In this document: positions 1 to 64,000 of the stretch, one piece after another
How positions within the stretch are numbered: position 1 is the stretch's first letter
Layout of the letters: every line of letters starts with the position of its first letter
Assembly: GCA_016217545.1 (NCBI GenBank)
Contig: JACRHT010000017.1
Location: forward strand, 620,001-684,000
Direction of reading: 5' to 3'
Source: Opitutia bacterium
GTDB taxonomy: Bacteria > Verrucomicrobiota > Verrucomicrobiia > Opitutales > Opitutaceae
Length of the DNA: 64,000 nucleotides
Notes under the pieces: generated by a model
What the model saw: only the letters and a program-made list of their open reading frames with translations
Databases searched by the model: none
Told to the model about the DNA's origin: nothing
Made by a program: the position numbers and the translations under genes

Positions 1-1169
1 CGGAGCGGACCGAGCCAGGACGGCGTGCTTCGCCACCACAGCTCCCACAAGCCGTAGCTGGTCACGACCACGAAGGCCGTGAGCATCGTGAGCCGGCCGG
101 CAATGAACCACGCATCCCGCGACGACACGTCTAGAAGCGGCGGCAACGCGTAGGCGTTGAACCAGAACATGTGCGAGATCCAGAGGATGTATCCCGAAAG
201 CGGCAGCTGGACCCAAGTCGTGCGCGTGATCGTCGACGCCCCTGCGGCCCACGCCAAAAGAACCAAGCCGCAAGCGAGACAATCGTATCGGAATGCCGGG
301 GCGACGAGATTGGACGGCGCAACGGCCACCGCATACGACACCAAGCCGGTGGCCACCAACACGACGCCGGCTACCACCGCCCCCTTTCTGGCCGCCGGGC
401 CGCCGGCGCGACAAACCTGCGCCAGCATCACCCCAATCAAAAATTCGAAAGCGCGGAAATACGGTGCGTAAAACGTCAGCCATTTGAGCGCGGAATAGAC
501 TGGCAAGGTCTCCGGCGACACGGCGCGAGCGCCGAAAATCTCGCCGGCCGCGGCGAGCACCGCCGGCTGGTGCATGGTCACCCACGAGAATGCCCCCCAC
601 TGCATTGCCGCGAGCGCGACTCCTGCCGCGATCGCCCCACCGCGGCCGAGAATCCGGGCCGAGGGAAAGACCAGCAGGTAGAGCAGATACAGGAAGAGCA
701 GATCGCTCGCGAGCCAGGCGAGATTTGCAGCATCCCACGGAAACATCGTCGTAGCGTTGCCCATCGTGGCGAAAGTCCACGACTGCGTCAGAGTCGCGAA
801 AGCAGGCAGCGCTATAGCGACGGACCCGGCGCGTGTCTCCACTGCCGTCGATCCGGCAAATAGATCCATCGCTACCACCAACATGACCGGCGGTCCCAGC
901 ACCCAGAGTCGGCGGGCGAGGAACATCGCCATTCGTCCCTTTGATCCCCAATCGAGCCAGGCGGCATATCGCCAGTGCAGGATGAAGCCGCTCGAGACAA
1001 AGAGAAAAGTGATGCCGGCGCGGGCCGGCTCGACATAGACAGCGGGCCCGAAAAGCGGGGACGGCAGATGCAACAGCGTCGACGAGAAATGATTGAGCAT
1101 CACGGTCAACACCGCCGCATAACGCAGCCAATCCAAGGTTCGGAAGCGCAAGGCAGGTTCCACGGTCAC
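1..1169 (-). CDS. Acyltransferase family 3 membrane protein (C-terminus beyond window)
   Basis: About 389 residues are visible and the reading frame stays open to base 1, so the 3' end is missing. The protein is an integral membrane acyltransferase of the type-3 (OafA/NodX-like) family, which moves acetyl or similar groups onto surface sugars. Seen: an N-terminal charged stretch followed by the first membrane helix carrying the family histidine (motif LNHFSS, about residue 27), then the hallmark segment FLFVSSGFILHWRY near residue 50, then repeated hydrophobic helices to the edge. The GTG start at 1169 overlaps the TGA of the upstream gene (GTGA), which favours it over the GTG at 1163. It is last in the visible left-arm operon and probably O-acylates the polysaccharide; the acceptor cannot be read from sequence. 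Confidence 0.8.
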   Translation of the reverse strand, partial: MTVEPALRFRTLDWLRYAAVLTVMLNHFSSTLLHLPSPLFGPAVYVEPARAGITFLFVSSGFILHWRYAAWLDWGSKGRMAMFLARRLWVLGPPVMLVVAMDLFAGSTAVETRAGSVAIALPAFATLTQSWTFATMGNATTMFPWDAANLAWLASDLLFLYLLYLLVFPSARILGRGGAIAAGVALAAMQWGAFSWVTMHQPAVLAAAGEIFGARAVSPETLPVYSALKWLTFYAPYFRAFEFLIGVMLAQVCRAGGPAARKGAVVAGVVLVATGLVSYAVAVAPSNLVAPAFRYDCLACGLVLLAWAAGASTITRTTWVQLPLSGYILWISHMFWFNAYALPPLLDVSSRDAWFIAGRLTMLTAFVVVTSYGLWELWWRSTPSWLGPL

Positions 1170-1654
1170 CACGTCGCTGCCCCTGCGGTCCAGTAGCCGT
1201 AAGCCCAAGTCGTCCGCCGCGGATCGGCAAGCGATGGCGTGCGCGCCACTACGAGCGCGCAGTCCTCCGGGCCATGAGCGATGATTTTGTAGTCTTTGCC
1301 GTCGGAAGTGTAGAGATATTGCTGCGCAGATTCGTGGCTGCCGCGGGGATCCTCTGGCAAGCGGCTAAGATACTGCGGGACCAGCCCGGGAATCCAGGCG
1401 GGATTGTGTTTTCCGTCCGACCAAGCGGACACGAAGGAAGCCGCCGGGTAGGCTTGGTGGTCGCGGCGATAGGCCTCCAGCGCTTCGCGAATTCGGGCCA
1501 AATCACGCAAACGGATCTCCGCGAACGAGGCTGGCGCGCAAAGGCGCACCAACACGCCCAACGTAACAAGTATCAGCAGGGCAATCACACTGCGTCTTTC
1601 GCGACCCGCATGGTCTTGCCACTGGTCTTCCGAGGGGGATTTCGAAGGGGTCAT
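1166..1654 (-). CDS. Membrane-anchored pseudopilin-like (GspG C-terminal-like) protein
   Basis: A 162-residue protein with a charged N-terminus (about 22 residues), one hydrophobic helix (IALLILVTLGVLVRL) and an extracytoplasmic domain. The C-terminal part has the look of type II secretion major pseudopilins: a long amphipathic helix (IREALEAYRRDHQAYP), then LPEDPRG, then YLYTSDGKDYKIIAHGPEDC. The prepilin peptidase site (G before a phenylalanine/methionine and a glutamate at +5) is not evident, so it is probably kept as a membrane protein. Start and stop overlap the neighbours by 4 bases on each side (ATGA and GTGA), so it is translated together with the coiled-coil protein and the acyltransferase. 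Its role in the polysaccharide locus is unknown. Confidence 0.7.
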   Translation of the reverse strand: MTPSKSPSEDQWQDHAGRERRSVIALLILVTLGVLVRLCAPASFAEIRLRDLARIREALEAYRRDHQAYPAASFVSAWSDGKHNPAWIPGLVPQYLSRLPEDPRGSHESAQQYLYTSDGKDYKIIAHGPEDCALVVARTPSLADPRRTTWAYGYWTAGAATW

Positions 1655-2544
1655 TTTTCGGGTCGCCTTTCTAAGAGTTCGGATTGAAGCGTCGCCAGCG
1701 CTTTCTGGCGCTCGACCAGCTTACCGCTCACTTCCTGAATTGCCCGATTCACTTTGGTCAACCGTTGCTGAAGAGCGATCATCTCGTTAGAACGAGTATC
1801 GAAACGCTCCACAATCCACATCTTCAGCAACCGGTTCGAGATCTGGGGAACCCTATCTTGCTCCACCCCGCCGATCGCGACCGGCGCACCTAAATCTGGA
1901 GCTCGTTCAGGGGGGGGCGGTTGAATCGACTCCAAAGCCGCCGACTTCTGCATCGAGAGCTGTGCCCGGACCGACGCCAGCGCGCTCCCCGCCGCCGAGT
2001 AGTCGAACCACACACGTTCAAAATACCCCACACTCTGCGCAACGGCTTCGGCCAGCCGCAGATTGTCTTGCCGCAGCTTCTCGAGGTCCCGTCGCTGCTC
2101 GTCGGTGATGGGTTCGGGCTCCGACGCGGCGATGGGCAACGCCTCCGGCTTCGCGACCGTGGCGCCGCCATCGCGCGCCCGTTCGTAGTCTTCTTGCGCG
2201 CGCCGCAGGGCATCCTGCGTTGCCAGCAGCGCCTGATTGGCGCTGAGAAGCGTCCGCTGCGTTTCCACCAGCTCCTTTTGGGAGCGCTCGAATTGCACCG
2301 TCAGCGCGGCGCGAATTTCCTCTGCCTGCAACATGCGACGCTGCATCTCGATCTGCACGTCGTTCGCCTGTGCGAGCGCGGCCTGAAACATGTCGAACTG
2401 CCGATTCATTTCGGTTTGGATCAGCAGCTGGCCGCGCGGCTGCCCACCGACACTGCGGAGAAAGAAAATTGCCGCGAGACACAAACCGAGAACCAGCAAG
2501 GGAACCAGCAAAGGTCGGAGGCGCGATTTCAGGAGGTTGATCAT
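1651..2544 (-). CDS. Membrane-anchored coiled-coil protein of unknown function
   Basis: 297 residues starting MINLLKSRL. The ATG at 2544 overlaps the TGA of the preceding gene (ATGA) and has GGAAAGG just upstream, which decides this start over in-frame upstream methionines lying inside the neighbouring gene. One N-terminal membrane helix (about residues 10-28) is followed by a long glutamine-, glutamate- and arginine-rich heptad region (about residues 45-130), a linker with QPPPPERAP, and a second predicted coiled coil at the C-terminus. No enzymatic motif is seen. It may be a scaffold or length-related factor for the adjacent membrane glycosyltransferase, but that rests only on position. A run of eight C/G bases (1910-1917) encodes the proline cluster. 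Confidence 0.7.
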   Translation of the reverse strand: MINLLKSRLRPLLVPLLVLGLCLAAIFFLRSVGGQPRGQLLIQTEMNRQFDMFQAALAQANDVQIEMQRRMLQAEEIRAALTVQFERSQKELVETQRTLLSANQALLATQDALRRAQEDYERARDGGATVAKPEALPIAASEPEPITDEQRRDLEKLRQDNLRLAEAVAQSVGYFERVWFDYSAAGSALASVRAQLSMQKSAALESIQPPPPERAPDLGAPVAIGGVEQDRVPQISNRLLKMWIVERFDTRSNEMIALQQRLTKVNRAIQEVSGKLVERQKALATLQSELLERRPEK

Positions 2545-5138
2545 GGATACCTTTCCATGGAGGGGAAAGTGGCCGAGGACGGAGGGAAAATTTCGGCAAC
2601 GGGAATTCGCAACTCCGACAGGGAAGCCCCTTGGACCAGTTGCACGGAACGAGGCAGCGTCGCCAGACCGCCCGAACTCCGAAACACCAGGCGCAGCGAA
2701 GTCCAGCCAGGCACATTCGGCACGAGATAGTCGCGCACCGCCGGGGCAGGCGGAGGCGGAATCGCGAGCAGCCGCCGGCCGGCGGGATCGGTGATCAACA
2801 CCGACGCGGACCGATTGGGCGCCGACCAATCGACGCGGAGGTAGTGGTGCATCGCAGGATCAATTGGAATCATGCGGCTCGCCAGCGTCTTTCCAGAAGC
2901 CGAATCGCTGAACACCACCTCTCCGTCCCTGTCCACCGCCCGGCCGTCTGCGGACGTGACCGGATTCCCAAACAGCGACGCGTAGACGCCGGTGTCGCCC
3001 TGCCAGCAGCCGCGAAACGCATCGGGGAAAAAAGCCTCCGGCGAATAGAATGCCTGCGGCAGTGCCCATACGATGACGGGCGCCCCCTCAGGCTGCTGGC
3101 GCACTTGCGCGACTTTCCAAGGGCAGCGTCGTTTCACATTCAGCGTGCTGTCGACCAATTCAATCGATTGGTCACCGGCCGCAGTCAGCCCAACTAGCGC
3201 GATCAAACCATCGGTGCGGCGCGTCCGGATGAGTGGCAAAGGCCGGCCCGTCTGGTTAACCAGACCCATCCGGTCGATCTCCGCGGCGTCGGAGGGCGGC
3301 TCGACTAGAACCAAGACATGGCTCCGCTGTTCCCTCACGCGCAGTGCGAACGATTCGGATGGCAGGACGTTGTCCGCTTGCGACGCGCCAGCGAGGGGCA
3401 CTCGTTCCAGCTCAGCCCAGCGGGCGCCGAAAGCGCGCGATTGCATAATGCCGACCGCATCCAGCTTCGGAATCACAGTCACACGCGTAAATTTTTTCGC
3501 ATAGCCGCGGTGGCGTGCGGGACTGAAGAAACGATAAAACTGGTGCAGCAATACCGCGCCGGCGTCGCTTTCCGTGAAATAGCGCTCGCCGGGAGCAACG
3601 ATCAGGGTGGCTTGTTTGGATTCCCCCGGAGGCGCCTGGAAAAAGCGAAACCACGCTCCGCCGTAGAGCCGCTGGTTGATGATGGTGGCCGGCTCGTAGA
3701 GCAACCGGCTGTTCTTATCCCGGCCATACCACAGCTCGGGCACGCCATGATGCCCGCGATCACCCCACACCGTTTCAAAAAACAGCGGCCACGAATCCCA
3801 CGTCGTGCTGATGTTGTCTATCCGATCGACGACGCCGACGATGCCATACTGTTTCAGCTCGGGTCGGGCCCGCAGGTTTTCGCGCAGGCCATCCATAACC
3901 AAGGCGCGCTTTTCCAGCTGAAGATAAAAGCGGACGTCCGCCGCGATGCAGGCGGCGAGCATCGCCACCAGCCCGGCGGTAACGACGCGCGCATCGAGGC
4001 CGGCGAGCCCCGCCAGCCACCGCAAACCGTGCACCGCAACCAAGCCAACCGCGAGACCGAGAAACAGGTGCATGCGCCTGTCGATCACGGCGAGAATCTG
4101 CTGGCTGGCCGCGTCGAAGGCAGACATCCCGTCGACCGCCGGAACGACCACCGGACTCTTTCCGACAAGCACGAAGGGGAGGATGCCGACGAGCAACACC
4201 GCCCCCCCCACCATCGCCCAACCGAAGTCGGTCGCCCGTGCGACCGGCCGCTCCCCCGGCGCCCGCGACCAGAGTATCCCGAGCAGGCCGAGAAGAAGCG
4301 GCGCCAGAAACCACCACGAAAAGAGCGTGGATTCCGCGAGCGCTAGGTAGCTCGACCCGAAACCGCGCAGGCCCTCGAGAATCACCGGCCCGTTGAGCGC
4401 GGGTTGGTTGTATTGCTCCCACGTGGGGAAAATCAGGCCAAAGGCCTGGCGCACTAGCCAAAATAGCAACGGCAGCGCCAGCAGCCAGTAGCGTAACGCG
4501 AGATACTCCAGCGTCGCATCCACCAGTCCCTTGCCGCTCCGCCGCCAAAACACCGCCGCATGCGCAGCCACAAAAAAGAGGAAGAACACGAGCAACGCCC
4601 CAAAATGAAACGAATAGAACACCAACGCTGCGGCCCCTACGAAAAACCGCCGGCGACGCGTCGGCCCTTCCGCCTCTTCCCCCAGCATCATCAGCCACAG
4701 TGCCGTCAGGAACAGCAGCAGGCCCAAGGGGTAGAACAGAAAGCTCACCATGAAATGCACCAAGTAGCCCGGAACGGCCACGGTGAACGCGGCGACCCAC
4801 GCAGCATCAAATCGCCGCGTGGGAGCCAAATGCGAGAGCACCAGAAACACCATTTGTCCCAACGCGACCACCACCGCGAAATCGATGAGACGCAGGACGA
4901 GCAGATTGTCTCCGACCAGGAAGAACGGCAACGCCTGCAACACCGTCAACGGCATGCTCAGGTAGATCGCTCCCTGCCACGCCGCCGATAGCGACGCCTC
5001 CTTGTAAGCCAGCAGACTGAACCAGTCGTCGCTCACGACGATCGTGCACAGCGGGAGCAACCCGTGGGCGAGCACTGCAACCAGGAGGATCCAGCCAAAC
5101 GCCCGGCGGGCGGACAGCGTTGCGGGAGCGGAGCTCAT
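2541..5138 (-). CDS. Large GT-C-like integral membrane protein with C-terminal extracytoplasmic domain
   Basis: 865 residues. About ten or more hydrophobic helices fill residues 15-400, and the remaining 460 residues are soluble and presumably extracytoplasmic. The first loop after helix 1 carries an acidic pair (VVSDDWF, D37 and D38), the position where GT-C glycosyltransferases keep their metal/donor-binding acidic motif. The C-terminal half ends in beta-rich sequence (YLVPNVPGWTSLRLVFRSSGG). The ATG at 5138 overlaps the upstream stop (ATGA). It sits directly behind a polyprenyl-phosphate sugar transferase and a flippase-like protein, the same trio logic as GtrB-GtrA-GtrC. Glycosyltransferase function is an inference; no family-level match could be tested. 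Confidence 0.6.
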   Translation of the reverse strand: MSSAPATLSARRAFGWILLVAVLAHGLLPLCTIVVSDDWFSLLAYKEASLSAAWQGAIYLSMPLTVLQALPFFLVGDNLLVLRLIDFAVVVALGQMVFLVLSHLAPTRRFDAAWVAAFTVAVPGYLVHFMVSFLFYPLGLLLFLTALWLMMLGEEAEGPTRRRRFFVGAAALVFYSFHFGALLVFFLFFVAAHAAVFWRRSGKGLVDATLEYLALRYWLLALPLLFWLVRQAFGLIFPTWEQYNQPALNGPVILEGLRGFGSSYLALAESTLFSWWFLAPLLLGLLGILWSRAPGERPVARATDFGWAMVGGAVLLVGILPFVLVGKSPVVVPAVDGMSAFDAASQQILAVIDRRMHLFLGLAVGLVAVHGLRWLAGLAGLDARVVTAGLVAMLAACIAADVRFYLQLEKRALVMDGLRENLRARPELKQYGIVGVVDRIDNISTTWDSWPLFFETVWGDRGHHGVPELWYGRDKNSRLLYEPATIINQRLYGGAWFRFFQAPPGESKQATLIVAPGERYFTESDAGAVLLHQFYRFFSPARHRGYAKKFTRVTVIPKLDAVGIMQSRAFGARWAELERVPLAGASQADNVLPSESFALRVREQRSHVLVLVEPPSDAAEIDRMGLVNQTGRPLPLIRTRRTDGLIALVGLTAAGDQSIELVDSTLNVKRRCPWKVAQVRQQPEGAPVIVWALPQAFYSPEAFFPDAFRGCWQGDTGVYASLFGNPVTSADGRAVDRDGEVVFSDSASGKTLASRMIPIDPAMHHYLRVDWSAPNRSASVLITDPAGRRLLAIPPPPAPAVRDYLVPNVPGWTSLRLVFRSSGGLATLPRSVQLVQGASLSELRIPVAEIFPPSSATFPSMERYP

Positions 5139-6169
5139 CGTTGCGAGAGCATGGCATCACGGGTCGCCACCGCGCGCGACGCGCTCCAGCGCGACAGCAC
5201 AAAGGCGACCCCGCCGGCGAGTCCGATCACGAAGTCGGATGACAAGCCGACGACGGAAAGCGCAATCACCCGCTCGGGCAGCGGCACGTTCCCCGCCGAT
5301 CCCACGTCGAGGGCCGTGAGCATCAGCACGAACACGACTTCCCGCACACCGTGGCCGTTGATCGATATCGGAAGAATCAGCACCATCAGCACCACGGGCA
5401 GCATGAACCACACCTGCCAATAGGTGATTTCCAGGCCGACGGCGCGCGCGTAGCAGTAGAACACCGTGAAATTCACCGCATGGCCAGCCATCGCCAAGCC
5501 GATGATCGCCGCCAACTGCCGATCGGGAACGAGAAAAACGCGCCCGGCCTCCAGCCGGTCGAATATTCCGCGCGCGAGCGCCGCGGCGCGCCTGCGCACC
5601 GGGCCGATCAGCGCCATGCCGACCCCGATCGTCGCGACCGCGAGACCCACGAGCGCCAGCCGACCGACGGGCAAGTGCTGCTGCTCTAGCCAGCGTTCGA
5701 ACGCCGAGCCGAGTGGCAGCACGAACACGCCTACGCCGGCCAGCGCCGCGAGCAGCGCCGTGGCGATCAGTCGATCCACGAACACCGCGAGCGTCGCGTC
5801 AGTCTTCCGCTCCGGATGCGCCGTCCACAGCGCGCCGAGACGATAAAGGTCTCCGCCGGTGCTGCCCGGCAGAAAGAAATTCCAAAACTGGCCCACCCAG
5901 GCGATGCGGATGGCTTCGGCGCGCGGCAGCTCAAGACGTCCCTTCCGAAGCACCTGGACGAAGCGCACCCCCAAGAGGAGCATCATGCCATTCGCCAGCG
6001 CAAAGCCAACTGCGACGTATTCGAGCCGGGCCTGGCTCACCACCTCGATCGCGCGCGAGAGATCAAAACGTGCAACAATCCATCCGATCAGCGCGAGCGA
6101 AACAACTGCCTGGATCGCGACCAACGCATGCCGCTTGTGCGAGGACGATCTCTCTTCCGGTGCGTCCAT
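5135..6169 (-). CDS. Flippase-like lysylphosphatidylglycerol synthase TM-region (UPF0104) protein
   Basis: 344 residues from the ATG at 6169, which shares its A with the TGA of the preceding gene (TGATG). The protein starts MDAPEERSSS and has about eight membrane helices. Features of the LPG-synthetase transmembrane family are visible: VGQFWNFFLPGSTGGDLYRL near residue 95 and a late ISINGHGVREVVFV near residue 270. Family members include the membrane domain of MprF and archaeal AglD-type proteins, and are thought to flip or present lipid-linked substrates. Placed between a GtrB-like transferase and a GT-C-like protein, it is a plausible flippase for polyprenyl-phosphate sugar (inference). In-frame sequence further upstream belongs to the neighbouring gene. 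Confidence 0.8.
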   Translation of the reverse strand: MDAPEERSSSHKRHALVAIQAVVSLALIGWIVARFDLSRAIEVVSQARLEYVAVGFALANGMMLLLGVRFVQVLRKGRLELPRAEAIRIAWVGQFWNFFLPGSTGGDLYRLGALWTAHPERKTDATLAVFVDRLIATALLAALAGVGVFVLPLGSAFERWLEQQHLPVGRLALVGLAVATIGVGMALIGPVRRRAAALARGIFDRLEAGRVFLVPDRQLAAIIGLAMAGHAVNFTVFYCYARAVGLEITYWQVWFMLPVVLMVLILPISINGHGVREVVFVLMLTALDVGSAGNVPLPERVIALSVVGLSSDFVIGLAGGVAFVLSRWSASRAVATRDAMLSQR

Positions 6170-7104
6170 CAGAAATTGATCCGCTCCTGTTCGACGACGA
6201 GCGGTCGGTTTGAAACCTTGGTGAAGATGGCGCCGATGTATTCGCCAATCACTCCGATGAAGAAGAGCTGCACCGACGCGAGGCAGAACATCCCCACAAC
6301 CAAGGGTGCCGTGCCTAGGGTGAATGCATCCCAGAAAACGAGCTTCCGCACGAGATACCACAAGCCGATCAGCATCGAGACCACGGAAAAGACGAATCCG
6401 CACAAGGTCGCAATGCGCAACGGAACCTTGGTTTGGCTGATCAGGCCGAGGATCCCATGGTCGACCAGCCGGAGAATGTTGTAGCTGCTGAAGCCGCGCT
6501 TGCGGGCCGGCTGCACAAACGGGATTTGATGCATCGGGTAGCCGAATTCCGCGATGGCGCCGCGGAAAAACGGATCCGGATCCGCCATTCGGCGAATGTG
6601 CTCGATCACTTCGCGATCATAGAGACCAAACCCCGTGAAGTTCTTCAGGGGAGTCGCATACGACATCCGCTGCACAAGTTCGTAGTAGAAGCTGCGCGCC
6701 AGTCCGAACAACCAGCTCTCTTCGCTCCGCACCTTCACCGCTGCCACGATCTTGTGTCCTTCCTCCCAGCGACGAACAAACTCCTCCACCATCTCGGGAG
6801 GATTCTGCAGGTCCGAAGCGAGACACACCACGGCGGCGCCGCGCGCGCTGAGCAGCGCGTTGCCGCCGGATCGCTCAGGCCCGAAATTGCGCGCGTTGAA
6901 AATGGCCTTCACTCGCTTGTCCGCCCGGCACAGCTCCCGCAGCAGCACGCGGCTGCCGTCGGTGGAGGCATTGTCCGCGACGATCAGCTCAAAATCGTAG
7001 GCGGGGAGCTTCTCGAAAACCGCGCCAATGCGCTGGTAGAGCTCCCTCAGGTTGGCCTCCTCGTTGCGGCAACCGGTGATCAGAGAAATCAGTTTTCGCT
7101 CCAT
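6169..7104 (-). CDS. GT2 polyprenyl-phosphate glycosyltransferase (DPM1/GtrB-like)
   Basis: 311 residues. The N-terminal GT-A domain shows TGCRNEEANL, the nucleotide-binding DNASTDGS (about residues 45-52) and SDLQNPPEM (about residue 97), where the usual first aspartate of the DADLQDP motif is replaced by serine. Two C-terminal membrane helices (about residues 230-295) and the tail GEYIGAIFTKV are typical of ArnC/GtrB. Such enzymes load a sugar from a nucleotide donor onto undecaprenyl phosphate on the cytoplasmic face, for later use by GT-C enzymes outside. A good ribosome-binding site (GGGAG) starts inside the stop region of the legC-like gene. It lies upstream of a flippase-like and a GT-C-like gene. 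The substrate is unknown; a sugar made by the upstream genes is possible. Confidence 0.88.
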   Translation of the reverse strand: MERKLISLITGCRNEEANLRELYQRIGAVFEKLPAYDFELIVADNASTDGSRVLLRELCRADKRVKAIFNARNFGPERSGGNALLSARGAAVVCLASDLQNPPEMVEEFVRRWEEGHKIVAAVKVRSEESWLFGLARSFYYELVQRMSYATPLKNFTGFGLYDREVIEHIRRMADPDPFFRGAIAEFGYPMHQIPFVQPARKRGFSSYNILRLVDHGILGLISQTKVPLRIATLCGFVFSVVSMLIGLWYLVRKLVFWDAFTLGTAPLVVGMFCLASVQLFFIGVIGEYIGAIFTKVSNRPLVVEQERINF

Positions 7105-7108
7105 AAGG

Positions 7109-7115
7109 CTCCCTC
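7109..7115 (-). promoter_or_regulatory. Shine-Dalgarno site of the GT2 gene
   Basis: Read on the minus strand the junction is TGA-GGGAG-CCTT-ATG. The stop codon of the aminotransferase gene runs straight into a clear GGGAG ribosome-binding site for the ATG at 7104, so ribosomes finishing one gene are well placed to start the next. Most other genes in this window have weak or no such site. Confidence 0.65.
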
Positions 7116-8265
7116 AGTTGAGCGCGAGCAGAGCGGCGATGACCCGCTCCTGCGTGGAGGCGTCAAGACTGGTTGAACACGGAAGGCTGAGGCCGCGCTG
7201 CCATAGGTCCTCGGCGACGCTGCAGTGCCACGACGGACACTCTCGATGCGCCGGGCTCAGGTGCATCGGTTGCCAAAAAGGCCGCGTTTGAATCCCCGCG
7301 TCCTGGAGAGAAGCCAGCACGGCGCGCCGATCCGTCTTCGCGCTGGCGACCATCAGCGCCGTATAGAGCCACCAGTTCGTCTCCGCCCATGGCGCTTGTT
7401 TCGGCAGGATCCATCGACCGGTCGAGCCGAGGGCGGCATCGTAAGCCGCCGCAATGCGCCGCTTCGTCTTGAGGAACTCGGGCAGTTGCTCCAACTGGGC
7501 ACAACCAACGGCGGCCTGGAGATTCGTCAGGCGGTAATTGTAGCCCACCGCTCCGTGAACGAATTCCACCGGGTCGTCCTTGGCCTGCGTCGTGAGGTAG
7601 CGCGCCCGCTCCGCGAGGGCCGCATCGTCCGTCGTCAGCATGCCACCGCCGCCGGTCGTGATGATCTTGTTCCCGTTGAAACTGAAGCAGCCAATCCGGC
7701 CGATCGAGCCGGTGGGCCGGCCAGCGCACCGGCTGCCGAGGCTCTCGGTCGCATCCTCGATGATTGGCAGGTTCCACTCTTCCGCGAGCGCAAGGAGCGC
7801 GGGCATCTCGCACGGGTGCCCGAGCACGTGCACGGGCAGCAAAGCGGCCACGCGACGCCCGGTAGCGCGGTTGAAGACCCCGTGGGCTCGCCGTTCACAG
7901 CCGCGCCGAAGAAAGTCCTGCACCTTATTCGGGTCCATCTGCCAATAGACCGGGTCGCAGTCCATGAAGACCGGCCACGCTCCAAGGTAGCGCACCGCAT
8001 TCGCGGGCGCAATGAACGTGAGGGACGGCATCAACACTTCCTCGTCCCGGAGAACGCCCAACACCATCAGCGCAGTGTGAAGCGCTGCCGTGCCGGAGGC
8101 AGTCGCCACGGCGTATCGGGTCCCCGCGGCCTGGGCCATAGCGGCTTCAAACCGGTTCACGTAGCTTCCAACGGACGAAACCCAGCCGGAATCTAGACAC
8201 TCCTTCACATATTTCCACTCGTTGCCACCCAGGTTCGGAACGCTCAGCGGGACAAAGGCGCTCAT
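7114..8265 (-). CDS. legC: LegC-type DegT/DnrJ/EryC1 sugar aminotransferase
   Basis: 383 residues, full length for the DegT family of PLP-dependent nucleotide-sugar aminotransferases. Visible: N-terminal PLSVPNLGGNEWKYV and GWVSSVGSYVNRFE, ATASGTAALHTAL (cofactor phosphate binding, about residue 58), IEDATESLG (aspartate for the pyridine nitrogen) and the lysine in FSFNGNKIITTGGGGM (about residue 188). The N-terminal signature matches the LegC branch, which aminates the 4-keto sugar produced by LegB in legionaminic-acid-type synthesis. It starts 3 bases after the legB-like stop. In the pathway it hands its 4-amino product to the NeuD-like N-acetyltransferase encoded upstream. Assignment to the pathway comes from both motifs and neighbours. 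Confidence 0.88.
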   Translation of the reverse strand: MSAFVPLSVPNLGGNEWKYVKECLDSGWVSSVGSYVNRFEAAMAQAAGTRYAVATASGTAALHTALMVLGVLRDEEVLMPSLTFIAPANAVRYLGAWPVFMDCDPVYWQMDPNKVQDFLRRGCERRAHGVFNRATGRRVAALLPVHVLGHPCEMPALLALAEEWNLPIIEDATESLGSRCAGRPTGSIGRIGCFSFNGNKIITTGGGGMLTTDDAALAERARYLTTQAKDDPVEFVHGAVGYNYRLTNLQAAVGCAQLEQLPEFLKTKRRIAAAYDAALGSTGRWILPKQAPWAETNWWLYTALMVASAKTDRRAVLASLQDAGIQTRPFWQPMHLSPAHRECPSWHCSVAEDLWQRGLSLPCSTSLDASTQERVIAALLALN

Positions 8266-8268
8266 TGT

Positions 8269-9264
8269 TTAGACATTATATTGGTTCGGTTTGTAGCGGC
8301 CGAGATTCTTTTCAAGCCACGCGATCGTTTGCAGCAACCCTTCCTCAAGGCTGACCGCCGGTCGCCAGTCCAGCGTGGCAAGCGCGAGCCGGTTGTCGGC
8401 GATCAGACGCTCGACCTCGCTCTTGTCCGGCCGGTGACGTTCTCCCGTCTGCACCACCTCAATCCGGCGGTCCATTAATTTGGCGACCAGTTGCGCCAGC
8501 TCGCCGATTGCGATCTCGCGACCCGAACCAAAATGGATCGTCTGGCCGATCGCTTTCTCCGCCCGGGCCGCGGCGAGGAAGGCGTCCACCGTGTTAGCAA
8601 CATAGTTCATGTCGCGCGTCGGCGTGAGGTTGCCCAGCTCGATCCGCTCCCGTCCTGCGAGGATCTGCGTGATGATCGTCGGTATCACGGCGCGCGCGGA
8701 CTGCCGAGGTCCGAAGGTGTTGAACGGGCGGACGGTGACGGTCGGAACGTTGAAAGAACGCTGGAAGCTCTCCACGAGCTTGTCCGCGCCGATCTTGCTC
8801 GCCGAGTAAGGCGACTGCCCCTGCAATGGATGTTTTTCGTCGATTGGCGCGTAGAGCGCCGTGCCATACACTTCGCTGGTCGAGGTGTGCACGAGCCGAC
8901 GGACCCCCAGCTCGCGCGCGGCTTGCAGCACGTTCAGGGTTCCTTCGACGTTTACCCGCACATACGACACCGGCGCGGTGTAAGAATAGGGAATCGCGAT
9001 CAACGCGCCGAGGTGAAATACCACTTCGCAGTCGCGCATCGCCTGCTTCACGCTGTCGCGATCTTGGAGATCACCGGCGAAGACCTTGATCTGTCCCCGA
9101 CAAGGCGACTCTTCCAACCACCCCCAGAGCCCGCTCGACGAATACCGGACCATCGCGCGGACATCCGCGCCCAAGCCCGCCAAACGCTCGGTGAGGTGGC
9201 CCCCAATGAAGCCACCCGCCCCGGTCACCAGCACTCTGACACCATTCCAGTCTTTATTGTCCAT
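8269..9264 (-). CDS. legB: LegB-type NAD-dependent sugar 4,6-dehydratase
   Basis: 331 residues from the ATG at 9264 (MDNKDWNGVRV); an ATG at 9300 with AGGGGG close upstream is an alternative that adds 12 residues. Extended SDR fold: VTGAGGFIGGHL cofactor loop, STSEVYG and YSASK (catalytic Tyr and Lys), PFNTFGPRQSARAVIP, and a C-terminal substrate region. The set of motifs, including FHLGALIAIPYSY, is that of the dehydratase in legionaminic acid clusters, which converts a nucleotide-linked GlcNAc to its 4-keto-6-deoxy form. It overlaps the end of the ptmE-like gene by 11 bases and precedes the aminotransferase by 3 bases, matching the reaction order. By analogy with Campylobacter the substrate would be GDP-GlcNAc. 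Confidence 0.88.
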   Translation of the reverse strand: MDNKDWNGVRVLVTGAGGFIGGHLTERLAGLGADVRAMVRYSSSGLWGWLEESPCRGQIKVFAGDLQDRDSVKQAMRDCEVVFHLGALIAIPYSYTAPVSYVRVNVEGTLNVLQAARELGVRRLVHTSTSEVYGTALYAPIDEKHPLQGQSPYSASKIGADKLVESFQRSFNVPTVTVRPFNTFGPRQSARAVIPTIITQILAGRERIELGNLTPTRDMNYVANTVDAFLAAARAEKAIGQTIHFGSGREIAIGELAQLVAKLMDRRIEVVQTGERHRPDKSEVERLIADNRLALATLDWRPAVSLEEGLLQTIAWLEKNLGRYKPNQYNV

Positions 9265-10327
9265 TGATGAGAGAAGATGCTTCGCGGTTCGCCGCCTCAT
9301 AGTCCCCCTGGCGGCCGATGTCGGTCCATTTCTCGCGAATCGGAAAACTGGCCACCGGCTGACCGGCGTGAATAATCCGCTCGATCAACTGCGGCATGTC
9401 CAGCCGCTCGCCCCGCACAATATGGTCGAAAACGCGGGGCGACAGGATGTAGATGCCCGCGCTGACGAACCAGGAATGCCGGGGCTTTTCCTCGATCGCA
9501 CGAATCAACGCATCGCTGATGCGCACCACGCCGAACGGGACCACGTGCTCATATTCGCGCACGGCCACGGTCATCGCTGCTTTATGCTGGCGATGAAAAT
9601 CGAACATCCTGCCGAAATCCAGCTGCGTGAGGATATCACCGTTGATAACCAATTGATCGGTCTGCGGCACCGGCAAAAGGCTCAGCGCCCCTGCGGTTCC
9701 CAACGGACTCTCCTCGTTGAGGTAGTTGATGTTTACGCCAAAGCCGGAACCGTCGCCGAAATGCTCACGGATCTTTTCCGGACGATAGTGCGTGGTGAAA
9801 TGGAAATCCCGCACGCCGGACTCGCTGAGCTGACGCACGAGGATCTCGAGGATCGGACGTCCGCCGACCGGGAGCATTGGTTTCGGGGTGTGCTCCGTGA
9901 GCGGAAACAGCCGCTTGCCGAACCCGCCGGCCATCACCACCGCGCTGAACCCCATCTCGTCCATGTCCTGGGGAGCCAATGTCGCGATTTCCGACACCCG
10001 TCCTGCAGCATCCAGCAACGGGAGCTGGCGCACGCCGTGCCGGCGCATCAGCGCAACGCACGACTCCCGATCCGTGCCCGTCGGTGCCGTCAGCGCGTCC
10101 GGGTGGGGCGTGTTCCGCTTGATCTCGAGAAGGCGCTCGACGGGGGCATCCAACGACACTCCCGCGAGCAGCCCGCGACGAACGTCACCGTCCGTCAGCG
10201 TGTTCACCAAACGATCCTGCCTGTCCACCACCACCGCGAGCCCCAACTTCCGGCTACGGTCGATCGCAGCCACCGCGGACCGGATGGTCGAAGTGGAAAA
10301 AACGAAGAGTTCTGCCGGTCTTACCAT
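9254..10327 (-). CDS. ptmE: PtmE-like sugar nucleotidyltransferase with N-terminal CBS pair
   Basis: 357 residues in two parts. Residues 1-120 form a CBS-domain pair (NTLTDGDVRRGLL and the repeat RRHGVRQLPLLDAAGRV). Residues 125-350 form a nucleotidyltransferase with VMAGGFGKRLFPLTEHTPKPMLPVGGRP at the catalytic loop (glycine-rich signature and lysine), INGDILTQLDF (metal-binding aspartate) and WTDIGRQGDY. Exactly this CBS-plus-transferase layout is known from PtmE of Campylobacter, which makes GDP-GlcNAc as entry to CMP-legionaminic acid synthesis. The ATG at 10327 follows a 116-base gap after neuD. The CBS pair suggests control by an adenine nucleotide (family knowledge). The GDP-sugar assignment is by analogy. 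Confidence 0.85.
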   Translation of the reverse strand: MVRPAELFVFSTSTIRSAVAAIDRSRKLGLAVVVDRQDRLVNTLTDGDVRRGLLAGVSLDAPVERLLEIKRNTPHPDALTAPTGTDRESCVALMRRHGVRQLPLLDAAGRVSEIATLAPQDMDEMGFSAVVMAGGFGKRLFPLTEHTPKPMLPVGGRPILEILVRQLSESGVRDFHFTTHYRPEKIREHFGDGSGFGVNINYLNEESPLGTAGALSLLPVPQTDQLVINGDILTQLDFGRMFDFHRQHKAAMTVAVREYEHVVPFGVVRISDALIRAIEEKPRHSWFVSAGIYILSPRVFDHIVRGERLDMPQLIERIIHAGQPVASFPIREKWTDIGRQGDYEAANREASSLINGQ

Positions 10328-10443
10328 GTGTTTGACTAGGACACGCCGCCGGTCGTGCCCGACGCCGGCGCGCGAAAAGAGTGCACGCTCGCATCAGGGA
10401 TTCCCCGGCACCAAACGGCAACGCAAATCTCGGGGCAAAATCC
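10328..10443. other. 116-base intergenic gap inside the nonulosonate operon
   Basis: This is the widest gap between intact genes in the left arm, between the neuD-like stop and the ptmE-like start. No gene, clear hairpin terminator or convincing promoter was seen. It could hold an internal promoter for ptmE-legB-legC and the genes after them. Confidence 0.35.
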
Positions 10444-11118
10444 CTATCTTGCGTCCATCGCCCGCGCCGGCACACCCGCGACCACCGCTCGGGGCGCCAC
10501 ATCACGCACCACCATCGCACCGGCGCCCGTCAACGATTCCGCCCCGAGAACGCACCCTTGTTTGACACCGGCGCGCAATCCCACGAACGCCCCCGCCCCG
10601 ACCTGCACCCCGCCCGCCAGCACGGCTCCCGGCGCAATGAAAGCGTGATCATCGATCCGACAGTCGTGCTCCACAATCGCGCCGGTGTTGATACAGACGT
10701 TTCGTCCGAGCGCCGCCCGGGAATTGATGACCGCCCCCGCCATCACGCAACATCCGCCACCCAAAGCGGCTGATTTCGCGACGACCGCCGCGGGATGAAC
10801 CAAGGAGACGACATCGAACCCACGTTCGACCGCAAGTTCATATAGACGCCGGCGCGCCGCCGTTCGTCCGACGCTTCCCAAGCCGATGAAACAACCGGCG
10901 ATGCCATCGCGCCGAAGTTCCGGCAATAAACTGTCGTCCCCCAATATAGTGACGCCTTGGCATTGACTGCCATGGCGCCCCCGTTCGGGATCAAGGAAAC
11001 CGACGACCTCGTAAGGAGATCCAGGCAGGGATTCGATCAAATCCAGGATCACAGAAGCATGCCCTCCTGCGCCCAGGCCCACGATTTTGGTGCGACTTTT
11101 GTGCCCGTCAGTTTGCAT
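10444..11118 (-). CDS. neuD: NeuD/PglD-like sugar O- or N-acetyltransferase
   Basis: 224 residues from the ATG at 11118 (MQTDGHKS), which overlaps the neuC stop by 11 bases; an upstream in-frame ATG at 11148 is less likely. The N-terminal third is a Rossmann-like sugar-binding domain (KIVGLGAGGHASVILDLI, then VVGFLDPE). The rest is a left-handed beta-helix of hexapeptide repeats (for example LGRNVCINTGAIVEHDC, with the catalytic histidine of the HDC motif, and VAGVPARAM at the end). NeuD/PglD/LegH proteins acetylate amino or hydroxyl groups of sialic acid or bacillosamine precursors using acetyl-CoA. Here the likely reaction is 4-N-acetylation of the amino sugar from the LegC-like enzyme. Acetyl specificity is not proven. 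Confidence 0.85.
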   Translation of the reverse strand: MQTDGHKSRTKIVGLGAGGHASVILDLIESLPGSPYEVVGFLDPERGRHGSQCQGVTILGDDSLLPELRRDGIAGCFIGLGSVGRTAARRRLYELAVERGFDVVSLVHPAAVVAKSAALGGGCCVMAGAVINSRAALGRNVCINTGAIVEHDCRIDDHAFIAPGAVLAGGVQVGAGAFVGLRAGVKQGCVLGAESLTGAGAMVVRDVAPRAVVAGVPARAMDAR

Positions 11119-12256
11119 CGATGAATTTTTTTTGGAGCAGACGACCACCCAACGGCGCCCGCAAAAGAACCCGGACGATCCGTGCGGCGGCGCCCCCGGC
11201 GTCGTAGGGATTCTCGAACATCATTCCCTCCGCCCGCGTCCGGAGCGCTTGGCGGAGCGCGGTCAAGACTGCGCGACGACGCGGCGCGCAATCGATGACG
11301 TTCCGCGGGCGGAGCCGGCCGCGCTGGCGCTCCCCGATGTTTACGACCGGCAGATCAAACGATGCCGCCTCGATGATTCCACTCGACGAGTTGCCGGCCA
11401 TCAGCGTCGCGTGCGTCATCGCCGAGTAATACCGCACGAGCCCGAGGTTATTGACATAGTGGCTGCCGCGCCTTCGAGCCACGTAGCGTCGAACCAGGAG
11501 ATCGAGCGCGCGCCCGCCCGCATCTGCGTTTGGTGCGGTGAACAGCACGGGCAGTCCAAACTGCTCCAACGCGGCGAGAACATCACGGCATTCGGCCGCC
11601 GAGTCATGCGCCCCCAGGGTGACGGGATGATAGGTAAAAAGTATGAATTGCGACGGTATTTTCCACCCCAACGAGGCGCCTAACTCCATGGGACTCATGA
11701 TTTCGACTTCGCGGACATTATCCAATCCGATCGCGCCGACGTGATGCACCCGCCACGGCTCCTCACCCATCTGCCGGATCCGTCGCGCGTAATCCGGCGC
11801 CGAGGCAAAATGGAGGTGACTGAGCTTCGTCATCGAGTGCCGCAACGTGTCATCGATGGCTCCTTCGCTGATCTCCCCGCCGTGCAAGTGCGCGACGGGA
11901 ATGTTGAGCACCACCGCAGCAACGACCGCCGCGTGCATCTCGTAGCGATCACCGAGAACGACGAGGATATCCGGCCTCCACGCCGCGAACGCCCGAGCGA
12001 ATCCGGCCGTGCCCCTGCCAGCGGCGATGCCGACCGCCACCTCGTCGTCGGCGCGGGTCAGCGTCGGCACGGGCGCGTAGTCCCGAAAGCCGGCCGCCTC
12101 GATCTCCGTCACCGTCCGGCCGTGTTCCCGCGCGAGGTGGGCGCCCGCGACGAACAACTTCAGCCGCACTTCGCGTCGCGCTCGCAATCGCGCCAACAGC
12201 GGCCGATAGAGCCCAAAGTCCGATCGTCCGACCGTGACCACGCCGATCCGTCTCAT
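11108..12256 (-). CDS. neuC: NeuC/LegG-like hydrolysing nucleotide-sugar 2-epimerase
   Basis: 382 residues. Family motifs are clear: N-terminal RSDFGLYRPLL, the loop VVLGDRYEMHAA near residue 98, HLHGGEISEGAIDDTLRHS near residue 123 and late GNSSSGIIEA with the catalytic and substrate-gripping residues. The enzyme removes the nucleotide and inverts C2, giving a free ManNAc-type sugar for NeuB. In the legionaminic pathway the substrate is the 2,4-diacetamido-2,4,6-trideoxy nucleotide sugar (LegG role). Its start overlaps the neuB stop by 4 bases (ATGA). Whether it acts on a GDP- or UDP-sugar cannot be decided from motifs; the neighbouring PtmE-like enzyme argues for GDP. Confidence 0.9.
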   Translation of the reverse strand: MRRIGVVTVGRSDFGLYRPLLARLRARREVRLKLFVAGAHLAREHGRTVTEIEAAGFRDYAPVPTLTRADDEVAVGIAAGRGTAGFARAFAAWRPDILVVLGDRYEMHAAVVAAVVLNIPVAHLHGGEISEGAIDDTLRHSMTKLSHLHFASAPDYARRIRQMGEEPWRVHHVGAIGLDNVREVEIMSPMELGASLGWKIPSQFILFTYHPVTLGAHDSAAECRDVLAALEQFGLPVLFTAPNADAGGRALDLLVRRYVARRRGSHYVNNLGLVRYYSAMTHATLMAGNSSSGIIEAASFDLPVVNIGERQRGRLRPRNVIDCAPRRRAVLTALRQALRTRAEGMMFENPYDAGGAAARIVRVLLRAPLGGRLLQKKFIDAN

Positions 12257-13305
12257 GAGACCAGGTCCTCACGCAACAGGCTGCCGGCGGCGATCGCAAC
12301 CCGCGCGCTCCGACCGACCAACTCTTCCAAGCGCGAGGGAGGCATCCCCGTGCCTGGGCGACGGCAAACCAGCATCTCCGCACGGATCTTCGTGCCCACC
12401 GCGATATCGCAGGCGGCGACCACGCTTTTCCGTGCCACCGCCGCAGTCTCGGCTTCGGACGGCAAAGGTGCCTTGATGCCGTCGCCGAGCGCCGATTCCA
12501 CCCGACGGATCGCGCCAACAAATTCGGCCAGCTGCGCCGGATCGAGCGAAGCTGGGTGATCGGGACCGGGCATGGAACGATCGAGCGTGAAATGCTTCTC
12601 GACGACGCATGCCCCCAACGCGACGGCTGCCAGCGCGACCTCGATGCCCAAGGTGTGATCCGAAAACCCGACAGGAACTCCAAATTCACGCTGCATCGTC
12701 GCCATCGCCCGCAAATTGCATCCCGCCGGGGCAGCGGGGTAGTTGCTCACGCAGTGCAGCAGTGCCAGCGACACGGGGCCGCCACGCGCCACCGCCGCAA
12801 CCGCGGCGCGGACTTCCTCCAACGTCGCCATTCCGGTGGAGAGGATTAGCGGGACGCCGAGCCGCGCCAGATGGGTCAGGTAAGGCGTGTTTGTGATTTC
12901 GCCGGACGGCACCTTGAGGGCATCCACCCCGAGTGCATGCAAGAAGTCCGCGCAGCTCTCGTCGAACGGCGAGGACATGAACATGATGCCGTGCTCTGCA
13001 CACAACGCCTTGAGTTCGTGGTGCGCGGCATCGGAGAGCTCCAGTTTGCGCAGCATTTCCTGCTGCGTTTCCTCCGGTGCGGTCGCCGCCTTCTGGTAAC
13101 CTGCTTTCGGCGCGTCCGCCGTGGCAAGCTGGGCCGCACGAAAAGTCTGGAACTTCACGGCGTCCGCGCCGGCCCGAGCGGCCACGCGAACGAGTTCCCG
13201 CGCCAGCGCGAGGTCGCCATTGTGATTAACGCCCGCCTCGGCGATGACAAAGCACGGTTGGCCCCCCCCCACTCGACGCCCGCCGATTTGCATTTCAGTT
13301 ACCAT
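12253..13305 (-). CDS. neuB: NeuB/LegI-like N-acylneuraminate (nonulosonate) synthase
   Basis: 350 residues from the ATG at 13305 (MVTEMQIGG; ATG at 13293 is an alternative). The TIM-barrel domain shows FVIAEAGVNHNGD, DAVKFQTF, PSGEITNTPYL, STGMATLEEV, GFSDHTLG and EKHFTLDRSMPGPDH, all NeuB family hallmarks. A C-terminal SAF domain follows (KSVVAACDIAVGTKI, RRPGTGMPP). It condenses phosphoenolpyruvate with a ManNAc-type sugar to a nine-carbon 2-keto acid. With legB, legC, neuC and neuD next door, legionaminic acid or an epimer is the likely product. A run of nine G (13262-13270) lies near the 5' end of the coding sequence, so single-base slippage would shut the gene off. It overlaps the SDR upstream by 7 bases. 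Confidence 0.92.
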   Translation of the reverse strand: MVTEMQIGGRRVGGGQPCFVIAEAGVNHNGDLALARELVRVAARAGADAVKFQTFRAAQLATADAPKAGYQKAATAPEETQQEMLRKLELSDAAHHELKALCAEHGIMFMSSPFDESCADFLHALGVDALKVPSGEITNTPYLTHLARLGVPLILSTGMATLEEVRAAVAAVARGGPVSLALLHCVSNYPAAPAGCNLRAMATMQREFGVPVGFSDHTLGIEVALAAVALGACVVEKHFTLDRSMPGPDHPASLDPAQLAEFVGAIRRVESALGDGIKAPLPSEAETAAVARKSVVAACDIAVGTKIRAEMLVCRRPGTGMPPSRLEELVGRSARVAIAAGSLLREDLVS

Positions 13306-14114
13306 GCCGTGAAGCCTCCATCGATGCAGATTTCCTGCCCGGTGACATAGGCGGAGAGATCGCTGGCCAGGAACGCGATCACGCCTTTGAAATCCTGCTC
13401 GGTCGCCATGCGGCCCAACGGCACCTTCCGGACGTATCGTTCCACGAAGGAGGGCGCCTGTCCCCGAGCGATGCCACCGGGGACGATCGTGTTCACGCGC
13501 ACCTCTGGTCCAAGCGTAGTGGCGAGCCAACGCGTCAACTGCCCCAAACCGCCCTTCGAGGCGCCGTAGGCGGCGGGATTTCCCAGCGAAGTGCCTTCAT
13601 AAAGAGACCAGTCGGGTCCGACGACGCCGTAAATCGAACTGATGTTGATCACGGATCCTTTGCCGTTGCGCCGCAGCAACTCGGTGCAGGTCTGCACGAG
13701 CGTGAAAGGTGCAGTGAGGTTGACCTCAAGCGCCTGCCGCCACGTATCAACGTCCTGCTGCAGGAATGGCACCGCCCACCCCTTCAGGCCCGAAGTGCCA
13801 ACCAGTGCCGCGCAATTGATCAGCACATCAAGGCGCCCGAATTCCGTCGCCACCCGCGGCGCGATGCCCCGGACGTCCCGCTCCCGCGCCAAGTCTGCGG
13901 CGAGTCCCAGCGCCGGAACGCCGAACCGGCTCCGCAGGGCATCCGCGACGCCGGCGCAGCGTGTAGCATCCAAGTCGACTATCACCACCGCCGCACCGAG
14001 TTCCGCGAGCGTTTCTGCCGCCGCGCAACCCAGATGGCCAGCTCCGCCGGTCACGAGGGCAACTCGTCCCCGCAGAGATGAAAGTTCCGTGAGTAAAACC
14101 GGCGATGAACTCAT
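13299..14114 (-). CDS. SDR-family oxidoreductase (PtmA-like)
   Basis: 271 residues from the ATG at 14114, which overlaps the preceding stop (ATGA). Classical short-chain dehydrogenase: VTGGAGHLGCAAAETL cofactor loop, D-rich DLDATRC specificity strand, NCAAL, NISSIYG and the catalytic YGASKGGL, then PGGIARGQAP and the closing GQEICIDGG. Enzymes of this type stand beside neuB in many nonulosonate loci; PtmA of Campylobacter is one and is linked to supply of the amino-sugar precursor. It is followed directly by neuB. The exact substrate is unknown, and it could also modify the sugar after synthesis. Confidence 0.8.
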   Translation of the reverse strand: MSSSPVLLTELSSLRGRVALVTGGAGHLGCAAAETLAELGAAVVIVDLDATRCAGVADALRSRFGVPALGLAADLARERDVRGIAPRVATEFGRLDVLINCAALVGTSGLKGWAVPFLQQDVDTWRQALEVNLTAPFTLVQTCTELLRRNGKGSVINISSIYGVVGPDWSLYEGTSLGNPAAYGASKGGLGQLTRWLATTLGPEVRVNTIVPGGIARGQAPSFVERYVRKVPLGRMATEQDFKGVIAFLASDLSAYVTGQEICIDGGFTAW

Positions 14115-15115
14115 AAGACGATCCTCTTGCCTTCGCTGGCGCTGGCCCGGGCCGCGTCGATCACGCGCAAAACCGCCCAACCATCGTCGGCGTCGACCAT
14201 CGGCCGCGTGTTGTTCCGCACGCAATCGAAAAAATGTGCCAGCTCCCGCAGGTAGGCGCCATTCCGGTCGGCGTCCGTCTCCCGAAAAACCTCCCGTCCT
14301 CGTTTTTCGTTTGGCGGGAAAAAAAAGACTGCCTGCTGGGTTGCATCCCAGAGCAAAGTTCCGGCCGAACCGACGACCTTGCAGAACCGGCTGTAGGTCC
14401 GTTGAAGAAAATCGAGCTGCACGCTCGCCACCGCTCCCTCGGCAAAGCCGAGGTTGAGCAGGGCGAGGTCCTCGACTTCCAACTCGAGCGTGCCGCTCCG
14501 CTGGACGGTGGCTTGGACCCACTCGACGCGCCCGAAGATCCAGCCCAGATAGTGCAATTCGTGGCTGAGCTCGAGTAACACTCCTCCGCCCAAGTCGTGC
14601 CGCGCGCTGGCGCCGCGCCGGTAGTCGCTGCCGGGTCGCCAGTCGGGCAGGTATTGGCCGACTTCCGCGCGGATGCACAGCGGCTGCCCGGCCATCCCTG
14701 AACCGACGGCTTCGCGGAATGCCGCCATCGCGGGCGTGAAAACAAGATTGTAGCCGATCATGAGCACGCGGCCAAACTGCCGGGCCTCCGCGATCATTTC
14801 GGGCACCGCATCCGGTGTGGCCGCGATCGGCTTTTCCAAGAGCACGTGGCAACCGATCGCCAGCAGGCGGCGGGTCAGCTCGACGTGATGGGTGGCCGGC
14901 GTCGCAACGATCGCCGCCAGCGGGGCAAACGCACGGACGAGGTCGAAGTCGTAGAAGACGTGATCCGCGCCCGGCGGGGGCGCCGAATCTCCCTCTGCCA
15001 CGCCGCTGCGCAGGACCGCAATTTCGGCCCGCGGAAACATCTGACGCAGATTGCCGAGGTGCCTCTTGCCGATACTGCCGTAACCGGCCACGAGCAACCG
15101 TTCGGAGCCACTCAT
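14111..15115 (-). CDS. Gfo/Idh/MocA-family oxidoreductase
   Basis: 334 residues from the ATG at 15115 (overlap ATGA with the ThDP-enzyme stop). An N-terminal Rossmann domain shows VAGYGSIGKRHLGNL and IVATPATHHVE; the conserved LLEKPIA gives the catalytic lysine. A C-terminal alpha/beta substrate domain follows, with GGGVLLELSHELHYL holding the usual histidine region. Such NAD(P)-dependent enzymes oxidise or reduce nucleotide sugars or free sugars. Position between the dideoxyhexose block and the nonulosonate block means it could serve either; similar genes often accompany neuB/SDR pairs. Substrate is not predictable from what is visible. Confidence 0.82.
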   Translation of the reverse strand: MSGSERLLVAGYGSIGKRHLGNLRQMFPRAEIAVLRSGVAEGDSAPPPGADHVFYDFDLVRAFAPLAAIVATPATHHVELTRRLLAIGCHVLLEKPIAATPDAVPEMIAEARQFGRVLMIGYNLVFTPAMAAFREAVGSGMAGQPLCIRAEVGQYLPDWRPGSDYRRGASARHDLGGGVLLELSHELHYLGWIFGRVEWVQATVQRSGTLELEVEDLALLNLGFAEGAVASVQLDFLQRTYSRFCKVVGSAGTLLWDATQQAVFFFPPNEKRGREVFRETDADRNGAYLRELAHFFDCVRNNTRPMVDADDGWAVLRVIDAARASASEGKRIVL

Positions 15116-16923
15116 GGTCCCGGCGTTTCGTCGTCGAACTGATGCATGTTCTCGTGGATTTCCTCGCGCGGGAGAAACGGCGCCATGTCCTCCAACGGAC
15201 GCGACTCGAGCGTCCCGTCCGCCCGGCGGAACGCGGAGGCCTTGGGCGAGATGCCCTGCTCGATCGCGATCTTCACCTCGCAGAGGGCGGGACCGGCGGT
15301 CGCCAGCACGCGCGGGATGATCTGATCGAGATCCCCGTGACCATCGATACGGAAATAGGCGATGCCGTAGGCGTCGGCCAGTTTCGCAAAGTCGGGGTTC
15401 GCCACTCCGGACGCGAGGTCCGCGCCGACATAGCGCCCGTTGAAGAACGCGTTTTGCGTGGCGCGAATGCTCGAGTATCCCCGATTGTTGAAGACAAAAA
15501 CCTTCACCGGCAGGCGATGATGCTGCAGGAAGAGCAGCTCCTGGATGTTCCACTGGATGCTGCCATCACCCGTGACGCACACCGTGGGCCGGCGCTCGTT
15601 CGCGATACATGCTCCGATGGAAAGCGGCAGATCCCACCCCATCGAGCCCCAGTTGTTGCTGGTCATCGTCCGTTGTCCGGGTTTGACCTTAAACGATTGG
15701 TAGTAGGTCACCGTGTCGAGCCCGTTCCCCGCGACGACCACGTCGCGCTCCTTCATGTGGTCCGCGAGCTTGTCCATGAACACATAGCTGTTCACGTGGC
15801 CGGTGTCCTGCAAAAATTCCGGCACGATGATCGGGTAGCGCTCGCGCCAGCGTTGGCAAGCGGGCAGCCACCGTGGCGAAAACTCGAAGCGACGCCCCTG
15901 CGCTTGGCGGAGCAACTCCTCCAGGAACGCTCGCACGTCGGCGAGGACCGGCAGGTCCGGCTTAATCACCTGGTGGTGCAGCTGGCCCGGGTCCACGTCG
16001 ACCATCACCTTGCGCCCCTTGGGCGCGAAGCCCTTGAAGTTGAAGCCCACCTTGCTCAGCGAGAAGCCCGAGGCGCAGCTGAGCACGAGGTCGCAGTTCT
16101 GCACGGCGAAGTTGGCCCGGCGCTGCCCGGCGGTGCCGAAGATGCCGAAGTTCAACGGGTGCGCTTCGGGAATGAGGTCCTTGGCCGTGTAGGGCAGCAC
16201 CACCGGCAGGCCCAGCGTCTCCGCGACTTGCAGGAAAAGTTCGTGCGCGCCGCCCATGCGGATGCCGGTGCCGCCGACGAGCACCGGGCGACGCGACGCC
16301 ACGAGCCAAGAGAGCACTTCGGCAACCTTCGCCTGCAGCGCCGCCCGATCCCATGGCTCGCCCATCTCCGCGGGGTCGAATCCGCGCAACTGCGTCTCGT
16401 CGATTTGCGCGCCCTGCACATCGAGGGGAATGTCGATCCACACCGGGCCCGGGCGACCATTGACCGCCAGCCAGAGCGCCTTCTCGACTTCGTAGCGGAT
16501 CGTCAGCGGATCGAGGATCGTCTTCGCATATTTTGTGACCGGCGCGACGAGGTTGACCGTCGGTCCCTCCTGCGGCCCCATCTGGCGAATCTTGGAATAA
16601 TCGGCGATCAGGTCGCGCCGCACCTGGCCCGTCAGCACGACCATCGGCACCGAGTCAAACCACGCGCCGACGACACCCGCGAGGGCATTGACCGCACCGG
16701 GCCCGAGCGTGACGAGGCAGCCGGCGGGACGATTCGCGACGCGCGCCCAGCCCTCGGCGGCGATGGCGGACGCCTGTTCGTGATAGTTACAGTAGTAGCG
16801 CAGGCGCTGATTGGACCCCAGCGAGTCCAGCAGATGCATAATGCCGCCGCCCGAAACGGTGAAGAACGTGTCGATGCCGCGCGAAGCGAGCAACTCCATG
16901 ACGTAGTCGGAAAGTTTTATCAT
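15112..16923 (-). CDS. ThDP-dependent acetolactate-synthase-like enzyme (YerE-like candidate)
   Basis: 603 residues from the ATG at 16923, overlapping the SDR stop (ATGA). All three thiamine-diphosphate enzyme domains are present: the N-terminal domain with the activating glutamate in NYHEQASAIAAEGWARV (about residue 48) and LGPGAVNALAGV; the middle domain with PVLVGGTGIRMGGA; the C-terminal cofactor motif GDGSIQWNIQELLFLQHH ending in FNNRGY. It sits directly after rfbF-rfbG-rfbH and a sugar SDR. In Yersinia pseudotuberculosis O:VI the ThDP flavoenzyme YerE follows the same ddhA-B-C genes and adds a two-carbon unit from pyruvate to C4 of CDP-4-keto-3,6-dideoxyhexose. That role here is inferred from context. 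A housekeeping acetolactate synthase is less likely because no small subunit or ilvC is nearby. Confidence 0.8.
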   Translation of the reverse strand: MIKLSDYVMELLASRGIDTFFTVSGGGIMHLLDSLGSNQRLRYYCNYHEQASAIAAEGWARVANRPAGCLVTLGPGAVNALAGVVGAWFDSVPMVVLTGQVRRDLIADYSKIRQMGPQEGPTVNLVAPVTKYAKTILDPLTIRYEVEKALWLAVNGRPGPVWIDIPLDVQGAQIDETQLRGFDPAEMGEPWDRAALQAKVAEVLSWLVASRRPVLVGGTGIRMGGAHELFLQVAETLGLPVVLPYTAKDLIPEAHPLNFGIFGTAGQRRANFAVQNCDLVLSCASGFSLSKVGFNFKGFAPKGRKVMVDVDPGQLHHQVIKPDLPVLADVRAFLEELLRQAQGRRFEFSPRWLPACQRWRERYPIIVPEFLQDTGHVNSYVFMDKLADHMKERDVVVAGNGLDTVTYYQSFKVKPGQRTMTSNNWGSMGWDLPLSIGACIANERRPTVCVTGDGSIQWNIQELLFLQHHRLPVKVFVFNNRGYSSIRATQNAFFNGRYVGADLASGVANPDFAKLADAYGIAYFRIDGHGDLDQIIPRVLATAGPALCEVKIAIEQGISPKASAFRRADGTLESRPLEDMAPFLPREEIHENMHQFDDETPGP

Positions 16924-17972
16924 TGGGGAAATCCTCCGTCGGCCCGGTGCCAGGCGGCGGTTCGCCGGATGGCTTCGGGCAGCGCCACCCATTCGTCAAG
17001 CCCGAGCTCCTCCCGGGCGCGGCGGGTGTCGGGCACGTAGCGGCTCACCGGCGCCCCAGGCACCGCGGCGCGCGCCACGTTGATGTCCTGCCCGGGAGCC
17101 ACCTCCGCGCGCACGATTTCCGCGATCTCACGAATTGAGTAATGTTGCGCGGCGCCGACGTTGTAGGCGCGCCCGCTCGTGCCCCGCAGTAGAATGGTCC
17201 AGAGCCAGATCGCCAAGTCGCCCGCGTAGAGATAGGAGCGGCGCGGCGTGCCGTCGCCTCCGATCCGGAGGGTGCGACCGGCCAGGGCATCGTTCAGGAA
17301 ATTGCCGATCGCATAGTTCGCATCGAGCGGCAGGTGCGGCCCGACGAAAGCGAAGCAGCGCGCGACCTTGCCTTCGCGGACGCCGGGCACGCTGGCCGCC
17401 GCACATAGCACCTCGGAGGCGCGCTTGCTCTCGCCGTAGGCCGCCGCAGGACTCATCGCATCAGGAGCGAACGGGTGGTCTTCGCGGAGATGCTCGATCT
17501 CGGCCGGCTGGGCCCCGTAAGCCGCGCCAGAGCTGGTGAACAGGAATTTTCGGACGCCGCTCGCGACGACAAACTCAAGAAAGCGCTGCGTTCCCGCGAG
17601 ATTGCTGGTGAGCATTTCCGCCGCGCTCACCGCTTCGTAGTTGGGCCGGGTTTCCGTCGCGACATGGCAGGCAAAATCAAACGCGCCAGCCGGCAGTGGA
17701 AAGCCCTTGGCGTCGCCGACCAGCAGCTGGATTTCCCCCGCCGCCGCCAGATGCGGGGCCTTGGCGGCAAAGCGGTCGCGATCGCGCGTGAGCACCACCA
17801 GCGAAGCGCCCAAGCCGAGGCGGCGATTCGCGTGCAAAAACGATTCCGTGAGCCAGCAGCCAAAAAAACCGGTGCCTCCGGTGAGGAACAGCCGCGCTCC
17901 GCGCACCTCTTCCCACAGCGGCCGGGTGCGCTGGAGGATTTCCTCAAGATCGTTGCTGGCGAGCGGCCGCAT
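16920..17972 (-). CDS. Extended-SDR nucleotide-sugar reductase/epimerase
   Basis: 350 residues starting at the ATG at 17972, 10 bases after rfbH. Visible: FLTGGTGFFGCWLTES cofactor loop (about residue 29), FTSSGAAYG and YGESKRASEVL (serine, tyrosine and lysine of the active site), FAFVGPHLPLDANYAI, and RSYLYAGDLAIWL. The family includes CDP-abequose and CDP-paratose synthases and the YerF reductase, all acting on 4-keto-3,6-dideoxy sugars. Between rfbH and a YerE-like gene, reduction of the 4-keto or the branched keto sugar is the best guess. Its ATGA overlap with the ThDP gene means the two are made together. Confidence 0.8.
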   Translation of the reverse strand: MRPLASNDLEEILQRTRPLWEEVRGARLFLTGGTGFFGCWLTESFLHANRRLGLGASLVVLTRDRDRFAAKAPHLAAAGEIQLLVGDAKGFPLPAGAFDFACHVATETRPNYEAVSAAEMLTSNLAGTQRFLEFVVASGVRKFLFTSSGAAYGAQPAEIEHLREDHPFAPDAMSPAAAYGESKRASEVLCAAASVPGVREGKVARCFAFVGPHLPLDANYAIGNFLNDALAGRTLRIGGDGTPRRSYLYAGDLAIWLWTILLRGTSGRAYNVGAAQHYSIREIAEIVRAEVAPGQDINVARAAVPGAPVSRYVPDTRRAREELGLDEWVALPEAIRRTAAWHRADGGFPQ

Positions 17973-17982
17973 GGGCGAAAAA

Positions 17983-19488
17983 TCAGCGCCGGCAGAAATT
18001 GCGGATCGTCTCGACCATATGGTCGAGCATCGGCACGGTGAGCCCCGGATAGGTGCCGACGAACACCGCAGTATTCATGATCTCGTCGGCCCCCTCCACT
18101 CCGCCCACGACGCGAAACGCCTGCGGCCGATCCCGCTTGAGCTGCACGAAGACCGGCTGGCGGAGCAAATTGCCGCCAAAGAGCATGCGGTTGCCGATTT
18201 TCTTCTCGTCGAGATGGCGCGCGAGATCGGTGCGTGTGAAGCCGGCGTTCGGCCGCACCCGCAGCATGAAGCCGAACCACGAGCAATCGGTGCGAGCTCC
18301 CGTGGCATCCCAGGAGAAACCGCGGGCCGTCCACTCGGTCGCGTGGGTCGGAAGGGAGAAATCGAGGCGATCTTCGAGCCCGGCAAGGCCGGCCCGCAGG
18401 TGCTCCCAGTTGCGCTTCCGCGCCTCGATGAACGCGGGGAGCTTGCGCAACTGCTGCCGACCGATCGCCGCCTGGGGGTCAAGAGGCTTCAGATTGTAGC
18501 CGAGGTGGCTGTAGATGTATTTGTGGTCGTAGCCTTCGGGCAGCTCACCGAGCTGCCAGCCGAAGCGCTTGTGGCAGGTATTGTCCTTCCCGCTCGCGCA
18601 CCAGCAGTCGCGGCCCCAGTCGCGGAAACTTTCCGCGTAGGTCTTGAGCGGCGGACGATGCACGATGTTGACCGCGCCGCCCTCGCCCATCGTCAGGTGA
18701 TGCGGGGGATAGAATGATTGCGTGGAAATGTCGCCCCAAGTGCCGGTGTAGCGGGTGATCGTGCGGCCGTCGGATGGTATGCCCGGCGAATTCTCAGTGA
18801 AGCCGAGCGTCTGCGCGCGTTCGATCGGCAGCGAATAAGTGCAGCCCAACGCGTCGCAGTTGTCCTCGATCAGCCACAAATCGTGGCGGCGGCAGAAGGC
18901 GAGCACCTCGCCGAGATCGAAGGGATTGCCGAGCGTGTGCGCCATCATCACCGCCTTGGAGCGCCCCGGCACGTATGCAGCCTCCAACCGATCGACCCGC
19001 GCGTTGCCCGTGACGGGATCATTGTCGATGAACACCGGGACCGCGCCGAGCTGGACGATCGGAGCGACGGTGGTGGGAAAGCCCGCCGCGACGGTGATCA
19101 CCTCGTCGCCCGGCATGATTCGTTTGGCCGGCGGAAGCTTGTGGCTGGTGAGCGTCGCGAGCGCGACGAGATTGGCCGACGAGCCGGAGTTGACCAGCAG
19201 CGTATGCTTCACGCCGAGGAAGCCGGCAAGCTCGTGCTCGAATGCTTCGCCCTCGACGCCGAGCGTCAGCCAGAAATCGAGGGTCGTGCCGATGGCCGCC
19301 TCCACCTCGTCCTCGGTGAAGACGCGCCCCGCGTAGGGAACGACGTCCTCGCCCGGCCTGAACCCGTGGCTCGTCGCCCTCGGCGCCTCGCGCCCGGGGC
19401 GCAAATGAGCATGGGCTGTTGCGCTATACTCTCGCACGAGGCGCAGTATCTCGGCTTTCTTTTCCGCCAAGGATGAGGGGGAATTCAT
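17983..19488 (-). CDS. rfbH: CDP-4-keto-6-deoxyglucose 3-dehydrase (E1)
   Basis: 501 residues from the ATG at 19488, overlapping the rfbG stop (ATGA). It is the PMP- and [2Fe-2S]-dependent dehydrase that removes the C3 hydroxyl to give the 3,6-dideoxy sugar. Diagnostic features: the DegT-like fold with a histidine where aminotransferases have the PLP lysine (YPPHHLTMGEGGAV), NSGSSANLVAL, EDNCDALG, and the cysteine cluster DCWCASGKDNTCHKRF that binds the iron-sulfur centre. Length and motifs match RfbH/DdhC. It needs a reductase partner (E3, RfbI/DdhD); none is seen in this window, so electrons may come from a general ferredoxin or flavin reductase. Confidence 0.95.
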   Translation of the reverse strand: MNSPSSLAEKKAEILRLVREYSATAHAHLRPGREAPRATSHGFRPGEDVVPYAGRVFTEDEVEAAIGTTLDFWLTLGVEGEAFEHELAGFLGVKHTLLVNSGSSANLVALATLTSHKLPPAKRIMPGDEVITVAAGFPTTVAPIVQLGAVPVFIDNDPVTGNARVDRLEAAYVPGRSKAVMMAHTLGNPFDLGEVLAFCRRHDLWLIEDNCDALGCTYSLPIERAQTLGFTENSPGIPSDGRTITRYTGTWGDISTQSFYPPHHLTMGEGGAVNIVHRPPLKTYAESFRDWGRDCWCASGKDNTCHKRFGWQLGELPEGYDHKYIYSHLGYNLKPLDPQAAIGRQQLRKLPAFIEARKRNWEHLRAGLAGLEDRLDFSLPTHATEWTARGFSWDATGARTDCSWFGFMLRVRPNAGFTRTDLARHLDEKKIGNRMLFGGNLLRQPVFVQLKRDRPQAFRVVGGVEGADEIMNTAVFVGTYPGLTVPMLDHMVETIRNFCRR

Positions 19489-20585
19489 TGTGTCCAGGAA
19501 AGTGAAAGTGCGCCCGCAGCCTCCGCGTAACGCTGGATCTGTCCGCGCGTCAGCGCGGGCGCGGCGACGGTTTTTTCGTGATCCTGCCGATACCACGTCA
19601 CGGTCTGCTCAATCGCCTCGGCGAATGGCCAGACCGGCTGCCAGCCGAGATGATGGTAGGCTTTATCGGTGGCGAGATTCAGAAGCTTCGCCTCGTGCAC
19701 CGCATGCGGATCGCTCCGGTCTTCCCAGCGCCCCGGCCAATGTCGCAAGATCTCGGCGACGAGGTCCGCCACGGTGCGGTTGGAGGTCATCGCAGGGCCG
19801 AGGTTGAAGGCGGAAGCCAGGATTTCGCGTTCGCGTCCTTCGGCGGTGGCGAGTCGGGCGCCGAGTAAAAGATAGCCGCTGAGCGGCTCCAGGACGTGCT
19901 GCCAGGGCCGCGTAGCAACCTTGTTGCGCACGGGGATCGGATCGCCCGCCTTCAGGCTGCGAACGCAATCCGGCACGATCCGGTCGAGCGCCCAGTCGCC
20001 GCCGCCGATGACATTGCCCGCCCGCGCGCTCGCGAGCCGAACCGTGGACGCGAGGGCGGGGAAATAGGAGCGGCGGAAAGCACTCACAACCAATTCTGCG
20101 CAGCCCTTGCTCGAACTGTAGGGATCCCAGCCCCCCATCGAATCCTCCTCGCGGTAGCTATGAACCCATTCACGATTCTCGTAGCATTTGTCCGTGGTAA
20201 CGACGACGACAGTGCATGGGTGTGTCAGCTGCCGCGTCGCCGATAACACGTGAACGGTTCCCATCACATTGGTGGCATACGTCTCGACCGGGTGCGCGTA
20301 GGAGAGGCGCACGAGCGGCTGCGCAGCGAGGTGGAAGACAACGTCCGGCGCGCACGCCGTCATCTCGGCCGCAAGCCGCGCAGGATCGCGAATATCGGCT
20401 TCGATGTGACGGCCAATACGCGTGGCCAAGCCCAGCTGAGCGAACAGCGAACCGTTTTCCGCCGGAAGACTGTAGCCGGTCACCTCCGCGCCGAGCAGCA
20501 GCAACCATTCGCACAGCCAGCTGCCCTTGAAGCCGGTGTGTCCGGTGACGAACACCTTCCTGCCGCGATAGAAATCGTGGAACAT
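19485..20585 (-). CDS. rfbG: CDP-glucose 4,6-dehydratase
   Basis: 366 residues from the ATG at 20585 (MFHDFYRGRKV), 2 bases after the rfbF stop; sequence upstream in frame lies inside rfbF. Extended SDR with VTGHTGFKGSWL, VVVTTDKCYEN, the catalytic tyrosine and lysine in DPYSSSKGCAE, ASARAGNVIGGGDWA and RPWQHVLEPL. These are the standard motifs of RfbG/DdhB, which turns CDP-glucose into CDP-4-keto-6-deoxyglucose. It is the second of three consecutive dideoxyhexose genes. Confidence 0.95.
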   Translation of the reverse strand: MFHDFYRGRKVFVTGHTGFKGSWLCEWLLLLGAEVTGYSLPAENGSLFAQLGLATRIGRHIEADIRDPARLAAEMTACAPDVVFHLAAQPLVRLSYAHPVETYATNVMGTVHVLSATRQLTHPCTVVVVTTDKCYENREWVHSYREEDSMGGWDPYSSSKGCAELVVSAFRRSYFPALASTVRLASARAGNVIGGGDWALDRIVPDCVRSLKAGDPIPVRNKVATRPWQHVLEPLSGYLLLGARLATAEGREREILASAFNLGPAMTSNRTVADLVAEILRHWPGRWEDRSDPHAVHEAKLLNLATDKAYHHLGWQPVWPFAEAIEQTVTWYRQDHEKTVAAPALTRGQIQRYAEAAGALSLSWTQ

Positions 20586-20587
20586 AG

Positions 20588-21370
20588 TCACCAGATCTTC
20601 CACGGCGCCTCTCCACCCTCCCAGAGGCGGTTGAGCAGCGTGAATTCCTGGAACGTGTCCATCGGCTGCCAAAAACCCTCGTGCAGGTAGGCGCCGAGTT
20701 TGCCGTCGCGCGTAAGCTCCTTCATCGGTTGCTGCTCGAGCATCATGCCGGGGTCGTCCGGCAGATAATCGAAGATAGCGCGGTCACAGACCATGAAACC
20801 GCCGTTGATATAGCCCCCCACCGTCTGGGGCTTTTCGTTGAAGCCCACCACCCGCTGCGCAACGTCGAGCGACAGCTCGCCGAACCGCCCTGGGGGGTGC
20901 ACTGCGGTCATGGTGCACACCGCCTTGGATTGGCGGTGTTGCCGGATCGTCGCGGCAATGTCCACGTTGCCCACGCCGTCGCCGTAGGTGAGGAGGAATG
21001 TCTGGTCGCGCCCAATATATCTTTTGATCTGGCGGATCCGGTAGGCGGTCATGGCGTTTTCGCCAGTTTCCGCCAGTGTCACCTTCCAATTTTCCTCGGT
21101 GTGGCGGTTGTTGAAAGTCACTTTTGTCCCGCGACCGAGCGACAAGGTGGCGTCGCATGTGTGCCACTGGTAGTTGCGAAAGAAATCCTTGATCATTTCG
21201 CCCTTGTAGCCGAGGCAAAGGATGAAATCCCGGTGGCCAAAAGCCGCGTAGATTTTCATAATGTGCCACAAGATCGGCCGATTCCCCACCGGGACCATCG
21301 GCTTCGGCCGATACTCGGTTTCTTCGCGCAGGCGCGTGCCTTTGCCACCGCACAGAATGACGACTTTCAT
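20588..21370 (-). CDS. rfbF: Glucose-1-phosphate cytidylyltransferase
   Basis: 260 residues, the usual length for RfbF/DdhA. The N-terminus shows the nucleotide-binding loop ILCGGKGTRLREETEYRPKP and VGNRPILWHIMKIY; YGDGVGNVDI holds the metal-binding aspartate; the end has EGFWQPMDTFQEF. It makes CDP-glucose from CTP and glucose-1-phosphate and so opens the dideoxyhexose branch. It is the first gene of the left-arm operon, and the promoter should lie in the 103 bases between it and the pseudogene (21371-21473), though no strong -35/-10 pair was recognised there. Confidence 0.95.
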   Translation of the reverse strand: MKVVILCGGKGTRLREETEYRPKPMVPVGNRPILWHIMKIYAAFGHRDFILCLGYKGEMIKDFFRNYQWHTCDATLSLGRGTKVTFNNRHTEENWKVTLAETGENAMTAYRIRQIKRYIGRDQTFLLTYGDGVGNVDIAATIRQHRQSKAVCTMTAVHPPGRFGELSLDVAQRVVGFNEKPQTVGGYINGGFMVCDRAIFDYLPDDPGMMLEQQPMKELTRDGKLGAYLHEGFWQPMDTFQEFTLLNRLWEGGEAPWKIW

Positions 21371-21473
21371 GAGTGCCCCACAAGGGCAACCGCGCCGCAG
21401 TTATGCAATCAAGAATCGGCACCAGCCTGCGAGCGATAACGCGGTCGTTCTGCGGCCGTCGCGGTTTTAGCCC

Positions 21474-22600
21474 TCAGCCCCTCAGGCGCCATGACGGACG
21501 AAGGGTCGGGAGGCCGAGGGAACTCGCGATTTTCGTGTGAACCATGACCCAAACGACCCGATCGCCGGTGCCAGTGTTTTCGAGCAAAATGTCGGGCCCG
21601 CCATCGCCGTTGAAATCACCGGAGCCCACGATGCGCCAACTCACCGCCAAGGTGGGCAAGCCGATTGATCGCGCGATCGTCTCGTTCGGATTCAGGCTCC
21701 AGAAGACACGGTCGCCGGTGCGGGTGTTCTCCGAAATCAGATTGTCCAGCTCATCGGCCGCGAACGGGCCCGCCGCCGCGATGCCCCACTCCGTCGGCAG
21801 AGTTGGCAGCGCAATCGTGTTGTCCACCTTTGTGCGGTCCATGACCCAGATCGCGCGCTCACCGGTGGTGGCGTTCTACCGCACGATGTCGGGTTGCCCA
21901 TCGAGATTCACGTCCACCACCGCCGCAATCCGCTAGGTCGCCGCCAAGGCCGGGAGCTCGGCACCGCCACCGATCACGCTGTTGTTCATCATCCAGAGCA
22001 CACGGTCTCCCGTGCTCGTATTTTCCAAGAGGAGGTCGTGGAGCCCGTCCCCGTTGGAGTCGCCAATGCCGGCGAAGCGCCATTCGGCCGGCAGGGTCGG
22101 CAGGCCGGTCGAGCCGAGGATGTCGCCCGCGACTCCCCTCGCCCATAGCACGCGCTCGCCGCTGAGCGAATTTTGCAGAACAATGTTCGACCTGCCATCC
22201 ACAGTGTGGAAACCCGCGCCGGCAAACCGCCAGCCGGCATAGAACGTCGGCAGGTCGATCACCGCGCAAACCAGCCACGCTGGCGCCAAGGTCGGCAGCG
22301 AGAGCGAGGTGGCGATCTCGACACCCTTCATCTGCCAAATCACCCGCCCACCGGTGCGACCGTTCTCCAGCGGCAGATCGCTTTGCAGACCGCTGGCCAG
22401 GGAATCGGGTGCGGGGACGCGCACCTGCAAATGGAGATCGGCCCACGCCGTGTCGCCCCAGTTTGCCGCCACGAGTTGCGCGCCGAACGTCCCGAGCGTC
22501 GTCGGCACGCCCGAGATTACTCCCGTGGTTTGGTCGACGGAGAGACCGGCAGGCAGACCGAGCGCATTGTAGCTCGTGGGGAGGTTGCTTGATGAAATAA
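21474..22600 (-). pseudogene. FG-GAP-like repeat segment of the decayed gene
   Basis: One reading frame runs through this block and is interrupted by two stops (about 21876 and 21933). It contains a putative-Ig end (GVPTTLGTFGAQ) and repeats with TGDRVLWMMNNSVIGG, TGERAIWVMDRTKV and GSGDFNGDGGPDILLEN, which match repeats 5 and 7 to 10 of the intact neighbour almost unit for unit. The units between that neighbour's second and fifth repeats are partly missing. Two pieces of 191 and 122 residues are still open and could be called as genes by software. Confidence 0.8.
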
Positions 22601-23635
22601 GGGAATCGCGCGGGGAAACCGCACGCCACTATCACTCCGGAAGCGTCCGTGATCACGGGCGGCGGAGGTGGCGCAACGATCAGCGTGAGATTCTTGGTGT
22701 CCCGCCCGCGCGAGCTCGCGGCGGCCAGCGTAAGGATGAACGTCCCCGCCGCAGTCGGCGTGCCGGAAATCTGTCCCGTCGCGAGATCGACCGCCAATCC
22801 CGGTGGCAAACCCAAGGCATTGAACGCGCTGGGGGATTCGCAGGCCGAAATTCGGAACGAAAAGGGCCGGCCGAGCACAACGTCCTGCGTCAGCTCTCCC
22901 GTGATGACCGGAGGAGGCACGTAGTGATCCGGAACAGACGGCCAGATCGTGTCGGTCGACGCCAAGAGCACTTGGCCATCATCCCCGGCCGCGGCGCTGT
23001 CGAACGGAAAGCCGGGCGGGAAAAATGTCGTCTGCCGCCAAGTTCCGCCATCGTCCGAGACTGCCAGACCGGAGAAATGGCTCGTCCAACCATAGAAACG
23101 TCCGTTCAGGTGAACCATTTTGCCCCACTGTTGATCGCGCGCGGTCCATTGGACGCCGTCGAGGGACACGAACGAATCGATCCAGAATTTCCCTTGGGCA
23201 TAGAGGATCCACCAAGGCGCCAAGCCACTGAACTCCTTTGCCACGAACCAGGTGAGGCCGTCCGACGACGAGAGAATCCTATTGCCCGCGAGCATCCAAA
23301 ATTTTCCAGCAGCAGACAAGACATCCCTAATCAGCGGACCGCCGGGCAGGCTCTGGGTCGCCCACACAGCCCCACCGGTAGACACGGCGAGCTTGCCCGC
23401 CGAGCCGAACGCAAAAACGGCCACCCGCATACGTCAGGGACGAATAGCTACCATCGCTCGACGGCAGGCTCGTCGCAGTCCAGTTATTTCTATCGACGGA
23501 GCGCCAAGCGTGAGTGTCGTCGACTCCCACGAACCAGCCACCGCCGAGAGTCTCCGCGCGCGCCGGAGGAGTCGCGATCGGCTCCCACTTCAGCCCATTC
23601 CCAAACTGAAACGCAAAGCTGTCGGGATAGGACGC

Positions 23636-24720
23636 CTAGGCGCTGTAGCGCACATATCGCCCCGCCGCCCGGTAGGCGGCGACAGACATATTGGGCTGTA
23701 GGCTAGGTGTGCCGGCGCGGACGCGCCGGATAGCGCCGTCAACGGAAGTGTAGACCGTGGTCCCGCGAGCAGCGATAAACTCACCTCGCCAAAAGGTGAG
23801 CGCGAGGGAAGCGGCTCTCGGATTTTCCCGAGAAGGCGGCGCGGTGTGCGCCGTCCACGTCACCGCGTTGGGCGAGGTGTATAGCGCCGGGCTGCTGTCG
23901 GTTCCCATAACGTAAACCCCATTGCCGAATGCGATATCCTTCACTCTCGACCCGCCGGGGCCGGAACCGGGAATGCCGACCACCGTCCACGTCACTCCGT
24001 CCGACGAAAACATGAACTTGTACTCGCTATCCCCGATCGCGACTAAGCTATCACCCACCTTTTTAATCCGCGCGATTCCTCCAATCGTGTCCGGGTGAGC
24101 CGTTGGCGACGAAAAGGGACTCAGGTAGCGTCGCGTCCGCGTGAGGCCGTCTGTGGACGTGAAAACCGCACCCACGGAAATCCCGGCGTAGCCCGCGGCA
24201 TAACCGTCGCCGCCTCCGATGAATTTCGTGCCATCGAAATAGATCGTGCGAATACCGTCACCGACATTCGGGCCGAACGACACCGCCGTCCAGTTGCGCC
24301 CGTCCGGCGACGACAAAGCGGCCGTTGCCGTAGGCGACAGCGGACACCCCTTGGGATTGATATCCGGCCGGCATGGCCGCCTGAGTCCATTCGTGTGTGT
24401 CGATGGAATAGAAAATCTGTTTCGTGGGTGAAGAACTCGCGACGTCGCAAACTGCCACCCAACATTCCCCGCCTCGTTCGCCGCGACGTTGAGCGGCACC
24501 AGCATCGGGATCGGTTCCTCCTGCCAGTCCGCCAAGTTCGTAGTGCTGAAAAGCGACGCCATGGTTGCCCCGACCGGGCTTGCTTTGTGCGCGCCCACGC
24601 ACATCCGGTCGCCCAAATTAAACCAGCGGGTCTATAGCCGTTTCTGGGCGATCCGCTGCCACGACACGACCTTGCCGGCCGCGCTGTCGACCTTGCCAGT
24701 GATGTTGGTGACTCGGACCC
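23636..24720 (-). pseudogene. BNR/sialidase-like blade segment of the decayed gene
   Basis: The longest fairly clean piece of the decayed gene (326 open residues from 24616 to 23636). It holds repeated blades of the form SSDGVTWTVVG, TSPNAVTWTAHT and FTSTDGLTRTRRY, with spacing like a beta-propeller of BNR or photosynthesis-stability-factor type. No catalytic residues of true sialidases can be identified. The frame shifts at both ends, so it is not an independent gene. Confidence 0.65.
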
Positions 24721-26233
24721 AATAGCGGCGACCTCCGCAGGGGCCGTGAGGCTCAAGGTGGCCAAGGTCGCGCCTTCAATGGGATGGCTGACGTCGCCCG
24801 CGATGCCGTGATACCATTGGAACGTCGGTGCGGGCACTCCCGTCGCCGAAACGGAAAGACTGATCGAATCCCCGACCCGTGGATCGATATCCGCCGGTTG
24901 AACGGAGATGGCGGGGGCGACGGCCAGTTGAATCGTTGCGGTCTCGCTGTCAGTGGAGCCGGAGCTATCCGCCGCCCTCGCCCAGTAGGCAGTGGCATTG
25001 GTGAGTGGGCCGCTCACAAAGGTCTCCGTCGTGGCTCCGGCGATCCGCCGCCTCGTATCTCCGCTCAATCCTTCATATCACTGCAGATTCGATTCCTCAC
25101 TAGCGCGCACGGACAAAGTGACGCTTTGACCGGAAAGCACGGTCCCGCTTCTGGGCTCCAGTTCAATCGTCGGCCCGATTTGGGCGGAGCGGAAAAAGCA
25201 CCTCGGTCGCCAATCGCGATGATTCTGCCATTGCCGCTGAACAGGCGCCGAATCGCGCTGGAGCCGAAAGTCCCTTCATCGACGACCCAATTTTCTCTGT
25301 CAGATGAGGTCAACAAATCTGGACCGCAAGCGATCGCAAAGACCCACTAAGCTAGGTTGGTCTGGAAATGACGCCGTGCAGTTCCGAGCCTTCCGGCCGG
25401 GGCGACAAGCCGTGCGATTGCCAATGGCCTCCGTCCGTGGACGAATAAATCCCGCCGCAGGCGGACACCACCACGCAGCGACCGCTACCCAAGGCGACTC
25501 CTGTGCGCCCCCCCTACTGGGTCCGTTTCCTCCCACGTCTCGTCGTCCGTCGACCGAAAACGCGACCGACCACATTGACGGCGACTCATTCCGTTGTCCC
25601 ACGAACCACTCCGCGAAAACCGCGCCTAGGCTCGTTGCTCCAGACGGCACGCCGCGTCCTGCCATCAATAGAAGTCGCAATGTCGCCCCCCACCGCAACA
25701 AATCGACCGTCCGCATAGACCACGTCCTCGTAGACACTGCTCGCGCGCGAAACCACGCCGGCAGCCCATACCTCGCCAGTGGTCGAAAAGAAAAACTCCT
25801 TGGGTCGTTCCGTTCGTCGCCACAAGCCCAGTCGGCCCTCCAGCGATTGCCATGATACGATTTCCTCCGAGTCGCTCCACATCGGCGTTCGTCCAGAACT
25901 CGCCCGATGCCGAGCTGGACTCCACCCCACTGTCGACGATCCGATACCCCCCCTTCGAACTAGACGCCTCCATAAAGGTCGGCCCGGCTGGGAAAGGTGT
26001 TGGCGGAGGCTTGGACTCTGCTGCGGCCAAGGACCCAAAGGGGCACCATACCCGGCCGAAGGTGACGCAAGTTGCAGGACAAGGGCCGCGCCCCACGCCA
26101 AACGGGAGAGTTCAGCAGAAGCACGAAAGCAAAAACACGCAGGCATGTTCATGCCAGAACCTCCTAGTGCGGCCTCGGTGCGTGGAGCCGTCCGTTCATA
26201 GGCCAGTGGGAACTAATCACACTGGCCGGTTCT

Positions 26234-27757
26234 TTAGTCGCGCAGCGTCCAGGACGCCGGGAGAGTCGGCAGCCCGAGCGAGCTGGCGATGGTGGTGCGG
26301 TCCATCACCCAAATCACCCGGTCGCCCGTGCTCATGTTCTCCAGGATGAGGTCCGGTTTGCCGTCGGTGTTGAAGTCGCCGGAGCCGGCGAAGCGCCAGC
26401 TCACGGGCAGGGTGGGCAGGCCGGTCGATTGCGCGATAGAACCGTCGGGGTTGAGGCTCCAGAACAGCCGGTCACCAGTGCTGGTGTTTTCGAGCACGAG
26501 GTTGGCGCGGCCATCGGCGGTGAACTTGCCGGCGGCGGCAATGTTCCAGCTTGTCGGCAGGGTCGGCAGCGCGATGGTGCTGTCCACCTTGGCGCGGTCC
26601 ATCACCCAAATCGCGCGTTCGCCGGTGCTGGTGTTCTGCAGGACGATGTCGGGCTGGCCATCGAGGTTGACGTCGACGACAGCGGCGAAACGCCACGCTG
26701 GCGCAAGGGCGGGCAGGCCGGCGCCGCCGCCGATCGTGCCGTTGTTCATAAACCACAGCACACGGTCACCCGTGTTCGTGTTCTCGACAACGATGTCGTT
26801 GAGGCCATCGGCATTGAAGTCTCCGATGCCGGCGAAGCGCCACTCGGCCGGCAGCGTGGGCAAGCCGATCGAGCCGGCGATGGCTCCGTTTTGCATAACC
26901 CACATGACGCGGTCGCCCGTCGCGGTGTTCGTTACCAGGATGTCGCTGCCGCCGTCGCCGCTCAGGTCGTGCGGGCCCGAAATCGGCGCGCGATTCGTCG
27001 CCGCGCCGGCGAACGACCAATCGGCGGGAAGGGTCGGCAGGGCGGTGGAACCGAGAATGGCGCCGTCGCTACCCATCGACCACAGAATGCGGTCTCCAGT
27101 CAGGGAGTTTTGCAGAAGCAGGTTGGGCTTGCCGTCGGTGGTGTAGAAGCCGCCGCCCGCAAATCGCCAGCCCGCGTAGAAGGTCGGCAGGGGGATGGTT
27201 CGATTGATCGACAGCTGACCTGACTGAAGCGCGAGGATCCACACCTTGCGCTCGCCGGTGCGGACGTTCTGCAGCACCAGATCGTTCTGCCCATCGGAGT
27301 CGATGTCGATCACGGCGCAAATTTGCCATTCCGGTGCCAGAGTCGGCAGGCCGAGCGACGTCGCGATCGCCACGCCGTTCATCTTCCAGACGAGGCGGTC
27401 CCCGGTGTCGGTGTTCTGTAGCACGACGTCAGCGCTGCCATCGCCGTCGACGTCCCCGATACAGGCAATCTGCCAAACCAGCGGCAGCGTCGGCAGGCCG
27501 GCCGATCCCGTGATCGTCCCACCGTTCATCAGCCAGATCACCCGTTCGCCCGTTTGCGTATTCTGCAGCACAATGTCGGCAACGGCGTCGCGGTTGAAGT
27601 CGCCCGTGCCGGCGAAGTGCCAGCCCGCGCTCAATGTCGGCAGCGACACCGAGCCGACGATGCCGCCGTTGCGCATGCGCCAGATGAGTCGCTGGCCGGT
27701 GACGGCGTTCTCCAGGACGAGATCAGGGGCGCCATCGCGATCGAGATCGCCGTGTGC
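26234..27757 (-). repeat. Ten tandem FG-GAP-like repeats (about 147-150 bp each) at the 3' end of the giant gene
   Basis: Each unit encodes a pattern like GDFNADGLNDIVVEN followed by TGDRVIWVM and closes with GLPTLPxxW. The D-x-D-x-D-G loop resembles the calcium loop of FG-GAP/VCBS blades, but the conserved TGxRxxWxM and GLPTLP-W pieces set these units apart. Repeats 4 to 6 are irregular in length. The DNA is similar enough between units to allow recombination, also with the decayed copy at 21474-22600. Confidence 0.8.
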
Positions 27758-30700
27758 GGTGCGACTCGACCGCACGCCAACCCACGAATGCAAGGTCACG
27801 ACGGAGCTGTTGGCGAGCGTGACGAGGACCGAGTAGTCGCCGGCATCGGCCGACTGCACGCCGCCGAGTGTCAGCGTGCGACCGGTGGCGCCGCTGATCG
27901 CGACGCCGTTGCGATACCACTGATAGCTCGCGCCACCGGCACCGAAGACCGAGAGGCGCACCACGCCACCGCTAGCGACGGCCTGCTCCGCCGGCAAGGG
28001 GCGAGGTGCGAGGCTGGACGGGGCGGCGCTCAACAAGGTCAGTGTGTTCCGAGAAGATGTGGTCCCGTCGCCGAGTGCGCCGGAATAGTTCTCGCCGGTC
28101 GCGTAGAGTGCTCCGGTCGTCGAGATGACGAACAGGTTGGTGGGGCTGGCGATCGCGAACGCAACGTCGGAGGCGATGCTTGCGGGTGTGGTGCGGCTGC
28201 TCCACGAGCCGTCGCCCAGTTGCCCGGAACTATTGATGCCGACCGTCCACAAGGAACCGTCGGACTTCACGTAGGCGCTGAACGAACTTCCCGCGGCCGC
28301 GCTTTCCACGCCGGTGGCGACCTGCACCGCGGACGAGCGCGGCGTGGTCGTGCCGTCGCCGAGCTGGCCGTAGCCATTGCCGCCTGCGGCCCAAAGGCTG
28401 CCATCCGCCTTCACCCAGAGGACGTGGCCTCCGCTCGCGGACACGGAGACAACGCCCGTCGTCACGGAAACGGGAACGAGGCGATCCGTCGCGTCACCCA
28501 CGCCCAATTGTCCGTTGCCATTAGCACCGATCGCCCAAAGGGTCCCCGCGTCGGTGACATAATAGCTGGAGTTGCCGCCCGCAGCCACGGCGCGCACACC
28601 GGCAGTCGCGATCGCAATCGGGGAAAGCCGGTTGGTCGCCGCGCCATCGCCCAGCTGGCCGGAGGTGTTGTTGCCCATGCCCCACAGTGAGCCATCGTTT
28701 TTCACGAAGAGCGTGTGGGCCCAGCCGGCAGCGACCGCGACGACGTTCGTGGCAATCTGGATCGGCAGGGCACGCGTCTGCGTGGTGCCATCGCCGAGCT
28801 GTCCCTGCGCGTTGTTGCCCATGCCCCACAGCGTGCCATCGTTCTTCAAAAAGATCGTAAAATCGTTGCCGGTTGCGACGCTCGTCACGCCGGTTGCGAC
28901 CTGCGTGGGATTCAGCCGGCCGCGGAAACTCCCGTTGCCTAACTGGCCGTAGAGGTTGCCGCCAACCATCCACAGGGTTCCGTCTGCCTTCAGGATCGCT
29001 GAATGCCAGCTGCCACCAGCGACGGACAGAACGCCGACCGGGGTCTCCATCGTCAAAGTCGCAACGTTGCTGGTCACTTCACCTCCGGCGTTGCGCGCCA
29101 CCACGGTATAGTCGCCCGCCGATGCCGACTGCACGCCGGACAACACCAGCGCGTTCGAGGTGGAGCCAATGATTGCGCTACCATTCCGATACCATTGGTA
29201 GGAGATCGGGCTTGTGCCCGCCGTCTGCACGGAGAAATTCGCGGTGAGGCCGGGTTGAACAGCGATCGAGCTGGGCTGCTCGAGAAAGGAGACCGGGACC
29301 ACGGCCTGGACGGTCACTGCCACGGAAGCGCTCGTGGCCGTGCCGGCAACATTGGTCGCCACGAGCGAATACTGGCCACTGTCCGATGGCGTGGCGGCTC
29401 CAACGTTAAAATAGGAGTTGTTGGCTCCGGGGATATCGGCGCCGTTCTTGCGCCATTGATAACGGATCGACGGGCTGCCGCTGACACTCGCGTTGAGGTT
29501 GATCGATCCACCATAAACGACAGACAACGTCGCCGGCAGGCCGCTGATACTGGGGGCCGCTGCGGCTGCCACGGTCACGTTCACCGTGCTGGTCGCGGTC
29601 CCGGCGACGTTACTTGCCGTGAGCGTGTAGACGCCGCTGTCAGCCGGGGTGATGCTGCCGTATTTGGAAAAGGAAGTGTTGCTGGATCCAAGCGGCACGC
29701 CGTCCTTACGCCACACGTAGGACATCGGCCAGCTGCCCACGACCATCGCGCCGAGCGATAGGCTCGTCGATCCGTAGCTGAGATTCAAATCTGTCGGCAG
29801 ATTGAAAATTGCGGGCGGCACCGCAGGGTTGACGATCAGGGTAATTCCAGGACTCGTGACCGACCCGACCGCATTGGAGACCGTGAGGGTGTAAATGCCG
29901 TTCACGGCCGGGGTCGCCGGCGAGAACCCGAGCGTCCGCGAATTTGCTCCGGGAATGGGATTCCCGTCCTTCGACCATTGATACGAGAGAGGTCCGGTGC
30001 CGACGACTGCGGGCGAGAGCGTGATCGAGTCGCCATAGTTGGCGGTGCGCGCCGCCGGCACGTCGAGCACGGCGGGAGCGACCGCCGGCGTCACGGTCAC
30101 CGAAATGTCGCGCGTCGTGACGGCGCCCCACGCATTGGTAACCACGAGCGAGTAGGCGCCGCTGTCTGCGGGAAGGGCGGAAGACTTCGAGAAACTGGAG
30201 TTGATCGCGCCCACGATGGCCACGCCGTCCCGCCGCCACTGGAAGTTCATGGGCCCAGTCCCTTGGACGAACGGGTAAATGGCGAACGAGCTGCCCTGGT
30301 TGATAGTGATCGTGGAGGGAAGATTGTGGACGACCGGCGGCTGCCCCGGCAAAACCGTCAGCTGATATCCGGCGCTGGTGGTGCTGCCCGCCCCGTTCGT
30401 CGCGGTGAGCGTGTAGGTGCCGTTGTCCGACGGTGTGGCGCTGTATAGGTAGAACGAAGAGCTGTTCGCGCCCGGAATCGCGTTCCCGTTCTTCGACCAC
30501 TGCAAAGTCATCGGCGAGGTGCCCGTCACGTTCGGCGAGAGGGAAACGGAGGCGCCGTAGTTAATGGTGGCACTGCTGGGCATGCCGGAGATGACCGGAG
30601 CGATCGGAGCGGACACCGTCAGGGTGCAAGCACTACTCGTGGTCGATCCGGCCACATTCACGGCCGTGAGCGTATACATGCCGCTATCCGAAACCGAAAG

Positions 30701-32572
30701 CAGGCCCTTCGAGTAGGAAGTGGAGGTCGCACCGGGAATGGGAACGCCATTCTTGTTCCACTGATAAACGATCGGCGCAGTGCCTGCGATGCTGGCGTTT
30801 AAGCTGAAGCTTGATCCCGACGACACATTGAGGGTGGCGGGCACTCCGGTGATCTGCGGCGCGACCGCGGCGCCGACCGTGACGACCGTTCCGGTGCTCG
30901 TGGTGGTGCCCCAGGCGTTCGTCACCACCAGCGTGTAGGTGCCGGCATCGGCCCCGGTCACACTCGACCGGCCGATGGATGATCCCGTCGCGTCGAACAG
31001 CGTCACGCCATTGCGCCGCCACTCGTAGGTCATCGGCGAAGTGCCGCTGACCGTCGGTGAGATCGAAAAGGAAGCGCCGTAGGCGACATCGATCGTCGCA
31101 GCGCCGTTGAGCTGGATCGTCGGCGCGACCGGTTGCGCCACCGTGACCACGGCAGCCGAACTGGTGACGGTGCCCCAGTCGTTGGCAACGATCACCGCGT
31201 AGCGGCCGGCGTCCGCAGTCGTGACCGAGCCCTTGGAATAGTAGGAGGAACTCGCCCCTGGGATAAAATTGCCGTCTTTTGTCCACTGATAGCGTAGACT
31301 GGGGCTGCCGGATGCGTTGACCGAAAGGTTAAGCGAACTACCGTAAGACAAATTCACGCTGGCGTTCAGGGGTGAAACCGTCGGTCCGACGGGCGCCGAA
31401 ACGGTCACGGGCACGGCGATACTCGTGGTCGTGCCCACAGAGTTGGTGGCGCGCAGCGTATATGAGCCCGAGTCGGACACCTTGGCGGGCGATAGGTAGA
31501 GGCTGCTGCTCGTGCGCCCGGGCAGGGCGGTGCCGTCGCGATACCACTGGAAAGTCATCGGCTGGGTTCCGGTCACGGACGCGTAGATCGAAATCGAATC
31601 CCCGTAAGCGGTAGCCGACGGCGTCGAATAGAACGTAATCGCGGGAGCCGAGGGCGGCTGCGGCGCGATCACCGACACCGGGATATCGGCGCTAGTGGTG
31701 CTCCCGGCGGCGTTGGTCGCCACCAGCCGATAGGCGCCCGCATCGCCGTCCGCGACATCCGATTTTGAATAGTATCGGTCGGTCGCATTCGGAATGTCGA
31801 CGGAGTCTTTTTGCCACTGAAATGTCATGGGCTGCGAACCGCTGACCGTGGCGGACAGCGAGAACGACCCACCGCGCTCCGCAGTGCGGTTCAACGGCAG
31901 TTCATAGATTTCGGGGGCGACCGGATCGGCGACAGTCACCGTGACGCCGCTGCTCGTGGCTGAGCCTGCGGAGTTGGTCGCCACGAGGGTGTAGACCCCA
32001 GCATCGTTGCCGGTAACCAAATTCTTGGAATAATTGCTGGAAGTTGCGTTGGGGATATCGACGCCATTCTTTTTCCACTGGAAGGTCATAGGTGTCGTGC
32101 CCGCGACCGTCATTGATAACGACAACGTGGTGCCGTAATCGCACGAAACGGCGGTGCTGGTCGGATACAGCATGGGGGGCTGCGGCGCATTCACCTGAAC
32201 CGTGACAACACTGCTCGTCGTCGAGCCGGACGCATTCGTGGCGACCAGCGTGTAGTCGCCGGCATCGGCAGTGGCGACCGGCGATTTCCAGAAGGACGCG
32301 GTGGTAGCCCCGCTGATGTCCACCCCATTCTTCTTCCATTGGTAGGTGATCGGCGTTGTCCCGGCGACCGCAGGCGTCAGCGTAAGCGACTGCCCCGAGT
32401 CCACCGTCACGAACGGCGGCAGGTTGTAAATCGACGGAGCGGCAGCCCACGAGGAAATCGCGCCCCCCCATGCGAACAAAAAAAGGCTGAGCCGACAGCT
32501 CATGCGCGCGAGGCGCTTCCCGAAGGAAGCAGCAGACAAGAAGAGCATCAGAGGCGAGGGGGCCGTTTGCAT
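26234..32572 (-). CDS. Giant secreted protein: Ig-like array, RCC1 propeller, FG-GAP-like repeats
   Basis: About 2112 residues from the ATG at 32572 (MQTAPSPLM); an ATG at 32503 also gives a good signal peptide (MSCRLSLFLFAWGG, cleavage after SWAA), and the frame is open to 32704. Order: signal peptide; thirteen cysteine-free Ig-like domains of about 87 residues (about 45-1176), each with YQWKKNGVDI-like and DAGDYTLVATNAAGS-like strands; seven RCC1 repeats (about 1177-1516) with NGYGQLGDGT motifs, enough for one seven-bladed propeller; one more Ig-like domain; ten 49-residue FG-GAP-like repeats (about 1606-2112). No membrane anchor, sorting tail or catalytic motif is seen. Likely a cell-surface or released adhesin/scaffold. 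It is divergent from the exporter genes and lies beside a decayed relative. Confidence 0.9.
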   Translation of the reverse strand: MQTAPSPLMLFLSAASFGKRLARMSCRLSLFLFAWGGAISSWAAAPSIYNLPPFVTVDSGQSLTLTPAVAGTTPITYQWKKNGVDISGATTASFWKSPVATADAGDYTLVATNASGSTTSSVVTVQVNAPQPPMLYPTSTAVSCDYGTTLSLSMTVAGTTPMTFQWKKNGVDIPNATSSNYSKNLVTGNDAGVYTLVATNSAGSATSSGVTVTVADPVAPEIYELPLNRTAERGGSFSLSATVSGSQPMTFQWQKDSVDIPNATDRYYSKSDVADGDAGAYRLVATNAAGSTTSADIPVSVIAPQPPSAPAITFYSTPSATAYGDSISIYASVTGTQPMTFQWYRDGTALPGRTSSSLYLSPAKVSDSGSYTLRATNSVGTTTSIAVPVTVSAPVGPTVSPLNASVNLSYGSSLNLSVNASGSPSLRYQWTKDGNFIPGASSSYYSKGSVTTADAGRYAVIVANDWGTVTSSAAVVTVAQPVAPTIQLNGAATIDVAYGASFSISPTVSGTSPMTYEWRRNGVTLFDATGSSIGRSSVTGADAGTYTLVVTNAWGTTTSTGTVVTVGAAVAPQITGVPATLNVSSGSSFSLNASIAGTAPIVYQWNKNGVPIPGATSTSYSKGLLSVSDSGMYTLTAVNVAGSTTSSACTLTVSAPIAPVISGMPSSATINYGASVSLSPNVTGTSPMTLQWSKNGNAIPGANSSSFYLYSATPSDNGTYTLTATNGAGSTTSAGYQLTVLPGQPPVVHNLPSTITINQGSSFAIYPFVQGTGPMNFQWRRDGVAIVGAINSSFSKSSALPADSGAYSLVVTNAWGAVTTRDISVTVTPAVAPAVLDVPAARTANYGDSITLSPAVVGTGPLSYQWSKDGNPIPGANSRTLGFSPATPAVNGIYTLTVSNAVGSVTSPGITLIVNPAVPPAIFNLPTDLNLSYGSTSLSLGAMVVGSWPMSYVWRKDGVPLGSSNTSFSKYGSITPADSGVYTLTASNVAGTATSTVNVTVAAAAAPSISGLPATLSVVYGGSINLNASVSGSPSIRYQWRKNGADIPGANNSYFNVGAATPSDSGQYSLVATNVAGTATSASVAVTVQAVVPVSFLEQPSSIAVQPGLTANFSVQTAGTSPISYQWYRNGSAIIGSTSNALVLSGVQSASAGDYTVVARNAGGEVTSNVATLTMETPVGVLSVAGGSWHSAILKADGTLWMVGGNLYGQLGNGSFRGRLNPTQVATGVTSVATGNDFTIFLKNDGTLWGMGNNAQGQLGDGTTQTRALPIQIATNVVAVAAGWAHTLFVKNDGSLWGMGNNTSGQLGDGAATNRLSPIAIATAGVRAVAAGGNSSYYVTDAGTLWAIGANGNGQLGVGDATDRLVPVSVTTGVVSVSASGGHVLWVKADGSLWAAGGNGYGQLGDGTTTPRSSAVQVATGVESAAAGSSFSAYVKSDGSLWTVGINSSGQLGDGSWSSRTTPASIASDVAFAIASPTNLFVISTTGALYATGENYSGALGDGTTSSRNTLTLLSAAPSSLAPRPLPAEQAVASGGVVRLSVFGAGGASYQWYRNGVAISGATGRTLTLGGVQSADAGDYSVLVTLANSSVVTLHSWVGVRSSRTAHGDLDRDGAPDLVLENAVTGQRLIWRMRNGGIVGSVSLPTLSAGWHFAGTGDFNRDAVADIVLQNTQTGERVIWLMNGGTITGSAGLPTLPLVWQIACIGDVDGDGSADVVLQNTDTGDRLVWKMNGVAIATSLGLPTLAPEWQICAVIDIDSDGQNDLVLQNVRTGERKVWILALQSGQLSINRTIPLPTFYAGWRFAGGGFYTTDGKPNLLLQNSLTGDRILWSMGSDGAILGSTALPTLPADWSFAGAATNRAPISGPHDLSGDGGSDILVTNTATGDRVMWVMQNGAIAGSIGLPTLPAEWRFAGIGDFNADGLNDIVVENTNTGDRVLWFMNNGTIGGGAGLPALAPAWRFAAVVDVNLDGQPDIVLQNTSTGERAIWVMDRAKVDSTIALPTLPTSWNIAAAGKFTADGRANLVLENTSTGDRLFWSLNPDGSIAQSTGLPTLPVSWRFAGSGDFNTDGKPDLILENMSTGDRVIWVMDRTTIASSLGLPTLPASWTLRD
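28025..29040 (-). repeat. Seven RCC1 repeats within the giant gene
   Basis: Seven consecutive units of about 48 residues, each with a strand such as KNDGTLWGMG followed by NNAQGQLGDGT and a closing VxAVAAG strand. Seven units match the blade number of RCC1/BLIP-II-type propellers. The first six are regular; the seventh (TTGALYATGENYSGALGDG) is more diverged. Confidence 0.85.
29041..32440 (-). repeat. Thirteen tandem Ig-like domain repeats (about 260 bp each)
   Basis: Units of about 87 codons, joined by short linkers such as SAPVGP, NPAVPP or ADPVAP. Each keeps a YQW (or FQW) tryptophan strand, a K/R-D/N-G turn and a final SG-Y-L-V-A-N strand, without cysteines. The units differ enough from one another that they look old rather than freshly amplified. 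Confidence 0.8.
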
Positions 32573-32831
32573 GGGGGAAAGGCAGGTAATAGGTTGAGCA
32601 AGCTGGGCAGTGCCACGGGGCATTGAAAGGGAGGGGCCGCTGGACAGGGGAATCATGCCAGGGCCCTCCCGGTCCCGAGCAGGATTCCTATTCCGAGGTG
32701 ACAAATTTGCGGTGGCCCAATCCGCACGCCACAGCCAAGCGTGCGCAGATATTCATGCAAGGGGATTTCTCCCCCGGCAGCGCAGTCGTGTTGTCCCTTG
32801 CCCTGCAGAGGATCTCGCGTAGCCTGCGAAC
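32573..32831. promoter_or_regulatory. Divergent intergenic region between giant protein and exporter arm
   Basis: About 260 bases separate the start of the giant minus-strand gene from the first gene of the plus-strand arm, so both promoters should lie here. Part of it is also open in the giant gene's frame (to 32704), leaving less than 130 bases free if that longest start were used. No convincing sigma-70 boxes or inverted-repeat operator could be picked out by eye. Confidence 0.45.
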
Positions 32832-33257
32832 ATGCGGCGGCTAATCCTCAGCTCAGTTTTTCTTCTTACTATCGCCGCGGTTGTGGGCGTTCGGCTGAAC
32901 CGACCCGGGCCGCCAACGCGCGCCGCCAACGCCCCGCATTCCTCGCCCATTTCGCGCCCTGCGGTCACGCATGCCCCCACCCTATCCGCTTCGGAGGCCG
33001 AGGCAACGCCGTTCCCGAATGCCTCACAGATTGCACCGGCGCTTCCACCGCAAGTCCGCGCAGTGATGAGCCCCCAATTGCCGCGCTTCGTCTTGCCGCA
33101 CGCTCTCGACGCAGCGAACGCGCTCGACGACTACGAGGCCTACCTGCCCAGCGACGTGGCGCGCTTTTTCCCCCGCGAGGCGGCTCCCGAATGGAATCAT
33201 CCGGACCCTGCCAAGGCTGTCGCCGAACCAGAGTCGCCCAAGGACCTCCGCGATTGA
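32832..33257 (+). CDS. Small membrane-anchored proline-rich hypothetical protein
   Basis: 141 residues, starting MRRLILSSVFLLTIAAVVGV, a signal anchor or signal peptide. The rest is rich in proline and alanine with little predicted structure, then an acidic stretch (LDDYEAYLPSDVARFF) and a charged end (PESPKDLRD). No family was recognised. It is the first gene of the plus-strand arm and ends 38 bases before the ABC exporter permease, so it probably shares its transcript. The frame on the opposite strand here is longer but of shadow composition. Confidence is moderate because the protein is short and low in complexity. Confidence 0.6.
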   Translation: MRRLILSSVFLLTIAAVVGVRLNRPGPPTRAANAPHSSPISRPAVTHAPTLSASEAEATPFPNASQIAPALPPQVRAVMSPQLPRFVLPHALDAANALDDYEAYLPSDVARFFPREAAPEWNHPDPAKAVAEPESPKDLRD

Positions 33258-33294
33258 CTCGCCGGTCCCTACGCCGGCAACCTCCCTGATTCTT

Positions 33295-34116
33295 GTGGGG
33301 AATTTTTCGCCTAGTCCTCGTGCCTTCGCCGCGCATCGCGCGCTTTGGTGGCAATTCACGCTGCGCGCGATCGAGATGCGGCATCGCGGCAGCTACCTGG
33401 GGTTCGTCTGGGCCGTGCTCACGCCGCTGTTCACCGCCGCGCTCTATGTCGTCGTCTTCGGCTATATCTTCGGCGGGCGCTTTCATGTGCTCCCCAACGA
33501 GACGGGCAAGGATTACGCCATCGGCGTCTTTCTGGGGCTGCTCCTGTTTCACCTCGTCGCCGAGACCATGGCTGTCGCGCCGACCATCGTGCTCTCGCAA
33601 CCGAATTTGGTGAAGAAAGTCGTCTTCCCAGTCGAAATCCTGTCGCTGGCGCAGCTCGGCGCGTTCTGGTTTCACGCCATGATCAGCCTCGCGTTGGTGG
33701 CGATCTCCGCGGCGACCATCGGCCACGGCCTCAGCCTCACCGGCCTCGCGTGGCTGCCGCTGATTTTGCTCCCGCTTGTGTTGCTCACCGTCGGACTCGG
33801 CTGGCTGCTCGCCGCAGCCGGAGTCTACTTCCGCGACATCACGCAGATCGTGCCGCTGCTCTCGCAGATCCTCCTGTGGTCGAGCGCGGTGTTCTTCACG
33901 CCCGAGCGCATCGCTGAAAAGTCCGCCTTCGGCTGGTCGATCCTGAAGTGGAATCCCCTGCTCCACACCATCGACCTCGCACGCGACGCGCTCCTCTTCG
34001 ACCAACCCGTGAATGGTCTGCACCTCGCCTACACGTGGGGTTTCGGCGCGGCGATGTTCGCGCTCGGCTATGCGGTGTTCCGCGCGAGCAAGCGCACGTT
34101 TGCGGAAGCGCTGTGA
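33295..34116 (+). CDS. wzm: O-antigen/polysaccharide ABC exporter permease
   Basis: 273 residues from a GTG start. ABC-2 type permease with six hydrophobic segments. Wzm signatures are visible: the N-terminal amphipathic WWQFTLRAIEMRHRGSYLGFVWAVL, then PNLVKKVVFPVEILSLAQL in the cytoplasmic loop, YFRDITQIVPLLSQILLWSSAVFFTPE, and NPLLHTIDLARDALL near the end. With the ATPase 1 base downstream it forms the inner-membrane exporter that moves a finished, undecaprenyl-diphosphate-linked polysaccharide to the periplasm. No ATG is available near the N-terminus, which supports the GTG. Confidence 0.93.
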   Translation: MGNFSPSPRAFAAHRALWWQFTLRAIEMRHRGSYLGFVWAVLTPLFTAALYVVVFGYIFGGRFHVLPNETGKDYAIGVFLGLLLFHLVAETMAVAPTIVLSQPNLVKKVVFPVEILSLAQLGAFWFHAMISLALVAISAATIGHGLSLTGLAWLPLILLPLVLLTVGLGWLLAAAGVYFRDITQIVPLLSQILLWSSAVFFTPERIAEKSAFGWSILKWNPLLHTIDLARDALLFDQPVNGLHLAYTWGFGAAMFALGYAVFRASKRTFAEAL

Positions 34117-34117
34117 C

Positions 34118-35458
34118 ATGAGCGAATCCCTCGTCATCACCGCCGAGTCCGTCGCCAAGACCTACCGTCTCTGGCCCGAGCCGGCCGCGCGGCTGAAACG
34201 TCCGCTGCTCGCCGGCGCGGCGCGACTGTTCCCCGCCGGCTCCGGCACGCGCGCCAAGCTCGAGGCGTCGGCCGCGGCGTGCTTCCGCGATTTCCGCGCG
34301 CTGGAACCGCTGACGTTCCAAGTCCGCCGCGGCGAAGCGCTGGGCATCATCGGCCGCAACGGCTCCGGCAAGAGCACGCTGCTGCAACTCATCGCCGGCA
34401 TCTTGCAGCCGAGCCACGGTGCGATCGCGACCCACGGCCGCATCTCCGCGCTGCTTGAGCTCGGCTCGGGCTTCAACCCGGACTTCACTGGCCGCGAAAA
34501 CGTCTACCTCAACGGCGCCATTCTCGGCCTCTCGCACGCGGACATGGAGCGGCTGTTCCCGTCCATCGCGCAGTTCGCGGACATCGGCGATTTCATCGAC
34601 GAGCCGGTGAAAACCTACTCCAGCGGCATGATGATGCGCTTGGCGTTCGCCGTCGCGGTGAGCGTGCAGCCCGACGTGTTGATCGTCGACGAGGCGCTGA
34701 GCGTGGGCGACGTGTTCTTCACGCAAAAGTGCTTCGATCGCATCCGCGAAATCCTCGCCGCAGGCGCGACGCTGATCTTCGTTTCGCACGACATGGCGGC
34801 GGTGCAAAACCTCTGCTCGCGGTGCCTCCTGCTGCACAACGGCCGGCTCATCCACGACGGTGCGCCCGAGGAGTGCGTCGCGCGCTACTTCAGCCTGCAT
34901 CGCGGGGCCGCGTCGGAGCACGCCGTCGCCGGCACGCACCAGACCGTGAACACCGCCGCGCGCTCGGCCGCGCTCGCGCACGATCTGCTCGCCGGCGCGA
35001 AGTCCCGCATCGGCGACCGCGAGTTCGAGTTCGTCGCCGGTGCGGTGTTCGACGCGCACGGCACGCCCGCGACGGAGTTCGAGTTGCAGCAGCAGGCGCG
35101 CATCCACCTCCTCCTGCGCGCGAAGACCGCCGTGCGCCGACCGTCGGTCGGCCTCCAAGTGCACGACCGGATGAACAACCTCGTGTTCGCCGCGGGCACG
35201 CCGCAGCTGCGCTTCGATTTGCCGGCGCTCGCGGCCGGACAGGAAATCCTGCTCGAGTTCCGCCTCACGTGGTCGGTGCAGCCGGGCGTCTACACGCTGT
35301 CGTTCGACGCCGCGGAATTCGACGCCGACAATCCGAACGTCGGCCACTTCCACGACCGCGTGGGTGGCGTGGGACCGTTCACGATCAGCCACCACGCGCC
35401 GGGCGCCCTGCCCTTCTACGGCATCGCCAAGCTGCCGATGGAAATTTCCTACGCATGA
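34118..35458 (+). CDS. wzt: Polysaccharide ABC exporter ATPase with C-terminal carbohydrate-binding domain
   Basis: 446 residues from the ATG at 34118. The nucleotide-binding domain (about residues 1-250) shows Walker A GRNGSGKST, the signature YSSGMMMRLAF, Walker B VLIVDEALSVGD and the switch histidine in FVSHDMA. A C-terminal beta-sandwich (about 300-440; GAVFDAHGTPATEFE, GLQVHDRMNNLVFAAG, WSVQPGVYTLSFDAAEF) is the Wzt-C type domain that recognises the capped end of its own polysaccharide in E. coli O8/O9a-like systems. Its presence argues for a terminated chain, and the methyltransferase overlapping the 3' end (ATGA) is a candidate for making the cap. Confidence 0.93.
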   Translation: MSESLVITAESVAKTYRLWPEPAARLKRPLLAGAARLFPAGSGTRAKLEASAAACFRDFRALEPLTFQVRRGEALGIIGRNGSGKSTLLQLIAGILQPSHGAIATHGRISALLELGSGFNPDFTGRENVYLNGAILGLSHADMERLFPSIAQFADIGDFIDEPVKTYSSGMMMRLAFAVAVSVQPDVLIVDEALSVGDVFFTQKCFDRIREILAAGATLIFVSHDMAAVQNLCSRCLLLHNGRLIHDGAPEECVARYFSLHRGAASEHAVAGTHQTVNTAARSAALAHDLLAGAKSRIGDREFEFVAGAVFDAHGTPATEFELQQQARIHLLLRAKTAVRRPSVGLQVHDRMNNLVFAAGTPQLRFDLPALAAGQEILLEFRLTWSVQPGVYTLSFDAAEFDADNPNVGHFHDRVGGVGPFTISHHAPGALPFYGIAKLPMEISYA

Positions 35459-36396
35459 CCGCCGCCACCCAGCGCGCCTGCTGGTGCGGACACCCGCACC
35501 TCGACGACTACTCCGCGGATTACCGCGTGTGCAAAGCGTGCGGCACGCTGGTGAGCCGCGCGCCGCTGCGCGCCGACGGCGACCGCGTGTCGCGCGACGA
35601 AGGTGAATTCTACAGCAAGGACTACTGGCTGAAACGCCAGTCCGAGCACCACGGCCTGCCCGATATCGCGCAGCGCGCGCGCCTCGACTTGCCCGAGCGC
35701 TGCACGCACTGGCTGCGACACCTGCTCGCGCGCCGCCTGCCGCCGGCGAAGGTGCTCGAGATCGGCTGCGGCCACGGCGGCTACGTCGCGCTGCTCGGCT
35801 GGGCGGGATTCGAGGCCACCGGCACGGAGATGAGCCCGTGGGTGGTCGAGTTTGCGCAGAAAAACTTCGGCATCCGCGCCCTCGCCGGCCGCGTCGAGGA
35901 TCTGGCGCTGCCCGCCGGCGGCTTCGATGTCATCGTGCTGAATGACGTGCTCGAACACCTGCCCGAGCCCGCCGGCACGCTCGCGCACTGCGCGCGACTG
36001 CTCGCACCCGACGGGTTCTTCGTCATCCAGACGCCCGAATACAAGGAACACCTCACCGAGGCAGACCTGCGGCACACGGGCGATTTGTTCCTGAAGCACA
36101 TGGATGGGAACAACGACGAGCATCTCTACCTGTTCAGTCGGCGGAGTGCGGGAGAGTTTTTCCGGCGACTCGGTTTTCCCGCGATCGAGTTCGCGAATCC
36201 GGTCTACAGCTACGATCTGTTCTTCACCGCAAGTCGCGCGCCGCTCGCGACGCCATCTGACGCCGCCATCGCGACCGCGCTCGCCGCGCAGCCGACCGGC
36301 CGGCTCGTCCAAGCCCTGCTCGACAAGGCCTACGAATCCACCGACCGCTGGTGGGCGATGCAGCGACTCCAGATTGAGCTGCGCGAGCGAAGCTAA
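35455..36396 (+). CDS. SAM-dependent methyltransferase with N-terminal zinc-ribbon-like cysteines
   Basis: 313 residues from the ATG at 35455, overlapping the wzt stop. The N-terminus has two cysteine pairs (CWCGHPH and CKACGTL, about residues 9 and 32) that look like a small metal-binding ribbon. A class I methyltransferase domain follows with motif I VLEIGCGHGGYVALL (about residue 100), DVIVLNDVLEHLPEP and GFFVIQTPEY. Its tie to wzt suggests it methylates the polysaccharide end as an export signal (inference by analogy with WbdD; no kinase domain is present). Alternatively it is a C-methyltransferase of sugar synthesis, which also often has cysteine pairs at the N-terminus. Confidence 0.85.
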   Translation: MTAATQRACWCGHPHLDDYSADYRVCKACGTLVSRAPLRADGDRVSRDEGEFYSKDYWLKRQSEHHGLPDIAQRARLDLPERCTHWLRHLLARRLPPAKVLEIGCGHGGYVALLGWAGFEATGTEMSPWVVEFAQKNFGIRALAGRVEDLALPAGGFDVIVLNDVLEHLPEPAGTLAHCARLLAPDGFFVIQTPEYKEHLTEADLRHTGDLFLKHMDGNNDEHLYLFSRRSAGEFFRRLGFPAIEFANPVYSYDLFFTASRAPLATPSDAAIATALAAQPTGRLVQALLDKAYESTDRWWAMQRLQIELRERS

Positions 36397-36519
36397 GGCG
36401 GGTTCTGCGGACTGTCCTCCGAAATTTCCCGGCAGAAGGACTTGAATAACTCGCGTGGAACCGCCTGAGTCGCCGCCTCGTCTGCGCATCGTCGTCCAAC
36501 CCCAGTTCCGCTTCGGCGG

Positions 36520-39500
36520 TTGCTGGTCGATGAAAGCGCATACGAGTTGGTCTTGTCTCGCCCCGCACTACCTAGCCACCGGCTTGTGCCGCACGCCGTC
36601 ATTTGCGTGCTAGGCTCGGTGCTGTCCATAGGGTTCGGCGGGCGCGGCATGCTGGTTTCCGCGTCGCTCTGGGTCGGCGTGGCATGGTGGTTTTTCGCTT
36701 TGCTCGTGGTCGATCCGCGGGCTGTCACCGCTGCACTGGGCCTGCCGCGTTCCGAGTTCCACCGGCTTGCGCGGTGGAGGCGCGCGAGCGTCTTCAGTGT
36801 GGTTCTCGCGGTCTGGATGTTCAGCGGTGGGGCAATCTCTCCCGTTTTGTCGGCGGGCGCGGCCGTGCTCGCGGGACTGATATTGCGCGGGTTAATCGTC
36901 GCGGGCATCGCGCAAGACCGTCGCGTGGCGCCCGAAGTGGCACGCATCGTTGTCGTGACCGGCGCGGCGTTGCTGCTGATCCACCCCTATTTCACGGCGC
37001 GCTTGGTGGGGGCCGGCGACGCGGAGCACTATGGTCGCGCAATGGCGGATTTCCTCGCGCAGGTGCGCGGAGGTATTTTTCCGGTGTGGGTCGGGCAAAG
37101 CATCACGGCGTTCCATGGCGGGGTGCATCCCCTGCGGGTGGCGCCGTATTTCCAGCACTTGGGCGGACTCCTGGATCTCGCCACCGGCCGGACGCTCAGT
37201 CCCATCGCCGTGCAGAACCTGGTAGTCGTCGGCAGTCTGCTCGCGGCGGCGTTGAGCGCATATGCGGCCCTCAGCTCGCTCGCCGGCCGCCAGCGGTGGA
37301 GCGCGACATGGCTCGCGGTGCTGTTCGTGAGCTCGCCCGGTGTGCTCGCGCTGGTCTACGCGGGGGACATGTTGGCATCATGGGTCGCGCTGCCTTGGCT
37401 GCCCTGGCTGTTTTGGGGCTGGGCGAAGGCCTGGCGGCGTCCGGAATCGGTGGCCGGACCGTGTGCCCAGGCGCTCGCCCTCGCGCTCCTTTGGCTGGCC
37501 CATGCGCCGATCGCATTGTGGGCGTCGCTGCTCACCGCCGGCGTCGAGATCGCGCGCTGGGCGGCACAGGGTTTCCGGAGAGAGACGCTGCTGCGGCAGG
37601 CGGGCGCGGCGCTGTTGTGCATGATGCTCTGCCAATACGTCTTCGTGTCGGTGGCGACGCTCGATGTGCCGGCAAATCCCTACCTCGGCTTCGAGCTCGC
37701 GCGCGGCGCCGTCTACGACTCGATTGTCGCTGCTTGGGACGGACTATGGCGATCGGTCAGCCCCGCCGGAGCCGATCTCGTGCACGATCTCCACCTCGCG
37801 CCCGGGTTGCTCCTCGCCGGCGCGGCCGCGCTCGGCCTCGCGTGGCGCAACGACGGCGCAGGCCGGGCGTGCGCGCTCGCTGGCGGGGGACTGTTCCTCC
37901 TGCTGGTGCCTTGGCCCGGCGTGACGGATCGATTCTGGAGCTCGATGCCGGTGTTCCTGATGACCGTTTCGGAAAAATGGCCGGCGCAACGCATCTACCC
38001 GATTCTTTCCGCGCTCATCCCGATCGCAACGGTGCTCGCGCTGGCACGGGTGCGCACGTCACGCGCCCAACATCTCTGCACCGGGCTGCTGGCTCTCGGC
38101 GCGCTCGCGAGCACGTGGGAATCCAGGCACTTCCTCGCGCGCGGCCACCGCGCCACGCGCACCGAGGCGGCGACGCGCCGTTTTCTCCTCCCGGAGAATG
38201 CCACCCTCTCGCGCTATTCGTATGAGATGTGGGGCTACCTGCCGGATCATTTCTCGTTCGGCTACATGGATGCGGAAAACCAGAATCGCCTCATCAATCC
38301 CGTGACGGGCGACGTTCGCGTGTCGAACCAGCGCTTCATGCAACAGGCTGCGGCGCGAGAGCGCGCACTGCGCTTCGTCGCCGTGCCGCATGGAGCCCAG
38401 CTCGCCGGAACGATCACGTTGCCGCCCCGCAGCACGGTTTGCGTCCGCTTCCGCTTCCATGATCCTGGCGCGGAAGGCACGCTCGTGTTCACCGGCTCCC
38501 GGATTGCGCGACGGTTCGATTTGCCCGTCTCCGGCGGCCCGCGCGCGTTCGGTCCGGGCCCGCGACAAACGAAATCCACCATGCTCCGCAACGAAAGCAA
38601 CACGCCCGAAGAAGTGCGCGTGGAGTTCTTCAGTCGCAGCAACACGCCGGTCCCGGACTTTGCCGCCGTGCAATCGCTCGTGGTGCAACGCGAGCATCTT
38701 CCCGTGCGACTGACCGGGCTGACGCCGTTTGCGCTCGCGTTGAACCTTCCCTCCGAGGGCTGGCTCGAAACGCCCAAGCTCTACCTGCGCGACTATCGCG
38801 TGACCGTCGACGGACGCGCCGTCACCGCCGCTCGCTCGCCGAACGGGCTGCTCATGTTCCCCGTCCCTGCGGGCGCGTCCAGCATCCGCCTCACCTATGC
38901 CGCGCCGCCGCTTCTCCAGATATCCTTCTGGACCACGGCGGCAGCCTGGCTCCTGGTCGCGGCAGCAGCGCTGGCCAGTGTGCGTGTGTCGCACTCGCGC
39001 GTCGCCCGCGCGACGGCCAACGGCTCGCAGCCGGCCAGTGCGCGCCGGTTCGCCGCGGCCGCATTGGTGCTCGGCGTTGGCTGCACTGTGTGGGCCACGA
39101 ACCGGTGGAACGAGGATTCCGCGCCGCACGTCACGAACGCCGTGCCCGTCACGCTCCGGGCCACCTTCCCGGTCGGTCGCCACGAAGTCTACGAAACTCT
39201 CCTGAGCTGGCGCGATGAAGCGGGCGCAACCATGGCGGTCGTCGCGTTTTACCAGGACGACCGCCACGTCCGCATCGGCTGCCGCAAGGGCGGCATTCTC
39301 AAGATCCTCAGCGATCCGCTGCCCGTCAGCTATTTCGTGCCCCACCGCATTACTGTCCGGTTCGACACCAGCGCCTCTCCGCGCTTGCGCGTCGACTTCA
39401 ACGACCACCCGCTGTGGGAAACAGACTGTGCACAAAGCACCGCTGCGGGTTGGACGTTTGGCTACGGCCGCGATCTCGATCCGAAGTTCGCCGACGGCAA

Positions 39501-39543
39501 TCCGTTCCGCGGGCGCCTTTCGTCGGATTCCCCTCCACGTTGA
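36520..39543 (+). CDS. Large GT-C-like membrane protein with C-terminal beta domains
   Basis: 1007 residues from a TTG at 36520; the frame is closed by a stop 54 bases upstream and a later start is possible. About twelve hydrophobic segments lie in residues 25-560. The first large loop has an acidic motif (GAGDAEHYGRAMADF, D about 167). A soluble region (560-790) with LSRYSYEMWGYLPD and LYLRDYRVTVDGR follows, then two more helices (797-870) and a last beta-rich domain (870-1007) ending FRGRLSSD. It is a paralogue of the 695-residue protein at 47240 (GAGDSHHYALQVADF, LSRYSYAFFGQIP). Glycosyltransferase activity on lipid-linked sugars is inferred from the fold-like layout. Confidence 0.7.
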   Translation: MLVDESAYELVLSRPALPSHRLVPHAVICVLGSVLSIGFGGRGMLVSASLWVGVAWWFFALLVVDPRAVTAALGLPRSEFHRLARWRRASVFSVVLAVWMFSGGAISPVLSAGAAVLAGLILRGLIVAGIAQDRRVAPEVARIVVVTGAALLLIHPYFTARLVGAGDAEHYGRAMADFLAQVRGGIFPVWVGQSITAFHGGVHPLRVAPYFQHLGGLLDLATGRTLSPIAVQNLVVVGSLLAAALSAYAALSSLAGRQRWSATWLAVLFVSSPGVLALVYAGDMLASWVALPWLPWLFWGWAKAWRRPESVAGPCAQALALALLWLAHAPIALWASLLTAGVEIARWAAQGFRRETLLRQAGAALLCMMLCQYVFVSVATLDVPANPYLGFELARGAVYDSIVAAWDGLWRSVSPAGADLVHDLHLAPGLLLAGAAALGLAWRNDGAGRACALAGGGLFLLLVPWPGVTDRFWSSMPVFLMTVSEKWPAQRIYPILSALIPIATVLALARVRTSRAQHLCTGLLALGALASTWESRHFLARGHRATRTEAATRRFLLPENATLSRYSYEMWGYLPDHFSFGYMDAENQNRLINPVTGDVRVSNQRFMQQAAARERALRFVAVPHGAQLAGTITLPPRSTVCVRFRFHDPGAEGTLVFTGSRIARRFDLPVSGGPRAFGPGPRQTKSTMLRNESNTPEEVRVEFFSRSNTPVPDFAAVQSLVVQREHLPVRLTGLTPFALALNLPSEGWLETPKLYLRDYRVTVDGRAVTAARSPNGLLMFPVPAGASSIRLTYAAPPLLQISFWTTAAAWLLVAAAALASVRVSHSRVARATANGSQPASARRFAAAALVLGVGCTVWATNRWNEDSAPHVTNAVPVTLRATFPVGRHEVYETLLSWRDEAGATMAVVAFYQDDRHVRIGCRKGGILKILSDPLPVSYFVPHRITVRFDTSASPRLRVDFNDHPLWETDCAQSTAAGWTFGYGRDLDPKFADGNPFRGRLSSDSPPR

Positions 39544-39627
39544 GGCCGCTTTAGGTGGGCGCCCCTGCGAATCCAAATCAGGCTCGCCTCCCCCGAGCGC
39601 GGCCCTTTTTCTGTTCCGCTTCACTGC

Positions 39628-42615
39628 GTGGAATCACCGCTCAAGAACATCCTCTACGTCCGACCCGATACATTCGGCGATTTGGTGATTTTCGCCTCGG
39701 CGCTCGACCAACTCATGACGGCTTGGCCGCAGGCGCGTCACACGCTCCTCGTCCGGCCGGGCTACGACACGCTCGCGCCCCTGTTCCCTGACACGGTGCG
39801 CTGGCAGGCGGCGGCGATCAACCCCTTCAAGGACGCACCCGACGCCGCGCGCGCAGAGCTGGAAAAACTCTTCGCCGCGCTCACAGACAGCCCGCCCGAC
39901 CTCATCGTCGCGGCGACGCTGAACCGCACCTGGCTCGAGGTCGCGCTTGCCGCGCGCTTCCCGCAGGCACGACGCGTCGCGCTCGGCGCGGGCGAGATTG
40001 ATCCGCTCTTCGCCAACGCCGCGCAAATCGCCTTCGGCGTCACCACGCGCGAGGTGTTTCCCGAGACCATCGCCGTCGACGAGCGCGCGCAGGAATGGGA
40101 GAACAATTTCCGCCTCGTCGACCACCTCCTCGGCCGCGCCGCGCCGCGCACCGTGCCAACGCTCCATGTGCCGCCGGCCGCGCAGCAAGCCGCCGCCGCG
40201 GTGCTCGCGCAACACGGCCTGCAGCCGAAACGTTGGGCTGCGGTCTTCGCCGCGGGCTTGGCCAACGTCGCGATCAAGGCCTGGCCCGCGGACCGCTTCG
40301 CCGCCGTCGTCCGCCACCTCCAGCAGGAGGAAAAGCTGCCCGTGCTGCTGCTCGGCCACACCAGCGAACGCGCCGCGCTCGAAGCCGTGGCCGCCGCGTG
40401 CGAGCAAGCCGGCGCCGCGCGTCCCGGGCTGTGGCTCGGTCGTGACGGCGAGATGCCTTTGCTGGCCGCCGTGCTGCAGAGCGCGCGCCTGTATTTCGGC
40501 CACGACACCGGCCCGATGCACCTCGCCGCCGCCGTCGGCACACCCGTCGCCGCGGTGTTTGGCGGCGGACACTGGCCGCGTTTCCGTCCCGCGGGGCGGC
40601 AGGTGATTTCGCTCGTGCAACCGCTGCCGTGCTTCGGGTGCAACTGGGATTGCCACTTCGGCGACGCGCCGTGCGTGAAGTTCGTCTCCGCCACCGACGC
40701 CATCGCCGCCGTGCGCCAGCTCCTCGCCGCGGGCGAACAGCCGCTCGACGTCATTCTCGAATCAAAGTCCGTCTCCGCCGACGCGTTGCGGCTCATCGCC
40801 GCCGTCACGCCGCGCTACCGCGAGTTACAGGGCGACCGGCTCGACCGTCAGCACAAGATCGAAGAACTCACCCACCTCGGCCGCGAGAAGGACGTCGAGA
40901 TCGACGACCTGAAGCGCGCCGCCGAGGAGCGCAAGGTCGAGATGGAGTCGATCAAGGCCGAGCTCGAAGCCGAGTGCGCGCAAAAGGACACCGAGATCGG
41001 CGACCTCAAGAGCGAGGCCAACACCAAGGACACCGAGATCGCCTCGCTCAAGCACGAGGCCGACGTGAAGGACGGCGAGATCGCCTCGCTCAAGTCGGAA
41101 ACCAACACCAAGGACACCGAGATCGCCTCGCTCAAATCCGAGGCGAACACCAAGGATTCCGAGATCGAGCAGCTGAAGGCGACATGCAACGAGCGCGAGG
41201 CGCTCATCTTCAAGCTCACGGACATCGTGAAGGACTTCCAGCGGCAGGTCGCCGAGCATGTCGAGGCGCACCACAAGAAGGACGCGACGATCTCGGCACG
41301 CGACGCCTCGCTGGCCGCGCTCACCACCGAGCGCGACTTGCTCACGGCCGAGCTGGCCAAGGTGCAGGCGCATTTCGCCGCGCTGCCGCTCGATGCCACG
41401 TATTACGGGCAGGCGCTGCACGACAAGGACGTCCACATCCGCAACCTCGAACTCATGCTCAAGGAAGCGCGCGCGACCGCGGACAACTACGCCGCCGGCT
41501 ATGGCGAGCTCGAGCAGACGAAACGCTTCGGCCGCTGGCTGCATGAAAAGGAAGTGGTCCTCCAGCAGCTCAAGCGCGCGTGCGACGAGCGCGAAGCGCT
41601 CATCCAGCAAATCGCCGCGCACAACGCCGGCCTCAGCCGCGCGCAGAAGACGTGGGTGGCGACCCGCGCGTTCTTCCAGCAGAAGGTCACGCGTCCGCTC
41701 GAGGCGTGGGCGTTTCGCTCGCTCGTGGAGGAGAAGGAAGTCCAGCTCGGCGTCCTTCGCCAATACGAGCCGAGACCGATCGTCTGGGACAAGGGCCTGA
41801 GGCGCAAACCGAGCGTGCCCGACGCGCACTTGCCGGAATTCGATATCGTCACGCCGTCCTACAACCAGGACCGATTCCTCGAGAGCACGATGATCAGCGT
41901 GCTCAACCAAGGCTACCCGAAGCTCCGCTACCATGTGCAGGACGGCGGCTCAAGGGACGGCAGCGTGGAAATCCTGAAGCGTTACACCGATCGGCTGACA
42001 AGCTGGGAGTCGGTCAAGGACCGCGGCCAGTCGGACGCCATCCGCCGCGGTTTCGCGCGCCTGCCCGGCCGGCCGGACGACATCATGGCGTGGCTGAACT
42101 CCGACGACTTGATCGCGCCGCGGGCGCTCCGCTACGTCGGCGAGTATTTCGCGCGCCACCCGGACGTCGACGTGATTTACGGCCACCGCATCGTGATCGA
42201 CGACTTCGATCAGGAAATTGGCCGCTGGTTCCTGCCGAAGCACGACCCGCACGTGCTGGACTGGATCGACTACGTGCCGCAGGAGACGATGTTCTTCCGC
42301 CGGCGCGCGTGGGAAGCCATCGGCGGGCTCGACCCGTCGTTCCAATTCGCACTCGATTGGGATCTGATCGCGCGCATGCAACAGGCGAAGGCGAGGATCG
42401 TGCGCGTGCCGTATTTCCTCGGTGCCTTCCGCGTGCATGTGGAACAGAAGACGAGCGCGGCAATCCACACGACGGGCCACGAGGAGATGACCCGCATCCG
42501 CACCCGGATCCATGGCCCGAATCCCGATCCGTCCCGCATCGAACATTTCGCCCGCAAAACACGGTTTGCCAGCGGTGTCACGGCGAAGCTTTTTAGCCTT
42601 GGTCTGCGAGTCTAG
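39628..42615 (+). CDS. Three-part fusion: GT9 heptosyltransferase-like, coiled coil, GT2 glycosyltransferase
   Basis: 995 residues from a GTG at 39628. Residues 1-385 are a GT9-type domain (NILYVRPDTFGDLVIFASAL, GHDTGPMHLAAAVGTPVAAVFGG, CFGCNWDCHFGDAPC). Residues about 390-720 are a long coiled coil that includes five 14-residue repeats of the form KDTEIASLKSEANT. Residues about 731-995 are a GT-A fold GT2 domain (DIVTPSYNQDRFLESTMISVLNQG, QDGGSRDGS, MAWLNSDDLIAP with the metal-binding DD, and DPSFQFALDWDL). It is a soluble cytoplasmic protein that could place two different sugars, the coiled coil acting as spacer or oligomerisation rod. The whole is in one frame, so the fusion is real rather than a readthrough. 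Confidence 0.88.
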   Translation: MESPLKNILYVRPDTFGDLVIFASALDQLMTAWPQARHTLLVRPGYDTLAPLFPDTVRWQAAAINPFKDAPDAARAELEKLFAALTDSPPDLIVAATLNRTWLEVALAARFPQARRVALGAGEIDPLFANAAQIAFGVTTREVFPETIAVDERAQEWENNFRLVDHLLGRAAPRTVPTLHVPPAAQQAAAAVLAQHGLQPKRWAAVFAAGLANVAIKAWPADRFAAVVRHLQQEEKLPVLLLGHTSERAALEAVAAACEQAGAARPGLWLGRDGEMPLLAAVLQSARLYFGHDTGPMHLAAAVGTPVAAVFGGGHWPRFRPAGRQVISLVQPLPCFGCNWDCHFGDAPCVKFVSATDAIAAVRQLLAAGEQPLDVILESKSVSADALRLIAAVTPRYRELQGDRLDRQHKIEELTHLGREKDVEIDDLKRAAEERKVEMESIKAELEAECAQKDTEIGDLKSEANTKDTEIASLKHEADVKDGEIASLKSETNTKDTEIASLKSEANTKDSEIEQLKATCNEREALIFKLTDIVKDFQRQVAEHVEAHHKKDATISARDASLAALTTERDLLTAELAKVQAHFAALPLDATYYGQALHDKDVHIRNLELMLKEARATADNYAAGYGELEQTKRFGRWLHEKEVVLQQLKRACDEREALIQQIAAHNAGLSRAQKTWVATRAFFQQKVTRPLEAWAFRSLVEEKEVQLGVLRQYEPRPIVWDKGLRRKPSVPDAHLPEFDIVTPSYNQDRFLESTMISVLNQGYPKLRYHVQDGGSRDGSVEILKRYTDRLTSWESVKDRGQSDAIRRGFARLPGRPDDIMAWLNSDDLIAPRALRYVGEYFARHPDVDVIYGHRIVIDDFDQEIGRWFLPKHDPHVLDWIDYVPQETMFFRRRAWEAIGGLDPSFQFALDWDLIARMQQAKARIVRVPYFLGAFRVHVEQKTSAAIHTTGHEEMTRIRTRIHGPNPDPSRIEHFARKTRFASGVTAKLFSLGLRV
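40984..41193 (+). repeat. Five tandem 42-bp in-frame repeats in the coiled-coil region
   Basis: Units begin at 40984, 41026, 41068, 41110 and 41152, each starting with AAG-GAC and encoding KDxEIxxLKxExNx (14 residues, two heptads). The second and fourth units are nearly the same at the DNA level. Because 42 is a multiple of three, gain or loss of units would change rod length without breaking the frame. Confidence 0.9.
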
Positions 42616-42648
42616 TTTGTTCTCCTAGGCCCTTTACGGTTTTACCAA

Positions 42649-45600
42649 ATGCTGCCCTTCCTTCTGGTCCTTGCTCTGTTCGCGTTCTTCACCGTCGTCG
42701 GTCAGGCGGTGGTGAGCCTTTTCCGGCCCCGGCTCGGCATCCTCTGGAGCTGGTTCATCTCGCCGACCATCGGCCTCGCCACGCTCATCGTGACGATGAC
42801 GCGCCTCAACATCTGGGGCATCCCGGTAAAAACCTTCGGACCGTGGCTCGCCGTCGGCCTCTTGGTGGCGTCGGCCGCGATCCTGTGGTGGCGCAAGCCG
42901 AAGTTTCCGTGGCGCCAGCTGGGCAAGTTTGTCGGCATCGCCACGCTGTTCGTGCTCTACGCGGGCTGGCCGATGTTCAAGTTCGGCTTCAACTGGATTT
43001 CCTACGGTAACGACGACATGGCCAACTACTGTCTGGCCGCCGACCGCTTCCTGCACCACGGCTACTACGACTTGCCGGAGCAGACCCAGCTCGAGGGCCG
43101 CGACTACACGCAGCACTACTGGTTCATGCACGGCCTGCAGCAAATCCGGCCGGGCTCGGAGCTGACGCTGGCGTTCGCGTCGTCCGTCACGGGCTTGAAG
43201 CCTCACCAGGTGTTCATGCCGGTGATCATGGTGTTCTCGATGCTCCAGATCTTCGCCATGGGCGCGATCGCGATCTGGCGCGGGCGCTACCGGAAGCTCA
43301 CGCTGCTGGCGTTCCTGCTGTTCGCGACGAGCCCGCTGTTCGGCCTCGGCACGCTCTACCAGCTCATCGCCCAGGTGGGAGGCATTGCGATCCTGCTGAC
43401 GGCGTGCGCGCTGCTGCTCACGACGCGCGAGAACAACTGGCGGCGCTTCGGCCTCGCCGGCATCGTCACGACCTGTCTCGGCATTTTCTACCCCGAAGTG
43501 GCGCCATTCGTGGCGATCTCGATCGTGCTCTACGCGCTCCACCTGCGCTACACGCGGCCGGAGGCGTTCAAGCCCTTTGCGCTGACGGTGCTCGGCGCGG
43601 CCGTGATCACCTTCGCGCTGCTCGGCACGAGCACTTACCAGTTCATCAACACGCTCGTCATGCAGTCGGTCGGTTCGGCCGGTCTCGGCGCGATGGCCGA
43701 GATCAACGACCAGTCGGGCGGCCTCGTGCTGTTCCCGTGGACACTGGTGCCGTCGTTCGTCCCGATGCTGTTCGGTCTGCACGCCTTCGGCGTCGTGGGC
43801 GTCGACCCGCTGATCTCGGTGCAGATCGCGATTGGTCTGCTCTTCCTCATCTACTTCCTCTGGGCCGCGATCAAGAACCTCCTCGGTCGCGAGCCCGTGG
43901 GCTACATCGCCGTGATCATGTCGGGCCTCGGGTTCTTCCTGTTTTTCAAGGGGCAGGACTTCGGTCTCTTCAAACTCGCGATGTTCGCGCAGCCGGTCGT
44001 CACGCTGCTGCTGGCCAAGGGCTTCATTCGTCTGCTCGAGCTGAACTGGCGCCGTGCCGCGCGGACGGCGCTGGTGATCTTCATGCTCTGCACCGTGCCG
44101 AGCCACGTCTACTACAGCTACGCCTCGCTCGGTAACTACGGCGGCGGCCTCTCCGAAGTCGTGGGTGCCTCTGAACTCGGCGTGGGCTTCACCCCGCCGA
44201 AAGATCTGAAGTTCGACGCCATCGAGTCGGACATCAGCAACGTCGTCAGCGCGAAGATGCTCGCGCAATACACCAAGGACATCGACACGCGATTCCTCAG
44301 CCGCAGCTACATGGACAACATCGCGAACATCGCGGTGCTGAACTTCCTGCGCACGCCCGATCCCGACCTCGGCCCGCAAGCCCGCCTCATCGAAAAACTC
44401 GCGCTGCTCCGCCCGTTCCTGCCCAGCGAAATCATGGAGGGCGAAGTCCCCGACTACCGGGTGATGACGATCAACAAGCTCGACAACAACTGGACCGAAA
44501 ACAGCTCGCGCCACCTCAACTACGGCGACCGCCTCTTCGTCGCCATCCGCGCGCCGCTCGACCACTTCAACAAGTTCGCCCCCGGCGAGGGCTGGCACGA
44601 ACACAACATGTATCAATACCAGCTCGAGAGCCAGGTGAAGAACCGCCTTGTCTTCATCCACTCGGAGCTCGGACCGCACTACTACTCCTCCGCCCGCTTC
44701 AAGGCCGCGTTCTTCCAGCGTGAGCGCGAACCCGTCACCGGCGGCTCCGTCTACTTCCACGGCACAGGCCGCTACAACCTTTTCCGTGTGGTTCGCCCGA
44801 CCGAGAAAATCCGTCTGGTCGTCGATTTCACCCGCACCCCGCTCGGTGGCGATCGTTACAACCTGCCGAAGGGCGCCAAGGTAATCGGCAAGGAAGACTT
44901 CCCGCTCGGCTTCGTCGGCGCCGGCTCCGCCCGTATCGTCTCGCCGCTCCTCGAGCCCGAGTTCTTCGAGCAACAGGCCTACATCACGGTCGACTTCGCC
45001 GACAAGGCGCAGCCGATCATGAAGCGCAAGACCGGCCTGATGCAGCTCTGGGGCGAGAAGTTCAACCTCGACGACCGCCGTCTCGTCGGCTTCACGCGCG
45101 ACATCTCGCTCATCACCGACGAGGAATACCAAAAACTCGTTCGCCCCGCGAAGATCGGTGAATTTCCCAAGGACCTCTCACGCTATCCCGGCCTCGAGTA
45201 TTCCGGCCTGTTCGAAGACGGCTGGGTCGGCCCCGACTCGTTCTTCAAACTCGCCGGCTCGCACCCCGGCCAGGTCGTCTACTTCAAAGGCTACGTCCCC
45301 GACACGCCCGAGTATCGCACCCGCGGCCTCGACCTCACGATCAGCATCAACGACAAGCCGACTGAGATCGTGAACCTCCGCTCCGGCGAATTCACGCTCA
45401 CGCGCCTCGTCCGCGAGCCGGCCGACGTCACCACGATCCGCCTGCAATTCTCCGGCTCCATGCCCTACGGCGAACGCGACACGCGCTATCTCTCCGCCTT
45501 CGTCCGCGAGCTATCCGTCGGCGATTTGCCCGACTTCTCGTCCTTCCGCGCCATCCGCAACCGCTCCGGCGAGGGCTTCAAGCTTCAGGGCGTCGACGAC

Positions 45601-46269
45601 GACGGCTGGATCGGCCGCAGCGCCAAATTCGACGCGCCGCTCTTTAGCGATTTCAAGGTGCTGAAAATCGACTTCGAAATGCCGGGCTGGGCCAAGGTCG
45701 ACGAAAACCGCCTCACGCTCGCGCTCGACGGCCAGCGCTACTCCGCCGACATCGTCCGCAAAGGCACCTACTTCAGCGCTTTCGTCCCGCTCCTCGGCGG
45801 CAAAGCGCACAGCGTGCAGCTCGACGCCGCCGCGGAGTTCGCCCTGCCCGACGGCAAGCGCCAGCGCTCGTTCCTGATCAAGAACATCTCGTTCGAGAAC
45901 CTTAGCCGCACCGACCTCTTCGCCCGCGGCTGGCACCGCTCGGGCTATCTGTTCCAGCTCGCCCACGTCGATCAGGACGGTTGGGTTGAAAACCACGCCA
46001 CGCTCACTCTTCCGGCAACCGACAAGGCCAAACACGCCTTCATCGAAGTCATCCGCTACCCGTCGCGCAGCGACTACGCGGTCAACGTCAGCGTCGACGG
46101 CGCCGTCACCGCGCGCACGCTCGGCCTCGATAAAACCGAGCGCATCGAAGTGCCGCTCTCGGCCACTACCGCACGCCACGTCGAACTCTCCTCGGATCGC
46201 GTCTACGAACTCTCGAAAGGCGACCGCCGCCAGCGCTCGTTCCGCATCGTGAATATCGACTTCGACTGA
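42649..46269 (+). CDS. Large GT-C-like membrane protein with three tandem DGW domains
   Basis: 1206 residues. About twelve hydrophobic segments in residues 1-480; an acidic motif NDDMANY (D122, D123) in the first big loop fits a GT-C-type active site. A periplasmic region (480-840) follows, with GEGWHEHNMYQYQLES. The C-terminus has three related domains of about 115 residues at about 847-960, 970-1090 and 1095-1206, each marked by an acidic-DGW turn (FEDGWVG, DDDGWIG, DQDGWVE) and ending in an RSF-type strand in the last two (RQRSFLIKNISF, RQRSFRIVNIDF). No family was recognised for these. It is followed 21 bases later by a polyprenyl-phosphate glycosyltransferase that could supply its donor. 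Confidence 0.72.
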   Translation: MLPFLLVLALFAFFTVVGQAVVSLFRPRLGILWSWFISPTIGLATLIVTMTRLNIWGIPVKTFGPWLAVGLLVASAAILWWRKPKFPWRQLGKFVGIATLFVLYAGWPMFKFGFNWISYGNDDMANYCLAADRFLHHGYYDLPEQTQLEGRDYTQHYWFMHGLQQIRPGSELTLAFASSVTGLKPHQVFMPVIMVFSMLQIFAMGAIAIWRGRYRKLTLLAFLLFATSPLFGLGTLYQLIAQVGGIAILLTACALLLTTRENNWRRFGLAGIVTTCLGIFYPEVAPFVAISIVLYALHLRYTRPEAFKPFALTVLGAAVITFALLGTSTYQFINTLVMQSVGSAGLGAMAEINDQSGGLVLFPWTLVPSFVPMLFGLHAFGVVGVDPLISVQIAIGLLFLIYFLWAAIKNLLGREPVGYIAVIMSGLGFFLFFKGQDFGLFKLAMFAQPVVTLLLAKGFIRLLELNWRRAARTALVIFMLCTVPSHVYYSYASLGNYGGGLSEVVGASELGVGFTPPKDLKFDAIESDISNVVSAKMLAQYTKDIDTRFLSRSYMDNIANIAVLNFLRTPDPDLGPQARLIEKLALLRPFLPSEIMEGEVPDYRVMTINKLDNNWTENSSRHLNYGDRLFVAIRAPLDHFNKFAPGEGWHEHNMYQYQLESQVKNRLVFIHSELGPHYYSSARFKAAFFQREREPVTGGSVYFHGTGRYNLFRVVRPTEKIRLVVDFTRTPLGGDRYNLPKGAKVIGKEDFPLGFVGAGSARIVSPLLEPEFFEQQAYITVDFADKAQPIMKRKTGLMQLWGEKFNLDDRRLVGFTRDISLITDEEYQKLVRPAKIGEFPKDLSRYPGLEYSGLFEDGWVGPDSFFKLAGSHPGQVVYFKGYVPDTPEYRTRGLDLTISINDKPTEIVNLRSGEFTLTRLVREPADVTTIRLQFSGSMPYGERDTRYLSAFVRELSVGDLPDFSSFRAIRNRSGEGFKLQGVDDDGWIGRSAKFDAPLFSDFKVLKIDFEMPGWAKVDENRLTLALDGQRYSADIVRKGTYFSAFVPLLGGKAHSVQLDAAAEFALPDGKRQRSFLIKNISFENLSRTDLFARGWHRSGYLFQLAHVDQDGWVENHATLTLPATDKAKHAFIEVIRYPSRSDYAVNVSVDGAVTARTLGLDKTERIEVPLSATTARHVELSSDRVYELSKGDRRQRSFRIVNIDFD

Positions 46270-46290
46270 TCGTTTCCGTAGAGCCCTCTC

Positions 46291-47223
46291 ATGCTGCTCA
46301 GCCTCGTCGTCCCCGTTTACAAGGAAGAGAAGAACGTCCCGGAGTTCCTCCGGCGGCTGCGTCCCATCCTCTCGCGGATCACCGAGGACTACGAAATCAT
46401 CTTCTCGCTCGACCCGTCTCCGGACCGCACGGAGGAAGTCGTCCTCGAAGAGCGCGCGAAGGATGAGCGCATCAAGCTCCTGAAGTTTTCCCGCCGCTTC
46501 GGCCAGCCGATGGCCACTCTCGCCGGACTCTCCTACTCACGCGGCCGCGCCGTCATCGTGATGGACGTCGATCTGCAAGACCCGCCTGAGCTCGTCGCGG
46601 AAATGATCGCCAAGTGGCGCGAAGGCTACGACGTCGTGCTGCCGCAGCGCCGCGAGCGCACGGGCGAGCCGTGGATCAAGAAGCTCGTCGCCTCCACCGG
46701 CTACAAGGTGATCAACAAGATCGCCGACGTGCGCATCCCGCCCAACACGGGCGATTTTCGCCTGATGTCGCGTCGCGTGGTCGAGGAAGTCGTTCGCTTG
46801 AAGGAGTCCCACGGCTTCCTGCGCGGCATGGTCGCGGTCGTCGGCTTCAAGCAGTGCCTGATTCCGTTCGACCGACCCGCGCGCTTCGCCGGCGAGACGA
46901 ACTACAACCGCTTCCTCGGCTCGCTGCGCATCGGTTTCAACGGCATCTTCTGCTTCTCCACCTACGCGCTCACGCTGAGCACGATGGCGGGCTTCGTGAT
47001 CGCCGGCGCGTCGTTCCTGATCGGACTGGCGTATCTGGCGATGAAGCTCGCGGGCTTCCCGTTCCCGCTCGGCAATCCGACGATCGTGATTCTCATTCTG
47101 TTCCTCGGCGGCATCCAGCTGATCAGCGTCGGCATCCTCGGCGAATACATCGGCCGCATCTACGAAGAAGTCCGCAGCCGTCCGAAGTTCATCGTCGACC
47201 GCGCCGAAGGGTTCAACTCCTGA
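46291..47223 (+). CDS. GT2 polyprenyl-phosphate glycosyltransferase (DPM1/ArnC-like)
   Basis: 310 residues. GT-A domain with VVPVYKEEKNV, SLDPSPDRT and the complete metal-binding motif VMDVDLQDPPEL (about residue 90); then RRFGQPMATLAGLSYSRG and TGDFRLMSRRV. Two membrane helices (about 228-285) and the tail GEYIGRIYEEVRSRPKF match ArnC/GtrB. It should make an undecaprenyl-phosphate-linked monosaccharide on the cytoplasmic side. It lies between two GT-C-like membrane genes (42649 and 47240), the expected users of such donors. This is the second gene of its kind in the window and is clearly different from the one at 6169. Confidence 0.9.
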   Translation: MLLSLVVPVYKEEKNVPEFLRRLRPILSRITEDYEIIFSLDPSPDRTEEVVLEERAKDERIKLLKFSRRFGQPMATLAGLSYSRGRAVIVMDVDLQDPPELVAEMIAKWREGYDVVLPQRRERTGEPWIKKLVASTGYKVINKIADVRIPPNTGDFRLMSRRVVEEVVRLKESHGFLRGMVAVVGFKQCLIPFDRPARFAGETNYNRFLGSLRIGFNGIFCFSTYALTLSTMAGFVIAGASFLIGLAYLAMKLAGFPFPLGNPTIVILILFLGGIQLISVGILGEYIGRIYEEVRSRPKFIVDRAEGFNS

Positions 47224-47239
47224 CCCTCCACCGGCGCCG

Positions 47240-49327
47240 ATGCTCACCGGAATCTTTCTCGGCGCCGTCGCGTTAGCGATTCTTGCGGCGGTGCGCCCGC
47301 TCGTCCGTGTCGCGCAGTGGCGCTGGCAGGACGCCGCGCTAGCAGCGCTGCTGATTCCCATCGCGCTCTATTCGGTGCGCCCCTACGTCAGCGCGAGCGC
47401 GATCGGCGCCGGAGACAGCCACCACTACGCGCTCCAAGTGGCCGATTTCGTCGCACAGGAGCGCGCCGGCGTCCGGCCGATCCTCGTCGGCGGCAGCGAC
47501 TATCAATTCAACGGCGGCGTGCATACGGTGCGCACCGCGCCCTATTTCACGCATCTCGCCGGCCTGATCGATCTAGCCACGTTTCGTCGCCTATCAGCCG
47601 TCCAGTTACAGAATCTGGTCGTCGCCGCGACCGCGATCCTCGCCGCACTCGCCGCCTACGCTGCCGCGCTGCATGCCTCCGGACGTCGGCGCGCCGTGGC
47701 GTGGCTGCTCGCGGCGATCTATGTGCTGTCGCCGGCCATCTACGGCCCGCTGACGTTGATGGATATGTTCGCCACCTACATGGCGGCACCTGCGCTTGTG
47801 CTCGGCTGGTTCGCATTACTGGCGATAGTCGAGCGCACGGATAACACGGGCGCACACGTCCTCGCCGCCGGTGCAGTTGGTTTCATTTGGTATGCGCATA
47901 GTCCCATCGCGGTGTGGTTCTCGCTACTGTGGGGATTCGCAATTGCCGCCGAGTGCGTGCGTCCGGGTCGACTGCGACAGACCTGGCGCGCGATCCTCCT
48001 CGGAGGACTCTTGTTCGCCGCAATGGCAGCCTACGTCTGGGTGTCCTTGGCGACATTGGACGTCGCGCCGACTCCCACCATCAATCCGCCTTTCGCCGAA
48101 TTCAGCTGGTCGGTTTGGCGCGCCGTCATCGCCGAAGCGCTGCGGCCCTACGCGACTGGACAGCCCTTCGCGCTGCAATTCGGCCTGCCGCTGTGGCTGC
48201 TGCTCGCCGCGGGCGTTGCGATACTTGCGGTGCAGCGGCGAGCAGCGGCGGGGTTTGCGCTACCGATCGCACTCGTGCTGCTGCTGCTTTTCCCGTGGCC
48301 GCATCTCGCCGAATCGCTCTGGCGCGCGCTGCCGTCGCCGCTCGTGGCGCAGATGACTTGGCCTGGCCAGAGGTTTTACCCGCTGCTAGGTTCCGCGGCA
48401 GTCGTCTTGGGCGCGTTCAGCCTGCGCGATACGAAGGTCCGCTGGTTAACACATGCACTCCTTGCCGCCGCGGTTGGCTGGAGTGCTTGGCAGATTTCAC
48501 TGCTGCACGCGCGACCGGGCGTGGCAGTGATAGCGCCGGCGGTGCATCGCCAGATGTTTTCGCCGAACAACCTCACGCTCAGCCGCTATTCTTATGCGTT
48601 TTTCGGACAGATACCACCCTACTTCACGAATGGCTGGACCGATCCGGAGTTTGAACTGCGCATCGTCGACGCCACGGGCCAAACCGTCGCGGACAACACC
48701 CAGGCTGCGCTCGTCGCGGCCGGCTCCGGCGAGTTTGCCTCCATCACCATCGAGAGCTTTATCACGCTCGAAGGCAGGCGCGACTATCTGATCGAGTTCG
48801 CCTTCTCGGCGCCCGATCTCACCGGCGAGGTCGTCGTCCAAGCGCCCGGCGTTCGCCGCGCCTTCACGCTCCCGTCGAACGGCGAGCCCCGCGCCTTCGG
48901 CGCCGGCCCCGCCGCCACCAAGGCCACGCCACTCCGCCTCACCGGTGCCGGCCCGCAGCAGGTCAACGTCTCCTCGATCCGGCCCGGCGTTTCCTACCGT
49001 GTGCTCCCGTTCGACCATGCCGCGTTGCCTATCCAGATGCTCGGCAACATGCCGCTCCATGCGCGCGTCCGCACACCGAAGGTGGGTTTCCTGGAGACGC
49101 CTCGCATGTGGATCGACGGCTATGCCGCCCGCGTGGACGGCCGCTTCGTCCCGGTGCAAAAATCCACCCACGGCCTCGTGCAGGTGCCGGTGCCGGCCGG
49201 CGAAGTCGACGTGGTGCTCACTTATCCCGGCCCGCTCGCCCTGCGTGCAGCTTGGTATCTCTCGCTGACCAGCCTGGCGGTATTGCCGTGGCTCCTGCTG
49301 CGGGCGGCGCGGCGCACCGGGCGGTAA
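47240..49327 (+). CDS. GT-C-like membrane protein (paralogue of the protein at 36520)
   Basis: 695 residues with about eleven hydrophobic segments in residues 1-440, an acidic motif GAGDSHHY (D about 60) in the first loop, FNGGVHTVRTAPYFTHLAGLIDLAT shared in outline with FHGGVHPLRVAPYFQHLGG of the 36520 protein, a soluble region (440-660) with LSRYSYAFFGQIPP and GFLETPRMWIDGYAARVDGR, and a final membrane helix near 665-685. Compared with its paralogue it lacks the extra C-terminal beta domain. It starts 17 bases after the GT2 gene. A role in adding a sugar from a lipid donor is inferred. Confidence 0.72.
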   Translation: MLTGIFLGAVALAILAAVRPLVRVAQWRWQDAALAALLIPIALYSVRPYVSASAIGAGDSHHYALQVADFVAQERAGVRPILVGGSDYQFNGGVHTVRTAPYFTHLAGLIDLATFRRLSAVQLQNLVVAATAILAALAAYAAALHASGRRRAVAWLLAAIYVLSPAIYGPLTLMDMFATYMAAPALVLGWFALLAIVERTDNTGAHVLAAGAVGFIWYAHSPIAVWFSLLWGFAIAAECVRPGRLRQTWRAILLGGLLFAAMAAYVWVSLATLDVAPTPTINPPFAEFSWSVWRAVIAEALRPYATGQPFALQFGLPLWLLLAAGVAILAVQRRAAAGFALPIALVLLLLFPWPHLAESLWRALPSPLVAQMTWPGQRFYPLLGSAAVVLGAFSLRDTKVRWLTHALLAAAVGWSAWQISLLHARPGVAVIAPAVHRQMFSPNNLTLSRYSYAFFGQIPPYFTNGWTDPEFELRIVDATGQTVADNTQAALVAAGSGEFASITIESFITLEGRRDYLIEFAFSAPDLTGEVVVQAPGVRRAFTLPSNGEPRAFGAGPAATKATPLRLTGAGPQQVNVSSIRPGVSYRVLPFDHAALPIQMLGNMPLHARVRTPKVGFLETPRMWIDGYAARVDGRFVPVQKSTHGLVQVPVPAGEVDVVLTYPGPLALRAAWYLSLTSLAVLPWLLLRAARRTGR

Positions 49328-49366
49328 AATTCCGTATTGGACTTCGCGCACGGGGCGCGCTTCATC

Positions 49367-49371
49367 GGAGG
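49367..49371 (+). promoter_or_regulatory. Shine-Dalgarno site of the methyltransferase gene
   Basis: GGAGG stands five bases before the ATG at 49377. This is one of the few textbook ribosome-binding sites in the window and fixes the start of the gene. Confidence 0.7.
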
Positions 49372-49376
49372 TTCGC

Positions 49377-50120
49377 ATGTCGACCACCTCTCCCGCTACC
49401 AAGTGGCCCAAGGTCCTGCCGGCGCTCACGCCGGAACAGAAGGAACGCAGCGACGCGTTCATGAAGATGTGGCACGAAGAACTCGCCGGCCGCCCGCGCT
49501 ACGGCTTGGTCGAGAAATTCAACCACACCTTCCCGGTCAAGCATTCGCCCGCGCAATTCAAGACGACGATCGAGATCGGCGCCGGACTCGGCGAACACCT
49601 CGAATACGAGAAGCTCACGCCCGAGCAGGAGCGGAATTACTACTGCAACGAATACCGTGAGAACATGGCGGCGGAGATCCGCCGGCGCTTCCCGAACGTG
49701 AAGACCGTCGTCGGCGATTGCCAGCAGCGCATGGATTTTCCCGACGGCTTCTTCGATCGCTACATCGCCGTCCACGTCCTCGAGCACCTGCCCAATCTCC
49801 CCGCCGCCGTCCGCGAGGCGTATCGCCTGCTCAACAAGCAGAACGGCCGCATGCTCATCGTCATCCCGACCGAGGGCAGTCCCGCTTACGGCCTCGCGCG
49901 CAAGATTTCGGCCGAACGCGTCTGGAAGCGCCACTTCACCGCGCCTTACTCGGAGTTCTACCAGCGCGAGCACATCAACCTAGTGCCCGAGATTGTTGCC
50001 GAGCTGGAACCCTATTTTACCATCGAGTCGCGCGCCTACTTCCCGCTCGGCGTGCCCCTGTGGTTCTGCAACCTCTGCATCGGCTACTCGCTCGTTCCCC
50101 GCGCCACGCCGCTGCGCTGA
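49377..50120 (+). CDS. SAM-dependent class I methyltransferase
   Basis: 247 residues with a strong GGAGG ribosome-binding site. Motif I is IEIGAGLGEHLEYE (about residue 66), then NEYRENMAAEI, VVGDCQQRMDFPDGFFD and VHVLEHLPNLPAAV, the standard order of a Methyltransf_11-like fold. The C-terminal part is aromatic-rich (RAYFPLGVPLWFCNL) and may touch the membrane or a lipid-linked sugar. Unlike the methyltransferase at 35455 it has no cysteine ribbon. It probably methylates a sugar of the exported polysaccharide; position on the sugar is unknown. Confidence 0.85.
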   Translation: MSTTSPATKWPKVLPALTPEQKERSDAFMKMWHEELAGRPRYGLVEKFNHTFPVKHSPAQFKTTIEIGAGLGEHLEYEKLTPEQERNYYCNEYRENMAAEIRRRFPNVKTVVGDCQQRMDFPDGFFDRYIAVHVLEHLPNLPAAVREAYRLLNKQNGRMLIVIPTEGSPAYGLARKISAERVWKRHFTAPYSEFYQREHINLVPEIVAELEPYFTIESRAYFPLGVPLWFCNLCIGYSLVPRATPLR

Positions 50121-50133
50121 CGTCCGGACGCGC

Positions 50134-52536
50134 ATGACCGGTCGCCCGCCACTCTCCCCCCCCGCGACGGGCAGGCGACGCCGCGAGAGCATTCTGCTCT
50201 GGGCCGTTCTCGCGCTGATCGGATGGCTCTACTTTTCCGACGCACTCATCACCACGGGCGGCGCGTGGGACAGCGACATCCCCATCGGGCTCTACGGGCT
50301 GCAAACCGAGGCGTGGCACCGCGGGCAACTGCATTTTGTCCCCGAGCCCGATCCGCGCCTAGCGGAGCTGGCCAACCCCTACGCCGGCTATCAAGGCATT
50401 CCGCGCCTCCACGATGCGAGCTACCTGCACGGGAAATACTACATGTATTTCGGCGTGACACCCGTCGCGCTCCTGCAACTCCCCTGGCGCGGTGCCACAG
50501 GCCGCTACCTCGCCGATGCGCTCACGACGGCCATCTTCTCGTTTCTCGGCGTGGCGTTGGCCGCGATCTGGCTTAACGAAGTGCGCCGACGTCACTTTCC
50601 CGGCCTGAATTCTCTCTGGCCGCCGGTCTTCGTGCTAACGCTCGCACTCGGCTCGCCCCTGTTCGCGATCACCAGTTCGCCGACATTCTACACTGTGCCG
50701 ATCAGCACCGCCTTCTTCTGCGGCATGCTGATGCTGAACCTCGCTTCGCGCGCAGCTTGGGCTGCGGATTGGCGCCACGGACGCTGGTATCTCGCCGGGG
50801 CAAGCCTGATGGCGGGTCTCGCCGTCGGCGCGCGGCCCGTCTACGTCCTTGCCGGGGCGACAATGCTCTTTCCTTTCGGACAGATGCTGCTCGCTGCGCC
50901 AGTCAGCGAACGCCGCGCTCGCATGCGTTCCCTCGCCGCGGCGCTTGTCGCTCCGATCGGCACTGTCGCTGCGCTGCTTGCGCTGCACAACTACCTGCGA
51001 TTCGACAGCCCGTTCGAATTCGGCATGCGCTACGCCGTCACCGGCGCGGATATCACTGCGGTCGCGATCATGGGCACCAAATACTTCTTCACGAACTGCG
51101 AGATGTATTTCCTCCGGGCCCTGGATCTCACGCAGTTCTTCCCGTTCTATTTCAATGGCACGCGCCCCTACGGCGTCCTGCTCTATGTGCCTCTGGCCGG
51201 CCTCGGGCTCGCGCTGCCTGCACTGACCTTGACGAAACGCCATGACTTCGTGGCGTCCGCGCTGGCGGTGGCCACGCTCGGCTTGCTGAATTTCGCCGTG
51301 CTCGCGATGTTCCACTGGTCGGAGACCCGCTACATGGTGGACTTCACCCCGGCGTTGCTCCTGGCGGGCAGTCTCAGCGCCTTCGTGCTCATCGAGCGCG
51401 CGCGCGACTGGCGCGCCGGCCTTCGCTGGGTCACGTGTGCGACTCTGATTGCCGTCACGGCGTGGACGTTGCTCGCCGGACTCTTCATCGGCGTATCCGC
51501 CAAGTCTCCCCGACCGCTCTACCTCGCGCTCGAACGTGGCAGCAACACCGTGGCGGCCTTCGTGGAGCGCATCAGCGGTGTCCGCTATGGGCCCCTGCAC
51601 GCCGAAGTGGAGTTCGCATCTCGCCCCGCCGGCGTGCGCGAGCCGCTCCTCTCCACCGGCGGGTTGAACTCGACGGGCGACATCATCTACGTCCGCTACG
51701 AATCGCCCACGCGCATCCGAGTCGGTTTCTTCCACCCCGGCGCCGGCGGCCCCGAGTCGCGCCCTGTGGAGATCGTGCCCGGCCGCCGCTACGCGCTCGC
51801 CATCGAACTCGGCTCCCTGCTTCCGGCACCGCAACACCCGTTTTGGCGGGGCGCCGATCCTACCACCGTCACCGAGACGCGCCGCATGCTCTCAGTCAGA
51901 CTGGACGGACAAAAGCTGCTCGAAGCGCCCGTCGACACCTACCCGTCCACGTCGAACCGTGTTTTCGTCGGTTCGAACCCGATCGCCGGGGACGTCAGCG
52001 CCGCGAAGTTCAGCGGTCGCATTTCCGATGTTCGACGGGGCGCGATCACGCTGCGCCCGCCCGCGAACTGGCCGCAAACGGGCGCGGTGAGGCTGCGAAT
52101 CACACTGCCACCGGAAGGCATCACGGCGCCCCAGCCGCTCGTCGCGACGGGACGCAGTGGATCCGGAGACCTGATTGTCCTCCGGTGCGTGGGTCCGCGC
52201 GAATGGCGCTTCGGCCACGACAGCTGGGGCGGCGGCCTCTGGGAATCCCCGAGCTTCACGGTCAGCGAAGCGGAGGAGCATGTCATCGAGATTCACATGC
52301 TCCCGATCACCCGTGGGCAGCCCGGGGGGACACATCAACTTTATGGCCCGCTTCTCATCCGTTTTGATGGACGGGCGGTCGCGCAGTTGGAGCGCCCGTT
52401 CAACCGCGCACGCGCGGACGAAGTCTATTTCGGCTACAACAGCATCGGCGCCAGCTCCGGCGTAGCCGCCTACTCCGGCAGCATCGTGAGCGCCGAGCCC
52501 ATCCCAGCCACCACCACCATCGCCCCAAGCCCGTAG
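50134..52536 (+). CDS. GT-C-like membrane protein with two C-terminal lectin-like beta domains
   Basis: 800 residues from the ATG at 50134. One helix, then an acidic loop (GAWDSDIPIGLYGLQTEAW; D46, D48), then about ten more helices to about residue 460. The remaining 340 residues form two related beta-rich domains: the first opens PLLSTGGLNSTGDIIYVRY and ends FSGRISDV, the second opens PLVATGRSGSGDLIVLRC and ends AYSGSIVSAE. The same domain type occurs in the proteins at 53585 and 61673, and the arrangement resembles concanavalin/LamG-like sandwiches (inference). A run of eight C (50156-50163) lies just after the start codon. Likely a glycosyltransferase acting outside the inner membrane. Confidence 0.72.
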   Translation: MTGRPPLSPPATGRRRRESILLWAVLALIGWLYFSDALITTGGAWDSDIPIGLYGLQTEAWHRGQLHFVPEPDPRLAELANPYAGYQGIPRLHDASYLHGKYYMYFGVTPVALLQLPWRGATGRYLADALTTAIFSFLGVALAAIWLNEVRRRHFPGLNSLWPPVFVLTLALGSPLFAITSSPTFYTVPISTAFFCGMLMLNLASRAAWAADWRHGRWYLAGASLMAGLAVGARPVYVLAGATMLFPFGQMLLAAPVSERRARMRSLAAALVAPIGTVAALLALHNYLRFDSPFEFGMRYAVTGADITAVAIMGTKYFFTNCEMYFLRALDLTQFFPFYFNGTRPYGVLLYVPLAGLGLALPALTLTKRHDFVASALAVATLGLLNFAVLAMFHWSETRYMVDFTPALLLAGSLSAFVLIERARDWRAGLRWVTCATLIAVTAWTLLAGLFIGVSAKSPRPLYLALERGSNTVAAFVERISGVRYGPLHAEVEFASRPAGVREPLLSTGGLNSTGDIIYVRYESPTRIRVGFFHPGAGGPESRPVEIVPGRRYALAIELGSLLPAPQHPFWRGADPTTVTETRRMLSVRLDGQKLLEAPVDTYPSTSNRVFVGSNPIAGDVSAAKFSGRISDVRRGAITLRPPANWPQTGAVRLRITLPPEGITAPQPLVATGRSGSGDLIVLRCVGPREWRFGHDSWGGGLWESPSFTVSEAEEHVIEIHMLPITRGQPGGTHQLYGPLLIRFDGRAVAQLERPFNRARADEVYFGYNSIGASSGVAAYSGSIVSAEPIPATTTIAPSP

Positions 52537-52591
52537 ATCGAGACTAGAGCTTGCCTCGCCCGCAACTGTCGCGCTTCGTTTTCCCTCCGAC

Positions 52592-53578
52592 ATGCAACAC
52601 GTCTTCGTCACCGGCGCCGCCGGCTTCATTGGTTCCAATCTCGTCGACCGCCTCCTCGCGGACGGCGTGCGGGTCACCGGCTGGGACAACCTTTCCACCG
52701 GCCAAATCCGTTTCCTCGATGGCGCGCTGAAGCATCCAAATTTCCAACTCATCCGCGGCGACAACCTCGACCTCCCCGCAATCACCGCCGCGATGAAGGG
52801 AGTCGACTTCGTGTTCCACCTCGCCGCCAACGCCGACATCAAGGACGGCTGGCAGCATCCGCGAAAGGATCTCGAGCAAAACACCATCGCGACCTTCAAC
52901 GTCCTCGAAGCCATGCGCGCCAATGGTGTGAAACGCATCGGCTTCTCCTCCACGGGATCCGTCTACGGCGAAGCGCTCGTCACGCCCGAACGCCCCACGC
53001 CTGAAACCGACTCCTTCCCGATCCAAACCTCGCTGTATGGCGCCTCCAAGACCGCTGGCGAAGGCCTCCTCGCCGCCTACGCCGAGGGCGCGCAGATCGA
53101 AGAAGCCTACATCTTCCGCTTCGTCTCCATCCTCGGCGAACGCTACACCCACGGCCACGTCTTCGACTTCTACAAGCAGCTGATCGAGCATCCCGACCGC
53201 CTCCGTGTGCTCGGCGACGGATCGCAACGCAAGAGCTACCTCTACGTGCAGGACTGCATCGACGCGATGCTTCACGTCACGCGTCAAGCCACGGCGAAAA
53301 ACGCCAAGCACCACACCCAGGTCTACAATCTCGGCACGCCCGAATTCGTGCAGGTCAACGACTCCATCCGCCACATTTGCGCCACGCTCGGTCTGCAGCC
53401 GAAGCTCGAATACACCGGCGGCAACCGCGGCTGGATCGGCGACAATCCCTTCATCTTCCTCGACACGAAAAAGATCCAGTCCACCGGCTGGAAACCGAAA
53501 CTCACCATCGAGCAAGGCATCATCAAGACGCTCCGCTGGCTCGAGGCCAACCGCTGGGTCTACGAGGCCCGCAAGTAA
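52592..53578 (+). CDS. NAD-dependent nucleotide-sugar epimerase/dehydratase
   Basis: 328 residues, extended SDR. VTGAAGFIGSNLVDRL cofactor loop, FHLAANADI, FSSTGSVYGEA and the catalytic YGASKTAGE, then FRFVSILGERY, and RKSYLYVQDCIDAML. Closest in look to UDP-glucose 4-epimerase/WbpP-like and GDP-sugar epimerase enzymes of polysaccharide loci. It has its own 55-base gap upstream. It likely supplies a sugar precursor for the right arm, but the substrate cannot be read from the motifs. Confidence 0.87.
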   Translation: MQHVFVTGAAGFIGSNLVDRLLADGVRVTGWDNLSTGQIRFLDGALKHPNFQLIRGDNLDLPAITAAMKGVDFVFHLAANADIKDGWQHPRKDLEQNTIATFNVLEAMRANGVKRIGFSSTGSVYGEALVTPERPTPETDSFPIQTSLYGASKTAGEGLLAAYAEGAQIEEAYIFRFVSILGERYTHGHVFDFYKQLIEHPDRLRVLGDGSQRKSYLYVQDCIDAMLHVTRQATAKNAKHHTQVYNLGTPEFVQVNDSIRHICATLGLQPKLEYTGGNRGWIGDNPFIFLDTKKIQSTGWKPKLTIEQGIIKTLRWLEANRWVYEARK

Positions 53579-53584
53579 GTTCGG

Positions 53585-55993
53585 ATGGCCGCCCCGAGCT
53601 CGCCCGCCCGTCTGCCTTGGAGCGCGCGCTGCCTCGTGCTGGCGGCCATCGCCGTCTTCGTCTGGCTCGGCAAGAACACCGACCAGTTCCGCACGAGCTA
53701 CCAATTCCGCGGACAGCAGACGGATTACTACAACCTGCTCGTCGACGGTTTTCAGTCGGGCCACACCTACCTCAACCTCCCGGTCCACCCCGACCGCTTG
53801 AGTCCAGACCCAGCGGTGCGCGAGCGAGCTCCCCGCGCGCTCGATGCCTCGCTCTTCGAAGGGCACTATTATCTGTTCTACGGCGTCGGCCCGGCCGCGC
53901 TTCTCCTCTGGCCCTACTCCGCACTCACCGGCCACGATCTCTCGCTCAACGTCGCGACGGTGGCGTTCACCGCCATCGGCTTCCTGCTCAGCCTCGCTTG
54001 GTATCGGCGCGCCAAGCTCGCTTGGTTTCCCGCCGCGGGCGCGCTCACCGATTGCAGCGCCGTCGTGCTCCTTGCCTTCGGCACCGGCACGCTGTTCCTC
54101 GTGCGGCGATCGATGTTCTACGAGCTGCCGCTCTCGCTCGGCTACGCATGCTTGGCCGGCTTCGCACTTGCGATCACACAGGCGCTGCGCGCTCCGACCC
54201 GTGCGCTCCCTTGGCTCCTGGCGGGCAGCGTGGCCGTCGGCTTGGCTGTGTCGGGCCATCCCAATCTCGTGCTGCTCGCGCCCCTCCTCGCGCTCGTGGC
54301 GTGGTGGGCGTGGCGGGAGGGTCCGCGGACGCGCCAGCGCGGCGTCGCACTCGCCGCCACCACGATCCTGCCCGCCGCCGCCCTCGGCGCGGGTCTCGCG
54401 ATCTACAATTACGTCCGCTTCCGCAGCATCACCGAGTTCGGCTTCAACTACGGAGAAAACGTCTTCTTCACGACCGGCGAGCGCGCCATCGGCCTCGATT
54501 TTCTCTGGCCCAACTTCCGTTGGTATTACCTCAACCCACCGTCGTTCCTGCCCTACTTTCCCTTCACCTACCCGCTCAACGGCAGCTTTCGTCCGCCAGG
54601 CTACCACGGCATCGAGGCGATCCACGGCCAACTCGCCTTCACGCTGTTCGCACTCTGGATCGCCGGCGCATTTTTCGCCGTGCGTGCGAAACTCCCGGTG
54701 CTGCGCGAGGCGCGCCGCCCCGCGATCGTCATCGCCGCTGCGGGGCTAATCTCCGCCGCGTGTCTGATGAGCTTCGGTATCCGTGCGAATCGCTACCTCG
54801 TCGACTTTCAATTTCCCGCCACGCTGCTCGCGATCCTCGCGGTCGGCATGCTGGCGCAAACTCCTGCACCGGGCCTCGGCCGCCTGTGGCGCACCGTCAC
54901 GCTCCTCGGCGCGATCACCGTCGCGGGAGTCAACTTGCTCTGCGCCATCCAGCAATTCGATCACTTCCGCAACACGCGACGCGAAGAGTTCAAACAACTC
55001 AGCACCTGGCTGAACCCCAGTTGGTCGACTTGGCAAACTCTCGGACTCGCGCGTGCCGGCTGGCCCGAGCTCACCGTGCGCTTCGCGCCGACGCAGCACG
55101 CCGTCGTGGAGCCACTGCTGACCACCGGTGTGCCGCTCTACACGGATGCCGTCTACGTCGCGCAGCACCCCAACGGCTACCTCGAATTCATCGCCGACCA
55201 CAACGGCTACGGCGGACCTCGTTCCACCCTCCTCGCCTACGAGCCGAACCGTCCTTACCGGGTGAAGATCGAGATGGGCAGCCTGCTCCCGCCGCTCGAC
55301 GATCCCTTCAACCGGCAATTCGACGCCACCGCCGTGCGCGCGCACAAGAACCGCGTGCGCGTCATCCTCGACGATCAGGTCGTGCTCGACAGCGTGATGA
55401 CCTTCTTCGAAGCCGCGCCGTGGGACCGCCAATTCGGCACCAACTGGAAAACCTACAACGCCTACTCGCCGAAGTTTTCCGGCACCATCGAACGCGTCAC
55501 CTGGCAGCCTCTCAACATGCCACCGATGGCCACGGGCCCCGAAGGCGTGATCCGCATCGCCTTTGAACAACCGGAAGGCTCCCGCGCCCCGCAGCCTCTC
55601 CTCGCGAGTGGCACCACCGGCGCCGGATCGTTGCTGCTGCTTCAGCCGGTGGGCGAGAAACGCTGGCGTCTTGCCGTCGACGAGTGGAGCCGCGGGCTGC
55701 TCGCCGGCCCCGAAATCGATCTGCCCCCCGGCCGCACCCAGCTCGACATCGTGATCGGCCCGCTCGTGCACGGCGCTTCCGGCGCCTTCGCCCGCCAACT
55801 CGTTGTGCTCTCGTCGGACCGCGAGCTGGCCCGCTTCGATCTCAATCTCCACCTCGCCTCGTTCTCTCAGATTACGCTCGGTCTGAACTCGGCCGGTTTC
55901 AGCACCACGCCGGAATTCTTCGACGGTCGCTTCGAACGTCTCGCGCTCACGCCTGCGGAGGCCTCCGCCGCCGTGCGCCGCGCCAACCACTGA
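53585..55993 (+). CDS. GT-C-like membrane protein with two C-terminal lectin-like beta domains
   Basis: 802 residues, starting 6 bases after the epimerase stop. One helix, an acidic loop (KNTDQF and QTDYYNLLVDGFQSG; D33, D47, D54), then about ten helices to about 480. Two beta-rich domains follow: the first with PLLTTGVPLYTDAVYV and ending KFSGTIERV, the second with PLLASGTTGAGSLLLL and ending FFDGRFERL. It is a paralogue of the proteins at 50134 and 61673, with the shared middle motif IYNYVRFRSITEFGF (compare LHNYLRFDSPFEFGM and YNYARFGDPLEFGL). Role in glycosylation outside the membrane is inferred. Confidence 0.72.
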   Translation: MAAPSSPARLPWSARCLVLAAIAVFVWLGKNTDQFRTSYQFRGQQTDYYNLLVDGFQSGHTYLNLPVHPDRLSPDPAVRERAPRALDASLFEGHYYLFYGVGPAALLLWPYSALTGHDLSLNVATVAFTAIGFLLSLAWYRRAKLAWFPAAGALTDCSAVVLLAFGTGTLFLVRRSMFYELPLSLGYACLAGFALAITQALRAPTRALPWLLAGSVAVGLAVSGHPNLVLLAPLLALVAWWAWREGPRTRQRGVALAATTILPAAALGAGLAIYNYVRFRSITEFGFNYGENVFFTTGERAIGLDFLWPNFRWYYLNPPSFLPYFPFTYPLNGSFRPPGYHGIEAIHGQLAFTLFALWIAGAFFAVRAKLPVLREARRPAIVIAAAGLISAACLMSFGIRANRYLVDFQFPATLLAILAVGMLAQTPAPGLGRLWRTVTLLGAITVAGVNLLCAIQQFDHFRNTRREEFKQLSTWLNPSWSTWQTLGLARAGWPELTVRFAPTQHAVVEPLLTTGVPLYTDAVYVAQHPNGYLEFIADHNGYGGPRSTLLAYEPNRPYRVKIEMGSLLPPLDDPFNRQFDATAVRAHKNRVRVILDDQVVLDSVMTFFEAAPWDRQFGTNWKTYNAYSPKFSGTIERVTWQPLNMPPMATGPEGVIRIAFEQPEGSRAPQPLLASGTTGAGSLLLLQPVGEKRWRLAVDEWSRGLLAGPEIDLPPGRTQLDIVIGPLVHGASGAFARQLVVLSSDRELARFDLNLHLASFSQITLGLNSAGFSTTPEFFDGRFERLALTPAEASAAVRRANH

Positions 55994-56073
55994 GCGCCCG
56001 CGCGGGATTGACCCGCTGCGACGGATTCGGAAAACATTTCGCCGGCGCCGCTGGAGCGCGAGCGCTGCACCCC

Positions 56074-57090
56074 ATGCAACTCACCCTCACCGTCCCCGGC
56101 GGCCCTCGCGCCGGTCGCATCGCAGCCTTCGACGAACTCAAGGGCCTCGCGATTCTCCTCGTTGTGCTTTACCATGCCGGAGGCGTTCTCGTCTGGCAGA
56201 ATTTCCTTCACGGCGATCTCGGCGTCGACATCTTCGTGATCCTCAGCGGTGCCGGCCTCGCGCTCGGCAGCCACGGGGACGAACCAGCGGGAAAATTTCT
56301 CGCGCGCCGGCTGCGCCGCATTGCTCCCGCTTATTGGATCGTGCTCGCCGCCTACGCCGTCGCAAATGCGGTGGTCCTCGAACAACCGGCTTCCCCGATC
56401 AACCTCGCCTTGCACGCGCTCGGTGTCCACGCGTGGTTTGGCGACGGTCTCGGCCTCTCCGTGAACGATTCGTTCTGGTTCATCACGCTCATCGTCTCCC
56501 TCTACCTGCTCTACTTGTGGTTCCGTCGCCTGCGTTCCAGCGAGTCGCTGCTGCTGGCCGGCGCGCTCGTCGCGGTGGCGGTTTCGTTCGCCTTCTTCTT
56601 CTCCGGACAATCCGCGATGTTCGCGCATCTGGGCCTCCGTCTGCCCGGCTTCGTGCTCGGCATCCTGCTCGGTCGCCTGCTGCGCGACGGACGACTCACG
56701 CTCGATGCCAACGCCACCCTCGGCGCCGCGTTTTTCATCCTCGTCTACGTGCCCTACACGCAGGGCATCGTGTTTCACACCGCGGTGGCGGGGCTCGCCC
56801 TAATTGCCGCCTACACGCTCTGGCTGCGTCCCGCCCTGCCCGCAAGTGCGGCCGCGCCCGTGCAGCGCACGCTCGCCTTCCTCGGCGCCCATTCGCTCGA
56901 AATTTTCCTGATCCACCAACCGCTGCTCCGCGACTACAATACAATCCTGCAAATTCGCTGGTTTCACGTCAGCCAACCCACACCGCCCACGCTCGCGCTG
57001 GGCATGGTCGTCGCCCTCGTGGTCACATTGCTGCTTTCGGTCGAGCTGAAGCGCCTCCTCGACCGCCTCTTCGCGCCTCGCGCGCAGTGA
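56074..57090 (+). CDS. Acyltransferase family 3 membrane protein
   Basis: 338 residues from the ATG at 56074. The family start AFDELKGLAILLVVLYHAGG holds the conserved histidine (about residue 31), followed by LGVDIFVILSGAGLAL and FLARRLRRIAPAYWI with the conserved arginines; ten or so membrane helices; late GAHSLEIFLIHQPL, also a family hallmark. It probably O-acetylates a sugar of the polysaccharide using a cytoplasmic acyl-CoA. Full length, unlike the related gene cut off at the left edge of the window. Confidence 0.88.
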   Translation: MQLTLTVPGGPRAGRIAAFDELKGLAILLVVLYHAGGVLVWQNFLHGDLGVDIFVILSGAGLALGSHGDEPAGKFLARRLRRIAPAYWIVLAAYAVANAVVLEQPASPINLALHALGVHAWFGDGLGLSVNDSFWFITLIVSLYLLYLWFRRLRSSESLLLAGALVAVAVSFAFFFSGQSAMFAHLGLRLPGFVLGILLGRLLRDGRLTLDANATLGAAFFILVYVPYTQGIVFHTAVAGLALIAAYTLWLRPALPASAAAPVQRTLAFLGAHSLEIFLIHQPLLRDYNTILQIRWFHVSQPTPPTLALGMVVALVVTLLLSVELKRLLDRLFAPRAQ

Positions 57091-57133
57091 GTTTCAATTC
57101 GCCAACCGCCCGAGCTTGGCCTTCGCTACCGGC

Positions 57134-57646
57134 ATGAAGTGGCTCATCGCGATCGTCGGCGCCGCCCTCGTGGGCTGGTTCATCTGGTTTCAGGTCAACA
57201 CGACGAAAATCTCCTACGTCAACGGCCTCGCGCCCTACGATGTCGTCCCCGGACGCGAATACATCCTCCAGCAGGATTGCTTCGTCTTCGCCGATCGCGA
57301 GCACCCCACCAGCGGCTTCCCTCTCCTCGGCACGAATCACCGCGACGCCCGCACGCGCGTCGCTGCCCTGCCCGAGACCGCCACCGCCACTGCGCGCGGC
57401 AGAGAACAGTCCGGCGTCCGCATCCTCGATGTCATCCCGCGCGGCACGCGTTTCCTCATCACCTCCGTGCGGCGCGAGCAAAGCCGCCGCGCCGGCACGG
57501 TGATCAGCTACGAGGCCAAGTTCACCGACAACGTCGAGCGGGCCTACCAGAAGGTCGATCTTCGTCCCATTCTCCTGCCGGTCGCGCACCAAGGCGACGT
57601 GCCCGAGATCGACACCACCATCGCCGCCCCATGGGTGAAACGCTGA
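57134..57646 (+). CDS. Small membrane-anchored hypothetical protein
   Basis: 170 residues from the ATG at 57134; one N-terminal helix (MKWLIAIVGAALVGWFIWF) and a soluble domain with beta strands (YDVVPGREYILQQDCFVF, SGVRILDVIPRGTRFLITSV, VISYEAKFTDNVERAYQKVDLRPILL). The repeated short strands look like a small SH3-like or barrel domain facing the periplasm. No known family was recognised. Its 3' end overlaps the start of the next membrane protein by 16 bases, so the two are probably used together. Confidence 0.65.
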   Translation: MKWLIAIVGAALVGWFIWFQVNTTKISYVNGLAPYDVVPGREYILQQDCFVFADREHPTSGFPLLGTNHRDARTRVAALPETATATARGREQSGVRILDVIPRGTRFLITSVRREQSRRAGTVISYEAKFTDNVERAYQKVDLRPILLPVAHQGDVPEIDTTIAAPWVKR

Positions 57647-59289
57647 ACGCCGCGCCCGCCCGCGTCCGCCTGTGGCTGGTCGGGCTGCTCGTCGCCGGCG
57701 CCTTGCTGGGAGAATTCCTCGCGTTCGATCGCGCCACCTCGCAGCACCACGCGTGGGTCTACCCGCGCTGGAACGACCAGATCCAATACCTCACCGAAGC
57801 CTACACCGGTTACGAACACCTGCGCGAAGTCGGTGTCGCGCGCGGCCTGTGGGACGCGCTCGTCAACCCGTCTGCCCAAGGCACGCTTCATGACTTCGGC
57901 GCGATCACCATTTTCCTCTTCGCCGGCCCGTCGCGCAGCGCCGCACTCGCCTTGAACATGCTGGCGTTCGTCGCGTGGCAAGCTGCCCTTGCGCTCGCCG
58001 TGTGGCGTCGTTCGCGCTCGCTCGCGTTCACGGTGCTCGCCGCCGCACTGCCGCTCGCGCTGGCGGGACCGTGGCTCGTGCGACCGGGCACCGCGATCGA
58101 CTTCCGCCTCGACCATCTCGCGGTGTGCGCCTTTGGCGTGCTCAGCGCGGCGCTGCTAGCGAGCGACGGCTTCCGTTCGCGCCGCGGGTCGCTCGCCTTC
58201 GGCGCCGCCTGCGCGCTGGCCCTGCTCACGCGGTTTCTTACGGGCACGTATCTCGTGCTCGTCTTCGTCGGGCTGTTCGTCTGGCTGGTGCGCCAGCCGG
58301 ATCGCCGCACGCGGCTCGCCCATCTGCTCTTCTCCGCCGCCCTCGCAGCCGCGCTCGCCGCACCGATCTTCTGGATCAACCGCGACTGGGTCTGGAACTA
58401 CTACGTCGTCGGCCACTTCATCGGCCCCGAAAGCGCGCTGCGCTCGCCGCACCTCGGTCTCCTTGATTCCGTGCGGTTCGTCTTCGGCCATTGGGCGGAC
58501 TGGCACGCGCGCGCCAGCTTCGGTCTCGCCGCGCTGGGACTCGCGGCTTTCGCCGCCGCGGTGCGCCTGCTGCCGCGCAAAGCCGACGCCGCGCCCGCCG
58601 CCATCGCGCGCGAGTGGCTCGGGCTGGGTGCCCTCCTCTTCTTCGCGCCCGCGGTCGTGCTCGTTTTCCATTCTCAAAAATCGGAAGTCGTGCTCGGCAT
58701 CCTGAACCCCGGTGCCGTGCTCGCACTGCTCGGTCTCGTGCGCTGGGCCGCCCCCGGCCCGCGCGCGCTGGCGGTCGCAGCGGGGGCCGCGCTGCTGTTT
58801 GGCGGCACCTCATTCATGCTCGCGCTGCGCGCCGGCGCCAACGATCCCGGCTTCGCCGCCGACGCACGCCGCGCGGCCACCATCGCCGACCAGCTCTACG
58901 AGGCCTCGCGCTGCGCCGGCCTCAATCGCCCCAATATCGCCACCGACGAAATCACCGATTACCTCGACGCACAGATCCTCCGCGTCGTCTGCTACGAGCG
59001 CCACCGCCGCTGGGTGCAGTTTGAAATGAAACTCCCGACTGGTATCGCCGCCGAGGCCGACGACGTCATCGTGCGACGCCTGCGCGAGAGCGATTTCGTC
59101 TTTCTGACCGAGAGCGGATCGCGCAGCCAATGGCCTTACGACGAGCAGATGCGACGCCTGCACCCGCAACTCACGGTGATCGCCGCGCGCGAGCTGGAAC
59201 GCGCGGCCGACTACGAACTCTTCGGTCGCAAGGTCGTGCTCTACTGTCGCCGCGGCATCACGCTCGCCGCCCCGGCACAACAGCGTTGA
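57631..59289 (+). CDS. GT-C/PMT-like integral membrane protein
   Basis: 552 residues from the ATG at 57631, inside the end of the preceding gene. About ten hydrophobic segments; the first loop has YPRWNDQIQYLTEAYTGYEHL with an acidic residue at 49, as in GT-C enzymes. Further marks: RLDHLAVCAFGVLSA, TRFLTGTYLVLVFVGL, and FHSQKSEVVLGILNPG. The last 130 residues (after about 420) are soluble, with a cysteine pair (SRCAGLN and RVVCYERH) and end FGRKVVLYCRRG. It lacks the lectin-like domains of its neighbours. Probable glycosyltransferase using a lipid-linked donor (inference). Confidence 0.68.
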   Translation: MGETLNAAPARVRLWLVGLLVAGALLGEFLAFDRATSQHHAWVYPRWNDQIQYLTEAYTGYEHLREVGVARGLWDALVNPSAQGTLHDFGAITIFLFAGPSRSAALALNMLAFVAWQAALALAVWRRSRSLAFTVLAAALPLALAGPWLVRPGTAIDFRLDHLAVCAFGVLSAALLASDGFRSRRGSLAFGAACALALLTRFLTGTYLVLVFVGLFVWLVRQPDRRTRLAHLLFSAALAAALAAPIFWINRDWVWNYYVVGHFIGPESALRSPHLGLLDSVRFVFGHWADWHARASFGLAALGLAAFAAAVRLLPRKADAAPAAIAREWLGLGALLFFAPAVVLVFHSQKSEVVLGILNPGAVLALLGLVRWAAPGPRALAVAAGAALLFGGTSFMLALRAGANDPGFAADARRAATIADQLYEASRCAGLNRPNIATDEITDYLDAQILRVVCYERHRRWVQFEMKLPTGIAAEADDVIVRRLRESDFVFLTESGSRSQWPYDEQMRRLHPQLTVIAARELERAADYELFGRKVVLYCRRGITLAAPAQQR

Positions 59290-59323
59290 GCACGCGGCGC
59301 GGTTCGCCTCCAATTTTCCTCCC

Positions 59324-60136
59324 ATGAAAATCCTTCTCACGGGCTCCAGCTCCGGCATAGGCCGCGCTCTCGCCGAGCGCCTCGTCCAGCACGGCCACGA
59401 AGTCTGGGGCCTCGCCCGCTCGGCGCAGGAATCGATCGGGCCGAAGTTCCATGCCATCCGCTGCGACGTGGGCGAGTGGGCCCAGGTCGAGCGCGCGTGC
59501 GCCGAGGTGCACGCGCAGACCGCCTCGCTCGATGCCGTCATCGCCTGCGCGGGCGTGCAGGGCGAGATCGGCCCGGCGCTCAGCGCCGACCCGCTCGGGT
59601 GGAGCGCCACCGTGCGCGCGAATCTCGACGGCACGTTCTACACGCTGCGCGCCAGCCAGCCGCTCCTCGCCCGCACCGCGCGCCGCGCCAAAGTCGTGTG
59701 CTTCTCCGGCGGCGGCGCCACGAAGTCACGTCTCAATTTCTCCGCCTACGGCGTGGCCAAAACCGGCGTCGTCCGCCTGGTCGAAACCATCGCCGAGGAA
59801 ATGCGCGGCCAGCCCTACGACATCAACGCCATCGCGCCGGGCGCCATCAACACTCGCCTCACCGACGAGGTCATCGCCAAGGGCCCCGCGATCGTCGGCG
59901 CGGCCGAATACGCCGCGGCGCTGAAGCAGAAGCAAACCGGCGGATCCTCGCTCGCCCGCGCGCTCGATCTCGTCGAATACCTGCTCTCCGAACAATCCGA
60001 CGGCATCACCGGCCGCCTGCTCAGCGCACCATGGGACCCTTGGGAGACGCTGCACACGAAGGCCGTGGAACTCGCCGCGTCGGACATCTACACCTTGCGC
60101 CGCATCGTGCCGGAAGAGCGCGGCAAGAAGTTCTGA
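59324..60136 (+). CDS. SDR-family oxidoreductase
   Basis: 270 residues. Classical SDR: LLTGSSSGIGRALAERL, AVIACAGVQGEIGP, FSGGGATKSRLNFSAYGVAKTGVVRL with the catalytic tyrosine and lysine, and APGAINTRLTDEV. A serine in the strand before the active site is in VCFSGGG. C-terminal ITGRLLSAPWDPWETL is the usual closing loop. Last gene of the plus-strand arm; its stop lies 4 bases from that of the convergent oxidoreductase. Substrate likely a sugar or sugar nucleotide, by context only. Confidence 0.85.
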   Translation: MKILLTGSSSGIGRALAERLVQHGHEVWGLARSAQESIGPKFHAIRCDVGEWAQVERACAEVHAQTASLDAVIACAGVQGEIGPALSADPLGWSATVRANLDGTFYTLRASQPLLARTARRAKVVCFSGGGATKSRLNFSAYGVAKTGVVRLVETIAEEMRGQPYDINAIAPGAINTRLTDEVIAKGPAIVGAAEYAAALKQKQTGGSSLARALDLVEYLLSEQSDGITGRLLSAPWDPWETLHTKAVELAASDIYTLRRIVPEERGKKF

Positions 60137-60140
60137 GGCG

Positions 60141-61619
60141 TCATTCGCCCACGCGCCGCGGCACCGCGCGACCCGCATTGCCGTCTTCACCCGAGCGGAC
60201 TTCCTCGTGGTATTCCGCGTCGGTGTTGACGTTCCAGAGATTGAACGCGCCACCCTCGAGATTTTTCACGGCCAGCATCGCCGTCATCATCGAGTGGTCC
60301 TGGTTGTTGTATTTGTGCATGCCGTTGCGGCCGATCACCTGCAGGTTGGAAAACGGCGCGAGCGCAGCGCGGATCGCGTCGACGTTCGCCTGATAGCCAG
60401 GATCGTAAACCGGGTAAGCCTTCTCCACGCGCACCACACTGCCCTCGCGCACCTGCGCGGCGCGAGCGAGGCCGAGTTGCTCGAGTTCGCGTGTGCCGAG
60501 CGCAATGAGGTCGGCATCGCTCATCGACCACAGGCCGTCGCCCTCGAAACAGAAATACTCCAACCCGAGGCACGTCGTGCCTGCCCGACCGATCATCGCC
60601 TCGCTCCAGTTCTTGAAATTCTGGATGCGCCCCAGCTTCACGCCCGGTTCATGGATGTAGATCCAGTTGTCCGGAAACGGATTCTCGCCCTCAACCACGA
60701 GCGCCACGGTGAGAAAATCGCGATAGCTCAACGCCCGCGCCACCTGCTGCGCCGCGGCCGGCAGCGGCGGATCGAACGCCAGCGCGGTTTCGCGCAGTGG
60801 CATCGAGAGGATGAACGCGTCGGCCTCGAACGTCTCCCGCCCGCCGTCCGCGCGCACCGCCTCGAGCGCGGTGACGCGCCCGTTCGCGTGGCGAATGCGC
60901 TCCACGCGCCAGCCGAGCCGCACCTCGCCGCCGAGCGCGCGGATGTCGGCCGCCGTCTTTTCCCACATCTGCCCCGGACCGAAGCGCGGGTAGTCGAAGG
61001 TGTCGATGAGCGTCTTGATGACCTCGCCGGACTTCTTCGGCGCACCACGGAAAGCGTTCAGGATCGCGCGCGAGAGCGAGAGGCCCTTGATGCGCTGCGC
61101 GGCCCAGTCGGCGCTCAACTGGCTGGTCGGGATGCCCCAGACTTTCTCCGTGTAGGTTTTGAAGAAAATATTGAAGAGTCGCCGGCCAAAGCGATTCGAG
61201 ACCCAGTCCTCGAACGACACCTCAGGTTCGCGCGGGAACACCCGCGCCCAAGCGTAGCTGACCACGCACGCCATACTCGTGAAGACGCCAAGATTCGAGA
61301 GCGCGTTCCACGGCCGCAGCGGGTAATCGAAATAACGCCCGCGATAGTAGATGCGCGACATGCGCTGCACCTGGATGAAATCGTCCGGCAGCCGCTCTTT
61401 CCACCAGCGAGTGACCTCCGGCGACTTGCTGAAGAACCGGTGTCCGCCGATGTCGAAGCGATACCCGCCGCTGCGCACCGTGCGCGAAATGCCGCCGACA
61501 TACTCCGGATCCTTCTCGAGCACGACCGCGCTCCAACCCTCCCTCTGCGCTTCGTAGGCAGCGGTGAGGCCGGCCGGGCCGGCGCCTACGACCAGAACAC
61601 GACGGGGGGACTTCAGCAT
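60141..61619 (-). CDS. FAD/NAD-binding oxidoreductase, UDP-galactopyranose-mutase-like
   Basis: 492 residues from the ATG at 61619 (MLKSPRRVLVVG); a TTG at 61676 overlapping the previous stop (TTGA) would add 19 residues. N-terminal FAD-binding loop VVGAGPAGLTAAYEA, then VLEKDPEYVGGISRTV and FDIGGHRFFSKS, the signature of the amine-oxidase/UGM-like group. The middle has YFDYPLRPWNALS, TEKVWGIP and the C-terminal GRNGMHKYNNQDHSMMTAML second FAD contact. Members stand in polysaccharide loci beside GtrB- or GT-C-type genes, but their reaction is not settled. True UGM is shorter (about 380 residues), so a ring-contracting mutase role is possible but unproven. Confidence 0.8.
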   Translation of the reverse strand: MLKSPRRVLVVGAGPAGLTAAYEAQREGWSAVVLEKDPEYVGGISRTVRSGGYRFDIGGHRFFSKSPEVTRWWKERLPDDFIQVQRMSRIYYRGRYFDYPLRPWNALSNLGVFTSMACVVSYAWARVFPREPEVSFEDWVSNRFGRRLFNIFFKTYTEKVWGIPTSQLSADWAAQRIKGLSLSRAILNAFRGAPKKSGEVIKTLIDTFDYPRFGPGQMWEKTAADIRALGGEVRLGWRVERIRHANGRVTALEAVRADGGRETFEADAFILSMPLRETALAFDPPLPAAAQQVARALSYRDFLTVALVVEGENPFPDNWIYIHEPGVKLGRIQNFKNWSEAMIGRAGTTCLGLEYFCFEGDGLWSMSDADLIALGTRELEQLGLARAAQVREGSVVRVEKAYPVYDPGYQANVDAIRAALAPFSNLQVIGRNGMHKYNNQDHSMMTAMLAVKNLEGGAFNLWNVNTDAEYHEEVRSGEDGNAGRAVPRRVGE

Positions 61620-61672
61620 GGAAAGGTCCGAGCGAAAGGAGCGCTCCGGAGCTACGCAACCAATTCCTTCGG

Positions 61673-64000
61673 TCAACCACCCACTGCGGGATCAACCCGC
61701 TGCACCCGCAGGATTTCTCCGCTGAAAACCGCCGCACACGACGATGCGCCAATGTCGTTGCGCCCAGTCTTTATCTCTGCCGGCGCCGTCGGGTGCGGCG
61801 CCGCCGGCACATCGAGGACGACACGGCCATCGACCCGCACGCGCAAGAGTTCGGCGGCCCGCGCGCGTGCTTCCGGCGTGAGCGCGCTCCAGGCCGCTGC
61901 CCGCGGAGTGAACAGATTGCCCAGCGCGATCTGGACCGTCGCCACGCCAGCCGGCTCAATCGCCAGCGGCGGAGTCTGCGGTCCGCCGCGACCCCAGCAG
62001 TCGTAGCCGATCACCGCATGCGTCGCGTCCACATAGCGCACCCAAATCACATCCGCCGCGCCGGTCCGTCCGGTCACGAGCAACGGCTCCGCGCGTCCGA
62101 TCGGCAGCTTCTCCGGCCAGCGCAACGTCAGCGCAATCGGGCCGAAATCGGCCGGCGGCTCCGGCCATGCGGACAACCGCTCCGCCGCCAACCGCTCGCC
62201 GCGGAAGCGCACATCCGCCGTGCTCGCGCGGATGGCGTTGTAGCCGAATGCCACCTCGCTCGCCAACGCCGGATGATAGTGCCGGGCCGCACGCAGCACT
62301 TCGCGACCGTTGAAACCCAATCGGAACTCCCCGAGCGTCCGCACACCCGGCGCCGCCACGGGATGCAGCCCGCCGAAATCGACGTCGACCACTTGCTCCT
62401 CGAGCGGATCGAACGAAACCACGTCCGACTCGAGCAAGCCGCTGCTCCATGAGTCATGAGCGAACCGCACGCGCCCGGGCGCGACGTAGAAGACGTAAAC
62501 CAGATCGCCCGCACCGCTGCGCCCCGTGCTGATCAGTGGCTCGCCGACCATGTTCACGAACGACGGAAAGCGTAGCCTCAGGCGCACCGGCCCGCTGCCG
62601 AGCCCCGCCGTCACACTCGCGCGATCGAACGGCAGCACGCGCCAGCTCTCGATGCGCCCGCTGAACCGCCGCTCGATCCAATCGAGCCCGCTCGCCGTCC
62701 CGAACTCCCAATCGAGCCGGCTCGAACCGTGAAAAACCGATTCCGCGCGCAGCACCTCGCGGCCATCGCAACGCACACTCACGCGCCGCCGCAGCACGGC
62801 GACCTCCGCCGCGCTCCACCCGTCGAAAAACGGATGTTCCGCCGGGGGATACAGGCCGCCGAGATCCACGACAAACTTCCGCCGCTCGCCGGGCCGGGCC
62901 TCGAATGCATCTCCGTAGACGCCCGGAAATCCGCGGTGCGCGAAGCCCACGCGGAAGGTCGCCCCGCCCGTGCGCTGCAAGAACACTGCGTCGCGTCCCT
63001 CGGCCGTCGCGAACAGCGGCTGCTGCGCGCCGACCGCGCAATCCGCCATTGTGACCGTTAGTTCGAGCGGACCGTGTTTCCAACTCAGCACACGCTCCGC
63101 CGCGGCCGGCACGAGATTCGCCACATGCGCCCACCGTGTAGTGTCTGCGGGCGGCAGCGTAAAAGCCATCGAATGCAACGCGGTCCAGGCGAGCGACAAC
63201 CCGATCACGATGCGCCCGAGCATGCGCGCGGTCGGCCACGCGAGGAGCGCGACCACCCACGCCGCAACCATCAGCGGACCGAGAAAATCCAGTTCGTAGC
63301 GCTCGAGTTGGTAAGAGTAGAGCAACAGCGTTCCGAGCGTCGTCACCCCCGCCGCCGCCGCGAAGAGAGTGGCTGCCCCGGTCGCCGACGAGCCGGACTC
63401 CGCGCGGCGACTCCACGCGAACCACGGCGCCCCCAGCGCCATCAGCGCCGCCGGCGCCCACGTGAGCAGGCCGAACGTCTCCTCGCGCAGGCCGACGAAT
63501 GGGTAATAGATCGAGTAACGCGCAGGCGAGAGTAGATAGGCGTCGAAACATCGCGCAAAAAACTCCGGGCCGAAGAGCTTGAAATGCCTCATGTCGATCG
63601 CGGCGAATTGATAGCTCAACCCAAACTCAAGCGGATCGCCGAAGCGCGCGTAGTTGTAGCCCGCGAGCGCCGCGCCCACGAGCGCCGCCGGCCCCACCGT
63701 CGCGCCGAGCAATATCAGCGCGGCGCGACGCTCACCGGCACGTTGCCGCCGCCACGCCAGCGCCGCACCCGCGACGCCGAACACGGGCAGCACGAAAAGA
63801 AAATTCGGCCGCGCGCCCACGGCGGCGCCGGCGAAAAAACTTCCGCCCGCCAGCCACGCCGCCACCGCGCCGCGTCCCTCGCGCCGCCACGCCGCGAGCA
63901 GCGCGTTGGCCGCCGCCATCGTGCACGCAAACGCGCACGCGATCGGCACCTGATAAAATTGCGCACCCGCGAGGTTGTAGTGCAGAAACGCGCCCCACCC
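61673..64000 (-). CDS. GT-C-like membrane protein with lectin-like domains (N-terminus beyond window)
   Basis: About 775 residues are visible and the frame is open through the right edge, so the N-terminus is missing; FLHYNLAGAQFYQVPIACAF at the edge aligns with FAITSSPTFYTVPISTAF of the protein at 50134, about 190 residues from its start. Membrane helices reach to about visible residue 290 (YNYARFGDPLEFGL is shared with both paralogues). At least two, probably three, beta-rich domains follow, with PLFATAEGRDAVFLQ, PLISTGRSGAGDLVYVFY and PLLVTGRTGAADVIWVRY, each with a RVRFAHDSW-type strand. It has the most such domains of the family. Coupled to the oxidoreductase downstream by a 4-base overlap if the TTG start is used. 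Confidence 0.72.
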   Translation of the reverse strand, partial: GWGAFLHYNLAGAQFYQVPIACAFACTMAAANALLAAWRREGRGAVAAWLAGGSFFAGAAVGARPNFLFVLPVFGVAGAALAWRRQRAGERRAALILLGATVGPAALVGAALAGYNYARFGDPLEFGLSYQFAAIDMRHFKLFGPEFFARCFDAYLLSPARYSIYYPFVGLREETFGLLTWAPAALMALGAPWFAWSRRAESGSSATGAATLFAAAAGVTTLGTLLLYSYQLERYELDFLGPLMVAAWVVALLAWPTARMLGRIVIGLSLAWTALHSMAFTLPPADTTRWAHVANLVPAAAERVLSWKHGPLELTVTMADCAVGAQQPLFATAEGRDAVFLQRTGGATFRVGFAHRGFPGVYGDAFEARPGERRKFVVDLGGLYPPAEHPFFDGWSAAEVAVLRRRVSVRCDGREVLRAESVFHGSSRLDWEFGTASGLDWIERRFSGRIESWRVLPFDRASVTAGLGSGPVRLRLRFPSFVNMVGEPLISTGRSGAGDLVYVFYVAPGRVRFAHDSWSSGLLESDVVSFDPLEEQVVDVDFGGLHPVAAPGVRTLGEFRLGFNGREVLRAARHYHPALASEVAFGYNAIRASTADVRFRGERLAAERLSAWPEPPADFGPIALTLRWPEKLPIGRAEPLLVTGRTGAADVIWVRYVDATHAVIGYDCWGRGGPQTPPLAIEPAGVATVQIALGNLFTPRAAAWSALTPEARARAAELLRVRVDGRVVLDVPAAPHPTAPAEIKTGRNDIGASSCAAVFSGEILRVQRVDPAVGG

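Follow-up and report, generated by a model that had tools for sequence, protein, structure and literature searches.

Three-component GT-C systems have been published, including one in which a sugar-binding tail is combined with an ABC-exported O-antigen (PMC11127046, excerpts). The same excerpts describe the pentofuranose system of Citrobacter youngae O1 with the GT136 protein ORF12, for which an Arg-Tyr pair (R349-Y350) is needed. The locus compared here lies in a stretch of 64,000 nucleotides on contig C17 of an Opitutaceae genome, the whole of which is called the window. We read it, with a probability of roughly 0.58, as a three-component GtrA/GtrB/GT-C system, expanded to many lectin-tailed transferases for each donor gene, that decorates a polysaccharide exported by an ABC transporter. 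The first-pass annotation had called the system undescribed. This was half right: the system type is already in print (PMC11127046, excerpts), but a many-transferase, LamG-tailed version was not found in the literature, among the matches listed, and is apparently new.

All seven open frames for membrane proteins named in that annotation are present, the last running beyond the window. Coordinates are given as window positions and refer to the forward strand unless stated otherwise. The proteins had been taken for one paralogous set with 9-12 helices. They instead fall into four groups, namely family B (50134, 53585 and 61673), protein D (57631), family A (36520 and 47240) and the orphan protein C (42649). 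The A and B cores did not align, protein C could not be aligned significantly to any of the other three groups (best probability 15.9%), and only D (57631..59289) joins B as a distant relative of its core (hhalign, 352 columns, E 4.4e-9). Counted by simple hydropathy, the proteins have 8-12 membrane segments, with the start of 36520 uncertain.

Just upstream of the membrane proteins lie the permease of a Wzm-like polysaccharide exporter of the ABC type (33295..34116; Pfam ABC2_membrane 74.2 bits; NCBIfam galactan Wzm 43.7 bits, far under the cut-off of 380) and an ABC transporter ATPase with a C-terminal Wzt_C domain (34118..35458; Pfam ABC_tran 81.8 bits; Wzt_C 53.1 bits, above the cut-off of 30.4). 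These are followed by a methyltransferase (35455..36396; Pfam Methyltransf_23 91.4 bits), the first YfhO-like family A protein (36520..39543; start codon uncertain, a crude caller favouring 36649) and a GT9-coiled coil-GT2 fusion (39628..42615; Pfam Glyco_transf_9 71 bits, Glycos_transf_2 61.6 bits, weak coiled-coil matches in between), whose gene contains a 42-bp tandem repeat at 40984-41167. Protein C (42649..46269), with a membrane part and three C-terminal beta repeats and matching no family, precedes the GtrB-like gene described below, the second YfhO-like family A protein, homologous to the first (47240..49327), and a methyltransferase that is a conserved neighbour (49377..50120; Pfam Methyltransf_11 50.7 bits; 65-79% identity in 9 loci). 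Two family B proteins (50134..52536, assigned by family alignments, and 53585..55993, the one modelled) flank an epimerase. Downstream lie a membrane acyltransferase (56074..57090; Acyl_transf_3, Pfam score of 110.1 bits for the longer frame 55684-57090), a conserved 170-aa protein with one membrane segment (57134..57646; in 11 named loci; no Pfam or NCBIfam match), protein D, a short-chain dehydrogenase, likewise a conserved neighbour (59324..60136; Pfam adh_short_C2 112.1 bits; 21 loci), and, on the reverse strand, an FAD-dependent oxidoreductase of the PRK07208 type (60141..61619; NCBIfam 682.3 bits, above the cut-off of 389) and the third B protein of the window (61673..64000; 948 aa), whose gene extends to C17:684519 (window-equivalent 64519). 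A promoter and terminator scan gave nothing above chance. The window also contains a 2156-aa frame with Ig, RCC1 and FG-GAP domains.

Family B has seven copies in this genome, the three named and four outside the window. Four B genes are consecutive at C17:681673-693436, starting with 61673, and the array thus runs past the window; one further copy is located on contig C12, apart from the main locus. Counting six B genes, two A genes, D and C, ten GT-C-type genes are found within about 37 kb, beside one GtrB-type gene. Recent tandem duplication of the B copies was rejected, as in a tree of 108 rows (7 own and 101 named frames, from 147 with matches) all seven fall beside copies from elsewhere and never beside one another; this tree was built by a quick method and has weak support on 31 of its 105 inner branches. 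B repertoires vary from genome to genome.

The AlphaFold model of 53585 (pLDDT 90, pTM 0.91) comprises a GT-C-type core and two laminin-G/galectin-like domains. Foldseek matched the core to AglB (E 2.9e-5), ArnT (4.2e-5), PglB, ALG3 and AftA, with E-values ranging to 1.3e-2; as modelled, the B core resembles GT-C in fold, and the TM-scores to the GT-C targets (0.22-0.46) do not imply close kinship. Eleven helices and a tail on the outside agree with the charge at the loop ends, the loop assignment itself being partly charge-based. The proposal of GT-C-like proteins with lectin-like outer domains, for which structure prediction had been suggested as a check, is therefore supported for B by model and Foldseek; for A and D a GT-C-like nature has indirect support, from the weak YfhO/GtrII matches and from the homology of D to the B core. 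Protein C gave a poor model (pLDDT 55.5, pTM 0.37).

Residue conservation was assessed for B in an alignment of 57 proteins, consisting of the 55 of 147 matching frames that cover model positions 25-770 and two window proteins. The acidic motif ascribed to the first loop of all these proteins is seen in A (D/E59 and D69, each 25/25), D (D49, 8/8) and C (D122-D123 in five of six rows, with a gap in the sixth). In B, D47, presumed to be the usual catalytic residue, is acidic in 35 and non-acidic in 22 of the 57, but a different first-loop position, D87, is acidic in every one. N275, R278, R403 and Y404, in loops assigned to the outside, are likewise kept in 57/57. For the B proteins tried, neither Pfam nor NCBIfam offered a dedicated family, and B-type genes are thus probably annotated as hypothetical membrane proteins. 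With cut-offs not applied, family matches were scattered and weak (PMT_2 and PMT one member each of 57, TMEM260-like and DUF6541 two each). The B profile found nothing significant among PDB sequences (best E 0.032), and no Emb/Aft sequence among the PDB chains matched it at E <= 1.

Family A matches YfhO, GtrII and PgfM weakly, with all scores in this genome under the curated cut-offs. For YfhO (Pfam PF09586, cut-off 28.5), the C-terminal match of 36520 reaches 18.8 bits, 47240 reaches 13.9 and a third score from this genome 15.9, and four of 25 A members match at E <= 0.001 when cut-offs are not applied. Of 150 genomes of the bacterial family, 35 contain a homologue of C at E <= 1e-10.

The tail of the 53585 model was matched by Foldseek to laminin LG4-5 (E 5.5e-7), galectins, CBM40 and the SHBG LG domain, and on the strength of the model the B tails have a laminin-G/ConA-like fold; no laminin or lectin family was among the seven families matched by any of the 57 B members at E <= 0.01. 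The domain with the motif P-L-L-x-T-G ... F-S-G-R-I, described earlier as shared by 50134, 53585 and 61673 in two or three copies, is real. A profile search with this C-terminal domain alone (hmmsearch) confirmed two copies in 50134 (51580..52059 and 52075..52509, residues 483-642 and 648-792), two in 53585 (55052..55522 and 55535..55957, residues 490-646 and 651-791) and three in 61673 (reverse strand, 62618..63079, 62162..62596 and 61691..62149, residues 481-634, 642-786 and 791-943). It is not limited to these three, and the same search placed a further copy at the C-terminus of 36520 (39142..39525, residues about 875-1002; E 2.7e-14; hhalign E 7.6e-8 to the first B domain), despite the lack of alignment between the two cores; hmmsearch found none in 47240 or 57631. 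Some A proteins share the LamG-like tail of B. The lectin domains are reshuffled among related loci and are placed at the C-terminus in some cases and between predicted helices 1 and 2 in others. Among 34 pairs with core identities of 50-70%, the cores averaged 57% and the tails 41-42%, which indicates from sequence comparison that tails diverge faster than cores.

The GtrB-like polyisoprenyl-phosphate glycosyltransferase (46291..47223) matches phrog_841 (GtrB-like O-antigen conversion) at E 3.8e-89, has PgfS as its best NCBIfam match (242.6 bits, under the cut-off of 500) and carries the DxDxQ motif as DVDLQ at residue 92. It is the only GtrB-type gene of the stretch. Of the two polyprenyl-phosphate sugar synthases reported initially, this one is clear, whereas the other, at 6169, lies outside the range then given, scores lower against PgfS (156 bits) and lacks an exact DxDxQ. 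The multi-sugar system suggested at first is not upheld by a stretch with one such gene; it may still exist, given that the genome holds eight matches to the GtrB at E <= 0.001, and because of these eight it cannot be taken for granted that all enzymes share one donor. An NAD-dependent sugar epimerase/dehydratase (52592..53578; Pfam Epimerase 158.5 bits) is a likely enzyme of donor synthesis. A B protein outside the window (C17:687764-691060) carries a fused GtrA domain (PF04138; 38.8 and 43.1 bits, cut-off 26.1), for which the genome gave no second match at E <= 0.001; the related locus L025 has a similar fusion, judged by similarity to this domain. The fusion suggests that flipping and transfer are directly coupled. 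None of the seven membrane proteins tried matched PHROGs at E <= 0.01, and their sequences thus gave no sign of phage kinship.

Related loci were collected with one peptide pattern, which gave 141 stretches in 109 relatives; the best 80 of these yielded 76 named loci, and the gene order recurs among them. Identities were compared in 16 loci with at least three of seven core genes, matches covering less than 60% of the query being dropped. They amount to 81-87% for GtrB (9 loci) and 72-91% for the epimerase (16 loci), as against 25-49% for B and A. In the same loci D (47-49%), the 170-aa protein (33-43%) and the GT9-coiled coil-GT2 fusion (50-53%) are not strongly conserved, so that GtrB and the epimerase show the contrast best.

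Among 150 family genomes, 49 were B-positive, of which seven, their E-values exceeding 1e-20, were discounted as weak. Orthologs of GtrB (at least 69% identity) were present in 35 of the remaining 42 and in 16 of 108 others; for the epimerase (at least 68%; 3 of 55 genomes via partial matches) the counts were 37/42 and 18/108. As the 150 genomes are mutually related, Fisher values for this co-occurrence overstate the evidence. The GtrB-epimerase pair also occurs without B, 16 of 51 GtrB-positive genomes having no strong B match, and a search of six other genomes of the same genus gave a strong B match in none and a weak one in a single case (E 7e-4). In 21 of 40 genomes, whose assemblies are fragmented, no B was among the matches listed within 30 kb of GtrB or epimerase (40 of the 42 had a B core among the matches listed; six candidates were scored per genome).

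In the proposed system, the epimerase, perhaps with the dehydrogenase at 59324, would make a nucleotide sugar, which GtrB would transfer onto undecaprenyl phosphate; the B-fused GtrA domain would help to flip the lipid-linked sugar outward. The GT-C battery (the six B proteins of the main locus, both A proteins, D and possibly C) would then pass the sugar to the polysaccharide exported by Wzm/Wzt, the LamG-like tails holding particular acceptor sites. Most enzymes would attach one and the same sugar but at differing sites, like serotype-converting Gtr enzymes, and a few may take sugars from GtrB-like genes elsewhere in the genome. Gene order, family assignments, the predicted B fold, domain sharing, the fusion, the conservation contrast and co-occurrence were computed; we infer catalysis, lipid donor, sugar identity, acceptor and tail-guided site choice. 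The earlier view that side chains are added outside the inner membrane is supported by GtrB, the B-fused GtrA domain and the Wzm and Wzt_C-bearing Wzt upstream, the proximity of this exporter being circumstantial as a sign of action on an exported polysaccharide. The variability of D47, the eight GtrB matches, GtrB-epimerase pairs without B and the B gene on C12 speak against the proposed system, as do the low TM-scores to GT-C targets, the less conserved neighbours, the lack of strong B matches in the six genomes of the genus and the 21 of 40 genomes with no listed B near GtrB or epimerase. A bolder generalisation, advanced tentatively, would be that Opitutaceae possess an unnamed GT-C family with swappable LamG tails as a one-donor, many-enzyme kit outside the inner membrane, in which tails move between A and B cores and between positions and the glycan is varied via acceptor readers instead of donor chemistry. 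Many sister enzymes beside one donor set, with exchangeable tails, offer a natural test of GT-C acceptor choice.

In mycobacteria, a single donor supplies the Emb/Aft enzymes that build arabinan. By analogy, the GT-C set could use one lipid-linked sugar to assemble a branched glycan on the outer side of the membrane instead of decorating single sites, which we consider rather improbable. It would suit the ratio of one GtrB-type gene to ten GT-C-type genes (C counted), the one to four tails on most B proteins and their resemblance to the sugar-binding tail of EmbC (PMC3044687, excerpts). Foldseek with the C model also returned AftD second and third, with AftA present, but this model is of low confidence and its first match is an unrelated insecticidal protein; B repertoires differing between genomes suit decoration variants equally well.

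The Pgf system of streptococci glycosylates proteins. A target among secreted or surface proteins instead of a polysaccharide is less probable still: PgfS is the best NCBIfam match of GtrB, 36520 weakly matches PgfM1/PgfM2 (E 0.0022 and 0.017) and the Ig/RCC1/FG-GAP frame shares the window, yet the Pgf matches are far under cut-off, phrog_841 points to O-antigen conversion and the Wzt_C exporter lies immediately upstream. That some or all of the proteins are GT-C-like in fold with another role (polymerase, ligase or glycan-binding scaffold), as the loose conservation of D47 and the scattered B matches might suggest, is very improbable in view of D87, R403 and Y404, conserved in loops assigned to the outside, and of the association of B with GtrB and its fusion to GtrA.

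The decorating system thus preferred can be set beside four described ones. YfhO/CsbB/GtcA of teichoic acid glycosylation (PMC8035078, excerpts) and PgfM1/M2 are matched weakly by family A, whose scores in this genome stay under the cut-offs and some members of which bear a B-type LamG-like tail. EmbA/B/C and AftD share the combination of several GT-Cs, lectin-like C-terminal domains and a common lipid-linked donor (PMC3044687 and PMC11127046, excerpts), but the B profile has no Emb/Aft match among PDB chains at E <= 1 and no known arabinan donor genes were identified here. Citrobacter youngae O1 likewise combines a GT-C bearing a C-terminal carbohydrate-binding domain with an ABC-exported O-polysaccharide, and R349-Y350 of its ORF12 resembles R403-Y404 of B as a motif only, the two not being aligned; according to the excerpts of PMC11127046 it has a single GT-C, its donor enzyme is of the UbiA type and its domain is immunoglobulin-like, in contrast to GtrB, many GT-Cs and LamG-like tails here. 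With the GtrA/GtrB/Gtr(type) systems of Shigella and Salmonella the locus shares an O-antigen-conversion GtrB, a GtrA domain, GT-C enzymes and variable transferases next to conserved donor genes (PMC11127046, excerpts); it differs from them in having ten GT-C-type genes per GtrB-type gene, LamG-like tails and a GtrA fused to a transferase.

We put at about 0.58 the probability that the locus encodes a three-component system combining one locus-borne donor with many acceptor-specific GT-Cs. The sugar would come from a lipid-linked donor and, after flipping of this donor, would be transferred to the acceptor; the role that we infer for the tails (C-terminal LamG-like domains) and the identity of the acceptor are equally provisional. 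What the analysis shows directly is the content and order of the genes, the GtrA fusion, the sharing of domains, the contrast in conservation and, as a prediction, the fold of B.

Between 33295 and window-equivalent 73436 (numbers above 64000 continue beyond the window), in a genome of 5.09 Mb, the genes lie close together. The locus starts with an ABC exporter, made up of Wzm and a Wzt that bears a Wzt_C domain, and with a methyltransferase, followed on the plus strand by a YfhO/GtrII-like membrane protein (family A, 36520), a GT9-coiled coil-GT2 protein (39628-42615), the orphan C (42649), a GtrB-like protein (46291), a second A protein (47240), a methyltransferase, a protein of the GT-C-like family B (50134), an epimerase (52592), a further B protein (53585), an acyltransferase, a 170-aa protein, D (57631) and a short-chain dehydrogenase. 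It ends on the minus strand with an FAD protein and four B genes, which overlap by 4 bases at two of their three junctions. The GT9-coiled coil-GT2 protein shows coiled-coil matches between its GT9 and GT2 domains, and this stretch includes 4.4 copies of a 42-bp tandem repeat (40984-41167); by analogy with the WbdD coiled coil (PMC11127046), the protein might act as a chain-length ruler. The 170-aa protein (57134-57646) has one membrane segment, is a neighbour in 11 named loci of relatives and matched no family in Pfam or NCBIfam. Another B gene is located far from the main locus on contig C12 (L020:5842-8268, plus strand), preceded by a frame that we take, from its sequence, to encode a PrmC-type methyltransferase. 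To the left of the locus, a very large minus-strand frame (26234-32704) contains 13 I-set immunoglobulin stretches as well as RCC1 and FG-GAP repeats, and the N-terminus of the product of 12253-13293 (minus strand) resembles that of a NeuB-type nonulosonic-acid synthase.

On the donor side, 46291 matched phrog_841 ('GtrB-like O-antigen conversion') with an E-value of 3.8e-89 and carries DxDxQ, a motif that may be a hallmark of polyisoprenyl-phosphate transferases (PMC10821137). The first-pass annotation had counted two polyprenyl-phosphate sugar synthases. The GtrB type of 46291 was upheld, but it is the sole such match within 33295-73436, where the other GT2 match is part of the GT9 fusion; genome-wide, eight matches to 46291 were obtained at E <= 0.001, among them 6169, on the left side of the window. 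This GtrB-like GT2 lies on the minus strand (2541-7104) with a flippase-like LPG_synthase_TM protein (5135) and an 865-aa protein (2541) with about 9 helices and no family match, possibly a second set. A single GtrA domain was detected genome-wide; it forms the N-terminus of a B protein (C17:687764-691060), and a similar GtrA-B fusion occurs in locus L025. The epimerase scored about equally as dTDP-glucose 4,6-dehydratase and as GalE, both far below the cut-off.

Compared with 53585, the remaining six B proteins of the genome show 27-29% identity. Neither Pfam nor NCBIfam has a dedicated family for the B proteins tried, and weak Pfam matches were scattered among 57 B proteins (DUF6541 and TMEM260-like, two each; PMT_2, PMT, Rnf-Nqr, DUF6350 and DUF3995, one each). 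To call all seven membrane proteins of the array paralogous was too strong, since D aligned with the B core (352 columns, E 4.4e-9), whereas A did not and C gave no significant alignment in the family comparisons. The shared domain is real but occurs in four window proteins rather than three, as the tail of 36520 aligned with the first B tail domain (E 7.6e-8; second search, E 2.7e-14). Acidic residues proposed for the first loop are kept in A (D/E59 and D69, 25/25 each), D (D49, 8/8) and B (D87, 57/57), so that the lack of conservation that would have counted against the first-pass reading was seen in none of these families, but a simple motif fails in B, where position D47 is acidic in only 35 of 57 sequences; R403-Y404 is invariant (57/57). 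In C, D122-D123 is present in five of six rows, the sixth having no letters there.

The model of 53585, built from a 57-row alignment, reached a pLDDT of 90 and a pTM of 0.91. Foldseek searches against the PDB matched its core to GT-C enzymes (AglB, 2.9e-5; ArnT, 4.2e-5; PglB, yeast OST, AftA, ALG3) and its tails to LamG/galectin/CBM40 beta-sandwiches (laminin LG4-5, 5.5e-7), with binding domains of bacterial toxins and sialidases among the lower ranks; TM-scores to GT-C targets were 0.22-0.46. For B, the predicted fold supports a GT-C-like protein with lectin-like domains. Loop-end charge agrees with a topology of 11 helices and a tail outside the membrane, which is a consistency check only because loop assignment partly used charge. 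The C model was poor overall (pLDDT 55.5, pTM 0.37), with three C-terminal beta repeats mostly near 80; an unrelated insecticidal protein ranked first and AftD second and third, a hint of AftD resemblance from a low-confidence model.

Tails were counted in frames, whole or cut by contig ends, of 76 loci derived from the best 80 of 109 relatives. B frames carried none (30), one (23), two (29), three (26, one with the GtrA fusion) or four tails (10), and six had a tail ahead of the core, placed between the first two predicted helices in the three of these sequences inspected. A frames had no tail (24), one (3) or three (4); the remainder comprised C (7), D (7), tails without a recognised core (14) and none of these (3). 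In a 1959-aa frame (L027:10866-16742, plus strand), an A protein is fused to a second multi-helix part and to three LamG-like tails, and L038 holds a frame of equal length and domain order. Tails diverge faster than cores: in 34 non-independent pairs with 50-70% core identity, cores averaged 57% and tails 41-42%, and individual pairs differ more, L058/L056 for example sharing 64% in the core and 23% in the first tail.

The relatives behind the 76 loci were retrieved through the B alignment and are mostly Opitutaceae/Opitutia, together with one record of Akkermansiaceae, three of Acidobacteriota and one of Candidatus Caenarcanales. Conservation contrasted between components in the 16 loci holding at least three of seven core genes: identity was 81-87% for GtrB (9 loci), 72-91% for the epimerase (16 loci), 65-79% for the methyltransferase, 46-65% for C, 47-49% for D, 39-70% for the dehydrogenase and 50-53% for the GT9-coiled coil-GT2 protein, against 25-49% for the best B matches, which may pair non-orthologues, itself a reflection of turnover. 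Each of this genome's seven B copies clusters in the tree with B sequences from other genomes, and none with another of the seven. B matched in 19 of 288 phylum genomes at E <= 0.001 (seven below 1e-20; three candidates scored per genome) and in 49 of 150 family genomes (42 below 1e-20). Among the latter 150, orthologs of GtrB (35/42 with B, 16/108 without; Fisher 3.6e-15) and of the epimerase (37/42 and 18/108; 2.8e-16) accompanied B, the p-values being too small because the genomes are related. A strong B match was absent from all six further genomes searched within the genus, two of which have the GtrB ortholog, so B is patchy. C was found in 35 of the 150 at E <= 1e-10 and often directly adjoins GtrB.

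None of the open-licence papers searched combined the whole words 'LamG' and 'GT-C', and nothing similar appeared among the matches listed for Opitutaceae/Verrucomicrobia, GtrA, YfhO, O-antigen, tandem and GT-C. Known systems for comparison include a Pontiella cluster with yfhO, a GT2 and gtrA (PMC7356697), a lectin-like module on EmbC (PMC3044687), a GT136 enzyme, a GT-C that has a carbohydrate-binding tail and acts on an ABC-exported O-polysaccharide (PMC11127046), and, in a review of GtrA/GT-A/GT-C systems, lactococcal cases in which one flippase is common to three GT-A/GT-C pairs (PMC8035078).
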